Shown piece by piece: positions 1-64,000 of a stretch of DNA of 64,000 nucleotides. Numbering within the stretch: position 1 is the first letter of the stretch; every line of letters begins with the position of its first letter. The notes beneath the pieces are model-generated. The model searched no databases, had not been told where the DNA came from, and was given only the letters and a program-made list of their open reading frames with translations. Both the position numbers and the translations under genes were made by a program. Source of the stretch: Streptomyces sp. WP-1 (GTDB taxonomy: Bacteria > Actinomycetota > Actinomycetes > Streptomycetales > Streptomycetaceae); NCBI RefSeq assembly GCF_030450125.1, contig NZ_CP123923.1:5952001-6016000 (forward strand), written 5' to 3'.

Positions 1-49
1 CGCCGCCCCGGGGGCCCGGCACCCGCCCGGGCGGCGGAACCGCGGCCGG

Positions 50-2611
50 TCAGCGCCTGAGCCGCGCGTTGGTGTGCCGGGTGGGCTCGGCCGCCGCCGG
101 GTCCTCCGGCCACGGGTGCTTCGGATAGCGGCCGCGCAGCTCGGCCCGCACGGCCCGGTAGCCGTCCCGCCAGAACGACGCCAGATCGACCGTCACCGCG
201 GCGGGCCGCCCGGCGGGGGAGAGCAGATGCACGAGCAGCGGCACACCCGCCACGGACGGCGTCTCGCGCAGCCCGAACATCTCCTGGAGCTTCACCGCGA
301 GCACCGGCCGCTCGGGATCCCGGTAGTCGATCCGGATCCTGGACCCGCTCGGTACGGTCATCCGCTCGGGCGCCAGCTCGTCCAGGCGCCCGGCCGCCCC
401 GCTCGCCCAGGGCAGCAGCCGCGCCAGCGCCTGCCCGGCGTCGATCCGCGCGAGATCCGCCCGCCGCCGGGCCCGGCCCAGCTCCGGCTCCAGCCACTGC
501 TCCGCGCGCGCGTGCAGCGCCTCGTCCGACACGTCCGGCCACGGCTCCCCGAGCCGGGCGCGCAGGAACGCCAGCCGCTGTCGCAGCACCTCCGCGTCCG
601 GCGTCCACCGCAGCAGCGCCGGCCCCTCCTGCCGCAAACCTTCGAGCAGCGCCGCGCGCACCAGCTCCGGCGCGGCGTCCTTCAAGGGCCGCACCGTCAG
701 CTCGACGGCCCCGAGCCGCTCGACCCGCCGGGCCACGACATCGCCGTCCGCCCAGCGCACCTCGTCCCGCTCGTCCGGCGCCGCCCCCGCCGCCGCCCGC
801 GCCACCTCCTCCGACACGGCGGCCCCGAGCCGCACCCGGGCATGCCCCTTCCCGCCCGGCCGGTCGGCCACCGCCACCACGATCCACGGCGCCCCGCGCA
901 ACGCCGACCCCTCCACCACCTCGGCCCGCGTCCCGGACACCATGAGGTACGACCCGCCGTCCAACTTCCCGACCCGCTCGGGGAAGGCGAGCGCCGCGAC
1001 CAGCCCGGCGAGGCCGTCCTCCCCGGCACCGGCCGACGGGACCGGTTGCGTGGGATTCCGCCCCCGGGTGCCCGGCCCGGCGTCCACCCGGGGGCGACCG
1101 TCCCGCGCAGGTGAGCCGGAGGACTCCGCCGCGAGGGACCGCAGCCGCCGTACCTCCGCCGCCCACCGCCCCGCGTAGCCGTCACCCCCACGCCGGGCGG
1201 AGCGCAACGCGCCCGCGAGATCGTCGCCGTACTCCCTCGGCACCTCCTCCGAGAGCAGCGCGACCACCTCCGCCCCCGCCCCCGACGTGTCCAGCAGCGC
1301 CCGCCCCAGCCGAGGATGCAGCCCGAGCCGGGAGAGCCGTACGCCGCGCTCCGTCGCCCGCCCCGCGGCGTCCACCGCGCCCACCGCCACCAGCGCGGAG
1401 CGCGCCGCCGCCATCGCACCGCCCGGCGGCGGATCCAGCAGCGCGAGACCCGAGGCGTCCGGATCCCCCCAGCAGGCGGTTTGAAGCGCGAACGACGTCA
1501 GATCGGCCACCTTGATCTCCGGCGCCGGGAACGCCGGCAGCCGGCCGTCCTCCGCCTCCGCCCAGCACCGGTACACCGCACCCGGCGCCTCACGCCCGGC
1601 CCGCCCCGCCCGCTGCCGCCCGGCCGCGCGCGACGCCCGTACCGTCGTCAGCCCGCTGAGCCCGCGCGCGTGATCCACCCGGGGCTCCCGGGCCAGCCCC
1701 GAGTCCACCACCACCCGCACCCCGGGCACGGTCAGCGAGGACTCCGCGACCGAGGTCGCCAGCACCACCCGCCGCCGCTCCCCGGGGGACAGCACCGCCT
1801 CCTGCACGGCCGCCGGCGCCCGCCCGTGCACCTGGAGCACCTCCACCCCGGCCGGCTCACCCAACTGCCCGGCCACCCGCGCGATCTCGCCGACCCCGGG
1901 CAGGAAACACAGCACGTCACCGTCCCGCTCGGCCAGCGCCCGCCGCACCACCGACGCCACATGCGCCAGCAGCGCGGGGTCCACCCGCATCCCGTGCGGC
2001 GGCCGCACCGGGCGCACCGGCGGCGCCCACACCACCTCCACGGGATGCGCCGTCCCCACCGCCTCGACCACCGGCGCCCCGCCCAGCAGCCGCGCCCACC
2101 CCTCCGCGTCCGTGGTCGCCGACGCGGCCACCAGCCGCAGCTCCGGCCGCAGCGCCTGCCGTACGTCCCACAGGAAGGCCGCCACCGTGTCGGCGTCCAG
2201 ATGCCGCTCATGGCACTCGTCGAGCACGACGACGTCCACCCCGGCCAGCTCCTGATCGCGCTGGAGCCGCTGGAGCAGCACGCCCGTGGTCACGACCTCC
2301 ACCCGCGTGCGCCGCCCCACGGACCGCTCGCCGCGCACCGTGAAGCCCACGCTCTCGCCGGGCCGCTCGCCCAGCAGCCACGCCATCCGCCGCGCCGCCG
2401 CACGCGCCGCGATCCGCCGTGGCTCGGCCACCACCACCCGCCGCGCCGGCCCCTCCCCGACCAGCCCCGCCAGCACCAGCGGGACCAGCGTCGTCTTGCC
2501 GGTGCCGGGCGGCGCCACCAGGACGGCGGTGCCGTCGGCCGCGAGCGCGTCGGTCAGGGCGGTCAGGGCGGAGCGCACGGGCAGCGCGTCCAGGGCGTCG
2601 TAACGGATCAC
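50..2611 (-). CDS. hrpB: ATP-dependent helicase HrpB
   Basis: An 853-residue superfamily 2 DEAH/RHA-type helicase of the HrpB family, expected to unwind nucleic acid using ATP in the cytoplasm; its cellular role is poorly defined. Visible motifs are Walker A GTGKTT at residues 36-41, motif II DECH near residue 130, an SATTD motif III about 35 residues later, and a QRAGRAGR motif VI near residue 340. The last ~130 residues match the HrpB-specific C-terminal domain (ending PKHPWPEDP and then a basic tail). The length is normal for the family. It starts with GTG behind a GGGGGC stretch. It is transcribed alone, convergent with whatever lies left of the window. The family call is firm; the substrate is unknown. 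Confidence 0.93.
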   Translation of the reverse strand: MIRYDALDALPVRSALTALTDALAADGTAVLVAPPGTGKTTLVPLVLAGLVGEGPARRVVVAEPRRIAARAAARRMAWLLGERPGESVGFTVRGERSVGRRTRVEVVTTGVLLQRLQRDQELAGVDVVVLDECHERHLDADTVAAFLWDVRQALRPELRLVAASATTDAEGWARLLGGAPVVEAVGTAHPVEVVWAPPVRPVRPPHGMRVDPALLAHVASVVRRALAERDGDVLCFLPGVGEIARVAGQLGEPAGVEVLQVHGRAPAAVQEAVLSPGERRRVVLATSVAESSLTVPGVRVVVDSGLAREPRVDHARGLSGLTTVRASRAAGRQRAGRAGREAPGAVYRCWAEAEDGRLPAFPAPEIKVADLTSFALQTACWGDPDASGLALLDPPPGGAMAAARSALVAVGAVDAAGRATERGVRLSRLGLHPRLGRALLDTSGAGAEVVALLSEEVPREYGDDLAGALRSARRGGDGYAGRWAAEVRRLRSLAAESSGSPARDGRPRVDAGPGTRGRNPTQPVPSAGAGEDGLAGLVAALAFPERVGKLDGGSYLMVSGTRAEVVEGSALRGAPWIVVAVADRPGGKGHARVRLGAAVSEEVARAAAGAAPDERDEVRWADGDVVARRVERLGAVELTVRPLKDAAPELVRAALLEGLRQEGPALLRWTPDAEVLRQRLAFLRARLGEPWPDVSDEALHARAEQWLEPELGRARRRADLARIDAGQALARLLPWASGAAGRLDELAPERMTVPSGSRIRIDYRDPERPVLAVKLQEMFGLRETPSVAGVPLLVHLLSPAGRPAAVTVDLASFWRDGYRAVRAELRGRYPKHPWPEDPAAAEPTRHTNARLRR

Positions 2612-2669
2612 GCCCCCAAGTGTCGTACGACGGCCGGACCCGCCCCACGCGTCCCCGATCGGGGAGGTT

Positions 2670-3641
2670 TCAGTCCCGCTCGCACACGAAGACGGCGGTA
2701 CCCGGGATCAGGCTGCCCCGCAGCGGGGACCAGCCGCCCCACTCCGAGCTGTTCCAGGCCGGCCACTCCGGCTCCACCAGGTCCACCAGGCGGAACCCGG
2801 CGGCCACGATGTCGCGGACCCGGTCGCCCAGCGTCCTGTGGTGCTCCACGTAGACCGCCCGGCCCTGATCGTCCTGCTCCACATAGGGCGTGCGGTCGAA
2901 GTAGGAGGCGGCCACCGACAGGCCCTCGGGGCCCGGCTCGTCCGGGAACGCCCAGCGGATCGGATGGGTCACCGAGAAGACGAACCGGCCCCCGGGCCGC
3001 AGCACCCGCCGCACCTCGCTCAGCACCAGGCGCGGATCCGCCACGAACGGCAGCGCGCCGTACGCCGAGCACGCCAGGTCGAAGGCGCCGTCCGCGAAGG
3101 GCAGCGCACCCGCGTCCGCGCACACCAGCGGAAACGATCCACCGATGCGCAGCGCGTGCTGGAGCTGGCGGTGCGAGAGATCCAGGGCCACCGGACGGGC
3201 GCCCTGGGCGGCCAGCCAGCGCGCGCACTGCGCCGCGCCCGCCCCGATCTCCAGGACCTCCTTGCCCTTCAGCTCCTCCGGCGGGCCGAGCAGCTCGGCC
3301 TCCACCTCGTCCAGACCCTCCGGGCCCCACACGAACCGGTCGTCGCCGAGGAACGTGCCGTGCTCGACCTGGTACTCGTCCGCGTTGCGGTCCCACCAGC
3401 CCCGGTTGGCCCGGCTGCTCTCGGCGACATCGGCGTCACGGCGGGTGGCTTCGGGCTCGAACCCCTCGGGCTCGGGCCGTTCGGACTCTTGGATGATCGG
3501 CTCCCTCGTCGTAATCTTCCGTCCCGGCCCTCCGGACGGCGGTACGCCGTGGACGGCGGCGCACGGCCCTGCCGCGCGGTCCTGTGGGACATTTTGTGCC
3601 GGATGTACGGCGATCCGCCCCGGGTGTCCGCCGTCGCGCAT
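2670..3641 (-). CDS. class I SAM-dependent methyltransferase
   Basis: A small-molecule type methyltransferase with the Methyltransf_11 fold. Motif I reads VLEIGAGAAQCARWL, followed by the acidic loop VALDLSHRQL and the post-motif VLRPGGRFVFSVTHP. The substrate cannot be told from the sequence. The start is uncertain. The chosen ATG at 3641 has GGAAAGG four to five bases upstream, but it lies inside the divergent rpsA promoter and the first ~40 residues look non-conserved. The only other in-frame ATG/GTG codons downstream cut into the catalytic domain. A non-canonical ATT at 3515 (MTTREP..., preceded by GGAGGG) would give a normal-looking protein of about 281 residues. Function class is sure, N-terminus is not. 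Confidence 0.8.
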   Translation of the reverse strand: MRDGGHPGRIAVHPAQNVPQDRAAGPCAAVHGVPPSGGPGRKITTREPIIQESERPEPEGFEPEATRRDADVAESSRANRGWWDRNADEYQVEHGTFLGDDRFVWGPEGLDEVEAELLGPPEELKGKEVLEIGAGAAQCARWLAAQGARPVALDLSHRQLQHALRIGGSFPLVCADAGALPFADGAFDLACSAYGALPFVADPRLVLSEVRRVLRPGGRFVFSVTHPIRWAFPDEPGPEGLSVAASYFDRTPYVEQDDQGRAVYVEHHRTLGDRVRDIVAAGFRLVDLVEPEWPAWNSSEWGGWSPLRGSLIPGTAVFVCERD

Positions 3642-3669
3642 TGACCCTTTCCGGCTGCCCCCGTATGCT
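3641..3669 (+). promoter_or_regulatory. rpsA promoter, sigma-70/HrdB type
   Basis: TTGACC at 3641-3646 and TATGCT at 3664-3669 are separated by exactly 17 bases, a near-consensus housekeeping promoter. It points to rpsA and predicts a leader of about 200 bases, which could carry translational control of this abundant ribosomal protein; I recognise no known leader motif in it. Confidence 0.75.
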
Positions 3670-3879
3670 ACAAGTTGCGCTGCGGGCCTGCGCGCCTCAG
3701 ACGTAGCAGGCTGCGCTCGCATCTGTATGTATGTCCCCTCGGTTCTCGAGGCGCCACCGGGCACCCGGTGTCCGTAAAGGTGGCGCTTCCTTGGCTGTCC
3801 GGTCTTCTGCAGAGCGAAACAGGCTCCCGGCGTAAGCAGTACCTACGACTTCAATGTCCGTACCGGAGCCCTTTCCCAC

Positions 3880-5370
3880 ATGACGAGCAGCACCGAGACC
3901 ACCGCCACCACCCCGCAGGTAGCGGTCAACGACATCGGTAACGAGGAAGCCTTCCTCGCCGCGATCGACGAGACGATCAAGTACTTCAACGACGGCGACA
4001 TCGTCGACGGCGTCATCGTGAAGGTCGACCGGGACGAGGTCCTGCTCGACATCGGTTACAAGACCGAAGGTGTCATCCCGAGCCGCGAGCTCTCGATCAA
4101 GCACGACGTCGACCCGAACGAGGTCGTGGCCGTCGGCGACGAGATCGAGGCCCTGGTCCTCCAGAAGGAGGACAAGGAAGGCCGCCTGATCCTCTCGAAG
4201 AAGCGCGCCCAGTACGAGCGTGCCTGGGGCACCATCGAGAAGATCAAGGAAGAGGACGGCATCGTCACCGGTACCGTCATCGAGGTCGTCAAGGGTGGTC
4301 TCATCCTCGACATCGGCCTCCGTGGCTTCCTGCCGGCCTCCCTCGTCGAGATGCGCCGTGTCCGCGACCTCCAGCCGTACGTCGGCAAGGAGCTCGAGGC
4401 CAAGATCATCGAGCTGGACAAGAACCGCAACAACGTGGTCCTGTCCCGCCGTGCCTGGCTGGAGCAGACCCAGTCCGAGGTCCGCCAGACGTTCCTCACG
4501 ACCCTCCAGAAGGGTCAGGTCCGCTCCGGTGTGGTCTCCTCGATCGTCAACTTCGGTGCCTTCGTGGACCTGGGTGGCGTCGACGGTCTGGTCCACGTCT
4601 CCGAGCTGTCCTGGAAGCACATCGACCACCCGTCCGAGGTTGTCGAGGTCGGCCAGGAAGTCACCGTCGAGGTCCTCGACGTGGACATGGACCGCGAGCG
4701 CGTCTCCCTGTCGCTGAAGGCGACCCAGGAAGACCCGTGGCAGCAGTTCGCCCGCACCCACCAGATCGGCCAGGTCGTGCCCGGCAAGGTCACGAAGCTG
4801 GTTCCGTTCGGTGCGTTCGTCCGCGTGGACGAGGGCATCGAGGGTCTGGTCCACATCTCCGAGCTGGCCGAGCGCCACGTGGAGATCCCGGAGCAGGTCG
4901 TCCAGGTCAACGACGAGATCTTCGTCAAGGTCATCGACATCGACCTCGAGCGTCGTCGCATCAGCCTCTCGCTGAAGCAGGCCAACGAGTCCTTCGGCGC
5001 CGACCCGTCGGCCGTCGAGTTCGACCCGACCCTGTACGGCATGGCCGCGTCCTACGACGACCAGGGCAACTACATCTACCCCGAGGGCTTCGACCCCGAG
5101 ACCAACGACTGGCTCGAGGGCTACGAGAAGCAGCGCGAGGAGTGGGAGCGCCAGTACGCCGAGGCGCAGTCCCGCTTCGAGCAGCACCAGCAGCAGGTCA
5201 TCAAGTCCCGCGAGGCCGACGCCGCTGCCGCGGCCGAGGGCGGCGAGGCTGCGGCTCCGGCCGCGACCGGTGGCTCGTACTCCTCCGAGGGTGCGGACAC
5301 CTCCGGCGCCCTGGCGTCGGACGAGGCCCTGGCTGCGCTGCGCGAGAAGCTCGCGGGCGGCCAGAGCTGA
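3880..5370 (+). CDS. rpsA: 30S ribosomal protein S1
   Basis: Ribosomal protein S1, which binds mRNA on the small subunit and helps initiation. The 496 residues contain four S1 (OB-fold) domains at roughly 36-105, 120-190, 210-275 and 290-360; each carries the typical VxGxV...GAFVDLG...GLVHxSE pattern. This is the four-domain actinobacterial form, shorter than the six-domain proteobacterial S1. The C-terminal ~120 residues are acidic, Tyr/Gln-rich and then Ala/Gly-rich, without S1 folds. The ATG has GGAG eleven bases upstream. Codon use is strongly biased to C-ending codons, as expected for a highly expressed gene. It has its own promoter and terminator, so it is a single-gene unit. Confidence 0.97.
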   Translation: MTSSTETTATTPQVAVNDIGNEEAFLAAIDETIKYFNDGDIVDGVIVKVDRDEVLLDIGYKTEGVIPSRELSIKHDVDPNEVVAVGDEIEALVLQKEDKEGRLILSKKRAQYERAWGTIEKIKEEDGIVTGTVIEVVKGGLILDIGLRGFLPASLVEMRRVRDLQPYVGKELEAKIIELDKNRNNVVLSRRAWLEQTQSEVRQTFLTTLQKGQVRSGVVSSIVNFGAFVDLGGVDGLVHVSELSWKHIDHPSEVVEVGQEVTVEVLDVDMDRERVSLSLKATQEDPWQQFARTHQIGQVVPGKVTKLVPFGAFVRVDEGIEGLVHISELAERHVEIPEQVVQVNDEIFVKVIDIDLERRRISLSLKQANESFGADPSAVEFDPTLYGMAASYDDQGNYIYPEGFDPETNDWLEGYEKQREEWERQYAEAQSRFEQHQQQVIKSREADAAAAAEGGEAAAPAATGGSYSSEGADTSGALASDEALAALREKLAGGQS

Positions 5371-5401
5371 ACGCCGGCCGCTGAGGCTTAGCAGTTAGCT
5401 G

Positions 5402-5443
5402 CTGAGGGGCTCCACCTTTCGAGGTGGGGCCCCTCAGGGTTTT
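5402..5443 (+). terminator. rpsA intrinsic terminator
   Basis: A 15-bp stem CTGAGGGGCTCCACC / GGTGGGGCCCCTCAG with one wobble pair and a six-base loop, followed by GGTTTT. It begins about 30 bases after the rpsA stop codon. Confidence 0.85.
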
Positions 5444-5448
5444 CGGGG

Positions 5449-5526
5449 GTGCGGCTGCCGTGTTTCGGGTGCGGGTTCGTCGTGGCTTTTCGCGCAGTTC
5501 CCCGCTCCCCTAGGGGGTTGCGGTGG
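5449..5526. repeat. Streptomyces interspersed intergenic repeat
   Basis: The stretch GTGCGGGTTCGTCGTGGC...CGCGCAGTTCCCCGC...CCCCTAGGGG matches, from memory, a short non-coding element found in many intergenic gaps of Streptomyces chromosomes. It lies between the rpsA terminator and the convergent gene and is the only copy seen in this window. Its function is unknown to me. Confidence 0.55.
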
Positions 5527-5532
5527 CCGGTA

Positions 5533-6537
5533 TCAGGAGGTCACCCCGATGTTTGTCAGGCCCTTGCCGCCCGTGACCGTGTTCGAGGTGTAGACCGTCG
5601 TCTTGCAGGCCGTGGTGTCGTTGCTGACGTCGATGGCCAGCTGGGTGGGGCCCGTGGCGCCGGTCAGGGCGGACTTGTTGCCCTTGAAGACCGTGCCGCA
5701 GCCCCAGCCGGGCTGCTGGGTGTGGGTCTGGTAGCCGTCGTTGCTGGTGCGGGTGCCGGTGTTGTCCTGGACCAGGACGTCGTCGCCCTTCACATCGACC
5801 CAGGAGTCGTCGTAGTTCGCGCCGGTCAGGCCGCTGCCGTCGAAGGTGTTGCCGATGATCCGCGTACCGGTCGTGCCCTCCTTGACGTCGACGTTCTCGC
5901 CGCCCACGTCCGGGCCGATGGTGTTGTCGAGGATCTGGACGCGGTCGCTGCGGTCGGACAGGGTGTTGGCCGTGCCGACGTAGACGCCCTCGCCCATGCC
6001 GTCGCCGTCGTTCCCGGTGTCGTAGATCCTCGAGTTCCTGATCACGCCGTCCGCGCTGGAATCGCGGAAGTGCACGCCCTCCATGGCCAGGCCGTGCACC
6101 GTGACGCCGTCCACGATCACGCCCTGGGCCGCGTCGATCATGATGCCCTTCTGGCCTCCGGTCACGGTCAGCCCGCTGACCGTCCAGTAGGAGGCGCCGT
6201 CGAGATGCAGCCCGTAGCCGCCGCTCGCGGTGAGGACGGCCTTGGCGGAGCCGGTGAGGGTGATCCGGGCGGACGCCGTGGCCGGCGCGGTCGCGTTGAA
6301 GTCGCCCTGGTAGGTGCCGTCCGCGAGATGGATCGTGGCACCGGGCCGCGCGTTCGCGAGCGCGGTCTTCAGCTGGGCCGCGGTCGTCACCTCGACCGTC
6401 GAGGCGGCCATGGCCGGGGCCGGGCCGTAGAGCAGCAGACCACCGGTGACGGCGGCCGCGGCGAGCAGGGAGGTGAGCGGCATGGATATGCGCAGAGGGG
6501 TGCCTTCCTGTCCCAGGGACGATCTCTTGCGTGACAT
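5533..6537 (-). CDS. secreted right-handed beta-helix (pectate-lyase-like) protein
   Basis: A secreted protein of about 334 residues. The N-terminus has a basic start (SRKRS), a hydrophobic core (LLAAAAVTGGLLLYG) and a likely cleavage after AMA. The mature part opens with STVEVTTAAQLKTALANARPG, the usual start of pectate-lyase/polysaccharide-lyase beta-helix domains. It continues with parallel beta-helix coils (ITLTG, LHLDGA, WTVSGLTVTGG, GIMIDA, VIVDGVTVHG, RIYDTG, VQILDNTIG). It probably binds or cleaves an extracellular polysaccharide; no catalytic residues can be assigned. The start region has an imperfect 18-bp tandem duplication, so ATG 6570 is an alternative. Monocistronic, convergent with rpsA. 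Confidence 0.75.
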   Translation of the reverse strand: MSRKRSSLGQEGTPLRISMPLTSLLAAAAVTGGLLLYGPAPAMAASTVEVTTAAQLKTALANARPGATIHLADGTYQGDFNATAPATASARITLTGSAKAVLTASGGYGLHLDGASYWTVSGLTVTGGQKGIMIDAAQGVIVDGVTVHGLAMEGVHFRDSSADGVIRNSRIYDTGNDGDGMGEGVYVGTANTLSDRSDRVQILDNTIGPDVGGENVDVKEGTTGTRIIGNTFDGSGLTGANYDDSWVDVKGDDVLVQDNTGTRTSNDGYQTHTQQPGWGCGTVFKGNKSALTGATGPTQLAIDVSNDTTACKTTVYTSNTVTGGKGLTNIGVTS

Positions 6538-6734
6538 CGCGCGCTCTTGCCTGACATCGCGCGATCGCATACGTGAACCGCGGCCGTCATGGTGAACAGC
6601 GCACCGCGAAGGTACGAACCAGGTGACAGGGCGTCAAGACGGACCCCAGGAGATCGCTGATCAGCGGCGTGTCACGGGAATGACCCCGTTCCAGGGCGCG
6701 TTGTAGCGGAGGAACAGGAGGAGGAGCGGTCACA

Positions 6735-7673
6735 GTGCTTGATCCGCAGGGTTTGTACGCATGGGAGCCGAAGGGCCTCGCCGTGGTCGACATGGCGCTC
6801 GCCCAGGAATCGGCCGGCCTTGTCATGCTCTACCACTTCGACGGATACATCGACGCGGGCGAGACCGGTGACCTCATCGTCGACCGGATGCTCGACTCGC
6901 TGCCCCACCAGGTCGTCGCCCGGTTCGACCACGACCGGCTCGTGGACTACCGGGCCCGCCGGCCGCTGCTCACCTTCAAGCGCGACCGCTGGACCGACTA
7001 CGAGACCCCGGCCATCGAGGTCCACCTCGTCCAGGACACCACAGGCGCGCCCTTCCTGCTGCTGTCCGGGCCCGAGCCGGACGTGGAATGGGAGCGCTTC
7101 TCGACGGCGGTACGGCAGATCGCCGACCGGCTCGGCGTCCGTCTGTCCGTGAACTTCAGCGGCCTGCCCATGGGCGTCCCGCACACCCGCCCCGTGGGCC
7201 TCACCCCGCACGGCAACCGTGTCGACCTGGTCCCCGGCCACACCAGTCCCTTCGAGGAGGCCCAGGTGCCCGGCAGCGTGGAGCAGCTGGTGGAGTACCG
7301 GCTGATGCAGGCCGGTCACGACGTCCTGGGTGTCGCCGCGCACGTCCCGCACTACGTCGCCCGCTCCCCGTACCCGGACGCCGCGCTGACCGTCCTGGAG
7401 GCCATCACCGCCGCCACCGGCCTGGTCCTGCCCGGCATCGCGCACTCCCTGCGCACGGACGCGCGGCGCACCCAGACCGAGATCGACCGGCAGATCCAGG
7501 AGGGCGACGAGGAGCTGACCGCCCTCGTGCAGGGCCTTGAGCACCAGTACGACGCGGCGGCCGGCGCCGAGACCCGGGGCAACATGCTCGCCGAACCGGT
7601 GGAGATCCCGTCCGCCGACGAGATCGGGCGCGAGTTCGAGCGCTTCCTCGCGGAGCGCGAGGGAGAGGCCTGA
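6735..7673 (+). CDS. PAC2 family protein
   Basis: A 312-residue cytoplasmic protein of the PAC2 (proteasome assembly chaperone 2-like) family, common in actinobacteria. Recognisable stretches are [44 protein letters not shown] and the charged C-terminal helix ending [18 protein letters not shown] role in proteasome assembly is only an extrapolation from the eukaryotic family; the bacterial function is not established. It starts at GTG with a strong GGAGGAGCGG site. The promoter must lie in the 165-base gap shared with the divergent beta-helix gene, which contains the palindrome GCTGATCAGC. Confidence 0.85.
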
Positions 7674-7705
7674 GCCCCGGCTTCCGCCGCCGTCCGGCCT
7701 CCGGT

Positions 7706-7726
7706 CCTGCCACTGTCGGTGGCAGG
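7706..7726. promoter_or_regulatory. perfect inverted repeat over the coaE promoter
   Basis: CCTGCCAC at 7706-7713, a five-base centre, and GTGGCAGG at 7719-7726 form perfect 8-bp arms. The repeat overlaps the conserved TGTCGGTG element of the coaE promoter. It could be an operator, or a weak terminator of the gene upstream, although no T-tract follows. Confidence 0.5.
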
Positions 7727-7735
7727 GCCTAAGCT
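7713..7735 (+). promoter_or_regulatory. DNA-damage (RecA-NDp/PafBC-type) promoter of coaE
   Basis: CTGTCGGTG at 7713-7721, eight bases, then TAAGCT at 7730-7735. This matches TTGTCRGTG-N8-TAnnnT except for the first base. Seven bases separate TAAGCT from the ATG at 7743, so the transcript should be leaderless. Confidence 0.7.
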
Positions 7736-7742
7736 TCCGCTC

Positions 7743-8369
7743 ATGCTGAAAGTTGGCCTGACCGGCGGGATCGGCGCCGGCAAGAGCGAGGTGTCCCGGC
7801 TGCTCGTGGAGCACGGAGCCGTGCTGATCGACGCGGACCGCATCGCGCGGGAGGTCGTGGCGCCCGGCACGCCCGGCCTCGCCGCCGTGGTCGAGGCGTT
7901 CGGACCCGACATCCTCGCCGAGGACGGCAGCCTGGACCGGCCCCGCCTCGGCTCGATCGTCTTCGCCGATCCGGACAGACTCGCGGTCCTCAACTCGATC
8001 GTGCACCCCCTGGTCGGCGCCCGCTCCCGCGAGCTGGAGGAGGCCGCGTCCCCCGACGCCGTGGTGATCCACGACGTGCCCCTGCTCACCGAGAACGGAC
8101 TGGCGCCGTTCTACGACCTCGTGATCGTCGTGGACGCGAGCCCCGAGACCCAGCTCGACCGGCTGATACGGCTGCGCGGGATGACCGAGGAGGACGCCCG
8201 CGCCCGCATGGCCGCCCAGGCCACCCGCGGGCAGCGGCACGCGATCGCGGACATCGTGATCGACAACGACGTCCCCCTGGATGCGCTGCGCAAGCGGGTC
8301 GACGCGGTCTGGGACGGCCTGGTGCGCCCGGCCCACACCGGCTCCGCAGCGGACCGGCCCGCGGAATAG
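7743..8369 (+). CDS. coaE: dephospho-CoA kinase
   Basis: Last step of coenzyme A synthesis: phosphorylates the 3'-hydroxyl of dephospho-CoA with ATP. The 208 residues begin [17 protein letters not shown], with Walker A GGIGAGKS at about 8-15. The [17 protein letters not shown] substrate loop and the [13 protein letters not shown] motif are typical of CoaE. I chose ATG 7743 over the upstream GTG 7719 because it places the P-loop at the normal distance and because a -10 hexamer lies 7 bases before it with no ribosome-binding site, the signature of a leaderless mRNA. A TPR gene follows 49 bases downstream and is probably co-transcribed. Confidence 0.95.
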
Positions 8370-8418
8370 CGGCCCGGGCAGGGGCGTTGAACCTCGGGAA
8401 CGAGGGAAGGACTCTGCC

Positions 8419-8799
8419 GTGCCCGAGACCAGCGGTTCCCCCGGACCCACTCCGGAGACGCATGTCATCGACTTCCGTGCCGCCGAGCAACTGCTCCACG
8501 CGCGGGATCCGCGGGGTGCGGTGAAGCTGCTCGACGGAGTCATCGCCGCGCACCCCGAGAACACCGCGGCCCGGCTGCTGCGCGCGCGTGCCTTCTTCGC
8601 CGCCGCGCAACTACGGCCCGCCGAGCTGGAATTCACCATCGTCCTGGAGCGGGAGCCGGACAACGCGTTCGCGCACTTCGCCCTGGCCCGCACCTACGAG
8701 CGCCAGGGCCGCGCCGACCAGGCCAAGCGCCACTTCCGGCTGGCCGCGGCGCTGGACCCGAACCCGGAGTATCTGAAGGCGGCCCGTTTCGACGGCTGA
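8419..8799 (+). CDS. TPR repeat protein
   Basis: A 126-residue soluble protein with about three tetratricopeptide repeats: HVIDFRAAEQLLHARDPRGAVKLLD, NTAARLLRARAFFAAAQLRPAELEF and AFAHFALARTYERQGRADQAKRHF. These carry the W/L/G/Y/A/F/A/P pattern of TPR helices. It is expected to be a protein-protein scaffold; the partner is unknown. The start is GTG 8419 with GAGGGAAGG eight bases upstream; longer in-frame extensions overlap coaE in another frame and are rejected. It follows coaE in the same direction with a 49-base gap, so it may share the damage-responsive coaE promoter. Confidence 0.85.
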   Translation: MPETSGSPGPTPETHVIDFRAAEQLLHARDPRGAVKLLDGVIAAHPENTAARLLRARAFFAAAQLRPAELEFTIVLEREPDNAFAHFALARTYERQGRADQAKRHFRLAAALDPNPEYLKAARFDG

Positions 8800-8825
8800 G
8801 GCCGTGGCCGTGCGGGGGGCGTCCG

Positions 8826-9155
8826 TCAGGGGTGCCGGTGGCGCGGCGGCCGGGGGCACGAGGGGCCGCGCCGCGACAGCCGGGGGGAGCGGGCCCCGTC
8901 GTCGTCCGGCGGCTGGTACGGCGGCACGTTCCGGCCCGGCTGGTAGTGCGGGCCCTGCCGGAGGTGCCGGACGATCAGGGCCAGGTCGGCGGTGACGATC
9001 AGCAGCAGCACTCCGCAGGCGATCGCCCAGCCGGGGCGCCCGACGAGCGCGAACACCGCCGTGCCGAAGACCGCCCAGACCAGCCCCCACACGCTCAGCC
9101 ACAACCGCGCCCGCAGAGCACTGCGCGCGGTCGCCGGTTCACTGCCCGTACGCAT
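8826..9155 (-). CDS. DUF6343 family small membrane protein
   Basis: A 109-residue protein with a short basic N-terminus (MRTGSEPATARSALRARLWL), two closely spaced hydrophobic segments (residues ~18-35 and ~41-62) and a Pro/Arg-rich cytoplasmic tail. The pattern matches the streptomycete DUF6343 family as I remember it. The function is unknown. The ATG at 9155 has AAGGAG at the proper distance (AAGGAGTGGTGATCCG). A much longer reading frame through 9809 has no ribosome-binding site and poor coding character, so I use the short form. It converges on the coaE-TPR unit. Confidence 0.75.
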   Translation of the reverse strand: MRTGSEPATARSALRARLWLSVWGLVWAVFGTAVFALVGRPGWAIACGVLLLIVTADLALIVRHLRQGPHYQPGRNVPPYQPPDDDGARSPRLSRRGPSCPRPPRHRHP

Positions 9156-9279
9156 CGGATCACCACTCCTTCTTGCAACGTACTCTCCGCCGCGCGTCCC
9201 CGCCCGACGGTGGATCGCTCGAACGGGTGAACTGTGATCGAACGGGAACGGGAGGGCGAGGACGGGCCGTTCTCCGGGC

Positions 9280-9480
9280 ATGACGGTCAAGACGCGTGAG
9301 GGATACGAGGGCACGGGCACGGGTGCGATCATCCCGGACGGCACCTGGACCCAGACCTTCCGCGCTCGTCCCCTGACGAAGGAACAGTTCGAAGCGGCGC
9401 TGGCGGAGGTGGGACTGGAGGCGGACAAGTACCTGACGCCGGACGGGACATGGGTACGGGCCGTGCGGACGCCCCGGTGA
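9280..9480 (+). CDS. small conserved-looking hypothetical protein
   Basis: A 66-residue soluble protein starting MTVKTREGYEG. It has a hydrophilic, beta-strand-like first half (TGAIIPDGTWTQTFRARPL) and a helix (TKEQFEAALAEVGLEADKYL) followed by a repeated TPDGTW motif, so the sequence PDGTW occurs twice. I do not recognise a named family. Codon use is normal for the genome, which supports a real gene. The ribosome-binding site is GGGCGAGGACGGG, somewhat distant. It stands alone between the divergent DUF6343 gene and the S4-domain gene. Confidence 0.6.
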   Translation: MTVKTREGYEGTGTGAIIPDGTWTQTFRARPLTKEQFEAALAEVGLEADKYLTPDGTWVRAVRTPR

Positions 9481-9622
9481 CCCGGTAAGCGCCAGGGGTA
9501 CGAGGTGAACGTGAGTGGGACGTGGTAACTGTCAGGGGGGCGCGGTGGGCGCGACGCGGACGCCGTGGCGGACGTCATGGCGGACGTCACGGACGGGGGA
9601 GGGGCGCGCCCGGTGTTGCCCG

Positions 9623-10255
9623 TCACCGGCCCCGGGGTCGTCCCTCCGGTCCGTTCATGTCGCTGCTGAATCCCGGCGGTGTGAGGCCGCGCAGACGTTC
9701 CATGTCCCGGCGGTCGCGCTTGGTGGGCCGGCCGGCGCCCCGGTCGCGGATCCCGACGGGGGCGACGGCCTCGCGGGGCGGCGGGGGAGGGGAGTTGTCG
9801 ATGTAGCACTGCACGGCCACGGGCGCGCCGACCCGCTTGCGGATGAGGCGCTTGACGATCACGATCCGCTCCCGCCCCTCGTTCCGCAGCCGGACCTCGT
9901 CGCCCACCCGCACCGAGTAGGCCGGCTTCACCCGCTCACCGTTCACACGCACATGACCACCACGGCAGGCGGTGGCGCCCTGGGACCGCGTCTTGATCAG
10001 ACGTACGGCCCAGATCCAGCTGTCGATCCGGACCGTCTCACCACCACCGGGACTTGCGGCCTCGGCAGCGGCGACCGCGGCGGCGACCTCGGGGTCCACG
10101 GCGGGGTTCACCGTGGCGCTCCCCGTGGGCCGCGCCCCGGGGTCCACCGGGCCGCCGGCCGAGGTACCGGCGTCCCCGGCGTCCTGGGCGGGTGCCGTCC
10201 CGGGCCGTCCCCCGGCGTCCCGGTTCACGTTCTCGTCCGCATCCTCGGAAGCCAT
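9623..10255 (-). CDS. S4-domain RNA-binding protein (Hsp15-like)
   Basis: A 210-residue protein with one S4 RNA-binding domain at about residues 75-130: VRIDSWIWAVRLIKTRSQG, then GGHVRVNGERVKPAYSVRVGDEVRLR. This resembles Hsp15/RqcH-partner proteins that bind structured rRNA or stalled 50S subunits. A basic segment GRPTKRDRRDMERLRG follows, typical of the family. The first ~70 residues are an acidic, Ala/Gly-rich, probably disordered extension not seen in E. coli Hsp15. Start ATG 10255. Transcribed alone. The RNA-binding call is strong; the exact cellular substrate is inferred. Confidence 0.85.
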   Translation of the reverse strand: MASEDADENVNRDAGGRPGTAPAQDAGDAGTSAGGPVDPGARPTGSATVNPAVDPEVAAAVAAAEAASPGGGETVRIDSWIWAVRLIKTRSQGATACRGGHVRVNGERVKPAYSVRVGDEVRLRNEGRERIVIVKRLIRKRVGAPVAVQCYIDNSPPPPPREAVAPVGIRDRGAGRPTKRDRRDMERLRGLTPPGFSSDMNGPEGRPRGR

Positions 10256-10335
10256 GTCCCGACCCTAACGCCACGGGCCGGACGACCTGGACAGGTTTTC
10301 CGGGGGGTGGCCCGAGGGCTCACGGAAAGGGGGGC

Positions 10336-10495
10336 GCCGCCCGGATCGGCGCGTAGACGGGAGCAGACAGGAAGGGGGTGCCGTCCGGGTCGGCGCGCAG
10401 ACAGGAGGGGGCGTCCGGGTCGGTGTGCGGAGGCCGGGATGGAGAGATCAGGGCGCGGGGAGAGGCCAGGCCGCAGGGAGAGGCCAGGACGGGGA
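10336..10495. repeat. degenerate tandem repeats upstream of the glycosylase gene
   Basis: Three diverged copies of a unit near GCCGTCCGGGTCGGCGCG followed by a [18 protein letters not shown] tail (about 10336-10433), then GGGAGAGGCCAGG twice (10457-10484). The 295-base gap between the S4 gene and the glycosylase gene holds nothing else recognisable apart from the promoter at its right end. Confidence 0.5.
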
Positions 10496-10538
10496 GAAAG
10501 GCGCCAGGCCGTGGGCATGGGCGGCGGCGACCTGGGCA

Positions 10539-10544
10539 TACGGT
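10539..10544 (+). promoter_or_regulatory. -10 element of a leaderless promoter for the glycosylase
   Basis: TACGGT lies six bases before the ATG at 10551 with no ribosome-binding site between them. The upstream TTGTCRGTG box of the damage promoters is absent here. Confidence 0.5.
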
Positions 10545-10550
10545 GACTCT

Positions 10551-11252
10551 ATGGACGACAGCAGCCCCCTTGCCCGGTTGGACCGGCGGGTCACGGGCTG
10601 CCGGGCCTGCCCCCGGCTGGTGGAGTGGCGCGAGGAGGTGGCGGCGACCAAGCGCGCCGCCTTCGCGGACTGGACGTACTGGGGCCGCCCGGTGCCCGGC
10701 TTCGGGCCCGCCGACGCCCGGCTGCTGATCATCGGCCTGGCCCCGGCCGCGCACGGCGGCAACCGCACCGGACGCATGTTCACCGGCGACCGCTCCGGCG
10801 ATGTGCTGTACCAGGCGCTGTACGACCTCGGTCTCGCCAACCGGCCCACCTCTCTCCACATCGACGACGGCCTGGAGCTGTACGGGCTCCGGGTCACCTC
10901 ACCCGTCCACTGCGCGCCGCCCGCCAACAAGCCGACTCCCGGCGAGCGCGACACCTGCCGCCCCTGGCTGGTCCAGGAGCTGAAACTGCTGCGCCCGACG
11001 CTGCGGGCCGTGGTGGTCCTCGGCGCCTTCGGCTGGCAGGCGGCACTGCCCGCGTTCACCGAGGCCGGCTGGACGGTGCCCCGCCCCCGTCCGCCCTTCG
11101 GCCACGGCACCCGCGTCGCGCTCGACGGCCTGGACCTCTTCGGCTGCTTCCATGTCAGCCAGCGCAACACCTTCACCGGCAAGCTCACGCCGGAGATGCT
11201 GCGCGAGGTACTGGGCACGGCGGCGCGAACGGCCGGGCTGCCGGTGCGCTGA
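10551..11252 (+). CDS. uracil-DNA glycosylase, family 5 (UdgB-like)
   Basis: A 233-residue glycosylase that should remove uracil and perhaps hypoxanthine from DNA, starting base-excision repair. Near the N-terminus CRACPRL (Cys 18 and 21) and, further on, HCAPPANKPTPGERDTCRPW supply the four cysteines of the [4Fe-4S] cluster of this family. The active-site motif A reads LLIIGLAPAAHGGNRTGRMF, and motif B HVSQRNTFTGKL carries the catalytic-loop histidine. GLAPA without an Asp after GL is the hallmark of family 5 as opposed to family 4. The start ATG 10551 is set by a -10 hexamer six bases upstream, implying a leaderless transcript. Monocistronic. Confidence 0.88.
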   Translation: MDDSSPLARLDRRVTGCRACPRLVEWREEVAATKRAAFADWTYWGRPVPGFGPADARLLIIGLAPAAHGGNRTGRMFTGDRSGDVLYQALYDLGLANRPTSLHIDDGLELYGLRVTSPVHCAPPANKPTPGERDTCRPWLVQELKLLRPTLRAVVVLGAFGWQAALPAFTEAGWTVPRPRPPFGHGTRVALDGLDLFGCFHVSQRNTFTGKLTPEMLREVLGTAARTAGLPVR

Positions 11253-11303
11253 ACCGCTCTCTCCGTCACCGGGCGCGCGCCGTGGTGAGCCGTTCCTCGG
11301 GGT

Positions 11304-11500
11304 TCAGGGCTGCCAGACGTACCGCACATCCGGCTCCCGCTCCTCGTTGCCGCTGCCGTCCGTGGACTCGGCGGCGAGGAAGCCGTGGCGTTCGTAGAAA
11401 CGGTGCGCGGCCCCGTTGACCTGGAAGGCCCACAGGGTCAGCCCCTCCGGACTGCGCTCCTTGGCCAGCGCGACGAACCGGTCCCCGAGCCCCCGCCCGG
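11304..11500 (-). pseudogene. GNAT acetyltransferase, C-terminal fragment
   Basis: Reading the minus strand from about 11500, an open frame gives GRGLGDRFVALAKERSPEGL, then TLWAFQVNGAAHRFYERHGF, and ends DVRYVWQP at the TGA at 11304-11306. This is the acetyl-CoA binding loop (QxxGxG-like) and motif B of a GNAT N-acetyltransferase. The first half of the domain is missing: immediately upstream the sequence switches to an unrelated fragment on the other strand. No start codon or ribosome-binding site exists for what remains. It is a truncated relic. Confidence 0.8.
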
Positions 11501-11853
11501 CCGGCTACCCGGAGCCGCTGCGTCGTACCGCCGCCGGGCACTGGGGTGGCACCGCCCGCGCCACCCTCGGCTACGCCAAGGCCAACCACGCGCCCTGGGG
11601 CCGACTGACCGAGACCGCGGGCGCCCTGCCACTGCGGCTGCCCAGGCGGCCGACGCGGTCCTCGCGGCTCGCGGCTCGCGGCGAGTGGATCACCAACGAG
11701 AAACGGCTGCTGGAGCGGGCCGGGCTGCGGGAGTTCGACGAGGTGGCGGGCCGGCTGCGGGCCACCCCCGACGCCCTGGTCGCGGCCGTCGCCAGGGCGG
11801 AGGAGATCGTCGCCGGGGCGCTGCCTGCGACTCGGCGGACATCGCCGTCGTAA
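11501..11853 (+). pseudogene. nucleotidyltransferase-like protein, C-terminal fragment with frameshifts
   Basis: The plus strand reads GYPEPLRRTAAGHWGGTARA, then TLGYAKANHAPWGRLTETAG, and later GEWITNEKRLLERAGLREFD to the stop at 11851. It resembles the C-terminal part of streptomycete nucleotidyltransferase-domain proteins as I remember them. The N-terminal catalytic half is absent. Between TETAG and GEWIT the frame is broken: a one-base loss near 11626 shifts to the frame reading ATAAAQAADAVLAARG, and a third copy of the 7-mer CTCGCGG (11661-11681) shifts it back. Two compensating frameshifts plus truncation mark it as dead. Confidence 0.75.
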
Positions 11854-11941
11854 ACCCACCGGAGAAAATCCCCGCCCGGGCGATGATTTCCGGGTCCGCC
11901 GCCGGTCACCACCTCGAACCGACCGTCGGACAGGAGGGCCC

Positions 11942-12586
11942 ATGTCGTCACCGGAGATCGTCTCGCGCGAGCAATGGCGTGCCGCGCGCGAGGAGTTGCG
12001 GCGCCGGGAGGAGTCGGTCAGGCGGGAGCGCGCGGCACTCGGCGCCGAGCGGCGACGGCTGCCCATGGTCGAGGTCGACCCCGGCTACCTCTTCGAGGGT
12101 GGCGACGGCAAGGCCACCCTCCTCGACCTCTTCGGGGGCCGTTCCCAACTCGTCGTCCACCATTTCATGTTCGCCCCCGACCGGACGACCGGCTGCCCGT
12201 GCTGCGCCGCCTTCCTGGACCAGGTCGGCCACCTCGCCCATCTGCGCGCCCGCGACACCTCGTTCGCCGCGGTCTCCCGGGCGCCGTTCACCCGCATCCT
12301 GCCGTTCAAGGCGCGGATGGGCTGGACGGTGCCCTGGTACTCCTCGTCCCCGGGGGACTTCAACGACGACTTCGAGGCGACCGTGCGGGACGGCGGGGAA
12401 CCGGTCGAGCGACCGGGCCTGAGCTGCTTCCTGCGCGAACACGACCGGGTCTTCCACACCTATTCGGTGTACGGCGCGGACCTGGACGAACTGGGCACCA
12501 CCGCCGCCCTCCTCGATCTGACCGCCCTCGGCCGCCGCGCCGTCGGCAGCGAGGGGCCGCGTCTGCACGACGAGTACGACTTCTGA
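11942..12586 (+). CDS. DUF899 family thioredoxin-like protein
   Basis: A 214-residue cytoplasmic protein of the DUF899 family, which has a thioredoxin/AhpC-like fold. Features are the charged N-terminal helix IVSREQWRAAREELRRREES, the start of the fold at YLFEGGDGKATLLDLFGGRS, and the signature HHFMFAPDRTTGCPCCAAFLDQ with a CPCC centre. It continues with MGWTVPWYSSSPGDFNDDFE and a C-terminal HDEYDF. The reaction is not known; a redox role is suggested by the fold and the CxCC cysteines. ATG 11942 follows GGAGGGCCC. Its upstream gap contains only the end of the fragment described before it. Confidence 0.85.
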   Translation: MSSPEIVSREQWRAAREELRRREESVRRERAALGAERRRLPMVEVDPGYLFEGGDGKATLLDLFGGRSQLVVHHFMFAPDRTTGCPCCAAFLDQVGHLAHLRARDTSFAAVSRAPFTRILPFKARMGWTVPWYSSSPGDFNDDFEATVRDGGEPVERPGLSCFLREHDRVFHTYSVYGADLDELGTTAALLDLTALGRRAVGSEGPRLHDEYDF

Positions 12587-12787
12587 CCCGCGGACGGTTT
12601 CGACCCAGACGGTTCTGCCCCGGGCGGTTCTGAACACGGACGGCACGCTTTGTGTCGATCGGTGACCGAATCGTCATGATCTGCACCGGAATCGTGTCAT
12701 CCATGTCTCAGTCGGGTCACCGGGCGAGGCGTTCGGCCCCTCCAGCGCGTTGACTCCAGAAAGGACGACGCTTTGTGGAGGTGCGCG

Positions 12788-12964
12788 ATGGTGACCGGGC
12801 GAACGGTGCTCGAACGCTTTCCCGCCGGCGGGCCGCGTGGATCGTGGCCCGCGGAGGAGTTCGCGCACGCGCGACGCAAGGAGGGCCTGCCCGCGGAGGT
12901 CGTCATGGACCTCACGACGGACACGTTCCTGGTGATCGTGCGGGGGAGTGAGGCGGTCGAGTGA
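12788..12964 (+). CDS. small hypothetical protein
   Basis: A 58-residue protein beginning MVTGRTVLERFPAGGP and ending in EVVMDLTTDTFLVIVRGSEA. The start ATG 12788 has GGAGG with a six-base spacer, a textbook site, which is the main support. The composition suits a small mixed alpha/beta protein; I recall similar short streptomycete proteins ending in DLxTDxFLVVVRG, but no function. It is preceded by a 200-base gap with several GACGGTTCTG-like repeats and a TTGACT at about 12749. Confidence 0.6.
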   Translation: MVTGRTVLERFPAGGPRGSWPAEEFAHARRKEGLPAEVVMDLTTDTFLVIVRGSEAVE

Positions 12965-13008
12965 GGCCGTGCGGCGACAGCGGGCCTTGCGTCGCGGTGA
13001 CGGTGGGT

Positions 13009-13506
13009 CTACGCGGTGATGGTGCGCGACCAGTCAGGAGTCGTGCCCGTCGCCCGGCACAGCGCCAGGTAGAGCGGGATCGGCGGAGTGTACGGCGCCG
13101 AGCCCCCGGGCCGGTGGATCAGCCGGGCGGTGCCCCTGACCAGGGCGCCCGGAGCGTACTGGGCGGGCGCCGGCCACGGCAGGGCGTAGTCGGAGTCCGA
13201 CGGGACGATCCACCACCAGTAGGCGTCGTCGGCGTACACACACCCCAGCCGCGGCAGCCGCGACACGACGTGCGGCCCGAGCCGGTCCGGCACCCCCACG
13301 GCGTCACAGCCGAGCGGCACCGTCATGCCCTCCGGCACCTGGAGCCGGTGGAGCGGCTGCACGCCCGGGCGGCGGCGCTGCAGCCGTACCAGGGTGTCCA
13401 TCCCCATCCCCATCGCCCGCTCGGACCCGGCGGCCTCGGAACGGACGTCGAGACGCCTGCCGGAACCCCGGGCGCCGAGCCGCCCCCGGCCCGTCGCGCC
13501 GGTCAC
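13009..13506 (-). CDS. hypothetical protein coupled to the upstream ATPase gene
   Basis: A 165-residue protein of unknown function. The second half looks folded: VPEGMTVPLGCDAVGVPDRL, then RLGCVYADDAYWWWIVPSDS, DYALPWPAPAQYAPG and a C-terminal segment rich in Pro and Tyr. The tri-Trp stretch and PWPAPAQY are distinctive. The start is placed at GTG 13506 because it overlaps the stop of the ATPase gene as GTGA and has GGGAG five bases upstream; later ATGs at 13413-13401 are alternatives. The overlap implies translational coupling, so it probably works with the anti-sigma-factor-like ATPase. Confidence 0.65.
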   Translation of the reverse strand: MTGATGRGRLGARGSGRRLDVRSEAAGSERAMGMGMDTLVRLQRRRPGVQPLHRLQVPEGMTVPLGCDAVGVPDRLGPHVVSRLPRLGCVYADDAYWWWIVPSDSDYALPWPAPAQYAPGALVRGTARLIHRPGGSAPYTPPIPLYLALCRATGTTPDWSRTITA

Positions 13507-14441
13507 GGCCGCTCCCACAGACGCGGCTCGGGAGCCCGGTGCGAACGGCGGTCCGGCATGCCGTACCGCTCCTGCGCCCCGTGCCACCGGTGATCCGGGG
13601 TCCGCAGCGGGGGCCGCCCGGACGGCTCGTGCGCAGGATGCTGCGCCGGCACCCGGTGCGCGGGCTGTTCGAGAGTGCCCCAGAGTCGGTCGGTACCCAT
13701 GTCACCGTCCATACCGTGGTCCGGGCCGTGGCCCTTGTCGTGATCCGTACCGAGGCCCGGACCGAGGTTCGAGCCAAGGCCCAGGCCGAAGCCCGGACCG
13801 TGACCCGAGTCGTGTCCCGAGCCGTGACCCATCCCGGGGCCCTCGGCCGGTTGGTCGCCGTCGGAGCCGTCCGAGCCGTCCGGCCGGTCCGGCTTGGGGC
13901 GGGCGGCACCCCAGCCCAGATCGTCGCGCGGCTCGGCACCTCCCGGCACCTCGCCCCGGCGAGCCAGCTCCGCCCAGACCAGCAGCCCGGAACCCTGCTC
14001 CTGCGCGCCCCAGGACCGGCACAGCGCCTCGACGAGGAGCAACCCCCTCCCGTGCTCCTCGTCGGGGCGCTGCGGGGACGGGTGGGGCTCGCCGGGGGCG
14101 CAGCCCTCGTCCCGCACGGAGATACGCACCCGGTCGTCGCGGTCGTGCAGCTCGCACACGACCCGCGTGCTCGCGGTGTGCACGATCGCGTTGGTGACCA
14201 GCTCCGATATGACCAGAGCCGCGCTGTCACAGGTGTCCGCGCACACCGACCAGCCGGTCAGCCGGGCATGCGCCAGGCGCCGCGCCCGGGCCACGGAACC
14301 CGGATGCGCGGCCAGCTCGAAACGGAACCGGCGCTCGACGGCGGCGACACCCCGAGGGGCCGCCGCCGCTGAGGCGCCGCGACCGGAACGGTCTGCGGCG
14401 GCGTCTGTTCCTAAAGGCGCGGACGGAATCACGCCTGCCAC
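13503..14441 (-). CDS. ATP-binding protein, anti-sigma factor (SpoIIAB/RsbW-like) family
   Basis: A HATPase_c protein of about 312 residues. The GHKL fold is seen in residues ~40-150: RRLAHARLTGWSV, the N-box ALVISELVTNAIVHT, the G1 box VRISVRDEGCAPG and the G2 region EEHGRGLLLVEALCRSWG. Such streptomycete single-domain ATPases are paired with DUF5753 regulators and DUF397 proteins, as here across the divergent promoter. After the ATPase domain comes an unusual ~60-residue linker rich in Gly, His and Asp (GHGSGHDSGHGPG, then TDHDKGHGPDHGMDGDMG). This is uncommon for the family and may bind metal. The start is uncertain: GTG 14441 or 14432 are favoured over the TTG further up. Confidence 0.75.
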   Translation of the reverse strand: MAGVIPSAPLGTDAAADRSGRGASAAAAPRGVAAVERRFRFELAAHPGSVARARRLAHARLTGWSVCADTCDSAALVISELVTNAIVHTASTRVVCELHDRDDRVRISVRDEGCAPGEPHPSPQRPDEEHGRGLLLVEALCRSWGAQEQGSGLLVWAELARRGEVPGGAEPRDDLGWGAARPKPDRPDGSDGSDGDQPAEGPGMGHGSGHDSGHGPGFGLGLGSNLGPGLGTDHDKGHGPDHGMDGDMGTDRLWGTLEQPAHRVPAQHPAHEPSGRPPLRTPDHRWHGAQERYGMPDRRSHRAPEPRLWERP

Positions 14442-14472
14442 TATCGCCCCGCCGCGGACACTTGGCAAGGGT

Positions 14473-14527
14473 CACTCTGAAAATTGCAGAGTGCAGTGTG
14501 ACTCGGTCAGGCGCCGTGGCACACTGC
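14473..14527. promoter_or_regulatory. two nested inverted repeats in a divergent promoter region
   Basis: CACTCTG (14473-14479) and CAGAGTG (14487-14493) are perfect 7-bp arms. They are followed directly by GCAGTGTG (14493-14500) and CACACTGC (14520-14527), perfect 8-bp arms 19 bases apart. The block lies between the ATPase gene and the DUF5753 regulator and is a good candidate for an autoregulatory operator. Confidence 0.5.
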
Positions 14528-14658
14528 TCGCAACAGCACGTCGAGCGGCGCCAATTGGGTCCCTCGGGGGTCCGACCCGATCTCCGAGAGAGTCTTCGAA
14601 CGGCGCCGCACGGCTGTCAGGGTTCCTTTGGCAGAAGGCTTTTGGTGGAGGTGGGGGC

Positions 14659-15519
14659 GTGAGTGAACCGCGGTCCGCGCCGACGGTGGGTCAGGTGGTC
14701 CTCGGGCGGCGTTTGCTGGACCTGCGGGAACGCGCCGGCCTGAAGCGCGAGGACGCCGCCCGGGTGCTGCGCGTCGCCCCCGCGACCGTCCGCCGCATGG
14801 AGATGGCCGAGGTCGCCCTCAAGATTCCGTACCTCCAGCTGCTCCTGAAGGCGTACGGCGTCCCCGACGAGGAGGCCGAAGCCTTCGTCCAGCTGGCCGA
14901 GGAGGCCAACCGCCCCGGATGGTGGCAGCGTTTCCACGACATCCTGCCGGGCTGGTTCTCCATGTACGTCAGCCTGGAGGGCGCCGCGAGCCTCATCCGC
15001 TCCTACGAGCCGCACTTCGTCCCCGGACTACTCCAGACCGAGGACTACGCGCGCGGAGTGCTCAGGTCCGGGGCGATCGGCGAGACCAGCCCGGACGACA
15101 TCGAGCGCCATGTCGCGCTGCGCATGCGGCGCCAGGAACTCCTCCACCGCCCCGACGCGCCCCGGTTCTGGGCCGTGATGGACGAGACCGCCCTGCGCCG
15201 CCCCGTCGGCGGCCCCGAGGTGATGCGCGCCCAGCTCGAACGACTGATCGAGGCCGCGAGCCTGCCGAACGTGACCCTCCAGGTCGCGCCGTTCGAGAAC
15301 GGCCCGCACCCGGGGACGTACGGGCCCTTCGTGCTGTTCCGATTCGCCATGTCAGAACTGCCGGACATGGTCTACAGCGAGTACCTGACCGGCGCCGTCT
15401 ACCTCGACGCGCGCGCGGAGGTGGCGACCCACCTCGAGGTCATGGACCGCATGGCGGCGCAGGCCGCCACGGCACAACGCACGAAAGAGATCCTCCGGGA
15501 TCTCTGCAAGGAGCTGTGA
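14659..15519 (+). CDS. XRE-family helix-turn-helix regulator with DUF5753
   Basis: A 286-residue transcription regulator. Residues ~10-65 form a Cro/XRE helix-turn-helix: TVGQVVLGRRLLDLRERAG, EDAARVLRVAPATVRRMEMA and LKIPYLQLLLKAYGV. The rest is the DUF5753 ligand/partner domain with the hallmarks GWFSMYVSLEGAASLIRSYE, FVPGLLQTEDYARGVL, FWAVMDETALRRPVGGPEVM and VTLQVAPFENGPHPG. The domain is widespread in streptomycete developmental and secondary-metabolism regulators (WhiJ-like). GTG 14659 has GGAGG at the right distance. The DUF397 gene follows with no gap (TGAATG), and a HATPase gene is divergent: the classic three-gene module. Confidence 0.9.
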   Translation: MSEPRSAPTVGQVVLGRRLLDLRERAGLKREDAARVLRVAPATVRRMEMAEVALKIPYLQLLLKAYGVPDEEAEAFVQLAEEANRPGWWQRFHDILPGWFSMYVSLEGAASLIRSYEPHFVPGLLQTEDYARGVLRSGAIGETSPDDIERHVALRMRRQELLHRPDAPRFWAVMDETALRRPVGGPEVMRAQLERLIEAASLPNVTLQVAPFENGPHPGTYGPFVLFRFAMSELPDMVYSEYLTGAVYLDARAEVATHLEVMDRMAAQAATAQRTKEILRDLCKEL

Positions 15520-15774
15520 ATGAAACACATCAAGCCGCGCGCCCGCGTCTACAACGGCATGCCCGCACGGGAGCTGGGCAGTGAGGGCTGGCACAAGCCC
15601 TGGAGCGGCGGCAACGGCGGCAACTGCCTGGAGGCGATGAAACTGGCCGACGGCCGTATCGCCGTACGCCAGTCCACCGACCCCGACGGACCGGCCCTGA
15701 TCTACACCACGGACGAGATGACCGCCTTCATAGAAGGAGCCAAGGCGGGGGAGGCCGACTTCCTGCTCTCCTGA
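15520..15774 (+). CDS. DUF397 family protein
   Basis: An 84-residue protein whose core EGWHKPWSGGNGGNCLEAMK, then RIAVRQSTDPDGPALIYTTD and EMTAFIEGAKAGEADFL, follows the DUF397 pattern (S-G-x-x-G-x-x-C-V-E...VRDSKDPxGPxLxFxxxEWxAFxxGxKxGEFD). These small proteins are usual partners of DUF5753 regulators and are thought to antagonise them. The ATG touches the regulator's TGA, so translation is probably coupled. The stop codon lies inside the palindrome GACACGTGTC (15773-15782). The family call is firm. Confidence 0.9.
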   Translation: MKHIKPRARVYNGMPARELGSEGWHKPWSGGNGGNCLEAMKLADGRIAVRQSTDPDGPALIYTTDEMTAFIEGAKAGEADFLLS

Positions 15775-15863
15775 CACGTGTCGCTTGTGTTGCTACTTGC
15801 TCGACTTCTCGTTTTTAAAACAGACTTGACTAACCATCACCACAGACGTGTACGGAGTTCCGC
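15773..15863 (+). promoter_or_regulatory. AT-rich promoter region of the S-adenosyl methyltransferase gene
   Basis: An 89-base gap that is unusually AT-rich for this genome. It holds the 10-bp palindrome GACACGTGTC, the symmetric GTTTTTAAAAC at about 15811-15821 and TTGACT at 15826-15831, with TGTACG 17 bases further on. That hexamer is a poor -10 and lies very near the ATG, so the exact promoter is not fixed. Confidence 0.45.
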
Positions 15864-16673
15864 ATGAGCGGGCAGGACCCGACGGCCGTAGAGATCGACA
15901 CCAGCAAACCCCATCCCGCACGGATGTACGACTGGTATCTCGGCGGCAAGGACAACTATCCCGTGGACGAGGAGATGGGCCGCCAGATGCTGGCGCTCGA
16001 ACCCCGCATCCCGGTCATGGCCCGGGTCAACCGCGCCTTCATGCACCGCGCCACGAGGTGGCTGGCCCACCAGGGCGTACGGCAGTTCCTGGACATCGGC
16101 ACCGGCATACCGACCGAGCCGAACCTGCACCAGGTCGCCCAGGAGGTCGCGCCCGACGCCCGGGTCGTCTACTGCGACAACGACCCGATCGTCCTCGCCC
16201 ACGCGGCCGCCCTGCTGCGCAGCACCCCGCAGGGCGCCACCGAATACCTCCAGGCCGATGTGCGCGACCCGGACGCGATCATCGCCGGTGCCCGCGAGGT
16301 CCTCGATCTGGAGCAGCCGGTCGCCCTCTCCATGATCGCCCTGCTGCACTTCATCACGGACGCGGACGGCGCCCACGACCTCGTCGGCCGCCTGTTGTCC
16401 GAACTGCCGTCCGGCAGCTACCTGGTGATGACCCACGCGACCTCGGACTTCACCCCCGACGAGTCCGTCACCGCCACCGACAAGCTCAAGGGCGCCGGCA
16501 TCACCATCGCCCTGCGCTCCCGCGAGGAGTTCACCCGCTTCTTCGACGGCCTCGAACTCGTCGATCCCGGCGTCGAGATCGTCCACAAGTGGCATCCGGA
16601 ACTCGGCGAGCCGGTGCCGGGTCAGGACGACGGGGTGATCCCCGGGTACGGTGCGGTGGCCCGCAAGCGGTAG
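15864..16673 (+). CDS. SAM-dependent methyltransferase, DUF574/Methyltransf_19 family
   Basis: A 269-residue protein of the S-adenosyl methyltransferase family that is expanded in Streptomyces. The signature opens IDTSKPHPARMYDWYLGGKD, followed by NYPVDEEMGRQML, MARVNRAFMHRATRWL, motif I QFLDIGTGIPTEPNLH and VVYCDNDPIVLAHAAALL. The substrate is unknown. The ATG at 15864 follows GGAGTTCCGC. Genes of this family often sit next to DUF397/XRE modules, as here, and may be regulated by them. The domain is complete and there is nothing truncated. Confidence 0.9.
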   Translation: MSGQDPTAVEIDTSKPHPARMYDWYLGGKDNYPVDEEMGRQMLALEPRIPVMARVNRAFMHRATRWLAHQGVRQFLDIGTGIPTEPNLHQVAQEVAPDARVVYCDNDPIVLAHAAALLRSTPQGATEYLQADVRDPDAIIAGAREVLDLEQPVALSMIALLHFITDADGAHDLVGRLLSELPSGSYLVMTHATSDFTPDESVTATDKLKGAGITIALRSREEFTRFFDGLELVDPGVEIVHKWHPELGEPVPGQDDGVIPGYGAVARKR

Positions 16674-16760
16674 GTCGTAAGCCCTGGTGAGCGTGGTGGG
16701 GGCGGCGCACGTCCACGGACGTGTCCGCCCGCCCCCCCGTTCGCCCCCGCGTCGGCCCGC

Positions 16761-18248
16761 TCACACCCGCATCGGCTTGTCCTCGGGTGAGATCGGCGCG
16801 GGCAGCTGCGAACTGCCCGTCAGATAACGGTCGACGGCCGCCGCCACCGCCCGCCCCTCCGCGATCGCCCAGACGATCAACGACTGCCCGCGCGCCGCGT
16901 CCCCGGCCGCGAACACCCCCGGAACGTTGGTCGCGAAACCGATGTCCCGGGCGATCATGCCCCGCGCGTCGAGCACCAGCCCCAGCTGCTCGACCAGCCC
17001 GTCCTCCCGGTCCGGCCCCGAGAACCCCAACGCGAGCAGCACCATGTCGGCCGGGATCGTCCGCTCGCTCCCCGGCACCGGCTGCCGCCGCTCGTCCACC
17101 TCCACCAGTTCGAGCGCCCGCACATGCCCGCCCTCGTCCCCCGAGAAACGCAGCGTCGACGCCGCGAACAACCGCGCGTCCGCGTCCGCCGCCGGCGCTG
17201 TCCGCAACTCACCCGCCTCCTCGTGCGCGGGCGACAGCCGGTAGATCTTCGGATACGTCGGCCACGGCTCCGCGTACTCGTCGCGTGCCGCCTCCGGTTG
17301 CGCGTAGATGTCCAGCTGGGTCACCGACGCGGCACCCTCCCGCACCGCCGTCCCCAGACAGTCCGCCCCCGTGTCCCCACCACCCACGATCACCACATGC
17401 CGGCCCGCCGCCGACAACGGCGAAACCGCCAGATCCCCCTCACCCACCCGGTTGGAGAGCGGCAGATACCGCATCGCCTGATGTATCCCCTCCAACTCCC
17501 GGCCCGGCACCGGAAGCTCCCGCCACGCCGTGGCACCCGTGGCGAGCACCACCGCGTCGAACCGCGTCCGCAACTCCGCCGCGTCGACATCCCGCCCCAC
17601 CGACATCGAGGTACGGAACCTCGTCCCCTCGGCCCGCATCTGCCCCAGCCGCCGCTCCAGATGCCGCTTCTCCATCTTGAACGAGGGGATCCCGTACCGC
17701 ATCAGCCCGCCGATCCGGTCGTCCTTCTCGTACACCGCCACCGTGTGCCCGGCCCGCGTCAGCTGCTGCGCGGCCGCGAGACCCGTCGGCCCCGAGCCGA
17801 TCACCGCGACCGTCTTCCCCGACAACCGCTCCGGAGGCCGCGCCGGCACGAACCCCTCCTCCCAGGCCCGGTCGGCGATCGCGCACTCGACGTTCTTGAT
17901 GGTGACCGCCGGCTGATTGATCGCCAGCACACACCCCGCCTCACAGGGCGCCGGACACAACCGCCCGGTGAACTCAGGGAAGTTGTTCGTCGCGTGCAAC
18001 CGGTCGCTCGCCGCCCGCCAGTCCTCCCGCGCCACCAGATCGTTCCACTCGGGGATGAGATTGCCCAGCGGACAGGCCTCATGGCAGAACGGCACCCCGC
18101 AGTCCATGCACCGGTCCGCCTGCTTGCTGATGATCGGCAGCAGCGCCCCCGGCACATACACCTCGTCCCAGTCCCGCACCCGCTCCTCGACGGGCCGCCG
18201 CGCCCACTCCTGACGCGGCGTGGTCATGAACCCCTTTGGATCGGCCAT
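16761..18248 (-). CDS. gltD: glutamate synthase small subunit (GltD-type oxidoreductase)
   Basis: An FAD/NAD(P)-binding iron-sulfur oxidoreductase of 495 residues. The N-terminal domain has the cysteine pattern [17 protein letters not shown] and later CPAPCEAGC for two [4Fe-4S] clusters. Next are the FAD Rossmann motif [17 protein letters not shown] (~150), the NADPH motif [15 protein letters not shown] (~290) and the final FAD motif [19 protein letters not shown]. It would feed electrons from NADPH to the large subunit for glutamate synthesis. No gltB is adjacent: upstream is a DUF2293 gene and downstream a convergent methyltransferase. It may therefore be a second copy or serve another partner. 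ATG 18248 (MADPKGF) is preferred to 18254. Confidence 0.88.
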
Positions 18249-18409
18249 GATCATCTTCCTCGCCTACGGGCACCCCGCACCGGCCACCCGACCGGCCCTG
18301 CGCCACCGGGCGGCACATATCGGCATTCTTCCGGCCACGATACGTCCGCCCAGGAGGCGGCGCAGGGCGGCGGGGGCGGGCGACGGGGGCGGGCGACGGG
18401 GCGGGGGGC

Positions 18410-19162
18410 TCACCGTCCGTAGCCGGGGGCGTCCGGCCCCGAGCCCTCGGCCTCTTCCTCGGCCTCTTCCTCGGCCTCTTCCCCGGCCTCCTGCCACGCC
18501 CGCAGCACACCCTCCACGGCAGGGGCGATCCGACGCCGGGCCTCGTTCCGCGGTACCCCGCTCATCAGCAGCTGGTCGTACGGCGTGTCCACATGCCGTA
18601 CGCCCGCCACCACCGCCGAGATCACCGCGCCCTCGGACAGCGCCCGCCCCGCCGCACTGCGCCCCACCCGCCCGCTGCCCCGCACCGAGGCATGCGCCGC
18701 GATCGCCCGCGCCCGCTCCGCCGGGCAGCCCGGGAACAGCCGGAGGATCTCCGCCGCGAACGCCGCCGCGAACCGCTCGTCCGCCACCCCCCTGCGCCGC
18801 GCGTCCCGCGCCCGCCGCCGACGCCGAGCCTCCGCATCCGCCAGACACCGCTCCTCCGCACGGGCCAGCGCCGCCTCCTCCACGAGCACACCCTGCCGCT
18901 CGTACCGCCCCTTGCGCCGGTTGAACCGCACCACCACCGCCGACAACGCGCTCTCCTCCCGCGACCTGCGGGTCAGCGCCGTGTCACCACGCGGAAGAAG
19001 GACCAGATGGCCGAGATCGACGCAGCTCAGGCATCGAGGGGCGCCGTTCTCCATGACCAACAGGGACAGCGGACCGCGCCGGCAGGCGGAGCAGCGCTGG
19101 TGCTTGAGGGGCTGGATGACGACAAGGCCGTGAGTGGGGTGGGGAGTTGAGGGGATTCCCAT
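18410..19162 (-). CDS. DUF2293 domain protein with N-terminal zinc ribbon
   Basis: A 250-residue protein. Two CxxC pairs near the N-terminus (CSACRRGPL and CLSCVDLGHL) look like a zinc ribbon. A very basic helical middle follows (EARRRRRARDARRRGV). The DUF2293 region is FPGCPAERARAIAAHASVRG, SGRVGRSAAGRAL and VRHVDTPYDQLLMSGV. A nucleic-acid role is suggested by the zinc ribbon and basic stretch but is not established. The C-terminal tail EEAEEEAEEEAE is encoded by a 12-bp tandem repeat (about 18447-18490) that probably varies between strains. The start is uncertain because the first ~15 residues look non-conserved. Confidence 0.75.
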   Translation of the reverse strand: MGIPSTPHPTHGLVVIQPLKHQRCSACRRGPLSLLVMENGAPRCLSCVDLGHLVLLPRGDTALTRRSREESALSAVVVRFNRRKGRYERQGVLVEEAALARAEERCLADAEARRRRRARDARRRGVADERFAAAFAAEILRLFPGCPAERARAIAAHASVRGSGRVGRSAAGRALSEGAVISAVVAGVRHVDTPYDQLLMSGVPRNEARRRIAPAVEGVLRAWQEAGEEAEEEAEEEAEGSGPDAPGYGR

Positions 19163-19261
19163 GGTGGGGTTCTTCCCCGCAGCGGGTGCTGCCTCCCGTT
19201 CGGGTTTCCCCGACCCCCTCGCAGCTCGGGCTCATCGATCCGAGGCGAACAGCCCTCCAGA
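19163..19261. other. non-coding stretch left of the remnants
   Basis: No gene, promoter or repeat could be supported here. It has lower-quality coding character in every frame and is part of the 666-base decayed gap that runs to 19828. Confidence 0.4.
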
Positions 19262-19477
19262 AGGGGAAACAAGCAGCTCGAACGAGCCTCCTTCCTCACT
19301 GCCTTCGCGGCCCTGGGAGACCCGTCATCGCGGGCCTGCGACGACAAGAAGATCGCCCAGGAAAAGAGTCACGCCCAAGCCCTGCTCTGCCTCGCGAGGC
19401 GCTGAGCCGCTGTCCTCCTCGCCACGCCCCGCGACGGAACCCTCTGCGAACCCCAGCCGTCGGCCGCACTCGCCTGA
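19262..19477 (+). pseudogene. IS110-family transposase, decayed C-terminal remnant
   Basis: The plus-strand frame reads GNKQLERASFLTAFAALGDP, then SSRACDDKKIAQEKSHAQAL and LCLARR, hits an internal TGA, and continues VLLATPRDGTLCEPQPSAAL to a TGA at 19475-19477. This matches the C-terminal end of IS110-type transposases, which I remember as ...AFFLSAFAALxDPxSRxYYDRKIAQGKHHTQALLCLARRRADVLFAMLRDGTFYEP. Only about 70 residues remain and several conserved positions have changed (YYD to CDD, RRADVLFAML broken by a stop). The DDE/DEDD catalytic part is gone, so it is inactive. Confidence 0.75.
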
Positions 19478-19711
19478 CCTGCGGGTCTGCGAAGAGAACG
19501 CCTCGATCGGCCTCTATGCCGAAGCCGAGCACCGGATGGCCGTTGTCGCCTTCCGGCCCCATCGGCACCGACTTGCCCCCTTCTCCACGACAAGATCAGA
19601 ACCGCCTGCCAGTCCCTCCACCGAGGTATTCGGGAGACGCATGTCCGACAACGACCCCATCCAGTCCGGGTCGATGAAGCACTTCACGTCATCCCACAGC
19701 AGGTCGGCCAC
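19478..19711 (-). pseudogene. internally deleted remnant of an unknown streptomycete protein family
   Basis: The minus strand from GTG 19711 gives ADLLWDDVKCFIDPDWMGSL and SDMRLPNTSVEG. After a frame break it gives SVPMGPEGDNGHPVLGFGIE and ADRGVLFADPQVR. These are recognisable, from memory, as the start and the end of a ~150-residue streptomycete protein with the order LWDD...FDP...G.LPDV...TSVEDW ... GKPVLM.PEGD.GHPVLGFD.EADRVVLLAD. About 80 residues of the middle are missing and the two halves are in different frames. It abuts the transposase remnant, so an insertion or excision event may have caused the loss. Confidence 0.6.
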
Positions 19712-19828
19712 CCCGCGTCTGCGCCCAGCTCGCCGACCCACCGCACTCCGATTCCCCTCAATGAAAGGCAATAGGGGCGCCCTCCTCCCCTCGCCCCCGC
19801 CCCCGACCGCACCCGGCATCATGGCCCT

Positions 19829-20461
19829 GTGCGACTCGAAGCGATCACCTGGGACCGGCTCGCCGAACTGCTCGCCGACCGGCTGGCCGGAATGGAACCG
19901 GCCGACGGTGGCGCGTGGCTGCGCGTCGCCCTCGACGGGGCCCCGGCCGCCCGTCCCGGGGACCTGGCCGAGCGGGTCGGCGAGGCGCTCCGCGTGCGCG
20001 GCCGGCCCTCGCTGGTCGTCGGGGCAGAGGGCTTTCTGCGCCCCGCTTCACTGCGCCTGGAGCACGGACGGCGCGACGCGGAGTCGTACTACGGCGGCTG
20101 GCTGGACACCGGCGCTCTGTGGCGAGAGGTGTTCGGCCCGCTCGACCCCGGCGGCAGCGGCCGCGTCCTGCCCGACCTGTGGGACCCGGCCACCGACCGC
20201 GCCACCCGCAGCCCGTACGTCCAACTCCCGCCCGGCGGCGTCCTGTTGCTCCACGGCCCCCTTCTGCTGCGCCACTGGTTCCCGTTCGACCTGACCGTCC
20301 ACGTCCTCCTGTCCCCGGCGGCCCTGCGCCGCCGTACTCCCGAAGCCGACCACTGGACGCTCCCCGCCTTCGAGCGCTACGACTCCGAGACCGACCCGGC
20401 CGCCACGGCGGATGTCCTCGTCCGCGCCGACGACCCACGCCACCCCGCCTGGCGCGGCTGA
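19829..20461 (+). CDS. uridine-kinase-like protein lacking a P-loop
   Basis: A 210-residue protein that looks like the streptomycete 'uridine kinase' family. Kinase-like features are the leading strand LRVALDGAPAARPGDLAERV, the substrate-region DLWDPATDRATRSPY, then PPGGVLLLHGPLLLRHWFPF and FDLTVHVLLSPAALRRRTP. However, where a Walker A GxxxxGK[S/T] should stand the sequence is DGAPAARPGDLA, with no lysine or serine/threonine. ATP-dependent kinase activity is therefore doubtful. It may be a structural homologue or use another phosphate-binding mode. GTG 19829 is the first usable start. The gene follows a decayed region and converges on corA. Confidence 0.6.
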   Translation: MRLEAITWDRLAELLADRLAGMEPADGGAWLRVALDGAPAARPGDLAERVGEALRVRGRPSLVVGAEGFLRPASLRLEHGRRDAESYYGGWLDTGALWREVFGPLDPGGSGRVLPDLWDPATDRATRSPYVQLPPGGVLLLHGPLLLRHWFPFDLTVHVLLSPAALRRRTPEADHWTLPAFERYDSETDPAATADVLVRADDPRHPAWRG

Positions 20462-20574
20462 CCCCGACGGCCCTCCGACGGCACCGCACCGAGCCCTCCC
20501 CGCCGCGCGTACCGGACCATCGGCACCCGCCCGTCGCCCCGCGGGCCCCGCCGGTCGGGGCCGGCCGTCGCGGC

Positions 20575-21702
20575 TCAGAGCCAGCCGTTGCGGCGGAAGC
20601 CCCGGTACAGCGCCAGGCAGGCCGCCGCCATCACCGCCATGGCCAGCGGATAGCCGAACCGCCAGTGCAGCTCCGGCATGTGGTCGAAGTTCATGCCGTA
20701 CACCCCGCACACCATGGTCGGTACGGCGATCACGGCCGCCCATGCCGTGATCTTCCGCATGTCCTCGTTCTGCGCGACCGTCACCTGTGCCAGGTGCGCT
20801 TGGAGAATGGAGTTGAGCAGTTCGTCGAAGGCGGCTATCTGCTCCTTGGCCCGGGTCAGATGGTCCAGCACATCCCGGAAGTACGCCTGTATGTCGGGGG
20901 CGACGACCCGCAGGGGCCGGGTGGCCAGATCCTCCACGGGGCGGGCCAGCGGCATCACCGCCCGCTTCAGCTCCAGCAGTTCACGCTTCATCTGGTAGAT
21001 GCGCCCCGGGTCGAGCCGCGCACCTCCTTCCGAGAACACCTCCGTCTCCACCTGGTCGATATCGGCCTGCACCGCGTCCGTCACACTGAGATAGCCGTCC
21101 ACCACATGGTCAGCCAGCGCGTGCAGCACCGCCGCCGGGCCCTTGGAGAGCTGGTGCGGGTGCGACTCCAGCTCCTCGCGCAGCGGCCCCAGCGAGCCGT
21201 GCCGGCCGTGCCGCACCGTGATGACGAAGTCCTCGCCGACGAAGGCCATGATCTCGCCGGTGTTCACCACCTCGCTGGTCGCTGTCAGCCGTTCGTGCTC
21301 GACGTAGCAGACGGTCTTGAACACCGCGAACAAGGTGTTGCCGTAGTGCTCCAGTTTCGGCCGCTGATGGGCCTCGACCGCGTCCTCCACCGCGAGCGGG
21401 TGCAGATCGAACAGCTCGGCGACGCCCGCGAACTCGCGGTCCGTCGGCTCGTGCAACCCCAGCCAGACGAAGCCCTCGCCGGTCTTGCGGACCATCCGCA
21501 CCGATTCCAGCAGGTCGGTGCACTGCGGTACCCGTATGCCGTCCTGGTACGTCACGCAGTTGACCACGGAGGAGCCCAGGGGCGAGCGGGCGGGATGGCT
21601 CAGGTCCACGCGCGGCCGCCGCCGGGCCAGCTGTGCGACCTTGCGCAGGCCGCCGGCCGTGCCCAGCTTCGTGACCTTCCGCAGATTCCCTGCCATGGAC
21701 AT
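20575..21702 (-). CDS. corA: CorA family magnesium/cobalt channel
   Basis: A 375-residue inner-membrane divalent-cation channel. The long N-terminal domain is cytoplasmic and acidic with long helices (RIYQMKRELLELKRAV, and the stalk helix ahead of the pore). The C-terminus has two membrane segments: the first ends in the signature YGMNF near residue 337 (TMVCGVYGMNFDHMPEL), the second is PLAMAVMAAACLALYRGF, followed by a short basic tail. GMN is the selectivity loop of CorA pentamers. ATG 21702 is chosen because AGGAG precedes it by six bases. Monocistronic, divergent from a methyltransferase. Confidence 0.92.
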   Translation of the reverse strand: MSMAGNLRKVTKLGTAGGLRKVAQLARRRPRVDLSHPARSPLGSSVVNCVTYQDGIRVPQCTDLLESVRMVRKTGEGFVWLGLHEPTDREFAGVAELFDLHPLAVEDAVEAHQRPKLEHYGNTLFAVFKTVCYVEHERLTATSEVVNTGEIMAFVGEDFVITVRHGRHGSLGPLREELESHPHQLSKGPAAVLHALADHVVDGYLSVTDAVQADIDQVETEVFSEGGARLDPGRIYQMKRELLELKRAVMPLARPVEDLATRPLRVVAPDIQAYFRDVLDHLTRAKEQIAAFDELLNSILQAHLAQVTVAQNEDMRKITAWAAVIAVPTMVCGVYGMNFDHMPELHWRFGYPLAMAVMAAACLALYRGFRRNGWL

Positions 21703-21938
21703 CTGCATCTCCTCGCGTGGATCTCCCCGTGCAACGCTTTCGCGCCCTGGCCCGAAAGTGTGCCAGTCCTGAGCAAAGAGCGGGCAAGCCTGTGGGAACA
21801 CGACGTTCCGCTTTGTTCCTGCCTGTGGAAAACCCCCGCCCCCTCCCGGGGAGCCGGCCGCCCGCCGTCAAGAAATCGATCCCCGCCCCACAGGAGCAGA
21901 CCGCCCGCACCCGCCCGCCACCTGGGATGATGCGCGGT

Positions 21939-22733
21939 ATGACAGCATCCGGCGGGTATCTCCTGGACAACCAGCAGCGCGAGGCGGGGGAGCGCTTCGG
22001 CGCGTTCGCCACCCTGTTCGACCCCACGACGTTCCGGCACATCGAGGCCCTCGGTATCGAGCCGGGCTGGCGCTGCTGGGAGGTCGGGGCCGGCGGCACC
22101 TCCGTGGTGTCCTGGCTCGCGCGGAAGGTGGGGCCGGACGGCACGGTCGTCGCCACCGACATCGACACCTCGCGGCTGGCTCCCGTGGACCACCCGCCGG
22201 TGCGGATCCGCACCCACGACGTGGGCGCCGAGGAACCGCCGGGAGAGGGCTTCGACCTGGTCCACGCCCGGCTCGTCCTGGTCCATGTCCCGGACCGGGA
22301 ACGCGCGTTGACCTCCATGATCAAGGCGCTGAAGCCCGGCGGCCGACTCCTGATCGAGGACGCCGACCCCGCCCTCCAGTCGCTGACCTGCCCCGACGAG
22401 TACGGCCCCGAACAGCGGCTCGCCAACCGGCTCCGGCAGGGCTTCCGCAGCCTGCTCGCCGAACACGGCGCCGACCTCTCCTACGGCCGCCGACTGCCCC
22501 GCCTGCTCCGCGAGGCCGGACTGCACGAGGTCGAGGCCGACGGCTTCTTCCCCATGACCTCGCCCGCCTGCACCGCACTGGAAGCCGCGACGGTCCGCCA
22601 GATCCGCGGCCGCCTGCTCGACGCGGGCCTGGCCACCGACGAGGAGATCGACCAGCACCTCGCCAACGTCGAGTCCGGCGACATGGACCTGACCACGGCA
22701 CCGATGATCTCGGCGTGGGGCCGCAAGGCATAA
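21939..22733 (+). CDS. SAM-dependent methyltransferase
   Basis: A 264-residue class I methyltransferase. Motif I is CWEVGAGGTSVVSWLARKVG, followed by VVATDIDTSRL, DVGAEEPPGEGFDLVHARLV and LKPGGRLLIEDADPAL. The C-terminal half, GADLSYGRRLPRLLREAGLH with VEADGFFPM, is typical of small-molecule or cofactor-type methyltransferases (UbiE-like). The substrate is unknown. ATG 21939 gives a compact N-terminus; ATG 21927 is an in-frame alternative (MMRG). No good ribosome-binding site is visible for either, so the mRNA may be leaderless. It is divergent from corA across 236 bases. Confidence 0.82.
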   Translation: MTASGGYLLDNQQREAGERFGAFATLFDPTTFRHIEALGIEPGWRCWEVGAGGTSVVSWLARKVGPDGTVVATDIDTSRLAPVDHPPVRIRTHDVGAEEPPGEGFDLVHARLVLVHVPDRERALTSMIKALKPGGRLLIEDADPALQSLTCPDEYGPEQRLANRLRQGFRSLLAEHGADLSYGRRLPRLLREAGLHEVEADGFFPMTSPACTALEAATVRQIRGRLLDAGLATDEEIDQHLANVESGDMDLTTAPMISAWGRKA

Positions 22734-22757
22734 CCCCCCGGCCGGCCGCAAGGCATA
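22719..22757. repeat. duplicated gene end
   Basis: GGCCGCAAGGCATA occurs at the methyltransferase stop codon and again about 25 bases downstream, where it is no longer coding. It looks like a short tandem duplication of the gene's 3' end. Confidence 0.55.
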
Positions 22758-22900
22758 CCTCCCCGCTGTGAGGCACAACACCTCCCGCGCGGCGACCTAC
22801 CCGCCCTCGTGAAGCGGCGGACGTACCCGCGCCCGCCTCGACCGACGCCGTCTCGAACCCCTCGTCCCACGGCCCTCTCGGTCGTCCCGCCCGACGCTCC
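22734..22900. other. intergenic gap between convergent genes
   Basis: C-rich sequence with no clear terminator stem besides the duplicated gene end. Nothing else was recognised. Confidence 0.3.
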
Positions 22901-23848
22901 TCATCCGCCCCGCGCCACGCCCTCCTCGGCCACCTCGCCCCGGTACGGCGGTCTGCCACCGATCCGGCCCACCGCCCTCGCGCCCGCCCGGCACCCCCGC
23001 GCCGCCGCCTCCCGTGGCTCCGCGCCCGCGAGGAGGGCGGCGAGGAAGGCGCCGGTGAAGGCGTCACCGGCACCCGTGGTGTCCCGCGCGCTCGCCGGTA
23101 CGGCGGGAACTCGCACCGGCGCACTCCCGGAACGGGCCACCAGCGCCCCCTCCGCCCCCGCCTTGACCACCACCAGCGGGACGGCACGGCTCAACTCGGC
23201 CGCCGCGTCGGCCGGTTCGACGGCCCCTGTCAGCAGACACGCCTCGTCCCGGCTGGGCAGCAGCACGTCCAGCCCCTCGGCGAAGGCGAGGAACCGGTCG
23301 ACTCCCAGCTTCACCAGAAAACCGGCCGACGCCGGATCCATGCTGACCGGCACACCCCGCGCCCGAGCGGCATCGAGAGCGGTCCCCGCGAGCGCCCGAC
23401 TCGACTCAGTGAAGAGCAGATAACCCGACAGATGCAGCCAGGTGACCCCGTCGAGCAAGGCGTCCGACCAGTCCGCGGGCTCCAGCCGCAACGACGCCCC
23501 GCTGTCCGTGAGGAACGTACGTTCGGCCGCCGCGCCCGCGTCGACCAGGCACACCACCGTCCCCGTCGCCGCCTGCGGGTCGGTCACCAGCAGCGGCCGT
23601 ACCCCGGCCGCGACCAGCTCCCGCTCGTGCCAGTCGGCGGCGTCCGCGCCGACCCGGCCGAGCAGCCGTACGTCCGCACACCCCGAATGGGCCGCCCAAC
23701 AGGCCACGTTGGCGCCCGCGCCGCCCGGCAGCGTCCGGATCGCGGCGGCCGTGTCCGTGCCGGTCGCGAGCGGCCCCCGGTGCCGGGCGACCACATCGGT
23801 GACGACGTCCCCGACGACCAGCAGCGCCCCCGTACGGCCCCCGGTCAC
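22901..23848 (-). CDS. psuK: PfkB-family carbohydrate kinase, probable pseudouridine kinase
   Basis: A 315-residue ribokinase-like kinase. The N-terminal PfkB signature is RTLPGGAGANVACWAAHSG, and the C-terminal signature DTTGAGDAFTGAFLAALLAG holds the catalytic Asp. It most likely phosphorylates pseudouridine to pseudouridine 5'-phosphate, because its GTG start overlaps the stop of psuG by GTGA, giving the usual psuG-psuK catabolic pair. The overlap sets the start at 23848. The family alone would allow other sugars or nucleosides; the assignment rests on context. Confidence 0.83.
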   Translation of the reverse strand: MTGGRTGALLVVGDVVTDVVARHRGPLATGTDTAAAIRTLPGGAGANVACWAAHSGCADVRLLGRVGADAADWHERELVAAGVRPLLVTDPQAATGTVVCLVDAGAAAERTFLTDSGASLRLEPADWSDALLDGVTWLHLSGYLLFTESSRALAGTALDAARARGVPVSMDPASAGFLVKLGVDRFLAFAEGLDVLLPSRDEACLLTGAVEPADAAAELSRAVPLVVVKAGAEGALVARSGSAPVRVPAVPASARDTTGAGDAFTGAFLAALLAGAEPREAAARGCRAGARAVGRIGGRPPYRGEVAEEGVARGG

Positions 23849-24753
23849 CCCCGCGCCCACGCCGTGGCGATCCGCGCCCCCAGCCGCACATTGCCGCGCA
23901 CCGCCGCCAGGTTGGCACGCAGCGACGCGCCGTCCGTGTGCCGCACCAGGTGGTCGAGGAGGAACGGCGTCACCGCCTGACCGGTGACGCCCTGCTCCGC
24001 ACAGGCGACGAGCGCCTCGTCGAGCACGCGCGCGTGCAGCTCGGGGTCGAGCTGCTCCGCCTCCGGCACCGGATTGGCGACGATCAGCGCCGACTCCGCC
24101 GCGCCCAGCGCGTCCTGGGCACGCATCACCTCCGCCACCTCCTCGGGGGCGTTCAGCGTCCAGTCGACCGGATGTCCCGAGTCGGAGAGGTAGAAGCCAG
24201 GGAACCGGTCCGTGCCGTACCCGGCGACGGCCACGCCCAGCGTCTCCAGTCGCTGGAGGGTCGCGGGCACGTCCAGGATCGACTTCACGCCCGCGCACAC
24301 CACCGTGATCCCGGTCCGCGCCAGCAGCCCCAGGTCGGCCGACTCGTCCTGGGTCGCCGTCCACTCCCGGTGCACCCCGCCCAGCCCGCCGGTGGCGAAG
24401 ACCCGGATGCCCGCCAGCGCGGCCAGCCGCGCGGTCGCCGACACCGTCGTCGCCCCGCTCGCACGCGCCGCCACCGCGAACGGCAGGTCGCGATGGCCCA
24501 GCTTGCGGATGGCGTCGTCATTGGCGACCCGCTCCAACTGCGCCTTGTCCAGGCCGATCAGCGGGCGACCGTCGAGCACGGCGACGGTCGCCGGCACCGC
24601 GCCCTCGCCGCGCACCGCCTCCTCCAGCTCCAGGGCAACCCGCAGATTGCGCGGGCGGGGCAGACCATGGGCGATGATCGTGGACTCCAGGGCCACCACC
24701 GGCCGCCGCGCCTGGATCGCCTCCCGGACCTCTTCCGACACCACCAGCACCAT
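23845..24753 (-). CDS. psuG: pseudouridine-5'-phosphate glycosidase
   Basis: A 302-residue enzyme that cleaves pseudouridine 5'-phosphate to uracil and ribose 5-phosphate, allowing the modified base from RNA turnover to be reused. Family motifs are VVALESTIIAHGLPRPRNLR, TVAVLDGRPLIGL, KLGHRDLPFAVAARASGATT, VFATGGLGGVHREW and the C-terminal ANPVPEAEQLDP with TPFLLDHLVRHTDG. ATG 24753 is selected by GGAGG seven bases upstream. It is first in a two-gene operon with the kinase. The length matches the family. Confidence 0.93.
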   Translation of the reverse strand: MVLVVSEEVREAIQARRPVVALESTIIAHGLPRPRNLRVALELEEAVRGEGAVPATVAVLDGRPLIGLDKAQLERVANDDAIRKLGHRDLPFAVAARASGATTVSATARLAALAGIRVFATGGLGGVHREWTATQDESADLGLLARTGITVVCAGVKSILDVPATLQRLETLGVAVAGYGTDRFPGFYLSDSGHPVDWTLNAPEEVAEVMRAQDALGAAESALIVANPVPEAEQLDPELHARVLDEALVACAEQGVTGQAVTPFLLDHLVRHTDGASLRANLAAVRGNVRLGARIATAWARG

Positions 24754-24899
24754 GTGCCCGCCTCCTGTCCGCCGGTCCCTGCCGGTATCCCTGGCGGGCA
24801 CCGGCCACGGCTAAACGCCCAGGGGCCCGGTGCCGCACGCGAAGCGTCCGTACCTGGCCGAACGGCGACCGGCCCTGGCCGGATACGGCGGGCGGCCGG

Positions 24900-25454
24900 T
24901 CAGAACAGCGGCTGGGGAAGCACACCCTCCAGGGCGAGCAACTGTCGCTTGGTCTCCAGTCCGCCCCCGAAACCCCCGATCCCGCCGTCGCTCTCGACCA
25001 CCCGGTGGCACGGCACGACCACCGGCAGCGGATTGGCGCCCATCGCCACACCGACCGCCTGCGCCGCGCCGGGCTGCCCGACCCGGCCCGCGAGATCGCC
25101 GTACCCCACCACGCTGCCGTACGGCACCCCGGACGCCAGCTCCCGCAGCACCTGCCGGTTGAACCCGGAGATCAGCGACCAGTCCAGCGGCAGCTCGAAG
25201 TCCTGCCGCTCACCCGCGAAATACGCCCGCAGCTGGCGTATCGCCTCGACCAGCACCGGCGCCCGCGGATCCGCCACGGGCGGGCTGCCGAACCGGGCCG
25301 CCAGCCGCTCCAGCGTCCGCTCGCGCACCGCGTCGGTGGCGTGGAAGACCACGTTGACCAGTCCGTTCCTGGTCGCCGCCAGCATCAGCGGGCCGATGTC
25401 GGTCTCGACGAGGGCCCACACCACCCGCTGCTCGTCCTGCCCATGGCTGTCCAT
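24900..25454 (-). CDS. ogt: methylated-DNA--protein-cysteine S-methyltransferase
   Basis: A 184-residue suicide DNA-repair protein that moves the alkyl group from O6-alkylguanine to its own cysteine. The active site PCHRVV puts the acceptor cysteine at residue 149. Upstream are the DNA-binding helix-turn-helix stretch VPYGSVVGYGDLAGRVGQPG and AQAVGVAMGANPLPVVV, and downstream GGFGGGLETKRQLLALEG. Its promoter is a perfect copy of the damage-responsive element shared with the uvr genes, with the -10 hexamer six bases before the ATG. This means a leaderless, damage-induced transcript. It stands alone. Confidence 0.95.
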   Translation of the reverse strand: MDSHGQDEQRVVWALVETDIGPLMLAATRNGLVNVVFHATDAVRERTLERLAARFGSPPVADPRAPVLVEAIRQLRAYFAGERQDFELPLDWSLISGFNRQVLRELASGVPYGSVVGYGDLAGRVGQPGAAQAVGVAMGANPLPVVVPCHRVVESDGGIGGFGGGLETKRQLLALEGVLPQPLF

Positions 25455-25460
25455 GCGCCC

Positions 25461-25483
25461 ACGGTACGACCCACCACTGACAA
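25461..25483 (-). promoter_or_regulatory. DNA-damage (RecA-NDp/PafBC-type) promoter of ogt
   Basis: On the minus strand TTGTCAGTG (25483-25475), eight bases, TACCGT (25466-25461). It is an exact match to TTGTCRGTG-N8-TAnnnT. Six bases separate it from the ATG at 25454. Confidence 0.85.
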
Positions 25484-25548
25484 CGCCCGCCGGTCCGGCG
25501 CCGCCCGCCCCCAGCAGGCCCGCCCACTCGCCGCGGCGGGGGCCCGGC

Positions 25549-26424
25549 TCACTTCGTGTCGAGGGCCGCCCGCACCACGTCCGCCTTGCTGCTGATGATC
25601 CCGTCGACGCCGTACCCGGCGACCTCGCGGGCGGTGGCCTTGTCGTCCACCGTCCAGGCGTCCACCCCGAGCGGCCGGCCGTGCGGCCCGCGCACCCCGT
25701 GCACCGCCGACACGTACGACTTGGTGAGCGATCCGTACGACGGGTTGATCAGGTCGGCGAAACGCGCGTAGTCCTTCAGCCGCGAGACCGGGGGCGCCCC
25801 GAGATAAGCCGTGGTCAGCGCGGGCTTCAGCTCATGGACGGTCCGTACGCTGTCCGCGCTGAAGCTCTGCACGACAAGCCGCTTCAGATGGCCGCGGTCC
25901 AGCCAGCCCTCGTTGCCGAGGACCTTCAGGATCTGCTGTTCGATACCCGGATACAGCTCCGGGTTCTTGACCTCCAGGAGCAGGCTCTCGTGGTTGTGCT
26001 CCACCCGGCGCATGTACTGCTCCAGGGTCGGCACGCGAGTGCCCGCGAAGGCGGGGGAGAACCAGCTGCCCGCGTCCAGCCGGGCGATCTCGGCGGCGGT
26101 GAAGTCCTTCACCTTCCACGGCGCCCGGCCGGGGAAAACCTTCTCGGCGTTCGTGGTGCGCTTCAAGCTGTCGTCGTGGATGACCACCAGCTCGCCGTCC
26201 TTGGTGCGCTGGACGTCGTTCTCGACCCACGTGGAGCCCAGCCGCGCCGCCTTGTCGATCGAGGGCAGCGTGTTCTCGGGAGCGTGGGCGGGGGCACCCC
26301 GGTGGGCGATCACCAAGGGCGGCCGCACGCCGGCCCTGGCGTCGGAGGTGAGACTCACCAGGGCCACCGCGGACAGCACGGTCAGGACCACGGCGGCCAG
26401 AGCGGCGACCAGGCGCGCGCGCAT
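25549..26424 (-). CDS. secreted glycerophosphodiester phosphodiesterase
   Basis: A 291-residue GDPD-family enzyme that hydrolyses glycerophosphodiesters to glycerol 3-phosphate and an alcohol. After a signal peptide (RLVAALAAVVLTVLSAVALV, cleavage probably near ARA) the catalytic barrel starts with VIAHRGAPAHAPENTLPSID. It continues WVENDVQRTKDGELVVIHDD (metal-binding Glu/Asp and second His) and LLLEVKNPE, and ends DAWTVDDKATAREVAGYGVD. All expected catalytic residues (HR, E-N-D, HD, EVK) are present. It probably acts outside the membrane in phosphate or lipid recycling. ATG 26424 follows GAGGAG. Confidence 0.9.
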   Translation of the reverse strand: MRARLVAALAAVVLTVLSAVALVSLTSDARAGVRPPLVIAHRGAPAHAPENTLPSIDKAARLGSTWVENDVQRTKDGELVVIHDDSLKRTTNAEKVFPGRAPWKVKDFTAAEIARLDAGSWFSPAFAGTRVPTLEQYMRRVEHNHESLLLEVKNPELYPGIEQQILKVLGNEGWLDRGHLKRLVVQSFSADSVRTVHELKPALTTAYLGAPPVSRLKDYARFADLINPSYGSLTKSYVSAVHGVRGPHGRPLGVDAWTVDDKATAREVAGYGVDGIISSKADVVRAALDTK

Positions 26425-26608
26425 GCTTACTCCTCGCGTCGAACGAAAACCCACCGACGCCGGACCGGCGACCGACAGCACCAGAGTGACAGCAGAGCGC
26501 CAACGGTACGCGACCGCACCGAAGGCCACATATCGCGGTAAGACGCCTCCGGGTGCTCACCGGTGCGCCACAACTGGGGCAGGGCCGTGTTTCTTTGTCG
26601 GAAAGTCG

Positions 26609-26637
26609 TTCGACCATTCCGGTGGCAGTCATACTCT
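26609..26637 (+). promoter_or_regulatory. probable promoter of the MHYT gene
   Basis: TTCGAC at 26609-26614 and TACTCT at 26632-26637 with a 17-base spacer. The rest of the 301-base divergent gap (26425-26725) shows nothing else I can support. Confidence 0.45.
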
Positions 26638-26725
26638 CTGCGACACCCCCGGCCGCTCACGTGATCCTGGTACGGCGCGGATCTTCAGGGTTTCCGGGAC
26701 ATACGAGGGCGAAGGGCAGCCGCGG

Positions 26726-27595
26726 ATGCAGGGCACGGTCGACGGTTTCGGCTACGGGGCCGTCACCCCGTTGGTGGCCTTTCTGATGGCCTGCCTCGGT
26801 GGCGCCCTCGGGCTGCGCTGCATCACCCGGTCCCTGCTGGTCACCCACTCATGGCGGCCCGCCTGGCTGGCCCTCGGCGCCGCCGCGCTCGGCTGCGGCA
26901 CCTGGACCATGCACTTCATCGCCATGATGGGCTTCAGCATCGAGCAGGCACCGGTCCACTACGACGAGCCGGTGACCTACGCGAGCCTCGGACTCGCCGT
27001 CGTCATGGTCGGCATAGGAGTCTTCATCGTCGGCTACCGGGGCGCCACCGGGGCACCGCTCTTCACCGGCGGCACCGTCACCGGACTGGGCCTCGCCTCG
27101 ATGCACTACCTCGGCATGGCCGGGATGCGCTTCCACGGAAGCTTCGCCTACAGCACCCCAAGGGTCGTCGCCTCCGTCGCCATCGCGGTCGCCGCCGCCA
27201 CCGCCGCCCTGTGGGCCGCCGGACGCGCCCGGAGCCTGCTGCCGAGCGTAGGGGCGAGCCTCCTGATGGGCGTCGCCGTCAGCGGCATGCACTACATGGC
27301 GATGGCCGCCCTCACCGTCCGCCTCGACGGCACCGCCGAGACGACGGCCGACACGCCGGACGCGTCCGCGCTCGTACCGATGCTGCTCGGCCCCCTCGTC
27401 CTCCTGGTCCTCGCCGGGGTCGCCGTCATCCTCGACCCGATGCTCGTCCTGCGCCACCCCGACCGGGCGGTCGCCCTGACCGCCCCGGGCGTCCCGGCCG
27501 CCGCCCCCACCGGCCCCCGACCCGCCCCCCACCAGCACCGACACTCTGACCGCGGGCCCGTACGGCAGGGCGCCCGCACCCCGCAGGACCGCTGA
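26726..27595 (+). CDS. MHYT-domain integral membrane sensor
   Basis: A 289-residue membrane protein with about seven transmembrane helices and three MHYT motifs: [21 protein letters not shown] and [11 protein letters not shown]. The Met/His residues of this domain are proposed to bind a metal, perhaps copper, near the outer face and to sense oxygen, CO or NO. In most bacteria the domain is joined to GGDEF/EAL or kinase domains. Here it stands alone, with only a short His/Pro/Arg-rich tail, so any output must pass through a partner. ATG 26726 is the first plausible start. Downstream is uvrB in the same direction with its own promoter. Confidence 0.85.
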
Positions 27596-27605
27596 CCGGG
27601 ACCCG

Positions 27606-27628
27606 TTGTCAGTGGGGGGTCGTACGGT
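27606..27628 (+). promoter_or_regulatory. DNA-damage (RecA-NDp/PafBC-type) promoter of uvrB
   Basis: TTGTCAGTG at 27606-27614, eight bases, TACGGT at 27623-27628: an exact match to the consensus. Seven bases separate it from the ATG at 27636, so uvrB mRNA should be leaderless. Confidence 0.88.
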
Positions 27629-27635
27629 TGATGGC

Positions 27636-29783
27636 ATGCGGCCCGTTTCCCACATCGAACGCACGGTGGCGCCCATCGAGGTCGTCAGTCCCTACCAGCC
27701 CAGCGGCGACCAGCCGACGGCCATCGCCGACCTGGCCAAGCGCGTCAAGGCCGGCGAGAAGGACGTCGTCCTGCTGGGCGCGACCGGCACCGGCAAGTCC
27801 GCCACCACCGCGTGGATGATCGAGAAGCTCCAGCGCCCCACCCTGGTGATGGCGCCGAACAAGACACTGGCCGCCCAGCTGGCCAACGAGTTCCGCGAGC
27901 TCCTCCCGAACAACGCGGTCGAATACTTCGTCTCGTACTACGACTACTACCAGCCCGAGGCGTACGTCCCGCAGTCGGACACGTACATCGAGAAGGACTC
28001 CTCGATCAACGAGGAGGTCGAGCGGCTGCGCCACTCGGCGACCAACTCGCTGCTCACCCGCCGTGACGTCGTCGTGGTCGCCTCCGTGTCCTGCATCTAC
28101 GGCCTGGGCACCCCGCAGGAATACGTGGACCGCATGGTCCCCCTCCGAGTCGGTGACGAGATCGACCGGGACGACCTGCTGCGCCGCTTCGTCGACATCC
28201 AGTACACGCGCAACGACCTGGCCTTCACCCGCGGCACCTTCCGCGTCCGCGGCGACACCATCGAGATCTTCCCGGTCTACGAGGAGCTCGCCGTCCGCAT
28301 CGAGATGTTCGGCGACGAGATCGAGGCGTTGTCCACCCTCCACCCGCTCACCGGCGAGATCATCAGCGACGACCAGCAGCTGTACGTCTTCCCGGCCTCC
28401 CACTATGTCGCCGGCCCCGAGCGCATGGAGCGGGCCGTCAACGACATCGAGAAGGAGCTGGGCGAGCGCCTGGCCGAGCTGGAGAAGCAGGGCAAGCTCC
28501 TGGAGGCCCAGCGCCTGCGGATGCGCACCACCTACGACATCGAGATGCTCCGCCAGATCGGCACCTGCTCCGGCGTGGAGAACTACTCGATGCACTTCGA
28601 CGGCCGCCTGCCCGGCTCCCCGCCCAACACCCTGCTCGACTACTTCCCGGACGACTTCCTGCTCGTCATCGACGAGTCGCACGTCACCGTCCCGCAGATC
28701 GGCGCGATGTACGAGGGCGACGCCTCCCGCAAGCGCACCCTCGTGGAGCACGGCTTCCGCCTGCCCTCCGCCCTGGACAACCGGCCCCTGAAGTGGGAGG
28801 AGTTCCAGGAGCGCATCGGGCAGACCGTCTACCTGTCCGCGACCCCGGGAAACTACGAGCTGTCGCGCTCCGACGGCGTCGTCGAGCAGATCATCCGCCC
28901 GACCGGCCTGGTCGACCCCGAGGTCGTGGTCAAGCCCACCGAGGGCCAGATCGACGACCTGGTGCACGAGATCCGCAAGCGCACCGACAAGGACGAGCGC
29001 GTCCTGGTCACCACGCTCACCAAGAAGATGGCCGAGGACCTCACCGACTACTTCCTGGAACTGGGCATCCAGGTGCGCTATCTGCACAGCGACGTCGACA
29101 CCCTGCGCCGCGTGGAACTGCTGCGCGAACTGCGCGCCGGTGAGTACGACGTCCTGGTCGGCATCAACCTGCTGCGTGAGGGTCTCGACCTGCCCGAGGT
29201 CTCCCTGGTGGCGATCCTCGACGCCGACAAGGAGGGCTTCCTGCGCTCCGGCACCTCGCTGATCCAGACCATCGGCCGCGCGGCGCGCAATGTCTCCGGC
29301 CAGGTCCATATGTACGCCGACAAGATCACCCCGGCGATGGAGCGGGCCATCGACGAGACCAATCGCCGCCGCGAGAAGCAGATCGCCTACAACAAGGCAA
29401 AGGGCATCGACCCGCAGCCGCTGCGCAAGAAGATCAACGACATCGTCGCGCAGATCGCCCGCGAGGAGGTCGACACCGAGCAGCTCCTCGGCAGCGGCTA
29501 CCGCAAGTCGAAGGACGGCAAGGGCGCCAAGGCCCCCGTGCCCGCGCTGAGCGACAAGGCGGTCAAGGGCGGCAAGGCAGTCAAGGGCGCGAAGGGCAAG
29601 GCCGCGGCCACGGTACCCACGGACCGTCCGGCGGCCGAACTCGCCGAACAGATCGAGGAGATGACCGAGCGCATGCGCGCCGCCGCCGCGGAGCTCCAGT
29701 TCGAGATCGCGGCCCGGCTGCGCGACGAGGTCTCGGAGATGAAGAAGGAGCTGCGCCAGATGCGGGAGGCGGGCATCGCCTGA
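27636..29783 (+). CDS. uvrB: excinuclease ABC subunit B
   Basis: A 715-residue damage-verification helicase of nucleotide-excision repair. Walker A is [15 protein letters not shown] (~50), the beta-hairpin region is [20 protein letters not shown], motif II is [18 protein letters not shown], and the later helicase motifs include [20 protein letters not shown] and [13 protein letters not shown]. The C-terminal UVR domain ([20 protein letters not shown], then [18 protein letters not shown]) binds UvrC. A Lys/Ala/Gly-rich linker of about 60 residues precedes it. ATG 27636 is fixed by the leaderless promoter geometry; it follows the MHYT gene by 40 bases. Confidence 0.98.
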
Positions 29784-29938
29784 TCCGCGCGACACCGCCG
29801 GACCTCGGCATACGCGCCGAGTGTTGCAACACCGACACAAAGCGCGGACCGGGGTGCGGCGGTGTCCGTGCCCCTGCGTAGGGTTCTGACCAGCCGCGCG
29901 GCCTGCGGCACAGGGGACTTCCGAGAGGGGATTCAGCC

Positions 29939-30517
29939 GTGTCCGTCAACTTGAGCAAGGGTCAGGCCATCAGCCTGGAGAAGAACGACGGGGGCACCCT
30001 CACCGCGGTCCGTATGGGGCTGGGCTGGCAGGCGGCCAAGCGCCGCGGTCTGTTCGGCTCGCGCACCAAGGAGATCGACCTGGACGCCTCCGCGGTGCTC
30101 TTCGCCGAGAAGCAGCCGGTCGACGTCGTCTTCTTCCGGCACCTGGTGAGCGACGACGGATCGGTGCGCCACACCGGCGACAACCTGGTCGGCGGCGTCG
30201 GCCAGGGCGGCGACGACGAGGCGATCCTCGTGGACCTCCAGCGCGTCCCGGTCCACATCGACCAGATCGTCTTCACCGTGAACTCCTTCACGGGCCAGAC
30301 CTTCCAAGAGGTGGAGAACGCGTTCTGCCGCCTGGTGGACGAGTCCAACGGCCAGGAACTCGCCCGCTACACGCTGGCCGGCGGCGGCGAGTACACCGCC
30401 CAGATCATGGCCAAGGTGCACCGCGCGGGCCCGGGCTGGACGATGACCGCCCTCGGTAGCGCCGCCAACGGGCGCACCTTCCAGGACCTGATGCCGGCGA
30501 TCCTGCCGCACCTGTAG
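29939..30517 (+). CDS. TerD family stress protein
   Basis: A 192-residue protein of the TerD/CABP family, linked to tellurite resistance and general stress and known to bind calcium. It starts VSVNLSKGQAISLEKNDGGT, the family opening, and carries KEIDLDASAVLFAEKQPVDV, VVFFRHLVSDDGSVRHTGDN and the acidic loop GGDDEAILVDL. It continues IVFTVNSFTGQTFQEVENAF and RVHRAGPGWTM-like C-terminal strands. GTG 29939 is preceded by GAGAGGGG. It heads a same-strand run with a TerD fusion and TerC. A TAGGGT at about 29878 may be its -10. Confidence 0.92.
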   Translation: MSVNLSKGQAISLEKNDGGTLTAVRMGLGWQAAKRRGLFGSRTKEIDLDASAVLFAEKQPVDVVFFRHLVSDDGSVRHTGDNLVGGVGQGGDDEAILVDLQRVPVHIDQIVFTVNSFTGQTFQEVENAFCRLVDESNGQELARYTLAGGGEYTAQIMAKVHRAGPGWTMTALGSAANGRTFQDLMPAILPHL

Positions 30518-30565
30518 CCGCGGATCCGGTGGGCGGGGCTTCACGACAGCACGGGGGCGACGGGG

Positions 30566-32425
30566 ATGACGGCCGAACTGGTGCGGGGACAGAACCGCCC
30601 GCTGCCCCAGGTCCGGCTGGAGATCCGGATATCGTGCGCGGTCCCGGTCCTGGCCGGGGCAACGCTCGCAGACGAGAACGGCACGGTGCGGGGCCCCCAG
30701 CGGGTCGCCCACCCCGGCGCCCCCGCGCTCCCCGGCGCCGAGGTCCCCCGGCAGGCCGCCGCCGAACACCGCCTGGCCGTGGACCTGTCGGCCGTGCCCG
30801 AGGCCGTCCACCGGGTCGGCGTCTTCCTCGCCCTGCCCACCGGGACCACGGGCCCGCTCCGGTTCGGCGCCGTCCCCGCCCCGCTCACCACGGTGCACGG
30901 CCCCGACGGCACCGAGATCGCCCGCTACACCGTCACCGGCCTGGACACCGAGGCGGCCGTGGTCGCCCTGGAGCTGTACCGCAGACAGGGCGCCTGGAAG
31001 ATCCGCGCCATGGGCCAGGGCTACGCCGACGGCCTCGCCGCCCTCCTCGCCGACCAGGGCCTGCCCGAGGCCGACACGCTCGCCGCCGTCATACAGGGGA
31101 CGACGAACCCCGCCCCCACGGCCGCGTACGACCACGACACGCGGCGCGCGCACGACACGGGCCGCGACCCCTACGACACCCCGGCACCGGCGGACGTACC
31201 TCCGGGCGGCCCGATCGACTACTCCCACCCCCGCCGACCCCGGCACACCGCACCGCCCACGCCCGCGGCATCCCCGGCCGCCGACGGACAGCCTGCCCCA
31301 CCGGTCGCGGGCGACGCCGTGGGCTGGTCGACGGAGGAACGGCTGTACAACCAGGTCTGGGGCATGTTCGAGGACCTGACGCGCACCACTGCCGCGTACC
31401 GCAGCGCCGTCGACTTCGCCGACACCCGCCTGGAGAAGGAGCTCGACCAGGCCCTCGCCGACCCGCGCGCCCGCCTCGGCGACGGGAACACGGCCGCGCG
31501 CGAGGCGGCCCGGGCCCGCCGGGACCAACTGGCCGAGCAGGCGCGCGCCGCTCTCGACCGCGACCTCGCCCAGCTCACGGCGGAGTCCGAGGTGGTCGAA
31601 CCGGCGCTGCCGCCCGCCTACGCCCGCTGGGACAGCCCCGCCTGGCACGGCTACCGCACGCCCACCGAACCGCCGATGGCGCTTCGGCTCGGCGATCTGC
31701 ATCTGCCCGAGAGCCTGCCGCTGCGCATCCCGCTTCTGGTCAGACTGCCACTGGAGCACGGTCTGTGGATCGACAGCGGTGCCACGACCATGCCGGAGGG
31801 ATCCTTCGCGGACCCGGCCGCGCTGCGGCAGGCGGCCATGGAGACGGCGGTGGCGCTCGCGGCCCGGCTGCTCGCCGTGCATCCGGCGGGGGAGTTCGCC
31901 GTGCGGGTCATCGACCCGGCCGGCGCGGGGACCCGCGCGCTGCGGCCGCTGACCGGCGCCGGAGTCCTCGCATCACCGCCCGCGACCGGGGCGGCGGGCG
32001 TCACGGAGATGCTGGAACGGCTCACCCGGCGGGTCGACCTGGTGCAGATGGCGGTGCGGGGCGGCGCGGCCGGGTCGCTGCCGGACGGTGTGGACACCGC
32101 GCGGCAGCTGCTGGTCGTCAACGACTTCCCGCACGGCTTCGACGACCGGGCCATCACACGGCTGCGCTACCTCGCGGACGAGGGACCGGCGGTCGGCGTG
32201 CACCTCCTGCTGGTGGCGGACCGCGCGGACGCCGCCGCCTACGGCCCCCTGCTCAACCCGCTGTGGCGCTCGCTGATGCGCCTCACCCCGGTCCCCGACG
32301 AGCACTTCGCCGACCCCTGGGTGGGCCACGCCTGGACCTACGAGCCCGCGCTGGTGCCGGTGGGCAGCCGGGTCGTGGAACAGGTCTTGGACGAGGTCGT
32401 CACCGCCTTGATCAAGCGTAAGTAA
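30566..32425 (+). CDS. TerD-like domain fused to a degenerate FtsK-like C-terminal domain
   Basis: A 619-residue protein. Residues 1-~180 are TerD-like (RLAVDLSAVPEAVHRVGVFL, IARYTVTGLDTEAAVVALEL, GAWKIRAMGQGYADGLAALL). A Pro/Asp-rich linker follows, then a coiled-coil-like helix region (~250-340). The last ~250 residues resemble FtsK/HerA-type ATPase cores: RIPLLVRLPLEHGLWIDSG, FAVRVIDPAGAGTRALRPL, QLLVVNDFPHGFDDRAITRL and LRYLADEGPAVGVHLLLVAD. No GxxxxGK[S/T] is present where a P-loop should be, so it is probably not an active ATPase. It sits 48 bases after TerD, presumably the same stress complex. ATG 30566 follows a G-rich site. Confidence 0.7.
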   Translation: MTAELVRGQNRPLPQVRLEIRISCAVPVLAGATLADENGTVRGPQRVAHPGAPALPGAEVPRQAAAEHRLAVDLSAVPEAVHRVGVFLALPTGTTGPLRFGAVPAPLTTVHGPDGTEIARYTVTGLDTEAAVVALELYRRQGAWKIRAMGQGYADGLAALLADQGLPEADTLAAVIQGTTNPAPTAAYDHDTRRAHDTGRDPYDTPAPADVPPGGPIDYSHPRRPRHTAPPTPAASPAADGQPAPPVAGDAVGWSTEERLYNQVWGMFEDLTRTTAAYRSAVDFADTRLEKELDQALADPRARLGDGNTAAREAARARRDQLAEQARAALDRDLAQLTAESEVVEPALPPAYARWDSPAWHGYRTPTEPPMALRLGDLHLPESLPLRIPLLVRLPLEHGLWIDSGATTMPEGSFADPAALRQAAMETAVALAARLLAVHPAGEFAVRVIDPAGAGTRALRPLTGAGVLASPPATGAAGVTEMLERLTRRVDLVQMAVRGGAAGSLPDGVDTARQLLVVNDFPHGFDDRAITRLRYLADEGPAVGVHLLLVADRADAAAYGPLLNPLWRSLMRLTPVPDEHFADPWVGHAWTYEPALVPVGSRVVEQVLDEVVTALIKRK

Positions 32426-32456
32426 AGCCCATCTGACCTGCAAGTTTGGATCTTTC

Positions 32457-32498
32457 TTGGTATTGCACTTTACCAACGCTTGGTAATTGGGGTACTGT
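32457..32498 (+). promoter_or_regulatory. terC promoter with alternating TTGGTA/TACCAA half-sites
   Basis: TTGGTA (32457-32462), TACCAA (32471-32476) and TTGGTA (32480-32485) alternate; the last two make the perfect 17-bp palindrome TTACCAA-CGC-TTGGTAA (32470-32486). TTTACC at 32469-32474 and TACTGT at 32493-32498 with 18-base spacing form a possible promoter whose start point would fall at the first base of the riboswitch. Confidence 0.6.
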
Positions 32499-32506
32499 TT
32501 TCCAAG

Positions 32507-32601
32507 CGGAGGGGAGTACTCCCTGACTGCGGCGCACCCGTCAATACGGACCGGTTCCGGTCCCGGGGCGTCGGCCCCCGTGCGGGTGGAAGAGACCTCC
32601 G
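32507..32601 (+). promoter_or_regulatory. yybP-ykoY-type manganese riboswitch upstream of terC
   Basis: The leader RNA opens CGGAGGGGAGTACTCCC and closes GGGTGGAAGAGACCTCCG; the outer CGGAGG (32507-32512) and CCTCCG (32596-32601) form the base stem. GGGGAGTA on the 5' side and GAAGAGACC on the 3' side are the conserved arms of yybP-ykoY elements, which bind Mn2+ and are commonly placed before TerC-type and other Mn efflux genes. About 50 bases lie between it and the GTG. The identification is by motif and position; I could not run a covariance model. Confidence 0.72.
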
Positions 32602-32650
32602 GCAGTGACAACGCATATGTGCTTGCCATCTCGAAATGCCGGAGGTTGCC

Positions 32651-33655
32651 GTGGAAGTTTCCATGACCCTGTGGGTCCTCACCATCGTGGGCCTGGCCGC
32701 CCTGATCGGTTTCGACTTCCTCATCGGGCGCAAGCCCCATGAGGTGTCGATCAAAGAAGCGGGCATCTGGACCGTCGTCTGGATCGTCCTGGCCGGTCTC
32801 TTCGGCCTCGGCCTGCTCTTCTTCGGTGGCGGACAGCCGGCCGGCGAGTTCTTCGCGGGCTACATCACCGAGAAGTCGCTGAGCGTCGACAACCTCTTCA
32901 TCTTCGTCCTGATCATGACGAAGTTCGCGGTGCCCGCGCTCTACCAACGGCGCGTCCTGCTCATCGGCGTCCTGATAGCCCTGGTGCTGCGAGCGGTGTT
33001 CATCGCCGCCGGAGCCGCGATCGTCACCAGCTTCTCCTGGGTGTTCTACCTCTTCGGCGCCTTCCTGATATGGACCGCCTGGAAGCTCGTCCAGGAGGCC
33101 CGCTCCGACGACGAGGGCGAGGAGGAGTTCGAGGAGAACCGGCTGCTGAAGGCGGCGGAGCGCAGGTTCGGCGTGGCCGACCGGTACCACGGCACCAAGC
33201 TGTGGATCCGGCAGAACGGCAAGCGGATCATGACCCCGATGCTGGTCGTGATGCTCGCCATCGGCACCACCGACGTCCTATTCGCCCTGGACTCGATCCC
33301 CGCGATCTTCGGCCTCACCCAGGACCCGTACATCGTCTTCACCGCCAACGCCTTCGCGCTGATGGGCCTGCGTCAGCTGTACTTCCTCCTCGGCGGCCTG
33401 CTGAAGAAGCTGGTCCACCTCTCGTACGGCCTGTCGGTCATCCTCGGATTCATCGGCGTGAAGCTCGTCCTGCACGCACTGCACGAATCGGGCGTGCCGG
33501 TGCCCGAGATCAGCATCCCGGTCTCGCTCGGCGTGATCTGCGGGGTCCTGGTGATCACCACGGTCACCAGCCTCATGGCCTCCAGGAAACAGGCGGCCGC
33601 CGAGGCGGGCGCCGACGGCGAGGACGCCGGGAAGAGGGAGTCCGTGGACGTCTGA
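32651..33655 (+). CDS. terC: TerC family integral membrane protein (Alx/MeeF-like metal exporter)
   Basis: A 334-residue protein with about nine membrane helices, from the TerC/Alx family now linked to manganese export and metal loading of secreted proteins. Marked features are LSVDNLFIFVLIMTKFAVPA and the second half VVMLAIGTTDVLFALDSIPA with IFGLTQDPYIVFTANAFALM, which hold the conserved intramembrane aspartates. An acidic loop (DDEGEEEFEEN) separates the halves and the tail is charged. The start is GTG 32651 with GGAGG five bases before it; the ATG at 32636 overlaps that site and is rejected. The putative Mn riboswitch in the leader fits the metal role. Confidence 0.9.
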   Translation: MEVSMTLWVLTIVGLAALIGFDFLIGRKPHEVSIKEAGIWTVVWIVLAGLFGLGLLFFGGGQPAGEFFAGYITEKSLSVDNLFIFVLIMTKFAVPALYQRRVLLIGVLIALVLRAVFIAAGAAIVTSFSWVFYLFGAFLIWTAWKLVQEARSDDEGEEEFEENRLLKAAERRFGVADRYHGTKLWIRQNGKRIMTPMLVVMLAIGTTDVLFALDSIPAIFGLTQDPYIVFTANAFALMGLRQLYFLLGGLLKKLVHLSYGLSVILGFIGVKLVLHALHESGVPVPEISIPVSLGVICGVLVITTVTSLMASRKQAAAEAGADGEDAGKRESVDV

Positions 33656-33693
33656 CCTGACCACACGGCTCGCACGGCCCGTCAGGGCCACCA

Positions 33694-33733
33694 CCCACGG
33701 AGGGCTCTCCGCTCGCGGAGGATCCTCCGTGGG
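33694..33733 (+). terminator. hairpin terminator after terC
   Basis: CCCACGGAGG (33694-33703) and CCTCCGTGGG (33724-33733) form a perfect 10-bp stem, and the loop itself contains CTCCGCTCGCGGAG. No T-run follows. Confidence 0.65.
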
Positions 33734-33849
33734 ACACGAACGGACACGCGGGGCCCGGCCCGAGCCGGCGCCGGACACCGCAGGGAAGGGACGGAAGCAT
33801 CCGGAACGAACAGAATGCGAACCATGTGGCTCTCTGCGACGATCGCGGC

Positions 33850-34950
33850 ATGATCACTTGGCTGCGATCACTCGCCCGGCGATGGACGATCCTTGTGCCG
33901 GTGCTCGCGGTCGTCCTGCTGATCCTCACCTGGCACCGGGCCATGCCGGGCCTGGTCATCGCCCTGGTGACGGTGGTGCTCGCCGGAGCCGTCCTCGCGG
34001 CGGTGCACCATGCCGAGGTGGTGGCCCACCGCATCGGCGAACCCTTCGGCTCCCTGGTGCTGGCCATCGCCGTCACGGTCATCGAGGTGGCGCTGATCGT
34101 CACGCTGATGGCCGACGGCGGAGACAAAAGCTCCACCCTGGCCAGGGACACCGTCTTCGCCGCCGTGATGATCACCTGCAACGGCATCGTCGGCATCTGC
34201 CTGCTCGTCGCCTCGCTGCGGCACGGCACCGCCGTTTTCAACCCCGAGGGCTCCGGTGCCGCGCTCGCGACGGTCGCCACCCTGGCCACGCTGAGCCTGG
34301 TGCTGCCGACCTTCACCACCAGCAAGCCCGGACCGGAGTTCTCCACGCTCCAGCTGACCTTCGCCGCGCTGTCCTCACTGATCCTCTACGGCCTGTTCGT
34401 CACCACCCAGACGATGCGGCACCGGGACTACTTCCTGCCCATCACCCGGCAGGGCGAGGTCATCAGCACCGAGGACCACGCCAGCCCCCCGTCCAAGCGC
34501 ACCGCTCTGATCAGCCTCGGCATGCTCGGTCTGGCCCTGATCGGCGTCGTCGGCCTGGCGAAGGGCGTCTCACCCGCCATCGAGTCGGGCGTGGCGGCGG
34601 CGGGCCTGCGCCAGGCCGTCGTCGGTGTGATCATCGCCCTGCTCGTGCTGCTCCCCGAGACCATCGCCGCGTTGCGCGCCGCGCGCCGGGACCGGGTGCA
34701 GACCAGCCTCAACCTCGCGCTCGGCTCGGCGATGGCCAGCATCGGACTGACCATCCCGGCCGTGGCACTGGCCTCCCTCTGGCTGTCGGGACCGCTCGTC
34801 CTCGGCCTCGACTCCGTCCATATGCTGCTGCTGGCGCTGACGGTGGTGGTCGCCTCCCTGACCGTGGTGCCGGGCCGGGCCACCCCCTTGCAGGGCGGCG
34901 TCCACCTGGTGCTGTTCGCGGCCTACCTGGAGCTGGCGATCAACCCCTGA
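33850..34950 (+). CDS. ChaA-type calcium/proton antiporter
   Basis: A 366-residue membrane protein of the CaCA superfamily with about eleven helices. The two inverted alpha-repeats are visible: GEPFGSLVLAIAVTVIEVAL and, in the second half, LLVLLPETIAALRAARRDRV with QTSLNLALGSAMASIGLTIP. Glutamates in VIEVAL and LLPETI are the usual ion-binding residues. It should exchange Ca2+ (or Na+/K+) for protons across the membrane. ATG 33850 is used; an in-frame GTG at 33826 adds eight residues and neither has a good ribosome-binding site. It follows the terC terminator and its end overlaps the convergent MFS gene by 11 bases. Confidence 0.85.
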   Translation: MITWLRSLARRWTILVPVLAVVLLILTWHRAMPGLVIALVTVVLAGAVLAAVHHAEVVAHRIGEPFGSLVLAIAVTVIEVALIVTLMADGGDKSSTLARDTVFAAVMITCNGIVGICLLVASLRHGTAVFNPEGSGAALATVATLATLSLVLPTFTTSKPGPEFSTLQLTFAALSSLILYGLFVTTQTMRHRDYFLPITRQGEVISTEDHASPPSKRTALISLGMLGLALIGVVGLAKGVSPAIESGVAAAGLRQAVVGVIIALLVLLPETIAALRAARRDRVQTSLNLALGSAMASIGLTIPAVALASLWLSGPLVLGLDSVHMLLLALTVVVASLTVVPGRATPLQGGVHLVLFAAYLELAINP

Positions 34951-36256
34951 CCGAGCCGGCGACCGTCTCCACCGCCGGGAGCGGCGCCGGGTGTGTCTCC
35001 GGCAGCAGCGCGAAGCAGCCCAGGCTGAGCAGCGCCATACCGGTCAGATAGCCGCCCACGCCCCAGGGGACCCGCCCGCCTCCCTGCGCGAGCGCCGTGG
35101 CCACGATCGGGGTGAGCGCGCCGCCGAGCACCCCGCCGAGGTTGTAGCCCACCGCGGCGCCCGTGCAGCGCACCCGGGCGTCGAACAGCTCCGGCAGATA
35201 GGCGGAGACCACCGAGAACACCGTGACGAAGGCGAGCAGCGCGCCCAGCATCCCGAGGAACATCAGCAGCGGCTCGCCGGTCGCCAGCAGCGAGACCATG
35301 GGCAGCATCCACAGCGCGCAGGCCGCGCATCCGGTCACGCACATCGGCCGGCGCCCGTAGCGGTCGCCGAGCAGCGCGGCGGCGGGGATGAGCGGGGCCT
35401 GCACGAGCACCGCCGCCATGACACAGGTCAGCATGACGCTCCGGCTCACATCGAGCCGTTCCGTCGCGTACGACAGCGACCAGGTCGTCACCGCGTAGAA
35501 CACCGCGTACCCGGCGGACAGCGCCCCCGCGGCCAGCAGCACCAGCCGTCTGTGGTGCCGTACGACCTCCATGAAGGGCACGCGCGCGTGGTCGTCGAGC
35601 TCCAGGAACCGGGGGCTCTCGGCGAGCGACGAGCGCAGCCACAGCCCCGCCAGGGCGGGCACCGCGGCCGCCCAGAACGGCACCCGCCAGCCCCACTGCG
35701 CGAACTGCGCGTCGGAGAGCCCGGTGGACAGCGCCAGCATCGCCCCGTTGGCGAGCACGAAGCCGATCGCGGGCCCCAGCTGCGGAATGCTCGACCACAG
35801 GGCCCGCCGTCCGGCGGGCGCGTGCTCCACGGTGAGCAGTACGGCCCCGCCCCACTCGCCGCCGAGCCCGAGCCCTTGCAGGAACCGCAGCAGCAGGAGC
35901 AGCACGGGCGCGGCCACGCCGATCGAGGCGTACGAGGGCACACAGCCCACCGCGATCGTCGAGGCGCTGGTGATCAGCAGCGAGGTCATCAGCACCGGCC
36001 GCCGCCCGCGCCGGTCCCCGAGGTGCCCGAACAGCACCGAGCCCAGCGGCCTGGCCACGAAGCCCACGCCGAACGTCGCGAACGCCGCCAGCGTCCCGGT
36101 GGCCGGCGAGAACGAGGGGAAGAACAGCGGCCCGAGGACCAGCGCGGCCGCGGTCCCGTAGGCATAGAAGTCGTAGAACTCGACCGCGGTGCCGGCGAGC
36201 GAGGCGGCGGCCAGGCGCGGCAGAGAGGCGGTGGTGACAGCGCGTACGTCGTGCAT
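34940..36256 (-). CDS. MFS transporter, metabolite:H+ symporter (MHS) family
   Basis: A 438-residue permease with twelve predicted helices. The MHS signature is clear: AASLAGTAVEFYDFYAYGTA, ATFGVGFVARPLGSVLFGHL, GDRRGRRPVL, LLLLLLRFLQGLGLGGEWGG and ALLGDRYGRRPMCVTGC. Relatives carry shikimate, proline/betaine, citrate or alpha-ketoglutarate with protons. It is divergent from aroQ, whose product makes 3-dehydroshikimate, so shikimate or quinate is a plausible but unproven substrate. Start ATG 36256. Its 3' end overlaps the chaA-type gene on the other strand by 11 bases. Confidence 0.88.
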   Translation of the reverse strand: MHDVRAVTTASLPRLAAASLAGTAVEFYDFYAYGTAAALVLGPLFFPSFSPATGTLAAFATFGVGFVARPLGSVLFGHLGDRRGRRPVLMTSLLITSASTIAVGCVPSYASIGVAAPVLLLLLRFLQGLGLGGEWGGAVLLTVEHAPAGRRALWSSIPQLGPAIGFVLANGAMLALSTGLSDAQFAQWGWRVPFWAAAVPALAGLWLRSSLAESPRFLELDDHARVPFMEVVRHHRRLVLLAAGALSAGYAVFYAVTTWSLSYATERLDVSRSVMLTCVMAAVLVQAPLIPAAALLGDRYGRRPMCVTGCAACALWMLPMVSLLATGEPLLMFLGMLGALLAFVTVFSVVSAYLPELFDARVRCTGAAVGYNLGGVLGGALTPIVATALAQGGGRVPWGVGGYLTGMALLSLGCFALLPETHPAPLPAVETVAGSVRG

Positions 36257-36428
36257 GGTGCGTCAACTACCCACCGTGACCACGAGTTACGGGGGCGTAC
36301 AGGGGTGACCGAGTGGCCGAAGCGCGCGCCCGGGGCGAGTGGGGCACGGGCCCGGAGCGCACGCCGGAGCCGTGATACACCGGGAACGAGCGGTCGCGGA
36401 CGCACCGCCCTGAACGACCGGAGGAACC

Positions 36429-36902
36429 GTGCCCCGCACCCTGGCCAACGCCCCGATCATGATCCTCAACGGGCCCAACCTGAATCTGCTGGGCCAGCGC
36501 CAGCCGGAGATCTACGGCCGGGAGACCCTCGCCGACGTCGAGGCGCTGTGCGCCGAGGCGGTGGCCGCGCACGGCGGCACGATCGACTTCCGGCAGTCCA
36601 ACCACGAGGGCGAACTGGTCGACTGGATCCACGAGGCACGCCTGGACCACTGCGGCATCGTCATCAACCCCGGCGCCTACTCCCACACTTCGGTGGCGAT
36701 CCTGGACGCGCTCAACACCTGCGACGACATGCCCGTCCTGGAGGTGCACATCTCCAACATCCACCGGCGCGAGACGTTCCGGCACCACTCGTACGTCTCC
36801 CTGCGTGCCGACGGCGTGATCGCGGGCTGCGGCGTGCAGGGCTACGTGTTCGGCGTCGAGCGCGTCGTGGCACTCCTGGGCGCGACGCGGGCCGACACGT
36901 AG
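36429..36902 (+). CDS. aroQ: type II 3-dehydroquinate dehydratase
   Basis: A 157-residue dodecameric enzyme that interconverts 3-dehydroquinate and 3-dehydroshikimate in the shikimate (or quinate) pathway. The signature [20 protein letters not shown] carries the conserved Asn and the catalytic Tyr. It is followed by [35 protein letters not shown] and VEVHISN(I)[10 protein letters not shown] with the catalytic His. The GTG start has GGAGG at the proper distance (GGAGGAACC). Monocistronic, with its promoter in the 172-base divergent gap. The reaction assignment is firm; whether it is biosynthetic or catabolic is open. Confidence 0.96.
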
Positions 36903-36934
36903 TCCCCGCGCCGCCGCAGGGTCCTGAGGCGGTC

Positions 36935-37687
36935 CTACAGGCGGCCCGCCTCGACGATCCGCCGCAGGAAGCGCCGGGTGCGTTCCTGCTGCGGATCCCC
37001 GAACACCTGCTCGGCGGTGCCGTGTTCGAGGACGACCCCGCCGTCCAGGAAGCACACCTGGTCGGCGACGTCCCGCGCGAAGCCCATCTCATGGGTGGCC
37101 AGCACCATGGTCATGCCCTCGTCCTTCAGCCCCCGGACCACCTCCAGCACCTCGCCCACCAGTTCGGGGTCGAGCGCGGCCGTGACCTCGTCCAGCAGCA
37201 ACAGCCGGGGCCGCACGGCGAGGGCCCGGACGATCGCCACCCGCTGCTGCTGGCCGCCGCTGAGCCGGTCCGGATAGGCGTCCGCCTTGCCGGCCAGCCC
37301 GAGGCGCTCCAGCAGCCCCCTGGCCCGCTCCTCGGCCTCGGCGCGGGAGACGCCGTGCACCCGGCGCGGGGCGAGCGTGATGTTGTCCAGCACGCTCATG
37401 TGCGGGAAGAGGTTGTACGCCTGGAAGACCACGCCGATCCGGCGCCGCACCGCGTCCTGGTCGGCCCGGGGATCAGTGATCTCCTCGCCGTCCAGCCAGA
37501 TCGCGCCGTCGTCGATCTCCTCCAGGAGGTTGGCGCACCGCAGCAGCGTCGACTTCCCGGACCCGGAGGCGCCGATCAGCGCGGTCACCGTGTGCGGGGC
37601 GACCTCCAGGTCGACGTCCCGCAGGACCACCGACTCGCCGAAGGTCTTGCGGACCGACTCCATGCGCAGCACGGGCGCGTCGCTCAT
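36935..37687 (-). CDS. amino-acid-type ABC transporter ATP-binding protein
   Basis: A 250-residue ATPase of the GlnQ/HisP group. Walker A is GASGSGKST (~40), the Q-loop is VVFQAYNLFPHMSVLDNI, the signature is DRLSGGQQQRVAIVRALAV, Walker B is LLLLDEVTAALD and the H-loop is VLATHEMGFARDVADQV. It powers uptake of a polar amino acid or similar solute through the permease encoded just upstream. Its ATG overlaps the permease stop as ATGA, so the two are translationally coupled. It is the last gene of a binding protein-permease-ATPase operon on the minus strand. Confidence 0.94.
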   Translation of the reverse strand: MSDAPVLRMESVRKTFGESVVLRDVDLEVAPHTVTALIGASGSGKSTLLRCANLLEEIDDGAIWLDGEEITDPRADQDAVRRRIGVVFQAYNLFPHMSVLDNITLAPRRVHGVSRAEAEERARGLLERLGLAGKADAYPDRLSGGQQQRVAIVRALAVRPRLLLLDEVTAALDPELVGEVLEVVRGLKDEGMTMVLATHEMGFARDVADQVCFLDGGVVLEHGTAEQVFGDPQQERTRRFLRRIVEAGRL

Positions 37688-38595
37688 AGGGATCCCCCCT
37701 GCTCCCGCCGCCGGTCCAGCCGGGCCGTCACCCAGTCCGTGAGGCGGGTCATCGGAATGGTCAGCGCCACGAACACGAGGCCCGCCACGATGTACGGCGT
37801 GTAGTTCAGGCTGCGGCCCACGATGATGTCGGCCGCCCGTACGGCGTCCACCGCGCCGCCGATCGACACCAGGCCGGTGTCCTTCTGGAGCGACACCAGG
37901 TCGTTGAGCAGCGGCGGCACCTGCCGGCGCACCGCCTGGGGCAGCACCACGTAGCGCAGGGCCTGGCGGTTGGTCAGGCCCAGCGAGCGGGCCGCCGCGC
38001 GCTGGGAGGGGTGGATCGACTCGATGCCGGCCCGGAACACCTCGGCGACGTACGCCGAGTACGTCAGCGTCAGCGCCGTACCGCCGAGCAGCACCGGATC
38101 GACCGTCACGCCCTGGAGCCGCAGCGCGGGCACACCCAGGACCACGATCATCAGATTGATGATCAGCGGCAGCCCGCGGAAGAAGTCGGTGTACGCCGCC
38201 GCCAGCACGCGCAGCGGGAAGAACACCGGGCCGCGCAGGGTGCGCGCGATCGCGATCAGCATGCCGAGGACCAGGACGGCGACACCGCAGATCAGCAGCA
38301 GGCGGACGTTCAGCCACAGCCCTTCGAGGACCTTCGGGAGCGCCTCGCGCGCGTACTGGGCGCTGAAGAACGTCTCCTGGGTGCGCGGCCAGCCGGGCGC
38401 GTCGACCACGACCAGGTAGAGCACGGCGGCGGTGACCAGGGTGGACAGCGCCGCGACGGCCGTCGCGCGGCGGGCCCGGACCCGCTTGTGGCGCTCGCGC
38501 TCCAGCCGCCGCGCGGAGGGGACGTAGTCGTCGCCGGGCATGCCGTCCTCGTCGTCGGCCCCCTCCCGCGCGGACTCGCCCCTGGTGACGGTCAC
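37684..38595 (-). CDS. amino-acid-type ABC transporter permease
   Basis: A 303-residue permease of the HisM/GlnP family with about five helices. The loop contacting the ATPase is the EAA-like EVFRAGIESIHPSQRAAARS followed by LGLTNRQALRYVVLPQAVRR, and FFRGLPLIINLMIVV is typical of the family. About 60 residues of charged, Arg-rich N-terminus precede the first helix. I place the start at GTG 38595, which overlaps the stop of the binding-protein gene (GTGA); ATG 38541, with GAGGACGGC before it, is a fair alternative. Only one permease is encoded, so the channel is presumably a homodimer. Confidence 0.9.
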   Translation of the reverse strand: MTVTRGESAREGADDEDGMPGDDYVPSARRLERERHKRVRARRATAVAALSTLVTAAVLYLVVVDAPGWPRTQETFFSAQYAREALPKVLEGLWLNVRLLLICGVAVLVLGMLIAIARTLRGPVFFPLRVLAAAYTDFFRGLPLIINLMIVVLGVPALRLQGVTVDPVLLGGTALTLTYSAYVAEVFRAGIESIHPSQRAAARSLGLTNRQALRYVVLPQAVRRQVPPLLNDLVSLQKDTGLVSIGGAVDAVRAADIIVGRSLNYTPYIVAGLVFVALTIPMTRLTDWVTARLDRRREQGGSL

Positions 38596-39476
38596 TTGAG
38601 CACCGGGGCGCCGACGGCGTCGGACAGCCACTGCTGGTCGAGCCGCGCCAGCGTGCCGTCCTTGCGCAGGGCGTCGACGGCGCCGCTCACGCACGGGGTC
38701 AGCGCGCTGCCCTTGTCGAGCACCAGGCCGAACTGCTCGGGCGTGCCGCCCTGGTTCTCGAACTGGCCGACGATCTTGGCGTTCGTCACCTCGGCGGAGG
38801 TGATGTAGAACGCGGTCGGCAGGTCGGTGACGACGGCGTCGACCTGACCGTTCTTCAGGGCGGACTTGGCCTGGTCGTTCTTGGCGTAGACGGCGGGGTC
38901 CTGCTTCGGCTTCACCACGTCGGTGATGTAGTCGAGGCTGGTGGTGCCCACCTGGGCGCCCAGTTTGAGGCCGCGCAGGTCCGCGATGCTCTTCGCCTTC
39001 GCGGCCTTGCTCCCCTTGAGCGCGATGACGGCCTGGCGCACGTCGTAGTAGCCGGAGGAGAAGTCGACGGCCTTTTTGCGTTCGGTGCTGATCGAAACCT
39101 GGTTGATGTCGAAGTCGAAGGTCTTCACGCCGGGCGCGAACGCCTTGTTGAAGGGCACGCTCTGCCAGGCCACCTCGTCCTTGCCGTAGCCGAGCTGCTT
39201 GGCCACGGCGTAGGCGACCGCGGATTCGAAGCCCTTGCCATTGGCGGGCTTGTCGTCCTTGAACCACGGCTCGTAGGCGGGTTCGTCCGTCGCGATGGTC
39301 AGTTTCCCGGACGTCTTGGTGGCCAGCTTGCCCTTGGCGCAGCTCGCGGCGGCCGAACCGGGCGCGGTGGCCGACGACTTCGCCTCGGGCTGCGGGGCGC
39401 AGCCGACGGCGGTGGCGAGCAGGACGAGGGTGGCGGCCGCTACCGCGCGGCGCACTGTGCGAGGGGCGAGGTGCAT
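38592..39476 (-). CDS. ABC transporter substrate-binding lipoprotein (amino-acid family 3)
   Basis: A 294-residue lipoprotein with a basic signal (RTVRRAVAAATLVLLATA) and lipobox AVGC near residue 26. The mature domain is the periplasmic-binding family 3 fold: GKLTIATDEPAYEPWFKDDK, GFESAVAYAVAKQLGYG, VDFSSGYYDVRQAVIALKGS, LKLGAQVGTTSLDYI and the hinge NGQVDAVVTDLPTAFYI. It captures a polar amino acid-like solute at the cell surface and delivers it to the permease. It is the first gene of the three-gene operon. ATG 39476 gives a proper signal peptide. Confidence 0.93.
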   Translation of the reverse strand: MHLAPRTVRRAVAAATLVLLATAVGCAPQPEAKSSATAPGSAAASCAKGKLATKTSGKLTIATDEPAYEPWFKDDKPANGKGFESAVAYAVAKQLGYGKDEVAWQSVPFNKAFAPGVKTFDFDINQVSISTERKKAVDFSSGYYDVRQAVIALKGSKAAKAKSIADLRGLKLGAQVGTTSLDYITDVVKPKQDPAVYAKNDQAKSALKNGQVDAVVTDLPTAFYITSAEVTNAKIVGQFENQGGTPEQFGLVLDKGSALTPCVSGAVDALRKDGTLARLDQQWLSDAVGAPVLK

Positions 39477-39830
39477 GGCGGGAGAGTGGCAGCGAACTCG
39501 GCATTTGTCGAGGTCACGACCATTTTTGTCCGCATAGTGGGAGCGGGTGTTGCGGCCGTGTGAACGCGGGCCGGGCGGCGGTACCTGGGCCCCGGCCCGG
39601 GCCGCCGGCCCAGGGCAGGGTGGGCAGACCGGCGGCCCTTCCGCTCGGGAGCCGTCATCCCGGGCGGGGCCGCGACCAGTTGACCGCGTGCCACCGGTCC
39701 GGGGGAGCGTGCGTGTGCGCCGGGCGTGTGCGAAGCGTTCACACGGGGCGCGCGGAACGGCGTTCACGCCGGGCGCACGTCCCGTCGTACATACCGGTCG
39801 TACGGCATCCCCCTTACGGGCGGCCTGAGT
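39477..39830. other. 354-base gap upstream of the ABC operon
   Basis: It holds no convincing gene. The part next to the operon (39500-39545) is AT-richer and is the likely promoter, but I cannot assign hexamers. The rest is GC-rich with scattered CGTTCAC repeats. Confidence 0.4.
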
Positions 39831-40487
39831 TCACCACCCGCGCGCGTGCCACTCCGGCAGGTGCGGGCGCTCGGCGCCGAGCGTGGTGTCGTCGCCGTGC
39901 CCCGGATAGACCCAGGTCTCGTCCGGCAGCGCGTCGAAGATCTTCGTCTCCACGTCATGGATCAGGCTGGCGAACGCCTTCGGGTCCTTGCGCGTGTTGC
40001 CGACGCCGCCCGGGAAGAGGCAGTCGCCGGTGAAGACGTGCGGATGGCCGTGCGGGTCGTCGTAGACCAGCGCGATGGAGCCCGGCGTGTGCCCGACGAG
40101 GTGGCGGGCGGTGAGTTCCACCTGCCCCACCCGGATGACGTCGCCGTCGTCCACGAGCACGTCGGTGGCCACCGGGATGCCGGGCGCGTCCTCCCGGCCG
40201 GCGTGCGTGCGCGCGCCCGTCGCGGCCACGACCTCGGCGAGCGCCTGCCAGTGGTCGCCGTGCTGGTGGGTGGTGACGACGGATGCGATGCCGTCGTCAC
40301 CGATCATCCCCAGGAGCGTCCGCGGCTCGTTCGCGGCGTCGATCAGGAGCTGCTCGTCGGTGGCCCGGCAGCGCAGCAGATAGGCGTTGTTGTCCATCGG
40401 CCCGACCGCGATCTTCGTGATCATCAGGTCCTTGAGCTCATGCACATCCGCCGGCCCGCCGACCCTGACCTCGCCCGTGTACGTCAT
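39831..40487 (-). CDS. MBL-fold metallo-hydrolase (glyoxalase II-like)
   Basis: A 218-residue zinc hydrolase. The metal motif is THQHGDHWQAL (HxHxDH), with later ligands in LVGHTPGSIALVY, HVFTGDCLFPGGVGNTR and the final YPGHGDDTTLG. The layout matches glyoxalase II and related thioesterases that hydrolyse glutathione-like or mycothiol thioesters; the true substrate is unknown. ATG 40487 is used (MTYTGEVRVGG). A longer frame to 40535 lacks a ribosome-binding site. It lies next to an enzyme of the mycothiol-dependent family, which suggests but does not prove a shared thiol chemistry. Confidence 0.88.
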   Translation of the reverse strand: MTYTGEVRVGGPADVHELKDLMITKIAVGPMDNNAYLLRCRATDEQLLIDAANEPRTLLGMIGDDGIASVVTTHQHGDHWQALAEVVAATGARTHAGREDAPGIPVATDVLVDDGDVIRVGQVELTARHLVGHTPGSIALVYDDPHGHPHVFTGDCLFPGGVGNTRKDPKAFASLIHDVETKIFDALPDETWVYPGHGDDTTLGAERPHLPEWHARGW

Positions 40488-40613
40488 GGTGATCAGCCTA
40501 TGCCGTTCGCGGTGACGGCGACGCCTCACTGACACAAGCGGTCCGAACCGCGGACGTTCACCGGATGACCGTCCGGCGCCGGCGGCCGCTCTGCCGGGCC
40601 TCGGGTTCGAAAC

Positions 40614-41300
40614 CTAGAGCGGTGGGAGCTTCGGCAGGGGGGCGCCGTCCGCCGCCAGGGCGGAGCCGTCGCGGCGGCCGGCGAGCCAGCCGACCAGGTC
40701 GGCCGGGGTGCCCGTGACGGTGACCTCGGGCTTGTCCGCGTGCCGTCCCGTGGTCCACTCGTGGGTGCCGTCCGTCACACGGGTCGCGGGCACGTCGGGG
40801 TTGCCGGAGAAGCGCCGGGTCAGGAAGTCGGACTCGCGCTCCAGGAACTCGGCCGGGAGGTCCTCCAGGTCGTACCCGATCCCGAGGTCCACGTGGTGCA
40901 GGTCCACCTCGACCCACCGGCGGAACGGCACCCGGGCCGCGTCGTCGGTGACCCCGTTGCGCAGCTCCACCGTGCGCGTCCAGTCCGCGGGCGCGTCCCC
41001 CGCCGCCCGGAACCGCTCCGCGGTCTCGCGCAGGTCGGCGAGCTGGGTCTCCAGGGGGCGCGCGGCGCCGTTGTCGATGTCGACGTCCCGCGCCTCGGCG
41101 CTCGCGTACATGGGACGGCCTTCGAGGACGTTCACGAGCGCGTCCGCGTTGCGGGCGAGGTGGGCGAGGACATGGCCGCGGCTCCAGCCGGGAAGCCGTG
41201 ACGGCTCGGCGAGTGAGGCGTTGTCCAGTTGTGCGACCGCGTTGAGCAGCCGCTCGGTCGCGTCACGTACACATGCCAGGTCATGAGCGTGATCAATCAT
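40614..41300 (-). CDS. mycothiol-dependent maleylpyruvate isomerase family protein
   Basis: A 228-residue DinB-like four-helix protein. The N-terminal domain HDLACVRDATERLLNAVAQL, then EPSRLPGWSRGHVLAHLARN with ADALVNVLEGR, is the mycothiol-dependent MDMPI_N pattern, including the conserved HxxGWxxxxVxxHL-like histidine region. The second half, FRRWVEVDLHHVDLGIGYDL, supplies the other metal-binding histidines. The family includes maleylpyruvate isomerase but most members have unknown substrates. The start ATG 41300 is set by a TAGGGT hexamer seven bases upstream, indicating a leaderless transcript. Divergent from uvrA. Confidence 0.85.
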   Translation of the reverse strand: MIDHAHDLACVRDATERLLNAVAQLDNASLAEPSRLPGWSRGHVLAHLARNADALVNVLEGRPMYASAEARDVDIDNGAARPLETQLADLRETAERFRAAGDAPADWTRTVELRNGVTDDAARVPFRRWVEVDLHHVDLGIGYDLEDLPAEFLERESDFLTRRFSGNPDVPATRVTDGTHEWTTGRHADKPEVTVTGTPADLVGWLAGRRDGSALAADGAPLPKLPPL

Positions 41301-41307
41301 GGGCCCG

Positions 41308-41336
41308 ACCCTAGCCCCGCCACACGTTCGGGTGAA
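41308..41336 (-). promoter_or_regulatory. leaderless promoter of the maleylpyruvate isomerase family gene
   Basis: On the minus strand TTCACC (41336-41331), 17 bases, TAGGGT (41313-41308), then seven bases to the ATG. It lacks the TTGTCRGTG box, so it is not part of the damage set. Confidence 0.6.
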
Positions 41337-41445
41337 GCTGGTGAAGCTCGTCCGTAATTCGAATGCGCGTGCTATATGGTCGAAGACGGCGTCGGGCATG
41401 CTGGAAGGCCGGGGGTTGTTATGCAACCGAGCAATCCGACCGGCG

Positions 41446-41468
41446 TTGTCAGTGGCTCCCCCTAGTGT
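41446..41468 (+). promoter_or_regulatory. DNA-damage (RecA-NDp/PafBC-type) promoter of uvrA
   Basis: TTGTCAGTG at 41446-41454, eight bases, TAGTGT at 41463-41468: an exact consensus match. The start codon is about 50 bases further, so this copy makes a leadered mRNA, unlike uvrB and uvrC. Confidence 0.88.
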
Positions 41469-41524
41469 GAAGAAGCACGGGGGCTTCGCCCCTGTCACTT
41501 CTCCCAAGAAAGGTGCGGACCGGC

Positions 41525-44590
<3,066 letters not shown>

Positions 44591-44605
44591 CATCAGGTCA
44601 AAAAT

Positions 44606-44640
44606 ACGGCGCCCCGCGGGAACTCCCCGCGGGGCGCCGT
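44606..44640. terminator. bidirectional terminator between uvrA and the sugar kinase
   Basis: A perfect 15-bp stem ACGGCGCCCCGCGGG / CCCGCGGGGCGCCGT with a five-base AACTC loop, A-run on the left (AAAAATA) and TTCGTT on the right. It serves both convergent genes. Confidence 0.88.
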
Positions 44641-44707
44641 TCGTTCCACCCTCAGCCGCACGAACCGGCGGCCGCTCCTTGACAAGAGCAGACGGAAAGC
44701 GGACGGC

Positions 44708-45619
44708 TCACACAGCACCCAGCTCGTCCGCGTACGGCGGCTCCGCCCCCGCCCGTGAACAGGTGATCGCCGCCGCGCGCGCCGCGAAGCGCAGCAGTCG
44801 TGTCCAGCCCTCCGTCCCGAGGGCGGCCAGCGCCTCGCGCGACAGCGCGTCCAGGGCGGACAGACCGTGCAGCAGCGCCGCGTTCACCGTGTCACCGGCG
44901 CCGATGGTGTCCACGACGTCGGCCTTCTCACCGGGTACGGAACACTCCCCGCCGTCCCGGGTGTACACGGTCAGACCCTCGCCGCCCCGGGTCACCACCA
45001 CGGCCGACGGCCCCTCGGCCAGCCACGCGCGCGGCGTCCCGCCCAGCCATGCCGCGTCCTCCGCGGACACCTTCAGCAGCGCCACCGAGGGCAGCCAGCT
45101 CGCGAAACGCGCCCGGTAGGCGTCCGCGTCCGGGATCAGTCCCGCCCGGATGTTCGGGTCGAGCGCGGTGAACAGCCCCTGCCGGGCCGCCCCGCGCATC
45201 AGCTCCTCATAGGCGCTCGCCCCCGGTTCCAGGACGAGCGACAGGGTGCCGAAGGACACCGCGCGGGTGCCCGCGGGGAGCGAGGCGGGCGCGGTGAAGA
45301 GACGGTCGGCGGTGCCTTCGACATGGAAGGAGTACGACGCGGAGCCGCCGCCGTCGATCGTGGCCACCGCGAGGGTCGTCGGCTCCGGCCCGCGCTGTAC
45401 GCCCGCCACCTCCACCCCGGCCCGCCGCAGCCCGTCGAGCAGGGCCTCGCCGAAGGCGTCGTACGACGTCCGGGAGCAGAAGGCGGTGGGAGAACCGAGC
45501 CGGCCGAGGGCCAGGGCGGTGTTGTACGGGCCGCCGCCGGGCGCCGGTTTCAGGGCCGCGAGGGCACCGGGGCCCTGCGGTACCAGGTCGATCAGTGCCT
45601 CACCGGCGACGACGATCAC
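44708..45619 (-). CDS. PfkB-family sugar kinase, probable fructokinase
   Basis: A 303-residue ribokinase-fold kinase. The N-terminus VIVVAGEALIDLVPQGPG and KPAPGGGPYNTALALGRLGS is the substrate site, YSFHVEGTADRLF lies in the lid region, and DTIGAGDTVNAALLHGLS carries the catalytic Asp. The sequence is closest in style to bacterial fructokinases. Its GTG overlaps the stop of the LacI-type regulator (GTGA), so the two are translationally coupled and the regulator probably senses the same sugar. Start 45619. The exact sugar is an inference. Confidence 0.88.
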   Translation of the reverse strand: MIVVAGEALIDLVPQGPGALAALKPAPGGGPYNTALALGRLGSPTAFCSRTSYDAFGEALLDGLRRAGVEVAGVQRGPEPTTLAVATIDGGGSASYSFHVEGTADRLFTAPASLPAGTRAVSFGTLSLVLEPGASAYEELMRGAARQGLFTALDPNIRAGLIPDADAYRARFASWLPSVALLKVSAEDAAWLGGTPRAWLAEGPSAVVVTRGGEGLTVYTRDGGECSVPGEKADVVDTIGAGDTVNAALLHGLSALDALSREALAALGTEGWTRLLRFAARAAAITCSRAGAEPPYADELGAV

Positions 45620-46749
45620 GAGGCGGTTCCCTTCTCGGACGGGGGCTCGGGCGGGATCTCGGACAGGGCGGACGACGCGGTGCGCGCGGCTGCCCCGGGC
45701 CGCTCTGGTTCCTCCGGGCAGCCGCAGGACGTGCGGTGGACGAACGCACAGGGCAGCCGCACGGTCCGGGACGGCCGGTGCGGCTCGGCCAGGCGTTCCA
45801 GGAGCAGCCGTACGGCCCGGGCGCCCAGCTCCCTGCTGGGCTGGGCGACGGCGGTGAGCCGGGGCGAGAAGAGGTCGGCCCAGGGGAAGTCGTCGAAACA
45901 GCACAGGGCGATGTCGCCGGGCACGGCCAGGCCGTGTCGGCGCAGGGCGCGCAGGGCGCCGAGGGTCATCGCGTTGTTGGCGGTGACGAGCGCGGTGGGC
46001 GGATCGGGGAGGGCGAGCAGGGCGGCGGCGGCCCGCTCGGCGCCGGCGGACTCGGAGTTGCCGGACACCAGGAGACGGTCGTCGTGCGCCAGGCCCGCGG
46101 CGGCGAGGCCGTCCAGATAGCCGGTGACGCGCTCACGGGTCGTGCTGAGCCCCGGCAGCCCGGCGATCAGGCCGACCCGGCGGTGTCCCAGACCGGCGAG
46201 ATGGGTGACGAGGTGGGCCGTCGGCTCGGCGCCCTCCGCACAGATCTGGTCGAAGAACGGAGCGCCCGTGGCCGGGGGCGTCCCCTCGCCGGATCCGGGC
46301 GGGTCGATCAGCCGGTCCAGGAACACGGTCGGTACGGCATGACGGCCGAGGTAGTCGACCAGCTCGCCCGGCCGCGCGGACGGGGCGACGATCATGCCGT
46401 CCACCCGGCGCTCATGCAGGAGCTGCGCGACCTTGCGCTCATGGAGAGGGTCGTCGTGCGGATCGGCCAGGAGCAGCCCGTAGCCGGCCTCCAGGGCGGC
46501 GGCCTCGACGCCCTGGAGGATCTCGGTGAAGTACGGATTGCTGATCGCCGACACCGCGAGCCCGATGGAGCGGGTGCGCGCGGTCACCAGGGAGCGGGCC
46601 AGGGTGTTGGGGGTGTAGCCGAGGACGTCCACGGCGTCCAGGACGGCCCGGCGGGTGCCGGGCGAGACCGGACGGGTGCCGTTGAGGACATGGGAGACGG
46701 TCGCCACGGAGACTCCGGCGCTCCGCGCGACGTCCGCCATGGTGGCCAT
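45616..46749 (-). CDS. LacI-family transcriptional regulator
   Basis: A 377-residue repressor. The helix-turn-helix is MADVARSAGVSVATVSHVLN followed by hinge helix NTLARSLVTARTRSIGLAVS. The sugar-binding domain continues ISNPYFTEILQGVEAAALEA, VDGMIVAPSARPG, ALVTANNAMTLGALRALRRH and DIALCCFDDFPWADLFSPRL. It should bind the palindrome 70 bases upstream of its own start and release it with sugar or sugar phosphate. The C-terminal ~45 residues (CGCPEEPERPG and beyond) are disordered. ATG 46749 follows GAGGAGGGGAGC. It is the first gene of a two-gene operon with the kinase. Confidence 0.92.
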   Translation of the reverse strand: MATMADVARSAGVSVATVSHVLNGTRPVSPGTRRAVLDAVDVLGYTPNTLARSLVTARTRSIGLAVSAISNPYFTEILQGVEAAALEAGYGLLLADPHDDPLHERKVAQLLHERRVDGMIVAPSARPGELVDYLGRHAVPTVFLDRLIDPPGSGEGTPPATGAPFFDQICAEGAEPTAHLVTHLAGLGHRRVGLIAGLPGLSTTRERVTGYLDGLAAAGLAHDDRLLVSGNSESAGAERAAAALLALPDPPTALVTANNAMTLGALRALRRHGLAVPGDIALCCFDDFPWADLFSPRLTAVAQPSRELGARAVRLLLERLAEPHRPSRTVRLPCAFVHRTSCGCPEEPERPGAAARTASSALSEIPPEPPSEKGTAS

Positions 46750-46818
46750 CGTGCTCCCCTCCTCACCGCCCGCCGTTACGGGCGCCCGGCCGGGAACGTA
46801 CCCCATCGGCAGAGCCCG

Positions 46819-46844
46819 CGTAAACGCTTGCGCAAACGTTTACG
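46819..46844. promoter_or_regulatory. LacI-type operator palindrome
   Basis: CGTAAACG (46819-46826) and CGTTTACG (46837-46844) flank an inner TTGCGCAA; the whole 26 bp is symmetric apart from one pair. It contains AAACG-type half-sites typical of LacI-family repressors and lies just upstream of the regulator gene. Confidence 0.8.
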
Positions 46845-46970
46845 TGCCCGATCCCGCCGCATCCGACGCGCTCGCCCCCACCCTGCCGTCGCGCACCGCA
46901 CCCCGCCCCCGGCCCGGATTCCCGCCCCGGTATCGTCGCCGTGTACACCCCTTGACCAGTGGAGTCCGAG

Positions 46971-47396
46971 ATGCCCACGCGTCCTTCCGCGAGCCGTCGT
47001 ACCGTTCTTCGAGGGGCCGCCGTGGTCCCGGTCGCCGGGCTCGGCCTGGCCGCGTGCTCCGGGCCGGGAGACAGCGGATCGGCCGCCACTCCGACCGCGC
47101 CGGTGGACCTCGGCGCGGAGGGCGACGTCGCCAAGGGCGGCGCCAAGCTCTACAAGGACCACAATGTGGTGGTCAGCCGGGACAAGAGCGGCACGCTGAA
47201 GGCGTACAGCACGGTCTGCACGCACGCCGGATGCCCGATCAACAAGCTCCAGGGCACGACCCTGATCTGCCCCTGCCACGGCAGCGAGTTCGACGCCGTG
47301 ACCGGCAAGGTGGTCCAGTCGCCGGCCACCGAGCCGCTGACGGAGCTGTCGGTGAAGACGGAGAACGGCAGGATCGTGGCCGGCCCGGCCGCCTGA
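46971..47396 (+). CDS. Rieske [2Fe-2S] lipoprotein
   Basis: A 141-residue small Rieske protein. The signal region SRRTVLRGAAVVPVAGLGLA has a twin-arginine motif and ends in a possible lipobox (LAAC), so it is likely exported folded through Tat and lipid-anchored. The cluster-binding boxes are CTHAGC (near residue 85) and CPCHGSEF, with GxVxxxPATEPL after them, all intact. It is not part of a cytochrome bc1 operon; its redox partner is unknown. ATG 46971 has GGAG six bases upstream and is preferred to GTG 46959. The LacI palindrome lies 130 bases upstream, in the divergent gap. Confidence 0.9.
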   Translation: MPTRPSASRRTVLRGAAVVPVAGLGLAACSGPGDSGSAATPTAPVDLGAEGDVAKGGAKLYKDHNVVVSRDKSGTLKAYSTVCTHAGCPINKLQGTTLICPCHGSEFDAVTGKVVQSPATEPLTELSVKTENGRIVAGPAA

Positions 47397-47485
47397 TCCC
47401 CGTCCCGCACTGTCCGACCCGCACCGCCCGGCCTCAGCGGTCGCACCGACCGATGGGCGGCGGCGGCCCTTGCCCACGGAGGCAT

Positions 47486-48436
47486 TCACTGGGGCCAGTC
47501 CCAGGCGATGCCCACGACGCCCGGCCGGATGCGCGGCTCGACCACATGGGCGCAGTGATGCGGCCCGGTGACGGGGAGCTCCTGTCGGGCGCTGCGCGGG
47601 GCCTCCGGCGCGTGCTGGGTGAAGCGCCGGCAGCGCACGGGCAGCGCGGCCGCGTCGAAGCGCACCTGGAGCGCGTACTGACCGCCGGGCGCCTCGAAGT
47701 GGTGCAGGTACTCGTGGGCGGGCGCGGCCGCGCCGTCCTCGACGGCATACCGGAAGAGGAAGGTGTCGCCGGCCCGCAGCCGGGTGCCGAAGAGCAGCTC
47801 GGCCACCAGCACCCCGGTGCCCTGGTCCCGGCGGACACGGCCCGTGCGGCAGTTCTCCAGGGCCCGCACCCTCATCTCGTGCGGGGTGCGGCCGGGGTCG
47901 CCCCGGTGGACGACCAGGAAACGGTCGACGCCGTCGCGGTGGGCGCGCACGATGTGATGGGCCTCGCGGGCCACCAGTTCCCGCCCGGCGCCGATCCGGA
48001 CGCACTCGTGGTGGCCCAGGGTGTGCAGCCCGCTGTCGGCCGGCCGGCCCAGCTCGGCCCGGAGCCGGTCCAGCACGCCCGCGGTCTCGGCCGGCGAGCG
48101 GTACGGGTGGCCCGCGGGGGTGTCGGCCTCCTCGCGCCGGTCGGACTCGGCGAGCAGCCTGATCAGCGACTCGTCCGGCAGCCGGAGGATCTCCTCCAGG
48201 GCGCGGACGGCGCGCAGCGACTCCGGGCGCTGGGGGCGGCGGGCACCCTGCTGCCAGTAACTCAGGCTGGTCACACCGACTTTGACGCCATGGCGCGAGA
48301 GATGGTGCTGGACACGCTGGAGCGGCAGCCCGCGCGCGGCGATCGCGGCGCGCAGCGCCACGTGGAAAGGGCCGCCCCGCAGGGCCGTGTCCAGTTCCCC
48401 GGTGGGGTGGTCCGCGTGCTCTAGGACATGCCGCAT
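47486..48436 (-). CDS. helix-turn-helix type protein of unknown role
   Basis: A 316-residue cytoplasmic protein. Residues ~20-75 look like a degenerate XRE-type DNA-binding domain: FHVALRAAIAARGLPLQRVQ, HHLSRHGVKVGVTSLSYWQQ, GARRPQRPESLRAVRALEEI. The C-terminal ~200 residues (HHIVRAHRDGVDRFLVVHRG, LRAGDTFLFRYAVEDG, YLHHFEAPGGQYALQVRFDA) are beta-rich and do not match a domain I can name. A regulatory role is likely but no target is evident. ATG 48436 follows AAAGG. It is divergent from uvrC with 345 bases between them. Confidence 0.65.
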   Translation of the reverse strand: MRHVLEHADHPTGELDTALRGGPFHVALRAAIAARGLPLQRVQHHLSRHGVKVGVTSLSYWQQGARRPQRPESLRAVRALEEILRLPDESLIRLLAESDRREEADTPAGHPYRSPAETAGVLDRLRAELGRPADSGLHTLGHHECVRIGAGRELVAREAHHIVRAHRDGVDRFLVVHRGDPGRTPHEMRVRALENCRTGRVRRDQGTGVLVAELLFGTRLRAGDTFLFRYAVEDGAAAPAHEYLHHFEAPGGQYALQVRFDAAALPVRCRRFTQHAPEAPRSARQELPVTGPHHCAHVVEPRIRPGVVGIAWDWPQ

Positions 48437-48731
48437 GCCGTGGGGCCTTTCTGTCGGTGTCACTACGGCTGGTCAGACCGTCTGCGCGGGTGTGCGGGGC
48501 CACCCCCGTGGCGTCGTGGACGCCCCTGGCCGCGCGCGTCGCGCCCCTTCCCGCGCGCGACGGCCCCGAGTTCCCCCGCATTGAAGCGTGTTGACCGGAA
48601 CCCGACAACACCTTGGGGTCGTACGCCCCGTACTACTGGCCGGACCGTGTCCCCCGGCGGCCCTCCGGCACCGGCGGGCGTGACCTCCGCAGGCCCGCGC
48701 GGGGGCCTGCGGACGAGCCGCGTGGCCGGGG

Positions 48732-48740
48732 TTATCCACA
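48732..48740 (+). promoter_or_regulatory. isolated DnaA-box-like sequence
   Basis: TTATCCACA is identical to the classical E. coli DnaA box and differs by one base from the usual Streptomyces form TTGTCCACA. It lies 11 bases upstream of the uvrC promoter element. A single box proves nothing, but its position could allow DnaA control. Confidence 0.4.
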
Positions 48741-48751
48741 GGCCCGACGCG

Positions 48752-48774
48752 GTGTCGGTGCTCGCCAGTAGGGT
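48752..48774 (+). promoter_or_regulatory. DNA-damage (RecA-NDp/PafBC-type) promoter of uvrC
   Basis: GTGTCGGTG at 48752-48760, eight bases, TAGGGT at 48769-48774; only the first base departs from TTGTCRGTG. Seven bases then lead to the ATG at 48782, so the uvrC operon mRNA should be leaderless. Confidence 0.78.
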
Positions 48775-48781
48775 GTGAGAC

Positions 48782-51373
48782 ATGGCCGATCCCTCCAGCT
48801 ACCGCCCCAGGCCGGGTGAGATCCCGGACACCCCCGGGGTGTACAGGTTCCGTGACGAGCACCGCCGGGTGATCTACGTCGGAAAGGCGAAAAGCCTCCG
48901 CCAGCGCCTGGCGAACTACTTCCAGGACCTGGCGAACCTGCACCCGCGCACCCGGACGATGGTGACCACCGCCGCGTCCGTGGAGTGGACCGTGGTGTCC
49001 ACCGAGGTCGAGGCACTGCAGCTGGAGTACTCCTGGATCAAGGAGTACGACCCCCGGTTCAACGTCAAGTACCGCGACGACAAGAGCTACCCGTACCTCG
49101 CGGTGACGATGAACGAGGAGTTCCCGCGCGTCCAGGTGATGCGCGGTCACAAGAAGAAGGGCGTGCGGTACTTCGGGCCCTACGGACACGCCTGGGCCAT
49201 CCGGGACACCGTCGACCTGCTGCTGCGGGTCTTCCCGGTGCGCACCTGCTCGGCGGGCGTGTTCAAGAACGCCGCCCGCACCGGCCGCCCCTGCCTGCTC
49301 GGCTACATCGGCAAGTGCTCCGCCCCCTGCGTCGGCCGGATCAGCCCCGAGGACCACCGGGACCTGGCCGACGAGTTCTGCGACTTCATGGCCGGCCGCA
49401 CCGGCACCTACCTCCGCCGCCTGGAGAAGCAGATGACGGAGGCGGCCGAGGACATGGAGTACGAGCGGGCCGCCCGGCTGCGCGACGACATCGGGGCCCT
49501 GAAGAAGGCCATGGAGAAGAGCGCGGTCGTGCTCGCCGACGCGACCGACGCCGATCTCATCGCGGTCGCCGAGGACGAACTGGAGGCGGCCGTGCAGATC
49601 TTCCATGTGCGCGGCGGCCGGGTGCGCGGCCAGCGCGGCTGGGTGACCGACAAGGTCGAGGAGATCACGACCGGCGCCCTGGTCGAGCACGCCCTTCAGC
49701 AGCTGTACGGCGAGGAGACCGGGGACGCCGTGCCCAAGGAGGTGCTGGTCCCGGCGCTGCCCGAGCCGGTCGAGCCGGTCCAGGAGTGGCTGACCGGCCG
49801 CCGCGGGTCGATCGTGTCGCTGCGCATCCCGCAGCGCGGCGACAAGAAGGCGCTGATGGAGACCGTGCAGCGCAACGCCCAGCAGGCGCTCGCCCTGCAC
49901 AAGACCAAGCGCGCCTCCGACCTCACCACCCGTTCGCGCGCCCTGGAGGAGATCGCCGACGCCCTCGACCTGGACAGCGCCCCGCTGCGCATCGAGTGCT
50001 ACGACATCTCGCACCTCCAGGGGGACGACGTGGTCGCCTCCATGGTCGTCTTCGAGGACGGCCTCCAGCGCAAGGGCGAGTACCGCCGCTTCCAGATCAA
50101 GGGCTTCGCCGGCCAGGACGACGTCCGCTCCATGCACGAGGTGATCACCCGCCGCTTCAAGCGGTACCTCGCCGACAAGGAGCGGACGGGGGAGTGGGCC
50201 GACGGCGAGGAGCCGGGCACCGACGGCGAGGCCGTGCTCACGGACGGGGGAGCCGCGCCCGCCGAGGCCGGGATCACCCCGTCGGAGGAGACGACAGCCC
50301 CCGCGAACGCCGAGGTCCCGCCCACGGGCGAGGCCCCCGCGCCCGCCGACGCCGGGGCCACCCCCACCGACGCCGGCACCGCACCGGAAGACGCCCCGGC
50401 CACGCCCACCGGCACCGCGCCCCCACTGACTCCCGTCAGCGCAGGAAACGGGGCCCCCGCCAGCGCGGGACCCGGAGCCCCCCTCAGCGAGGGCCCCGGC
50501 GCCCCCGCCGCTCCGGAACCCGGCGCTCCGGCCACCCCGGCATCCGGAGCCCCCGCCGCCACGGAACCCGGCGCTCCGGCCACCCCGGCATCCGGAGCCC
50601 CCGCCGCCACGGAACCCGGCGCTCTGGCCACCCCGGCATCCGACGTCCCCGCCGACACGGCGTCCCGCGCCCCCGCCGCCCCGAGATCCGCCCCACGACC
50701 CGCCGTCCCCCTCACCCCCAGCGGCCCCGACCCGCTCGACGACCCCCTCGCCGTCCCTCTCAACGGTTCCCTCAAGGACGACGACGGTCGGCCCCGGAAG
50801 TTCGCCTATCCGCCCCAGCTGGTCGTGGTCGACGGTGGTCAGCCGCAGGTCGCGGCGGCCCGGCGGGCGCTGGACGAACTGGGGATCGACGACATCGCGG
50901 TGTGCGGCCTGGCCAAGCGGCTGGAGGAGGTCTGGCTGCCCGGCGAGGACGACCCCGTGGTGCTGCCCCGCACCAGCGAAGGTCTGTATCTGCTCCAGCG
51001 CGTCCGGGACGAGGCGCACCGGTTCGCGATCACCTACCAGCGCACCAAGCGCGCCAAGCGCTTCCGCGCCGGCCCCCTGGACGACGTCCCCGGCCTCGGC
51101 GAGACGAGGAAACAGGCGCTCATCAAGCATTTCGGCTCGGTGAAGCGGCTGCGGTCCGCCACAATCGAACAGATCCAGGAAGTGCCCGGGATAGGCCGCA
51201 AGACGGCCGAGACCATCGCCGCGGCCCTCGCCCAGGCGGCCCCGGCCGCACCCGCCGTGAACACGGCGACCGGAGAGATCATGGAAGACGAGGAACCCGA
51301 GACGACGGCGGGTCCCTCAGGGGAGCCCGTGACCGCGGGCCCCTCGGACGAACGACGGGGGCAGGAGACATGA
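48782..51373 (+). CDS. uvrC: excinuclease ABC subunit C with a large low-complexity insertion
   Basis: An 863-residue dual-incision nuclease of excision repair. The GIY-YIG domain is at the start ([20 protein letters not shown]), the UVR helix is [20 protein letters not shown], the RNase H-like endonuclease begins [20 protein letters not shown], and the C-terminus has two helix-hairpin-helix motifs ([39 protein letters not shown]). Between residues ~475 and ~665 a Pro/Ala/Thr/Gly-rich insertion splits the endonuclease domain between its two Asp-containing strands (YDISH and VVDGGQPQ). This makes the protein about 200 residues longer than typical UvrC. rapZ overlaps its stop. Confidence 0.96.
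50521..50664 (+). repeat. 48-bp coding tandem repeat inside uvrC
   Basis: Two perfect 48-bp units (50521-50568, 50569-50616) and a third diverged one (50617-50664) encode [16 protein letters not shown] repeats. The in-frame unit length allows copy-number change without frameshift. Confidence 0.85.
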
Positions 51374-52398
51374 GCGAGAACGACGCACAGCCCACACAGC
51401 GCCGAGATCAGGCGCACCCGGACCCGGGCGGGGAGACCGCCCCCCGGCCCACCGGCCCTGAGAGCGGGCAGGACACGGGCGACGACAACGGAGCACAGGT
51501 GAGTACGGGCGGCGAGGCACCCGGGGTCCCCGAAGCGGCGATCCCCGAGCTGGTGATCATTTCCGGCATGTCCGGAGCGGGCCGCTCGACGGCCGCGAAG
51601 TGCCTGGAGGACCTCGGCTGGTTCGTCGTGGACAACCTGCCGCCCGCGCTCATCCCCACCATGGTCGAACTGGGCGCCCGCTCCCAGGGGAACGTGGCGC
51701 GGATCGCGGTCGTGGTGGACGTCCGAGGCCGGCGCTTTTTCGACAACCTGCGCGAGTCCCTGGCGGACCTGGAGGCCAAGCACGTCACCCGGCGGATCGT
51801 CTTCCTGGAGTCCTCCGACGAGGCCCTGGTACGCCGCTTCGAGTCGGTGCGCCGCCCGCACCCCCTCCAGGGCGACGGCCGCATCGTGGACGGCATCGCC
51901 GCCGAGCGGGAGCTGCTGCGCGAACTGCGCGGCGACGCCGACCTGGTGATCGACACCTCCAGCCTCAACGTGCACGAGCTGCGGGCCAAGATGGACGCCC
52001 AGTTCGCCGGCGAGGAGGAGCCCGAACTGCGGGCCACCGTGATGTCCTTCGGGTTCAAGTACGGCCTCCCGGTCGACGCCGACCTCGTCGCGGACATGCG
52101 GTTCCTGCCCAACCCGCACTGGGTCCCGGAGCTGCGCCCCTTCACGGGCCTCAACGAGGAGGTCGCCGCCTATGTCTTCAACCAGCCCGGCGCCAAGGAG
52201 TTCCTGGACCGCTACGCCGAGCTGCTGCGGCTGATCGCGGCCGGCTACCGGCGTGAGGGCAAGCGCTATGTGACCATCGCGATCGGCTGTACCGGGGGCA
52301 AGCACCGCTCGGTCGCGATGTCGGAGAAACTCGCCGCGCGCCTCGCGGCCGAGGGTGTGGAAACGGTGGTCGTACACCGGGACATGGGACGGGAATGA
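51370..52398 (+). CDS. rapZ: RapZ-family nucleotide-binding protein
   Basis: A 342-residue P-loop protein of the RapZ/YvcJ family, which in E. coli adapts RNase E to sRNAs for amino-sugar control and in other bacteria binds nucleotides. The N-terminal ~55 residues are acidic and disordered. The modified Walker A is [20 protein letters not shown], with Arg in place of the usual Lys. Next comes [18 protein letters not shown], the C-terminal [20 protein letters not shown] and the signature [20 protein letters not shown] 51370 overlaps the uvrC stop (ATGA). The order uvrC-rapZ-yvcK-whiA is conserved in Gram-positive bacteria. Confidence 0.95.
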
Positions 52399-53486
52399 CG
52401 GAACGTACACCGCGGCTGGGACGGCTGCGCCGGATGGTGCCCGAGGCGCGCTCCGGCCGCTCGGGCGAGACCCGCGCCGGCCGCCCGGTCGAGGCCCGCG
52501 GGGGCCGGCCCCGCCGCCGGGGCGCACAGCCCAAGGTCGTCGCGCTCGGCGGTGGCATGGGCCTGTCGGCCTCGCTGGCCGCGCTGCGCCGGATCACCGG
52601 CGATCTCACCGCCGTCGTCACCGTGGCCGACGACGGCGGCTCCAGCGGACGGCTGCGCGACGAGCTGGGCGTGCTGCCGCCCGGCGATCTGCGCAAGGCG
52701 CTGGCCGCGCTGTGCGGGGACGACGACTGGGGCCAGACCTGGTCCCGTGTCATCCAGCACCGCTTCCAGTCCCAGGGCGATCTGCACGACCACGCGGTGG
52801 GCAATCTGCTGATCGTCGCCCTGTGGGAGCAGCTCGGCGACCATGTCCAGGCGCTGGACCTGGTCGGCAAGCTGCTCGGCGCGCACGGACGGGTGCTGCC
52901 CATGTCCGCCGTGCCACTGGAGCTCCAGGCCCTGGTCAAGGGACATGATCCGGAGCACCCGGAGGCCGTGGACACGGTGTGCGGGCAGGCCACCGTGGCG
53001 CTGACGCCCGGCGAGGTGCAGTCCGTCCACCTGGTGCCGAACGACCCGCCGGCCGTCCCGGAGGCCCTCGCGGCGGTCCTGGACGCGGACTGGGTGGTGC
53101 TCGGCCCCGGGTCCTGGTTCTCCTCGGTGATCCCGCATCTCTTGGTGCCCGAGCTGCTGGACGCCCTGACCGAGACCAAGGCCCGCAAGGTCCTGTCCCT
53201 GAACCTCGCTCCGCAGCCGGGGGAAACAGACGGCTTCTCCCCGCAGCGTCATTTGGAGGTTTTGGGGCGACACGCCCCTAAACTCGCCCTGGACGTGGTG
53301 CTGGCCGACGAGGCCGCCGTGCCCGACCGCGATTCGCTCACCGAGGCCGCCAAGCGGCTGGGAGCCGCGGTCGAGCTGGCCCCGGTGGCCCGGACCGACG
53401 GAACACCCCGGCACGACCCGGAGCTGTTGGCCGCCGCGTACGACCGTATTTTTCGGATGCATGGAAGGATCGGCCCATGGCGATGA
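52395..53486 (+). CDS. YvcK/GlmR-family (CofD-like) protein
   Basis: A 363-residue protein of the YvcK/CofD superfamily. In Bacillus the relative (GlmR) binds UDP-GlcNAc and steers carbon to cell-wall synthesis; in mycobacteria CuvA has a similar wall role. The core is [69 protein letters not shown] and [20 protein letters not shown]. An Arg-rich ~45-residue N-terminal extension precedes it. ATG 52395 overlaps the rapZ stop as ATGA, and the 3' end overlaps whiA by 10 bases. Tight coupling indicates one mRNA. Confidence 0.93.
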
Positions 53487-54466
53487 CGGCAGCGGTGAAG
53501 GACGAGATCTCCCGGCTCCCCGTCACCCGGACCTGCTGCAGGAAGGCGGAGGTCTCCGCCATTCTGCGGTTCGCCGGCGGCCTGCATCTGGTGAGCGGGC
53601 GCATCGTGATCGAGGCGGAGCTGGACACGGCGATGGCGGCCCGCCGCCTCAAACGGGACATCCTGGAGATCTTCGGCCACAGCTCGGAGCTGATCGTGAT
53701 GGCCCCCGGCGGACTGCGCCGCGGCTCGCGCTATGTCGTCCGGGTCGTCGCGGGCGGGGACCAACTCGCCCGGCAGACCGGCCTGGTGGACGGCCGGGGC
53801 CGGCCGATCCGCGGGCTTCCCCCGCAGGTGGTCTCGGGGGCCACCTGTGACGCGGAGGCGGCCTGGCGCGGGGCGTTCCTCGCGCACGGCTCGCTGACCG
53901 AGCCCGGCCGCTCCTCCTCCCTGGAGGTGACCTGCCCGGGTCCGGAGGCCGCGCTGGCACTGGTCGGCGCCGCCCGCCGGCTGTCGATCGCCGCCAAGGC
54001 CCGGGAGGTGCGCGGGGTGGACCGCGTGGTCGTCCGGGACGGTGATGCGATCGGCGCGCTGTTGACGCGGCTCGGCGCGCACGAGTCGGTGCTGGCCTGG
54101 GAGGAGCGGCGGATGCGCCGCGAGGTGCGGGCCACGGCCAACCGGCTCGCCAACTTCGACGACGCGAACCTGCGGCGTTCGGCCCGCGCGGCGGTGGCCG
54201 CGGGGGCGCGGGTGCAGCGCGCGCTGGAGATCCTGGGCGAGGAGGTGCCCGAGCACCTCGCCGCGGCCGGACGGCTGCGCATGGAGCACAAGCAGGCCTC
54301 GCTGGAGGAGCTGGGCGCGCTCGCCGACCCGCCGCTGACCAAGGACGCGGTCGCGGGCCGGATCCGCCGGCTGCTGGCCATGGCCGACAAGCGCGCCTCG
54401 GATCTGGGCATCCCGGGCACCGAGGCCAATCTGTCGGAGGAGCTGGCGGACAACCTGGTCGGCTGA
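53477..54466 (+). CDS. whiA: sporulation transcription regulator WhiA
   Basis: A 329-residue developmental regulator that works with WhiB to stop aerial growth and start sporulation septation. It joins a degenerate LAGLIDADG homing-endonuclease fold ([40 protein letters not shown]) to a C-terminal helix-turn-helix of the sigma-4 type ([37 protein letters not shown]). [14 protein letters not shown] is the normal N-terminus. ATG 53477 lies inside the end of yvcK. Besides its own signals it could be reached from the damage-type promoter of uvrC, three genes upstream. Confidence 0.97.
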
Positions 54467-54506
54467 CCCGACCCGACCCGACCCGACCCGACACCGACAC
54501 CGACAC
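54467..54506. repeat. short microsatellite after whiA
   Basis: Five tandem GACCC units followed by three CGACAC-type units directly after the whiA stop codon. Probably slippage-prone; no function is apparent. Confidence 0.75.
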
Positions 54507-54507
54507 G

Positions 54508-54549
54508 CCGGTGCCGAACCCCGTTCGAGGGGATTCGGCACCGGCTTTT
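54508..54549 (+). terminator. terminator of the uvrC-whiA operon
   Basis: GCCGGTGCCGAACCCC and GGGGATTCGGCACCGGC form a long stem with one bulged A around a GTTCGA loop, followed by TTTTG. Confidence 0.88.
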
Positions 54550-55897
<1,348 letters not shown>

Positions 55898-56042
55898 TCG
55901 CCGAAGACCGCAGCAGCACGACCGTGACATGAGAGCAGGGCTCGGCCAGCGCACCGTCGCGCTGACCGGGCCCTGTCTCACGCACGGATCACGTCCTCAT
56001 ACGATCAAGGTGCACCACGAGCCCTCCTCAGGAGTCCACTCA

Positions 56043-57254
56043 ATGAAGACGATCGACGAACTTCTCGCCGACGGCGTAAGCGGCAAGCGGGTCTTCGTCC
56101 GCGCCGACCTCAATGTGCCGCTGGCCGACGGGACGATCACCGACGACGGCCGCATCCGCGCCGTGCTGCCCACCGTCAAGGCGCTCGCCGAAGCGGGCGC
56201 CAAGGTGATCGTCGCCTCGCACCTGGGCCGCCCCAAGGGCGCCCCGGAGCCCGCCTTCTCGCTGCTGCCCGCCGCCGAGCGCCTCGGTGAACTGCTCGGC
56301 GCCCCGGTCGCCTTCGCCGAGGACACGGTCGGCCCCGCCGCCCACGACGCCGTCGACGGCCTTCAGCCCGGCCAGGTCGCCGTCATCGAGAACCTGCGTT
56401 TCAACCCCGGCGAGACCGCCAAGGACGACGCCGAGCGCGGCGAGTTCGCGGACCGGCTGGCCGCCCTCGCCGATGTGTACGTGGGCGACGGCTTCGGCGC
56501 CGTGCACCGCAAGCACGCCTCCGTCTACGACCTCCCGGCCCGGCTGCCGCACTACGCCGGCCACCTCATCGCCACCGAGGTCGGCGTCCTGAAGAAGCTC
56601 ACCGAGGAGGTCGAGCGCCCCTACGTCGTCGCGCTCGGCGGTGCCAAGGTCTCCGACAAGCTCGCCGTCATCGACCAGCTGCTCGGCAAGGCCGACCGGC
56701 TGCTCATCGGCGGCGGCATGGCCTACACCTTCCTCAAGGCCAAGGGCTACGAGGTCGGCATCTCCCTCCTCCAGGAGGACCAGATCCCGGCCGTCACCGA
56801 GTACATGGAGCGCGCCGAGAAGCTCGGCGTGGAACTGCTGCTCCCCGTCGACGTCCTGGTCTCCCGGGAGTTCCCGGACCTGAAGACCAAGGCGCCGAGC
56901 CAGTACAACACCGTCGACGCGGACAAGATCCCCGCCGACCAGGAGGGCCTGGACATCGGCCCGAAGACCCGGGAGCTGTACGCCTCGAAGCTCGCCGACG
57001 CCCGGACCGTGTTCTGGAACGGCCCCATGGGCGTCTTCGAGCACCCGGACTACGCCGAGGGCACCAAGGCGGTCGCCCGGGCGCTCGTAGACTCGAACGG
57101 TTTCACCGTCGTCGGCGGCGGTGACTCCGCCGCGGCCGTGCGCACGCTCGGCTTCGACGAGAACGCATTCGGCCACATCTCGACCGGCGGCGGCGCCTCC
57201 CTCGAATACCTCGAGGGCAAGACGCTTCCCGGTCTCGCCGCACTGGAGGACTGA
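56043..57254 (+). CDS. pgk: phosphoglycerate kinase
   Basis: A 403-residue two-domain kinase making ATP from 1,3-bisphosphoglycerate. Motifs are KRVFVRADLNVPLADGTITD (substrate Asp/Asn), VIVASHLGRPKGAPEP, VIENLRFNPGETAKD, YVVALGGAKVSDKLAVIDQL, the nucleotide loop FWNGPMGVFEHPDYAEGTKA and the terminal GGGDSAAAV with STGGGASLEYLEGKTLPG. The ATG at 56043 follows AGGAGTCCACTCA. The 145-base gap after gap may carry an internal promoter. tpiA begins six bases after its stop, so they are co-transcribed. Confidence 0.98.
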   Translation: MKTIDELLADGVSGKRVFVRADLNVPLADGTITDDGRIRAVLPTVKALAEAGAKVIVASHLGRPKGAPEPAFSLLPAAERLGELLGAPVAFAEDTVGPAAHDAVDGLQPGQVAVIENLRFNPGETAKDDAERGEFADRLAALADVYVGDGFGAVHRKHASVYDLPARLPHYAGHLIATEVGVLKKLTEEVERPYVVALGGAKVSDKLAVIDQLLGKADRLLIGGGMAYTFLKAKGYEVGISLLQEDQIPAVTEYMERAEKLGVELLLPVDVLVSREFPDLKTKAPSQYNTVDADKIPADQEGLDIGPKTRELYASKLADARTVFWNGPMGVFEHPDYAEGTKAVARALVDSNGFTVVGGGDSAAAVRTLGFDENAFGHISTGGGASLEYLEGKTLPGLAALED

Positions 57255-57260
57255 CCCCGT

Positions 57261-58037
<777 letters not shown>

Positions 58038-58085
58038 CGGAGCGGCCGCACCGTCCATGAGTAGGCGGTAGCCGCGATACGTCGT

Positions 58086-58122
58086 ACTCTTGCGGGGGCA
58101 CGGCCCAGGAGCTGTGCCCCCG
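58086..58122 (+). promoter_or_regulatory. secG -10 element and leader hairpin
   Basis: TACTCT at 58086-58091 is a likely -10. Right after it GGGGGCAC (58095-58102) and GTGCCCCC (58115-58122) form an 8-bp hairpin that would sit at the 5' end of the secG mRNA, or act as a weak tpiA terminator. Confidence 0.45.
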
Positions 58123-58156
58123 TCGTCCATCCGATTCCGAGGAAGTTGGTCCAGCC

Positions 58157-58393
58157 GTGGTTTTGGGGTTCTCGATCGCCCTGATCGTCTTCAGCCTGCT
58201 GCTGATGCTGCTGGTGCTGATGCACAAGGGGAAGGGCGGCGGCCTCTCCGACATGTTCGGTGGCGGCATGCAGTCCTCCGTCGGCGGCTCCTCGGTCGCC
58301 GAGCGCAACCTCGACCGGATCACCGTCGTGATCGGCGTGCTGTGGATCGCGTGCATCGTGGTCCTCGGCATCCTGATGAAGACGAACAGCTGA
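58157..58393 (+). CDS. secG: preprotein translocase subunit SecG
   Basis: A 78-residue membrane protein, the small accessory subunit of the SecYEG export channel. It has two transmembrane helices, FSIALIVFSLLLMLLVLMHK and ITVVIGVLWIACIVVLGILM, joined by the conserved loop GKGGGLSDMFGGGMQSS. This two-helix layout with a GGGLSxxFGG loop is diagnostic. The start is GTG 58157 behind GAGGAAGTTGG. It follows tpiA by 119 bases, a common order in actinobacteria. Confidence 0.95.
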   Translation: MVLGFSIALIVFSLLLMLLVLMHKGKGGGLSDMFGGGMQSSVGGSSVAERNLDRITVVIGVLWIACIVVLGILMKTNS

Positions 58394-58531
58394 TCCCGGC
58401 CTTCCAGGCACACTCATTCCGTACGTTGAGCCCCATGTTCGGTACGCGCTCCCGAGCGCGGCCTATCATGGGGCTTGCGTCTGGGTGCGGGGGCGGTAAC
58501 TCCCATCACTGGACGCGCGTTGGGCCTTACG

Positions 58532-58576
58532 TAGACTGAGGCGCTCGCAGCGAAGCGGTACGCCGACTCGCTTCGC
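58532..58576 (+). promoter_or_regulatory. possible promoter and leader stem of the RbpA-family gene
   Basis: TAGACT at 58532-58537 with TGGACG 16 bases upstream is a possible promoter. In the leader GCGAAGCG (58550-58557) and CGCTTCGC (58569-58576) make a perfect 8-bp stem with an 11-base loop. Confidence 0.4.
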
Positions 58577-58603
58577 GGCACCATCACGCAGGGAGTTACG
58601 ACC

Positions 58604-58939
58604 GTGGCAAGTGGCAACGCGATCCGAGGAAGCCGGGTCGGGGCGGGGCCGATGGGCGAGGCCGAGCGCGGCGAGTCCGCACCGCGGCTGCGCATCTCCT
58701 TCTGGTGCTCCAACGGGCACGAGACCCAGCCGAGCTTCGCCAGCGACGCACAGGTCCCCGACACCTGGGACTGCCCGCGCTGTGGCTTTCCGGCCGGCCA
58801 GGACCGGGACAACCCGCCGGACCCGCCGCGCACCGAGCCGTACAAGACGCACCTCGCGTATGTACGGGAGCGGCGCAGCGACGCGGACGGCGAGGCGATC
58901 CTCGCCGAGGCACTCGCCAAACTGCGCGGCGAGATCTAG
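58604..58939 (+). CDS. RbpA-family RNA polymerase-binding protein (RbpB-type paralogue)
   Basis: A 111-residue protein of the RbpA family, actinobacterial RNA-polymerase partners that stabilise the housekeeping sigma factor. It has the family layout NAIRGSRVGAG (core-binding tail), a zinc-ribbon-like strand region with CSNGHE and CPRCGFPAG, and a C-terminal sigma-interaction helix YVRERRSDADGEAILAEALA. From memory, canonical RbpA begins SERALRGTRLV; this protein differs there and in having CPRCG, so it is more likely the second copy (RbpB) found near secG/pgi. GTG 58604 follows AGGGAG. A strong terminator follows. Confidence 0.82.
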   Translation: MASGNAIRGSRVGAGPMGEAERGESAPRLRISFWCSNGHETQPSFASDAQVPDTWDCPRCGFPAGQDRDNPPDPPRTEPYKTHLAYVRERRSDADGEAILAEALAKLRGEI

Positions 58940-58949
58940 ACGTTGAGGC

Positions 58950-58979
58950 CCGGCCAGGCACCCTCGGGTGCCTGGCCGG
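58950..58979 (+). terminator. terminator of the RbpA-family gene
   Basis: CCGGCCAGGCACCC and GGGTGCCTGGCCGG are perfect 14-bp arms with a minimal loop, starting 11 bases after the stop codon. No T-run, as is common in Streptomyces. Confidence 0.8.
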
Positions 58980-59008
58980 AGCCGTATCCGCCGCTCGCTC
59001 CCGGTCGA

Positions 59009-59031
59009 TTGTCAGTGGCACCCTCTACGGT
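59009..59031 (+). promoter_or_regulatory. DNA-damage (RecA-NDp/PafBC-type) promoter of a small membrane protein
   Basis: TTGTCAGTG at 59009-59017, eight bases, TACGGT at 59026-59031: an exact consensus match, as good as at uvrA and uvrB. It predicts a short leader before the GTG at 59064. Confidence 0.82.
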
Positions 59032-59063
59032 TCTCGTGAAGGCGACGACCGCGAGGGGGAGTT

Positions 59064-59441
59064 GTGACGACGGTGGCGGCGGGGGAGATGCATGCGCCCG
59101 TGTGGCACGGGGGCATCGGGTGGCTGCGGAGTGCCGCCGTGCCGTCCCGCTTCGGCACCGCGCTGGGTTTCGCCGTGTTGTCCAGCATCGGCACCGCGTT
59201 GCGTTTCGCCGTGCTGCTGCTCGTCACCGGGGCCGCCGCGCTCGGCCCCGTGCGCATCGCCCTGCTCGCCGGTACGGCGCGGACCGCCGCGCCCGTCGTC
59301 AGGCGCTCCGTGCCCGGTCCGACCGCCCTGCCCGTCGCCTTCCTCGTCCTCTCCGCCCTCGCGCTCATACCGGCCGCCCGGCCGGACGCACCCGTCACCG
59401 CGCCACGGGACGGCGCCACCACGGCTCGCGTCCCCGGGTGA
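59064..59441 (+). CDS. small membrane protein, possibly DNA-damage induced
   Basis: A 125-residue protein I do not recognise. It has two or three hydrophobic segments ([20 protein letters not shown] through [37 protein letters not shown]) separated by basic turns. A 36-bp tandem duplication (59151-59186, 59187-59222) repeats [12 protein letters not shown] as [15 protein letters not shown] 59064 has GAGGGGGAG close upstream. It lies between the RbpA-family terminator and pgi and is the only gene directly behind the sixth damage-type promoter; pgi starts 52 bases later and may be read through. It could be an inhibitor-like small protein of the damage response, but no function is shown. Confidence 0.6.
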
Positions 59442-59493
59442 TCAATTAGGTTGGAATCGCTGGGACAGGCACGACAGAAGGCGGAAGTCGGAA

Positions 59494-61146
59494 ATGAAAG
59501 CAGACGGCCGTACCAGGCTCGACCAGACGCCCGAGTGGACCGCTCTCGCGGAGCACCGGGAGGAACTGGCCGACACCCATCTGAGGGATCTGTTCGCCGC
59601 CGACCCCGAGCGCGGCACCGGGTACACGCTGCGGGTCGGCGATCTCCACATCGACTACAGCAAGCATCTGGTCACCGGCGAGACCCTGCGGCTGCTGCGC
59701 GAGCTGACCGCGGCGACGGACGTGTTCGGGCTGCGGGACGCCATGTTCCGGGGCGAGAAGATCAACGTCACCGAGGGCCGGGCGGTGCTGCACACCGCGC
59801 TGCGCGCGCCCCGGGACGCGGTGATCGAGGTCGACGGCGAGAACGTGGTGCCCAGGGTGCACGCCGTCCTCGACAAGATGAGCAACTTCGCCGACCGGGT
59901 GCGCTCCGGCGCCTGGACCGGGCACACGGGCAAGCGGATCCGCAATGTCGTCAACATCGGTATCGGCGGCTCCGACCTCGGGCCCGCGATGGCGTACGAG
60001 GCGCTGCGCAGCTTCGCCGACCGGGACCTGACGGTCCGTTTCGTGTCGAACGTGGACGGCGCGGACCTGCACGAGGCCACCCGCGACCTCGACCCGGCGG
60101 AGACGCTGTTCATCATCGCCTCCAAGACCTTCACCACCATCGAGACGATCACCAACGCCACCTCCGCGCGCACCTGGCTGCTGAGCGCGCTCGGCGACGA
60201 CGCCGCGGTGGCCAGGCACTTCGTGGCGCTGTCCACCAACGCGGAGAAGGTCACCGAGTTCGGAATCGACCCGGACAACATGTTCGAGTTCTGGGACTGG
60301 GTCGGCGGCCGCTACTCGTACGACTCCGCGATCGGCCTCTCGCTGATGATCGCCATCGGCCCGGACCGGTTCCGGGAGATGCTGGACGGCTTCCACCTGG
60401 TCGACGAGCACTTCCGCACCGCCCCGGCCGAGGCCAACGCCCCGCTGCTGCTGGGCCTGCTGGGCATCTGGTACGGCAACTTCCACGACGCCCAGTCGCA
60501 CGCCGTACTGCCGTACAGCCACTACCTGTCCAAGTTCACCGCCTACCTCCAGCAGCTGGACATGGAGTCCAACGGCAAGTACGTGGCGCGGGACGGCAAG
60601 CAGGTCGACTGGGGGACCGGGCCGGTCGTCTGGGGCACGCCGGGCACCAACGGGCAGCACGCGTACTACCAGTTGATCCACCAGGGCACCAAGCTGATTC
60701 CGGCGGACTTCATCGGCTTCGCCGAGCCGGTCGCCGAGCTGAGCGGTGAACTGAAGGCGCAGCACGACCTGTTGATGGCCAACTTCTTCGCCCAGACCCA
60801 GGCCCTCGCCTTCGGCAAGAGCGCCGAGGAGGTCCGCGCGGAGGGCGTGCCCGAGGAACTGGTGCCGCACAAGGCCTTCCCGGGCAACCGGCCCACGACC
60901 ACCGTCCTGGCGAAGGAACTGACCCCGTCCGTGCTGGGCCAGCTGATCGCGCTGTACGAGCACAAGGTGTTCGTCCAGGGCGCGGTGTGGGACATCGACT
61001 CCTTCGACCAGTGGGGCGTGGAGCTGGGCAAGGTCCTCGCCAAGCGCGTCGAGCCCGCCCTCACCGAGGGCGCGGAGGTACCCGGCCTCGACGCCTCGAC
61101 CAAGGCGCTGGTCGCCACCTACCGGGAGCTGCGCGGCCGCGGTTGA
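59494..61146 (+). CDS. pgi: glucose-6-phosphate isomerase
   Basis: A 550-residue enzyme interconverting glucose 6-phosphate and fructose 6-phosphate. The signatures are [60 protein letters not shown], and [20 protein letters not shown] with the catalytic His. The C-terminus has [14 protein letters not shown] and [20 protein letters not shown] with [11 protein letters not shown]. The ATG follows GGAAGTCGGAA. It belongs to the same sugar-phosphate region as gap-pgk-tpiA and pgl-opcA. No feature departs from the family. Confidence 0.98.
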
Positions 61147-61240
61147 CGACGGCAGGGAGCGCGGGGCATCGGGCGGTCCGCCGGCCGATGTCCCGTACAC
61201 TCCCGATGATCAAGAACGACGCTACTCGGGGGAGTGCGCA

Positions 61241-62020
61241 GTGGCACGGGGAAACCGGGCACCGGGTGCCCAGGGGAAACGCAACTACCTGAAAGCCCAT
61301 CACGCGGCATGGGCGGTGTTCCACCCCGCCTGGATACCGGAACCGCTCGATCCGGGCGTCGAACAGCTCAAGCGGATCCGGGTGGCCGCGGGCACCGTCG
61401 CCGCCGTCGGCGTCTACACCTTCGTACAGGGCGGCTTCGCCCTCACGGAGATGCTGGAGAACCTGCTGATCGCCTGCGGGGTGCTGCTGGTGATCGCCCC
61501 GCTGACGGTCGGGGTGATGCTGTGGATCTGGCGGCGCGGCGGCAGCCTGCGCTCCCTGCGCCCGCTGCTGCTGCGGGCCCTGGGGCTGCTGCTCACCTTC
61601 GTGGCCGCGGCGGCCCTGACCCTCTTCCTGCTCCAGAACAGCAGCCGACTGGGCGCGGGACTGCTGATCCTCCCGCTGGGTCCGCTGACACTGTGGCTGG
61701 TCTGGTTCGTCGGCGCCGGGGCCCTGCGCGTCACCGGAAACTTCTTCGGCACGGCCGCCGTGCACCGCGGACTGCCGCCCCTGCTCGCCATCGTCACCGC
61801 CTGGCTGATGGCCCTGCCCGATCTGTTCACGGGCGATCTGCACGGCCTCGGGCTCACCCTCGGCATCGTGTTCATCCTCGGCGCCCCGGTGACGGTCACC
61901 GGGATAGCGCTGTACGAACTGGCCGTCCTGAAGCGGCGGTTCGGCATACGGCTGGCGGACCATCCGGCGCCGCACCTCGGCCGGACACCGTACGACTCCC
62001 GGTACTCGTACGGCCGCTGA
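61241..62020 (+). CDS. multi-pass membrane protein of unknown function
   Basis: A 259-residue membrane protein with about five hydrophobic segments (VAAVGVYTFVQGGF; LLIACGVLLVIAPLTVGVML; LLLRALGLLLTFVAAAALTL; LGAGLLILPLGPLTLWLVWF; LGIVFILGAPVTVTGIALYE). The N-terminus is basic with YLKAHHAAWAVFHPAW, and the C-terminus carries ADHPAPHLGRTPYDSRYSYG. I know no named family. The start GTG 61241 has GGGGGAG (CGGGGGAGTGCGCA) upstream. It is monocistronic between pgi and a bidirectional terminator. Confidence 0.75.
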   Translation: MARGNRAPGAQGKRNYLKAHHAAWAVFHPAWIPEPLDPGVEQLKRIRVAAGTVAAVGVYTFVQGGFALTEMLENLLIACGVLLVIAPLTVGVMLWIWRRGGSLRSLRPLLLRALGLLLTFVAAAALTLFLLQNSSRLGAGLLILPLGPLTLWLVWFVGAGALRVTGNFFGTAAVHRGLPPLLAIVTAWLMALPDLFTGDLHGLGLTLGIVFILGAPVTVTGIALYELAVLKRRFGIRLADHPAPHLGRTPYDSRYSYGR

Positions 62021-62031
62021 GTCCCGGAACG

Positions 62032-62066
62032 GGAGACGGCGGGGACCATCGGCCCCCGCCGTCTCC
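62032..62066. terminator. bidirectional terminator
   Basis: GGAGACGGCGGGG (62032-62044) and CCCCGCCGTCTCC (62054-62066) are perfect 13-bp arms between two convergent genes. Confidence 0.85.
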
Positions 62067-62088
62067 TTCGCCTACCCGCCGACCGACG

Positions 62089-62871
62089 TCACGGGGACGC
62101 CGGCGGATACAGCGTGCGCGGCAGCTGGGAGGCCGCCGCCGAGTCCAGCAGCCACAGGGTGCGGCTCCGGCCGCGGGCGCCCGCCGCCGGGGCCTGGATC
62201 TCACCCGCGCCGGACAGGGCGATGGCCGCCGCCTCCGCCTTGTCCTCGCCCGCCGCGAGCAGCCAGACCTCACGGGCCGAGCGGATCGCGGGCAGGGTGA
62301 GCGAGATCCGGGTCGGCGGCGGCTTGGGCGCGCCGTGCACACCCACCACCGTGCGCTCGGTCTCCCGCACGGCCGGCAGCTCCGGGAAGAGCGAGGCCAC
62401 ATGGGTGTCCGGGCCGACGCCCAGCATCAGCACGTCGAAGGTGGGCACCGAGCCATGGTTCTCAGGGCCGGCCGCCTTCGCCAGCTCCGCCGCGTACGCC
62501 TCGGCCGCCGCCTCGACGTCCGTGCCGTACGGCCCGTCGGAGGCGGGCATGGCGTGCACGCGCTCCGGGTCCAGCGGGACGGAGTCCAGCAGGGCCGCGC
62601 GGGCCTGGGTGACATTGCGCTCCGGGTCGCCCTCGGGCAGATAGCGTTCGTCGCCCCACCACAGGTCGAGACGGGTCCAGTCCACGGCGTCCCGGGCGGG
62701 TGCCTCGGCCAGCGCGGCCAGCAGACCGTTGCCGTTGCGGCCGCCGGTGAGGACCACGGACGCGGTGCCCCGGGAGGCCTGCGCGTCCACGATCTTCGTG
62801 ATCAGGCGCGCCGCGGCGGCCTGGGCCATCAGTTCCTTGTCGCGGTGGACGACCAGCTGGGGGGTGCTCAC
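62089..62871 (-). CDS. pgl: 6-phosphogluconolactonase
   Basis: A 260-residue enzyme that hydrolyses 6-phosphogluconolactone in the oxidative pentose phosphate pathway. It shows VVLTGGRNGNGLLAALAE (sugar-phosphate site), WTRLDLWWGDERYLPEGDPE with the conserved WGDER, NVTQARAALLDSV, FDVLMLGVGPDTHVASLFP and AREVWLLAAGEDKAEA. It is shorter in the N-terminus than some relatives but complete. The GTG start 62871 overlaps the opcA stop (GTGA), so translation is coupled. It is the last gene of what is normally a zwf-opcA-pgl operon. Confidence 0.95.
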   Translation of the reverse strand: MSTPQLVVHRDKELMAQAAAARLITKIVDAQASRGTASVVLTGGRNGNGLLAALAEAPARDAVDWTRLDLWWGDERYLPEGDPERNVTQARAALLDSVPLDPERVHAMPASDGPYGTDVEAAAEAYAAELAKAAGPENHGSVPTFDVLMLGVGPDTHVASLFPELPAVRETERTVVGVHGAPKPPPTRISLTLPAIRSAREVWLLAAGEDKAEAAAIALSGAGEIQAPAAGARGRSRTLWLLDSAAASQLPRTLYPPASP

Positions 62872-64000
62872 TTCGCCGTCGCCTTCCTGGAGGGAGCCTT
62901 CTTCGCGGCCCGGGACGACGTCGCCTTCTTCGCGGGCGCCTTGGCCGCCTCCTCGACGGGCTCCGGCTCGGCGGCCGGCTTCGCCCCGCCCTCGGAAGCC
63001 GAACCCTCGGAAGCCGAATCCGACTCCGAAGGAGCGTCCGAAGCCGAACCCGAAGCGGAATCCGCGTCCGAAGTCTCCTGCTCCGGAACCGTCTCCAGCC
63101 GGTCCACTCCGTACCGCAGCGCCGACGCGTAGGTGTCGTCCGGGTCCAGCCGACGCAGCTCCTCCGCGATCAGCTCGGCGGTGTCGCGCCGGTTGAGCGC
63201 CACCGCGCGGGCCGGCTGCCCCTTGATGGACAGCGTGGCCAGCGAGCCGTCCGCGCGGTCCAGGGTGATCGGTCCGCACGTCGTCTCCATGCGGACCCCG
63301 GTCAGACCGGGCCCGGCGGACGGGGAACGCCGTACCGGCACGTCCAGCCGGTCCGCGAGCCACATCGCCAGCAGCTCGCAGCTCGGGTTGAACGCCTCGC
63401 CCTGCACCTCGACCGCCTCCACCCGGCAGTCGACCTGGTCCAGGGCGGCCGCCAGCATCGAGCGCCAGGGCGTGATCCGGGTCCAGGACAGATCGGTGTC
63501 GCCGGGGGTGTAGGCGTCGGCGCGGGCCGCGAGTTCCCGCACCGGCTCCTCGGCGGTGTAGGTGTCGGTGACCCGGCGCTGGGCCAGCGCGCCCAGCGGG
63601 TCCTTCGCCGGGTCCAGCGGGGCGTTCACCGGCCACCACACGACCACCGGGGCGTCCGGCAGCAGCAGCGGCAGCACGACCGAGTCGGCGTGCTGGGACA
63701 CCTCGCCGTACAGCCGCAGGATGACCGTCTCGCCGGTGCCCGCCTCCGCGCCCACCCGCACCTCGGCGTCGAGGCGCGAGCTGGTGCGGTCGCGCGAGGT
63801 GCGGGAGATCCGCTTGATGACCACCAGCGTGCGCGAGGGGTGCTCGCGCGAGGCGTCGTTGGCGGCCTTCAGGGCGTCGTAGGCGTTCTCCTCGTCGGTG
63901 ACGATGACGAGGGTCAAAACCATGCCGACGGCGGGCGTGCCGATGGCGCGGCGGCCCCGCACGAGCCCCTTGTTGATCTCGCCGGCGGTGGTGTCGGTCA
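62868..64000 (-). CDS. opcA: glucose-6-phosphate dehydrogenase assembly protein OpcA (5'-truncated by the window edge)
   Basis: OpcA, an allosteric/assembly factor that actinobacteria need for full glucose-6-phosphate dehydrogenase activity. The frame is open to the window end and reads TDTTAGEINKGLVRGRRAIG, the known N-terminal region, so a GTG at 63962 is internal and the true start lies a few codons outside. The core includes VLTLVIVTDEENAYDALKAA, VVLPLLLPDAPVVVWWPVNA, FNPSCELLAMWLADRLDVPV and SIKGQPARAVALNRRDTAEL. The last ~75 residues are a low-complexity tail: Ser/Ala/Glu/Asp repeats, then Lys/Ala. zwf is expected just beyond the right edge. Confidence 0.93.
   Translation of the reverse strand, partial: TDTTAGEINKGLVRGRRAIGTPAVGMVLTLVIVTDEENAYDALKAANDASREHPSRTLVVIKRISRTSRDRTSSRLDAEVRVGAEAGTGETVILRLYGEVSQHADSVVLPLLLPDAPVVVWWPVNAPLDPAKDPLGALAQRRVTDTYTAEEPVRELAARADAYTPGDTDLSWTRITPWRSMLAAALDQVDCRVEAVEVQGEAFNPSCELLAMWLADRLDVPVRRSPSAGPGLTGVRMETTCGPITLDRADGSLATLSIKGQPARAVALNRRDTAELIAEELRRLDPDDTYASALRYGVDRLETVPEQETSDADSASGSASDAPSESDSASEGSASEGGAKPAAEPEPVEEAAKAPAKKATSSRAAKKAPSRKATAK

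Follow-up and report, generated by a model that had tools for sequence, protein, structure and literature searches.

RecA-NDp promoters of mycobacteria follow the consensus tTGTCRgtg-8 nt-TannnT (PMC5656591, from the part of the text available). The accessible portions of two papers on Streptomyces describe promoters of this type for recA of S. rimosus, for 67 S. coelicolor genes collected with SIGffRid, and for SCO6735 (PMC2375139, PMC5087735). In S. lividans, 5'-end data have defined a TGTC-N12-TANNNT promoter class that is enriched in DNA replication and repair genes, according to the available sections of that study (PMC6742748). The available text of a 2022 paper describes an initial search as suggesting that S. 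venezuelae does not conserve the PafBC motif of M. smegmatis, and states that a LexA-independent response is still to be demonstrated (PMC9380542). Both the motif and a regulon in Streptomyces have already been published, with differing accounts of the regulator. Here we describe motif copies in a window of 64,000 nucleotides from Streptomyces sp. WP-1 (the whole stretch of DNA that was analysed), together with their counterparts across the genome and in relatives.

Motif copies in the window and their conservation

The window was scanned with the pattern TTGTCRGTG-N8-TAnnnT. All six sites of the original prediction were recovered at their positions and on their strands, four of them exact and two altered at the first base. 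The features considered are listed below, with the promoters as predicted from the pattern.

7713..7735, + strand: RecA-NDp-type promoter CTGTCGGTG-N8-TAAGCT of coaE, one mismatch (first base C)
7743..8369, + strand: coaE, dephospho-CoA kinase (PF01121), ATG 7 nt past the -10
25461..25483, - strand: RecA-NDp-type promoter of ogt, exact; found in 15 of 18 Streptomyces, strain studied counted
24900..25454, - strand: ogt, O6-methylguanine-DNA methyltransferase (PF01035, PF02870), leaderless geometry
27606..27628, + strand: RecA-NDp-type promoter of uvrB, exact; found in 17 of 18 Streptomyces, strain studied counted
27636..29783, + strand: uvrB (UvrB_inter PF17757), ATG, leaderless geometry
29862..29884, + strand: seventh, weak site GTGTCCGTG-N8-TAGGGT, differing from the full motif at two positions
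29939..30517, + strand: TerD-domain protein (PF02342)
41359..41374, + strand: LexA-box-like TCGAATGCGCGTGCTA 5' of uvrA, agreeing with 9 of the 12 consensus letters, as control stretches also do
41446..41468, + strand: RecA-NDp-type promoter of uvrA, exact; kept without mismatch in 7 of the 9 testable relatives
41525..44590, + strand: uvrA (PF17760, PF17755), leadered, GTG 56 nt past the -10
48752..48774, + strand: RecA-NDp-like promoter GTGTCGGTG-N8-TAGGGT of uvrC, one mismatch (first base G)
48782..51373, + strand: uvrC (PF08459, PF22920, PF01541), ATG, leaderless geometry
59009..59031, + strand: RecA-NDp-type promoter of a membrane-protein gene, exact
59064..59441, + strand: 125-aa membrane protein, consisting of the two ends of the ~420-aa MFS transporter of relatives with the middle missing

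The estimate that fewer than one copy would arise by chance was borne out by 100 dinucleotide shuffles, which gave no exact full match against four in the window. When the 22-base core was allowed up to one mismatch, seven matches were found in the window against a shuffle mean of 0.39 and a maximum of 2. The seventh of these, TGTCCGTG at 29863-29884, is absent from the original list and lies 54 nt upstream of the TerD-family gene, and 7 of 17 relatives within Streptomyces carry one-mismatch versions at the equivalent place. Placement just upstream of start codons likewise held for all six sites, with 6-56 nt between the end of the -10 and the start codon. The gap is 7 nt at coaE, uvrB and uvrC and 6 nt at ogt, a leaderless geometry, and 56 nt at uvrA and 32 nt at the membrane gene. 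Searches of the window for tRNAs and Rfam families found nothing.

Comparison with relatives showed the sites at uvrB, ogt, uvrA and the membrane gene to be conserved. The one Streptomyces of 18 that departs at uvrB has a site with a 7-nt spacer. Wherever the membrane gene was matched in a relative, the site at 59009..59031 was exact (five of five); the short query found no match in 25 of 31 genomes. The "small membrane protein" of the original prediction is a membrane protein, but by comparison with relatives it is really an internally shortened MFS transporter, and the promoter upstream of it is intact. Equal membership of all six genes in one regulon proved too strong a claim and was rejected for coaE, where the site is present in 5 of 18 Streptomyces (strain studied counted) and in none of 12 genomes outside the genus. 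The coaE -26 element is lineage-restricted and is placed on a leaderless -10 that relatives keep. At uvrC, all 80 named genomes share the -10 and the TGTC without variation; for the element as a whole, 18 of the 80 have one mismatch at most and 48 have two at most, and in a second, smaller set 7 of 12 have one at most. Within the window, uvrB, ogt and uvrA are firm regulon members, and uvrC and coaE look like weak or recent ones.

The genome-wide set and its leaderless geometry

A scan of the 7.6-Mb chromosome identified 29 exact copies, and 96 sites when one mismatch was permitted, compared with 5 for the reversed pattern. The sites favour positions upstream of genes, with gene calls from a home-made codon model: 85 of the 96, including all 29 exact copies, have a downstream gene, 11 have none, and 13 lie deep inside a predicted gene. 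By a family scan and our own reading of it, about 31 of the 85 downstream proteins belong to DNA replication, recombination or repair. As the original prediction had led one to look for, recA and two uvrD-type helicase genes are among them, and pafBC was found in the genome. The downstream genes further include ruvC, recG, recQ, xseA, priA, dinB, lhr, rarA, ung, fpg/nei and an HhH-GPD glycosylase gene, as well as a polA-type polymerase gene, dnaB, dnaE, dnaX and holA. Uncharacterised MoxR-DUF5682-VWA-SWIM gene clusters and the gene for a WGR protein also carry sites; at the level of literature listings, no link to DNA damage was found for the MoxR/DUF5682/DUF4132 cluster.

Column profiles from 40 bases upstream to 14 downstream, built from 84 of the 96 sites with 12 inside genes left out, are conserved only in TGTCRGTG, the purine preceding it and the -10, with no separate -35 element. 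A relaxed class, in which the first base of the -10 is C, G or A, precedes the dinB, lhr, polA-type, holA and fpg/nei genes, among others. The possibility that these sites form a separate repeat was rejected, as their start codon stands at 6-7 nt in 17 of 32 cases, compared with 13 of 29 for exact sites. For seven of the 32, no gene follows, and these are probably chance matches.

Across all 96 sites, a start codon falls 6-7 nt past the -10 in 48, compared with a mean of 6.2 and a maximum of 11 at control offsets. TAnnnT followed by a start at 6 or 7 nt was seen in 4 of 52 window genes and in 25 of 184 genes from other loci of the genome; against this background, the 26 of 52 sites with a TA -10 that have such a start give a Fisher p of about 1e-8, the two rules being close and not identical. 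From this spacing, we infer that about half of the promoters yield leaderless transcripts. The GTG at 7 nt ahead of recA may be a chance occurrence, because its use as a start would add residues to RecA.

In a sample of the class, all 16 Streptomyces (strain studied counted) contain 10-40 exact copies each, compared with 0-1 for the control. Of 197 class genomes, 185 encode a PafB relative, and 45 of these contain no exact copy; motif and PafB are therefore not strictly found together. With the class sample restricted to genomes of at least 90% completeness and no more than 5% contamination, 127 of the 168 that encode a PafB relative contain the exact motif, as does 1 of the 5 that lack one, kinship being uncorrected in these counts. 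In a sample of the phylum outside the class, an exact copy was found in 37 of 181 genomes versus 17 (counted by eye) for the reversed pattern, and nearly all motif-bearing genomes have one or two copies. A PafB-like protein (E up to 1e-15) is present in 89 of these 181, and either the Streptomyces form of the motif therefore hardly extends there or the proteins are other WYL regulators.

Candidate regulators of the motif

PafB and PafC are full-length relatives of the mycobacterial activator and are encoded in the Pup-proteasome locus, downstream of pafA, dop, pup, prcB, prcA and a proteasome ATPase gene. PafB aligns along its full length with the M. smegmatis PafB present in the RNA polymerase-PafBC complex 7p5x (E 5e-53), and FxRMFERDK is common to both; PafC likewise aligns along its full length with its M. 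smegmatis counterpart (E 1.4e-50). Neither had an NCBIfam match at E 1e-10. A regulon of the RecA-NDp/PafBC type, as originally predicted, is well supported by the enrichment, the pafB-pafC pair in the Pup-proteasome locus and the conservation; PafBC as the activator, and induction of the site-bearing genes by damage, we infer by analogy. That the six sites are sigma-adapted promoters of RecA-NDp type, activated by PafBC on damage, is our main reading, to which we give a probability of roughly 0.85. By homology to mycobacteria, DNA damage would give rise to single-stranded DNA, which would bind the WYL domains of the PafB-PafC heterodimer. PafBC would then insert between promoter DNA and domain 4 of sigma in the housekeeping (HrdB) RNA polymerase. 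PafB would recognise TGTCRGTG, which lies some 26 bp ahead of the transcript start and would stand in for a -35 box, and sigma would read the -10, (T/C/G)AnnnT.

Judging from the sequences, DNA damage probably induces the motif-bearing repair genes as a group, independently of the classical SOS repressor. The opposite case, that the site-bearing genes are SOS genes repressed by LexA with the motif secondary, draws on recA, which keeps the box TCGAACATCCATTC, identical to the S. venezuelae recA box, and on uvrA, with its LexA-box-like TCGAATGCGCGTGC and with LexA binding in S. venezuelae as given in the available text of PMC9380542. Two relatives without the RecA-NDp site at uvrA keep a sequence similar to this stretch, and LexA-box matches within 200 bp reach 10 of 12 at coaE and 9 of 12 at uvrB. 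It is nevertheless very improbable, as matches at ogt and uvrC reach no higher than 7 of 12, and scores of at least 9 of 12 were obtained at 19 of 85 sites and in 19 of 85 control stretches (400-700 bp downstream), i.e. without excess. The description "LexA-independent" is perhaps incomplete for uvrA; recA, and possibly uvrA, are exceptions with a LexA box among the motif genes.

A sigma factor could also read the motif. If an ECF sigma factor of the SCO4895/SLIV_13900 type steered RNA polymerase to the repair genes, the lack of a 12-nt peak among S. lividans HrdB-regulon promoters and the co-expression of an ECF sigma gene with repair genes (PMC6742748, available sections) would be accounted for, and in the genome studied an exact site does precede an ECF sigma gene (Sigma70_r2, r4_2, SnoaL). 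That gene, a candidate SCO4895 counterpart, is itself explicable as a target since it carries the site, and the -10 of the motif is TAnnnT, as in the bulk of Streptomyces promoters. In mycobacteria, moreover, the identical motif is the PafBC site by in vivo binding, as far as the accessible reports go, and PafB and PafC are present here, so that we regard an ECF factor as unlikely. A ClgR-type regulator in place of PafBC has a precedent in a mycobacterial study, cited in the available text of PMC5656591, in which ClgR recognises the RecA-independent promoter motif; later mycobacterial work, in its accessible parts, uses in vivo binding and structure to assign the motif to PafBC, and we give ClgR very little likelihood.

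Returning to PafBC, a broader proposal is put forward tentatively, at somewhat less than even odds: Streptomyces PafBC would run a damage regulon of about 80 promoters, leaderless in roughly half of the cases, that expands through gain of TGTCRGTG upstream of existing leaderless housekeeping -10s, with coaE caught early and uvrC drifting, and that has taken in the MoxR-DUF5682-VWA-SWIM clusters and the WGR protein as new damage-response systems.

Comparison with known systems

The set links three printed statements, insofar as the accessible texts go: a 2008 S. coelicolor motif regulon with no regulator named, the S. lividans ECF-sigma attribution and the 2022 S. venezuelae paper. The PafBC geometry of the sites and their location before repair genes bear on the regulator question. 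For antibiotic-producing strains whose compounds damage DNA, a further repair switch that does not depend on LexA has practical relevance. The S. lividans class has exactly the geometry TGTC(RGTG-N8)TAnnnT, but in the available sections its 12-nt-spacer promoters are called hrdB-independent, with an ECF sigma factor proposed and not PafBC (PMC6742748). With the SIGffRid set of S. coelicolor, as given in the accessible part of PMC2375139, the present one shares the motif, and counterparts or family members exist here for dinP, priA, radA, dinG, recQ, ung, uvrB, dnaE and a polymerase I gene; dnaN and recF, which that work also lists, did not turn up among the 85 genes. The available portions of the earlier Streptomyces RecA-NDp descriptions do not mention PafBC (PMC2375139, PMC5087735); what the present analysis adds to them is the conservation of each site and the leaderless geometry. 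The Streptomyces LexA SOS regulon overlaps with the motif set at recA and probably uvrA, and differs in its box and in acting by repression rather than activation. The mycobacterial RecA-NDp/PafBC regulon is alike in consensus, in overlapping gene classes, in PafB-PafC beside Pup-proteasome genes, and in the double control of recA and probably uvrA. It differs from the set described here, which belongs to another genus, has leaderless geometry at about half of its sites, allows C or G as the first -10 base and keeps the uvrC and coaE elements patchily, with a role for PafBC that is presumed from homology.

Motif sites in the window and on the chromosome

The window was re-scanned with the pattern TTGTCRGTG-N8-TAnnnT (RecA-NDp type; under PafBC in mycobacteria), and the six sites of the original prediction were recovered at their places, together with a weaker seventh. 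No exact match occurred in 100 shuffled windows.

Motif sites in the window
7713, before coaE, mismatch at the first base
25483, minus strand, before ogt, exact
27606, before uvrB, exact
41446, before uvrA, exact
48752, before uvrC, mismatch at the first base
59009, before the membrane-protein gene, exact
29862-29884, before a TerD-family gene, two mismatches to the full motif

Scanning the whole chromosome, a single contig of 7.6 Mb in which the window occupies positions 5952001-6016000, resulted in 29 exact matches and 96 with at most one mismatch, versus 5 for the motif written backwards. The mismatch lies at the first T of the -10 in 32 of the 67 one-mismatch sites, at the first base in 23 and elsewhere in 12; the R position never holds C or T. 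Of the 96 sites, 94 were inspected in loci of about 3-4 kb, the remaining two being the coaE and uvrC sites of the window, and genes were called with a home-made codon model. By this model, a same-strand downstream gene is present at 85 of the 96 sites, including all 29 exact ones, and is lacking at 11, and 13 sites fall deep within a predicted gene. The 40 bases upstream of the motif contain no conserved -35-like element in a profile of 84 of the 96 sites, with 12 intragenic sites left out.

The 85 downstream proteins, some of them incomplete at the end of a locus, were searched against Pfam. By our own reading of the matches, about 31 serve DNA replication, recombination or repair: RecA, two UvrD-type helicases, RadA, UvrA, UvrB, UvrC, Ogt, an AlkZ-like glycosylase, RuvC, RarA, a uracil-DNA glycosylase, Fpg/Nei, an HhH-GPD glycosylase, RecG, RecQ, XseA, a DinG-like helicase, Lhr, PriA, DinB, a polymerase I-type polymerase, DnaB, DnaE, DnaX, HolA, a GyrA/ParC-type subunit, a RecB-like nuclease, an RNase T-type exonuclease and, less certainly, an HHH-domain protein and a DEAD helicase. 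RadA and DinG were named from domain sets and sequence, without a model of that name. The other 54 products are metabolic, transport, regulatory or unknown, and part of the sites before them will be chance.

Two uncharacterized clusters on this chromosome encode MoxR-type AAA ATPase, DUF5682 and VWA_CoxE domains. In the first (3303500-3323400), the ATPase gene begins at a one-mismatch site; a SWIM-domain gene, itself preceded by an exact site, diverges from it and is followed by a DUF5691 gene. The second (6886000-6900000) comes after a DUF4132 gene bearing an exact site. A further exact site precedes a WGR-domain gene. The clusters and the WGR gene may form a damage-response system; the clusters are reminiscent of the E. 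coli yeh/molR genes.

Conservation of the individual sites

The proposal that the six genes form one regulon is well supported for uvrB, ogt and uvrA, whose sites are kept in relatives, as is that of the sixth gene, and is weaker for coaE and uvrC. Counts out of 18 Streptomyces include the genome of the window. The uvrB site is present in 17 of the 18, the last having the same motif with a 7-nt spacer, and a one- or two-mismatch version occupies the same place in 11 of 12 genomes outside the genus. The ogt site is found in 15 of 18 Streptomyces and, with at most one mismatch, in none of the 12 outside genomes. Of 9 testable relatives, 7 have an exact uvrA site; the other two retain a LexA-box-like stretch.

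At uvrC, the comparison set was the best 80 relatives listed in a named collection (by title, 79 Streptomyces and one Kitasatospora). The TGTC and the -10 are invariant in all 80 and the RGTG half drifts, with at most one mismatch in 18 and at most two in 48; in a second set, 7 of 12 have at most one mismatch. Among the same best 80, the part of the uvrC promoter region (window 48752-48785) that runs from one base ahead of the -10 to the ATG, its core promoter, is near-invariant despite the drifting PafBC-like element. The coaE site is found in only 5 of 18 Streptomyces, and in five inspected of the 13 lacking it, a leaderless -10 is present and TGTCRGTG absent. We infer that members can acquire the upstream element or shed it while the -10 stays fixed, as would fit a sigma-adaptation mechanism.

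The sixth gene (59064-59441), predicted to encode a small membrane protein, is of membrane type, but is an internally shortened MFS transporter gene rather than a plain small one. Its 125-aa product matches two separate pieces of open frames of about 425 aa in relatives, with both ends present and the middle absent. One relative copy, read in frame, encodes a 422-aa MFS-type transporter, on the basis of top NCBIfam matches to transporter families, all below their cut-offs. The longer copies stand behind the same promoter, and the site is exact in all five relatives with a gene match, the short query being unmatched in 25 of 31 genomes. The promoter of the shortened gene is retained; its product is probably not a working transporter. 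The seventh site appears to be an ancestral one that has weakened, since a one-mismatch version stands at its position in 7 of 17 Streptomyces relatives.

PafBC, LexA and the wider distribution of the motif

The pafBC genes sought in this genome were located at 6319481-6321489, where two adjoining WYL proteins match M. smegmatis PafB (E 5e-53) and PafC (E 1.4e-50) over their length, the references being the proteins in RNA polymerase complex 7p5x. PafB retains an FxRMFERDK stretch. The Arthrobacter structure highlights two conserved arginines in the PafB recognition helix (PMC6789036, seen in part), and by our reading this stretch would contain them. Upstream lie genes for the proteasome ATPase, dop, pup, prcB, prcA and pafA, each above its NCBIfam cut-off. 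Motif sites stand at both ends of this locus: a one-mismatch site before a RecB-like nuclease gene and an exact one before a DEAD helicase gene (6303681 and 6323865).

Of 197 class genomes, 145 contain an exact copy; the reversed pattern, tallied by eye, occurs in 18. Each of the 16 Streptomyces has 10-40 copies, and a PafB relative (E up to 1e-25) is present in 185 of the 197. When the class sample is restricted to genomes with completeness of at least 90% and contamination of no more than 5%, the motif is present in 127 of 168 with PafB versus 1 of 5 without, a comparison uncorrected for kinship that leans the expected way; the other 41 of the 168 have PafB without an exact copy. Elsewhere in the phylum, the motif exceeds its control only about twofold (37 versus 17 of 181 genomes). 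In one genus (f70/g179) it is multiplied, with 63 exact copies in genome G335 and 119 in G355. In six of ten stretches fetched from G335, one and the same motif copy precedes GC-rich sequence that is similar among them, and two further stretches come close to this arrangement, which looks like an intergenic repeat family carrying the promoter motif.

LexA-box-like matches of at least 9 of 12 letters are equally frequent at the sites and in control stretches (19 of 85 each). Two control sequences precede recA: an exact RecA-NDp site and, 113 bp further upstream, the SOS box TCGAACATCCATTC, an exact match to the one described for S. venezuelae recA. In the window, the score is 10 of 12 letters at coaE, 9 at both uvrA and uvrB, and 7 at ogt, at uvrC and at the MFS gene; only the uvrA match is backed by retention in relatives.

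Leaderless geometry and comparison with published systems

At 48 of 96 sites an ATG or GTG lies 6 or 7 nt past the -10, the expected starting point of a leaderless transcript; other offset pairs have a mean of 6.2 and a maximum of 11. For sites with TA in the -10 the proportion is 26 of 52, versus 29 of 236 other genes under a similar rule. This enrichment is an estimate, the rule being cruder than mapped 5' ends; in S. lividans and S. coelicolor, leaderless genes make up about 20-21% of those whose starts have been mapped (PMC6742748, in part). A partial search of PafBC papers met none tying PafBC to leaderless genes.

The six-site pattern is real and of a known kind, and most available comparative tests were passed. 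RecA-NDp promoters are described for S. rimosus recA and M. tuberculosis (cited in PMC2375139, PMC8223512), SIGffRid reported 67 S. coelicolor genes with such motifs (PMC2375139), and SCO6735 is UV-inducible from a promoter of this type (PMC5087735, PMC9411070). As far as could be seen, the grading of the six members, the identity of the sixth gene and the leaderless bias are new, as is the joining of three unconnected published statements into one testable claim. For S. venezuelae, which the 16 Streptomyces genomes of the class sample may not include, the M. smegmatis PafBC motif was described as seemingly not conserved and a LexA-independent response as still to be shown, in the part of that paper available (PMC9380542).

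A TGTC/12-nt promoter class in S. lividans has the same geometry as the sites here and was there assigned to an ECF sigma factor (PMC6742748), an unlikely alternative for these sites. An ECF gene here itself lies behind an exact site (L007) and is therefore more likely a target than the regulator. If the transcript starts at the leaderless start point, TGTCRGTG would be centered near -26, matching the -26 motif of the mycobacterial PafBC complex (PMC11804915, consulted in part).
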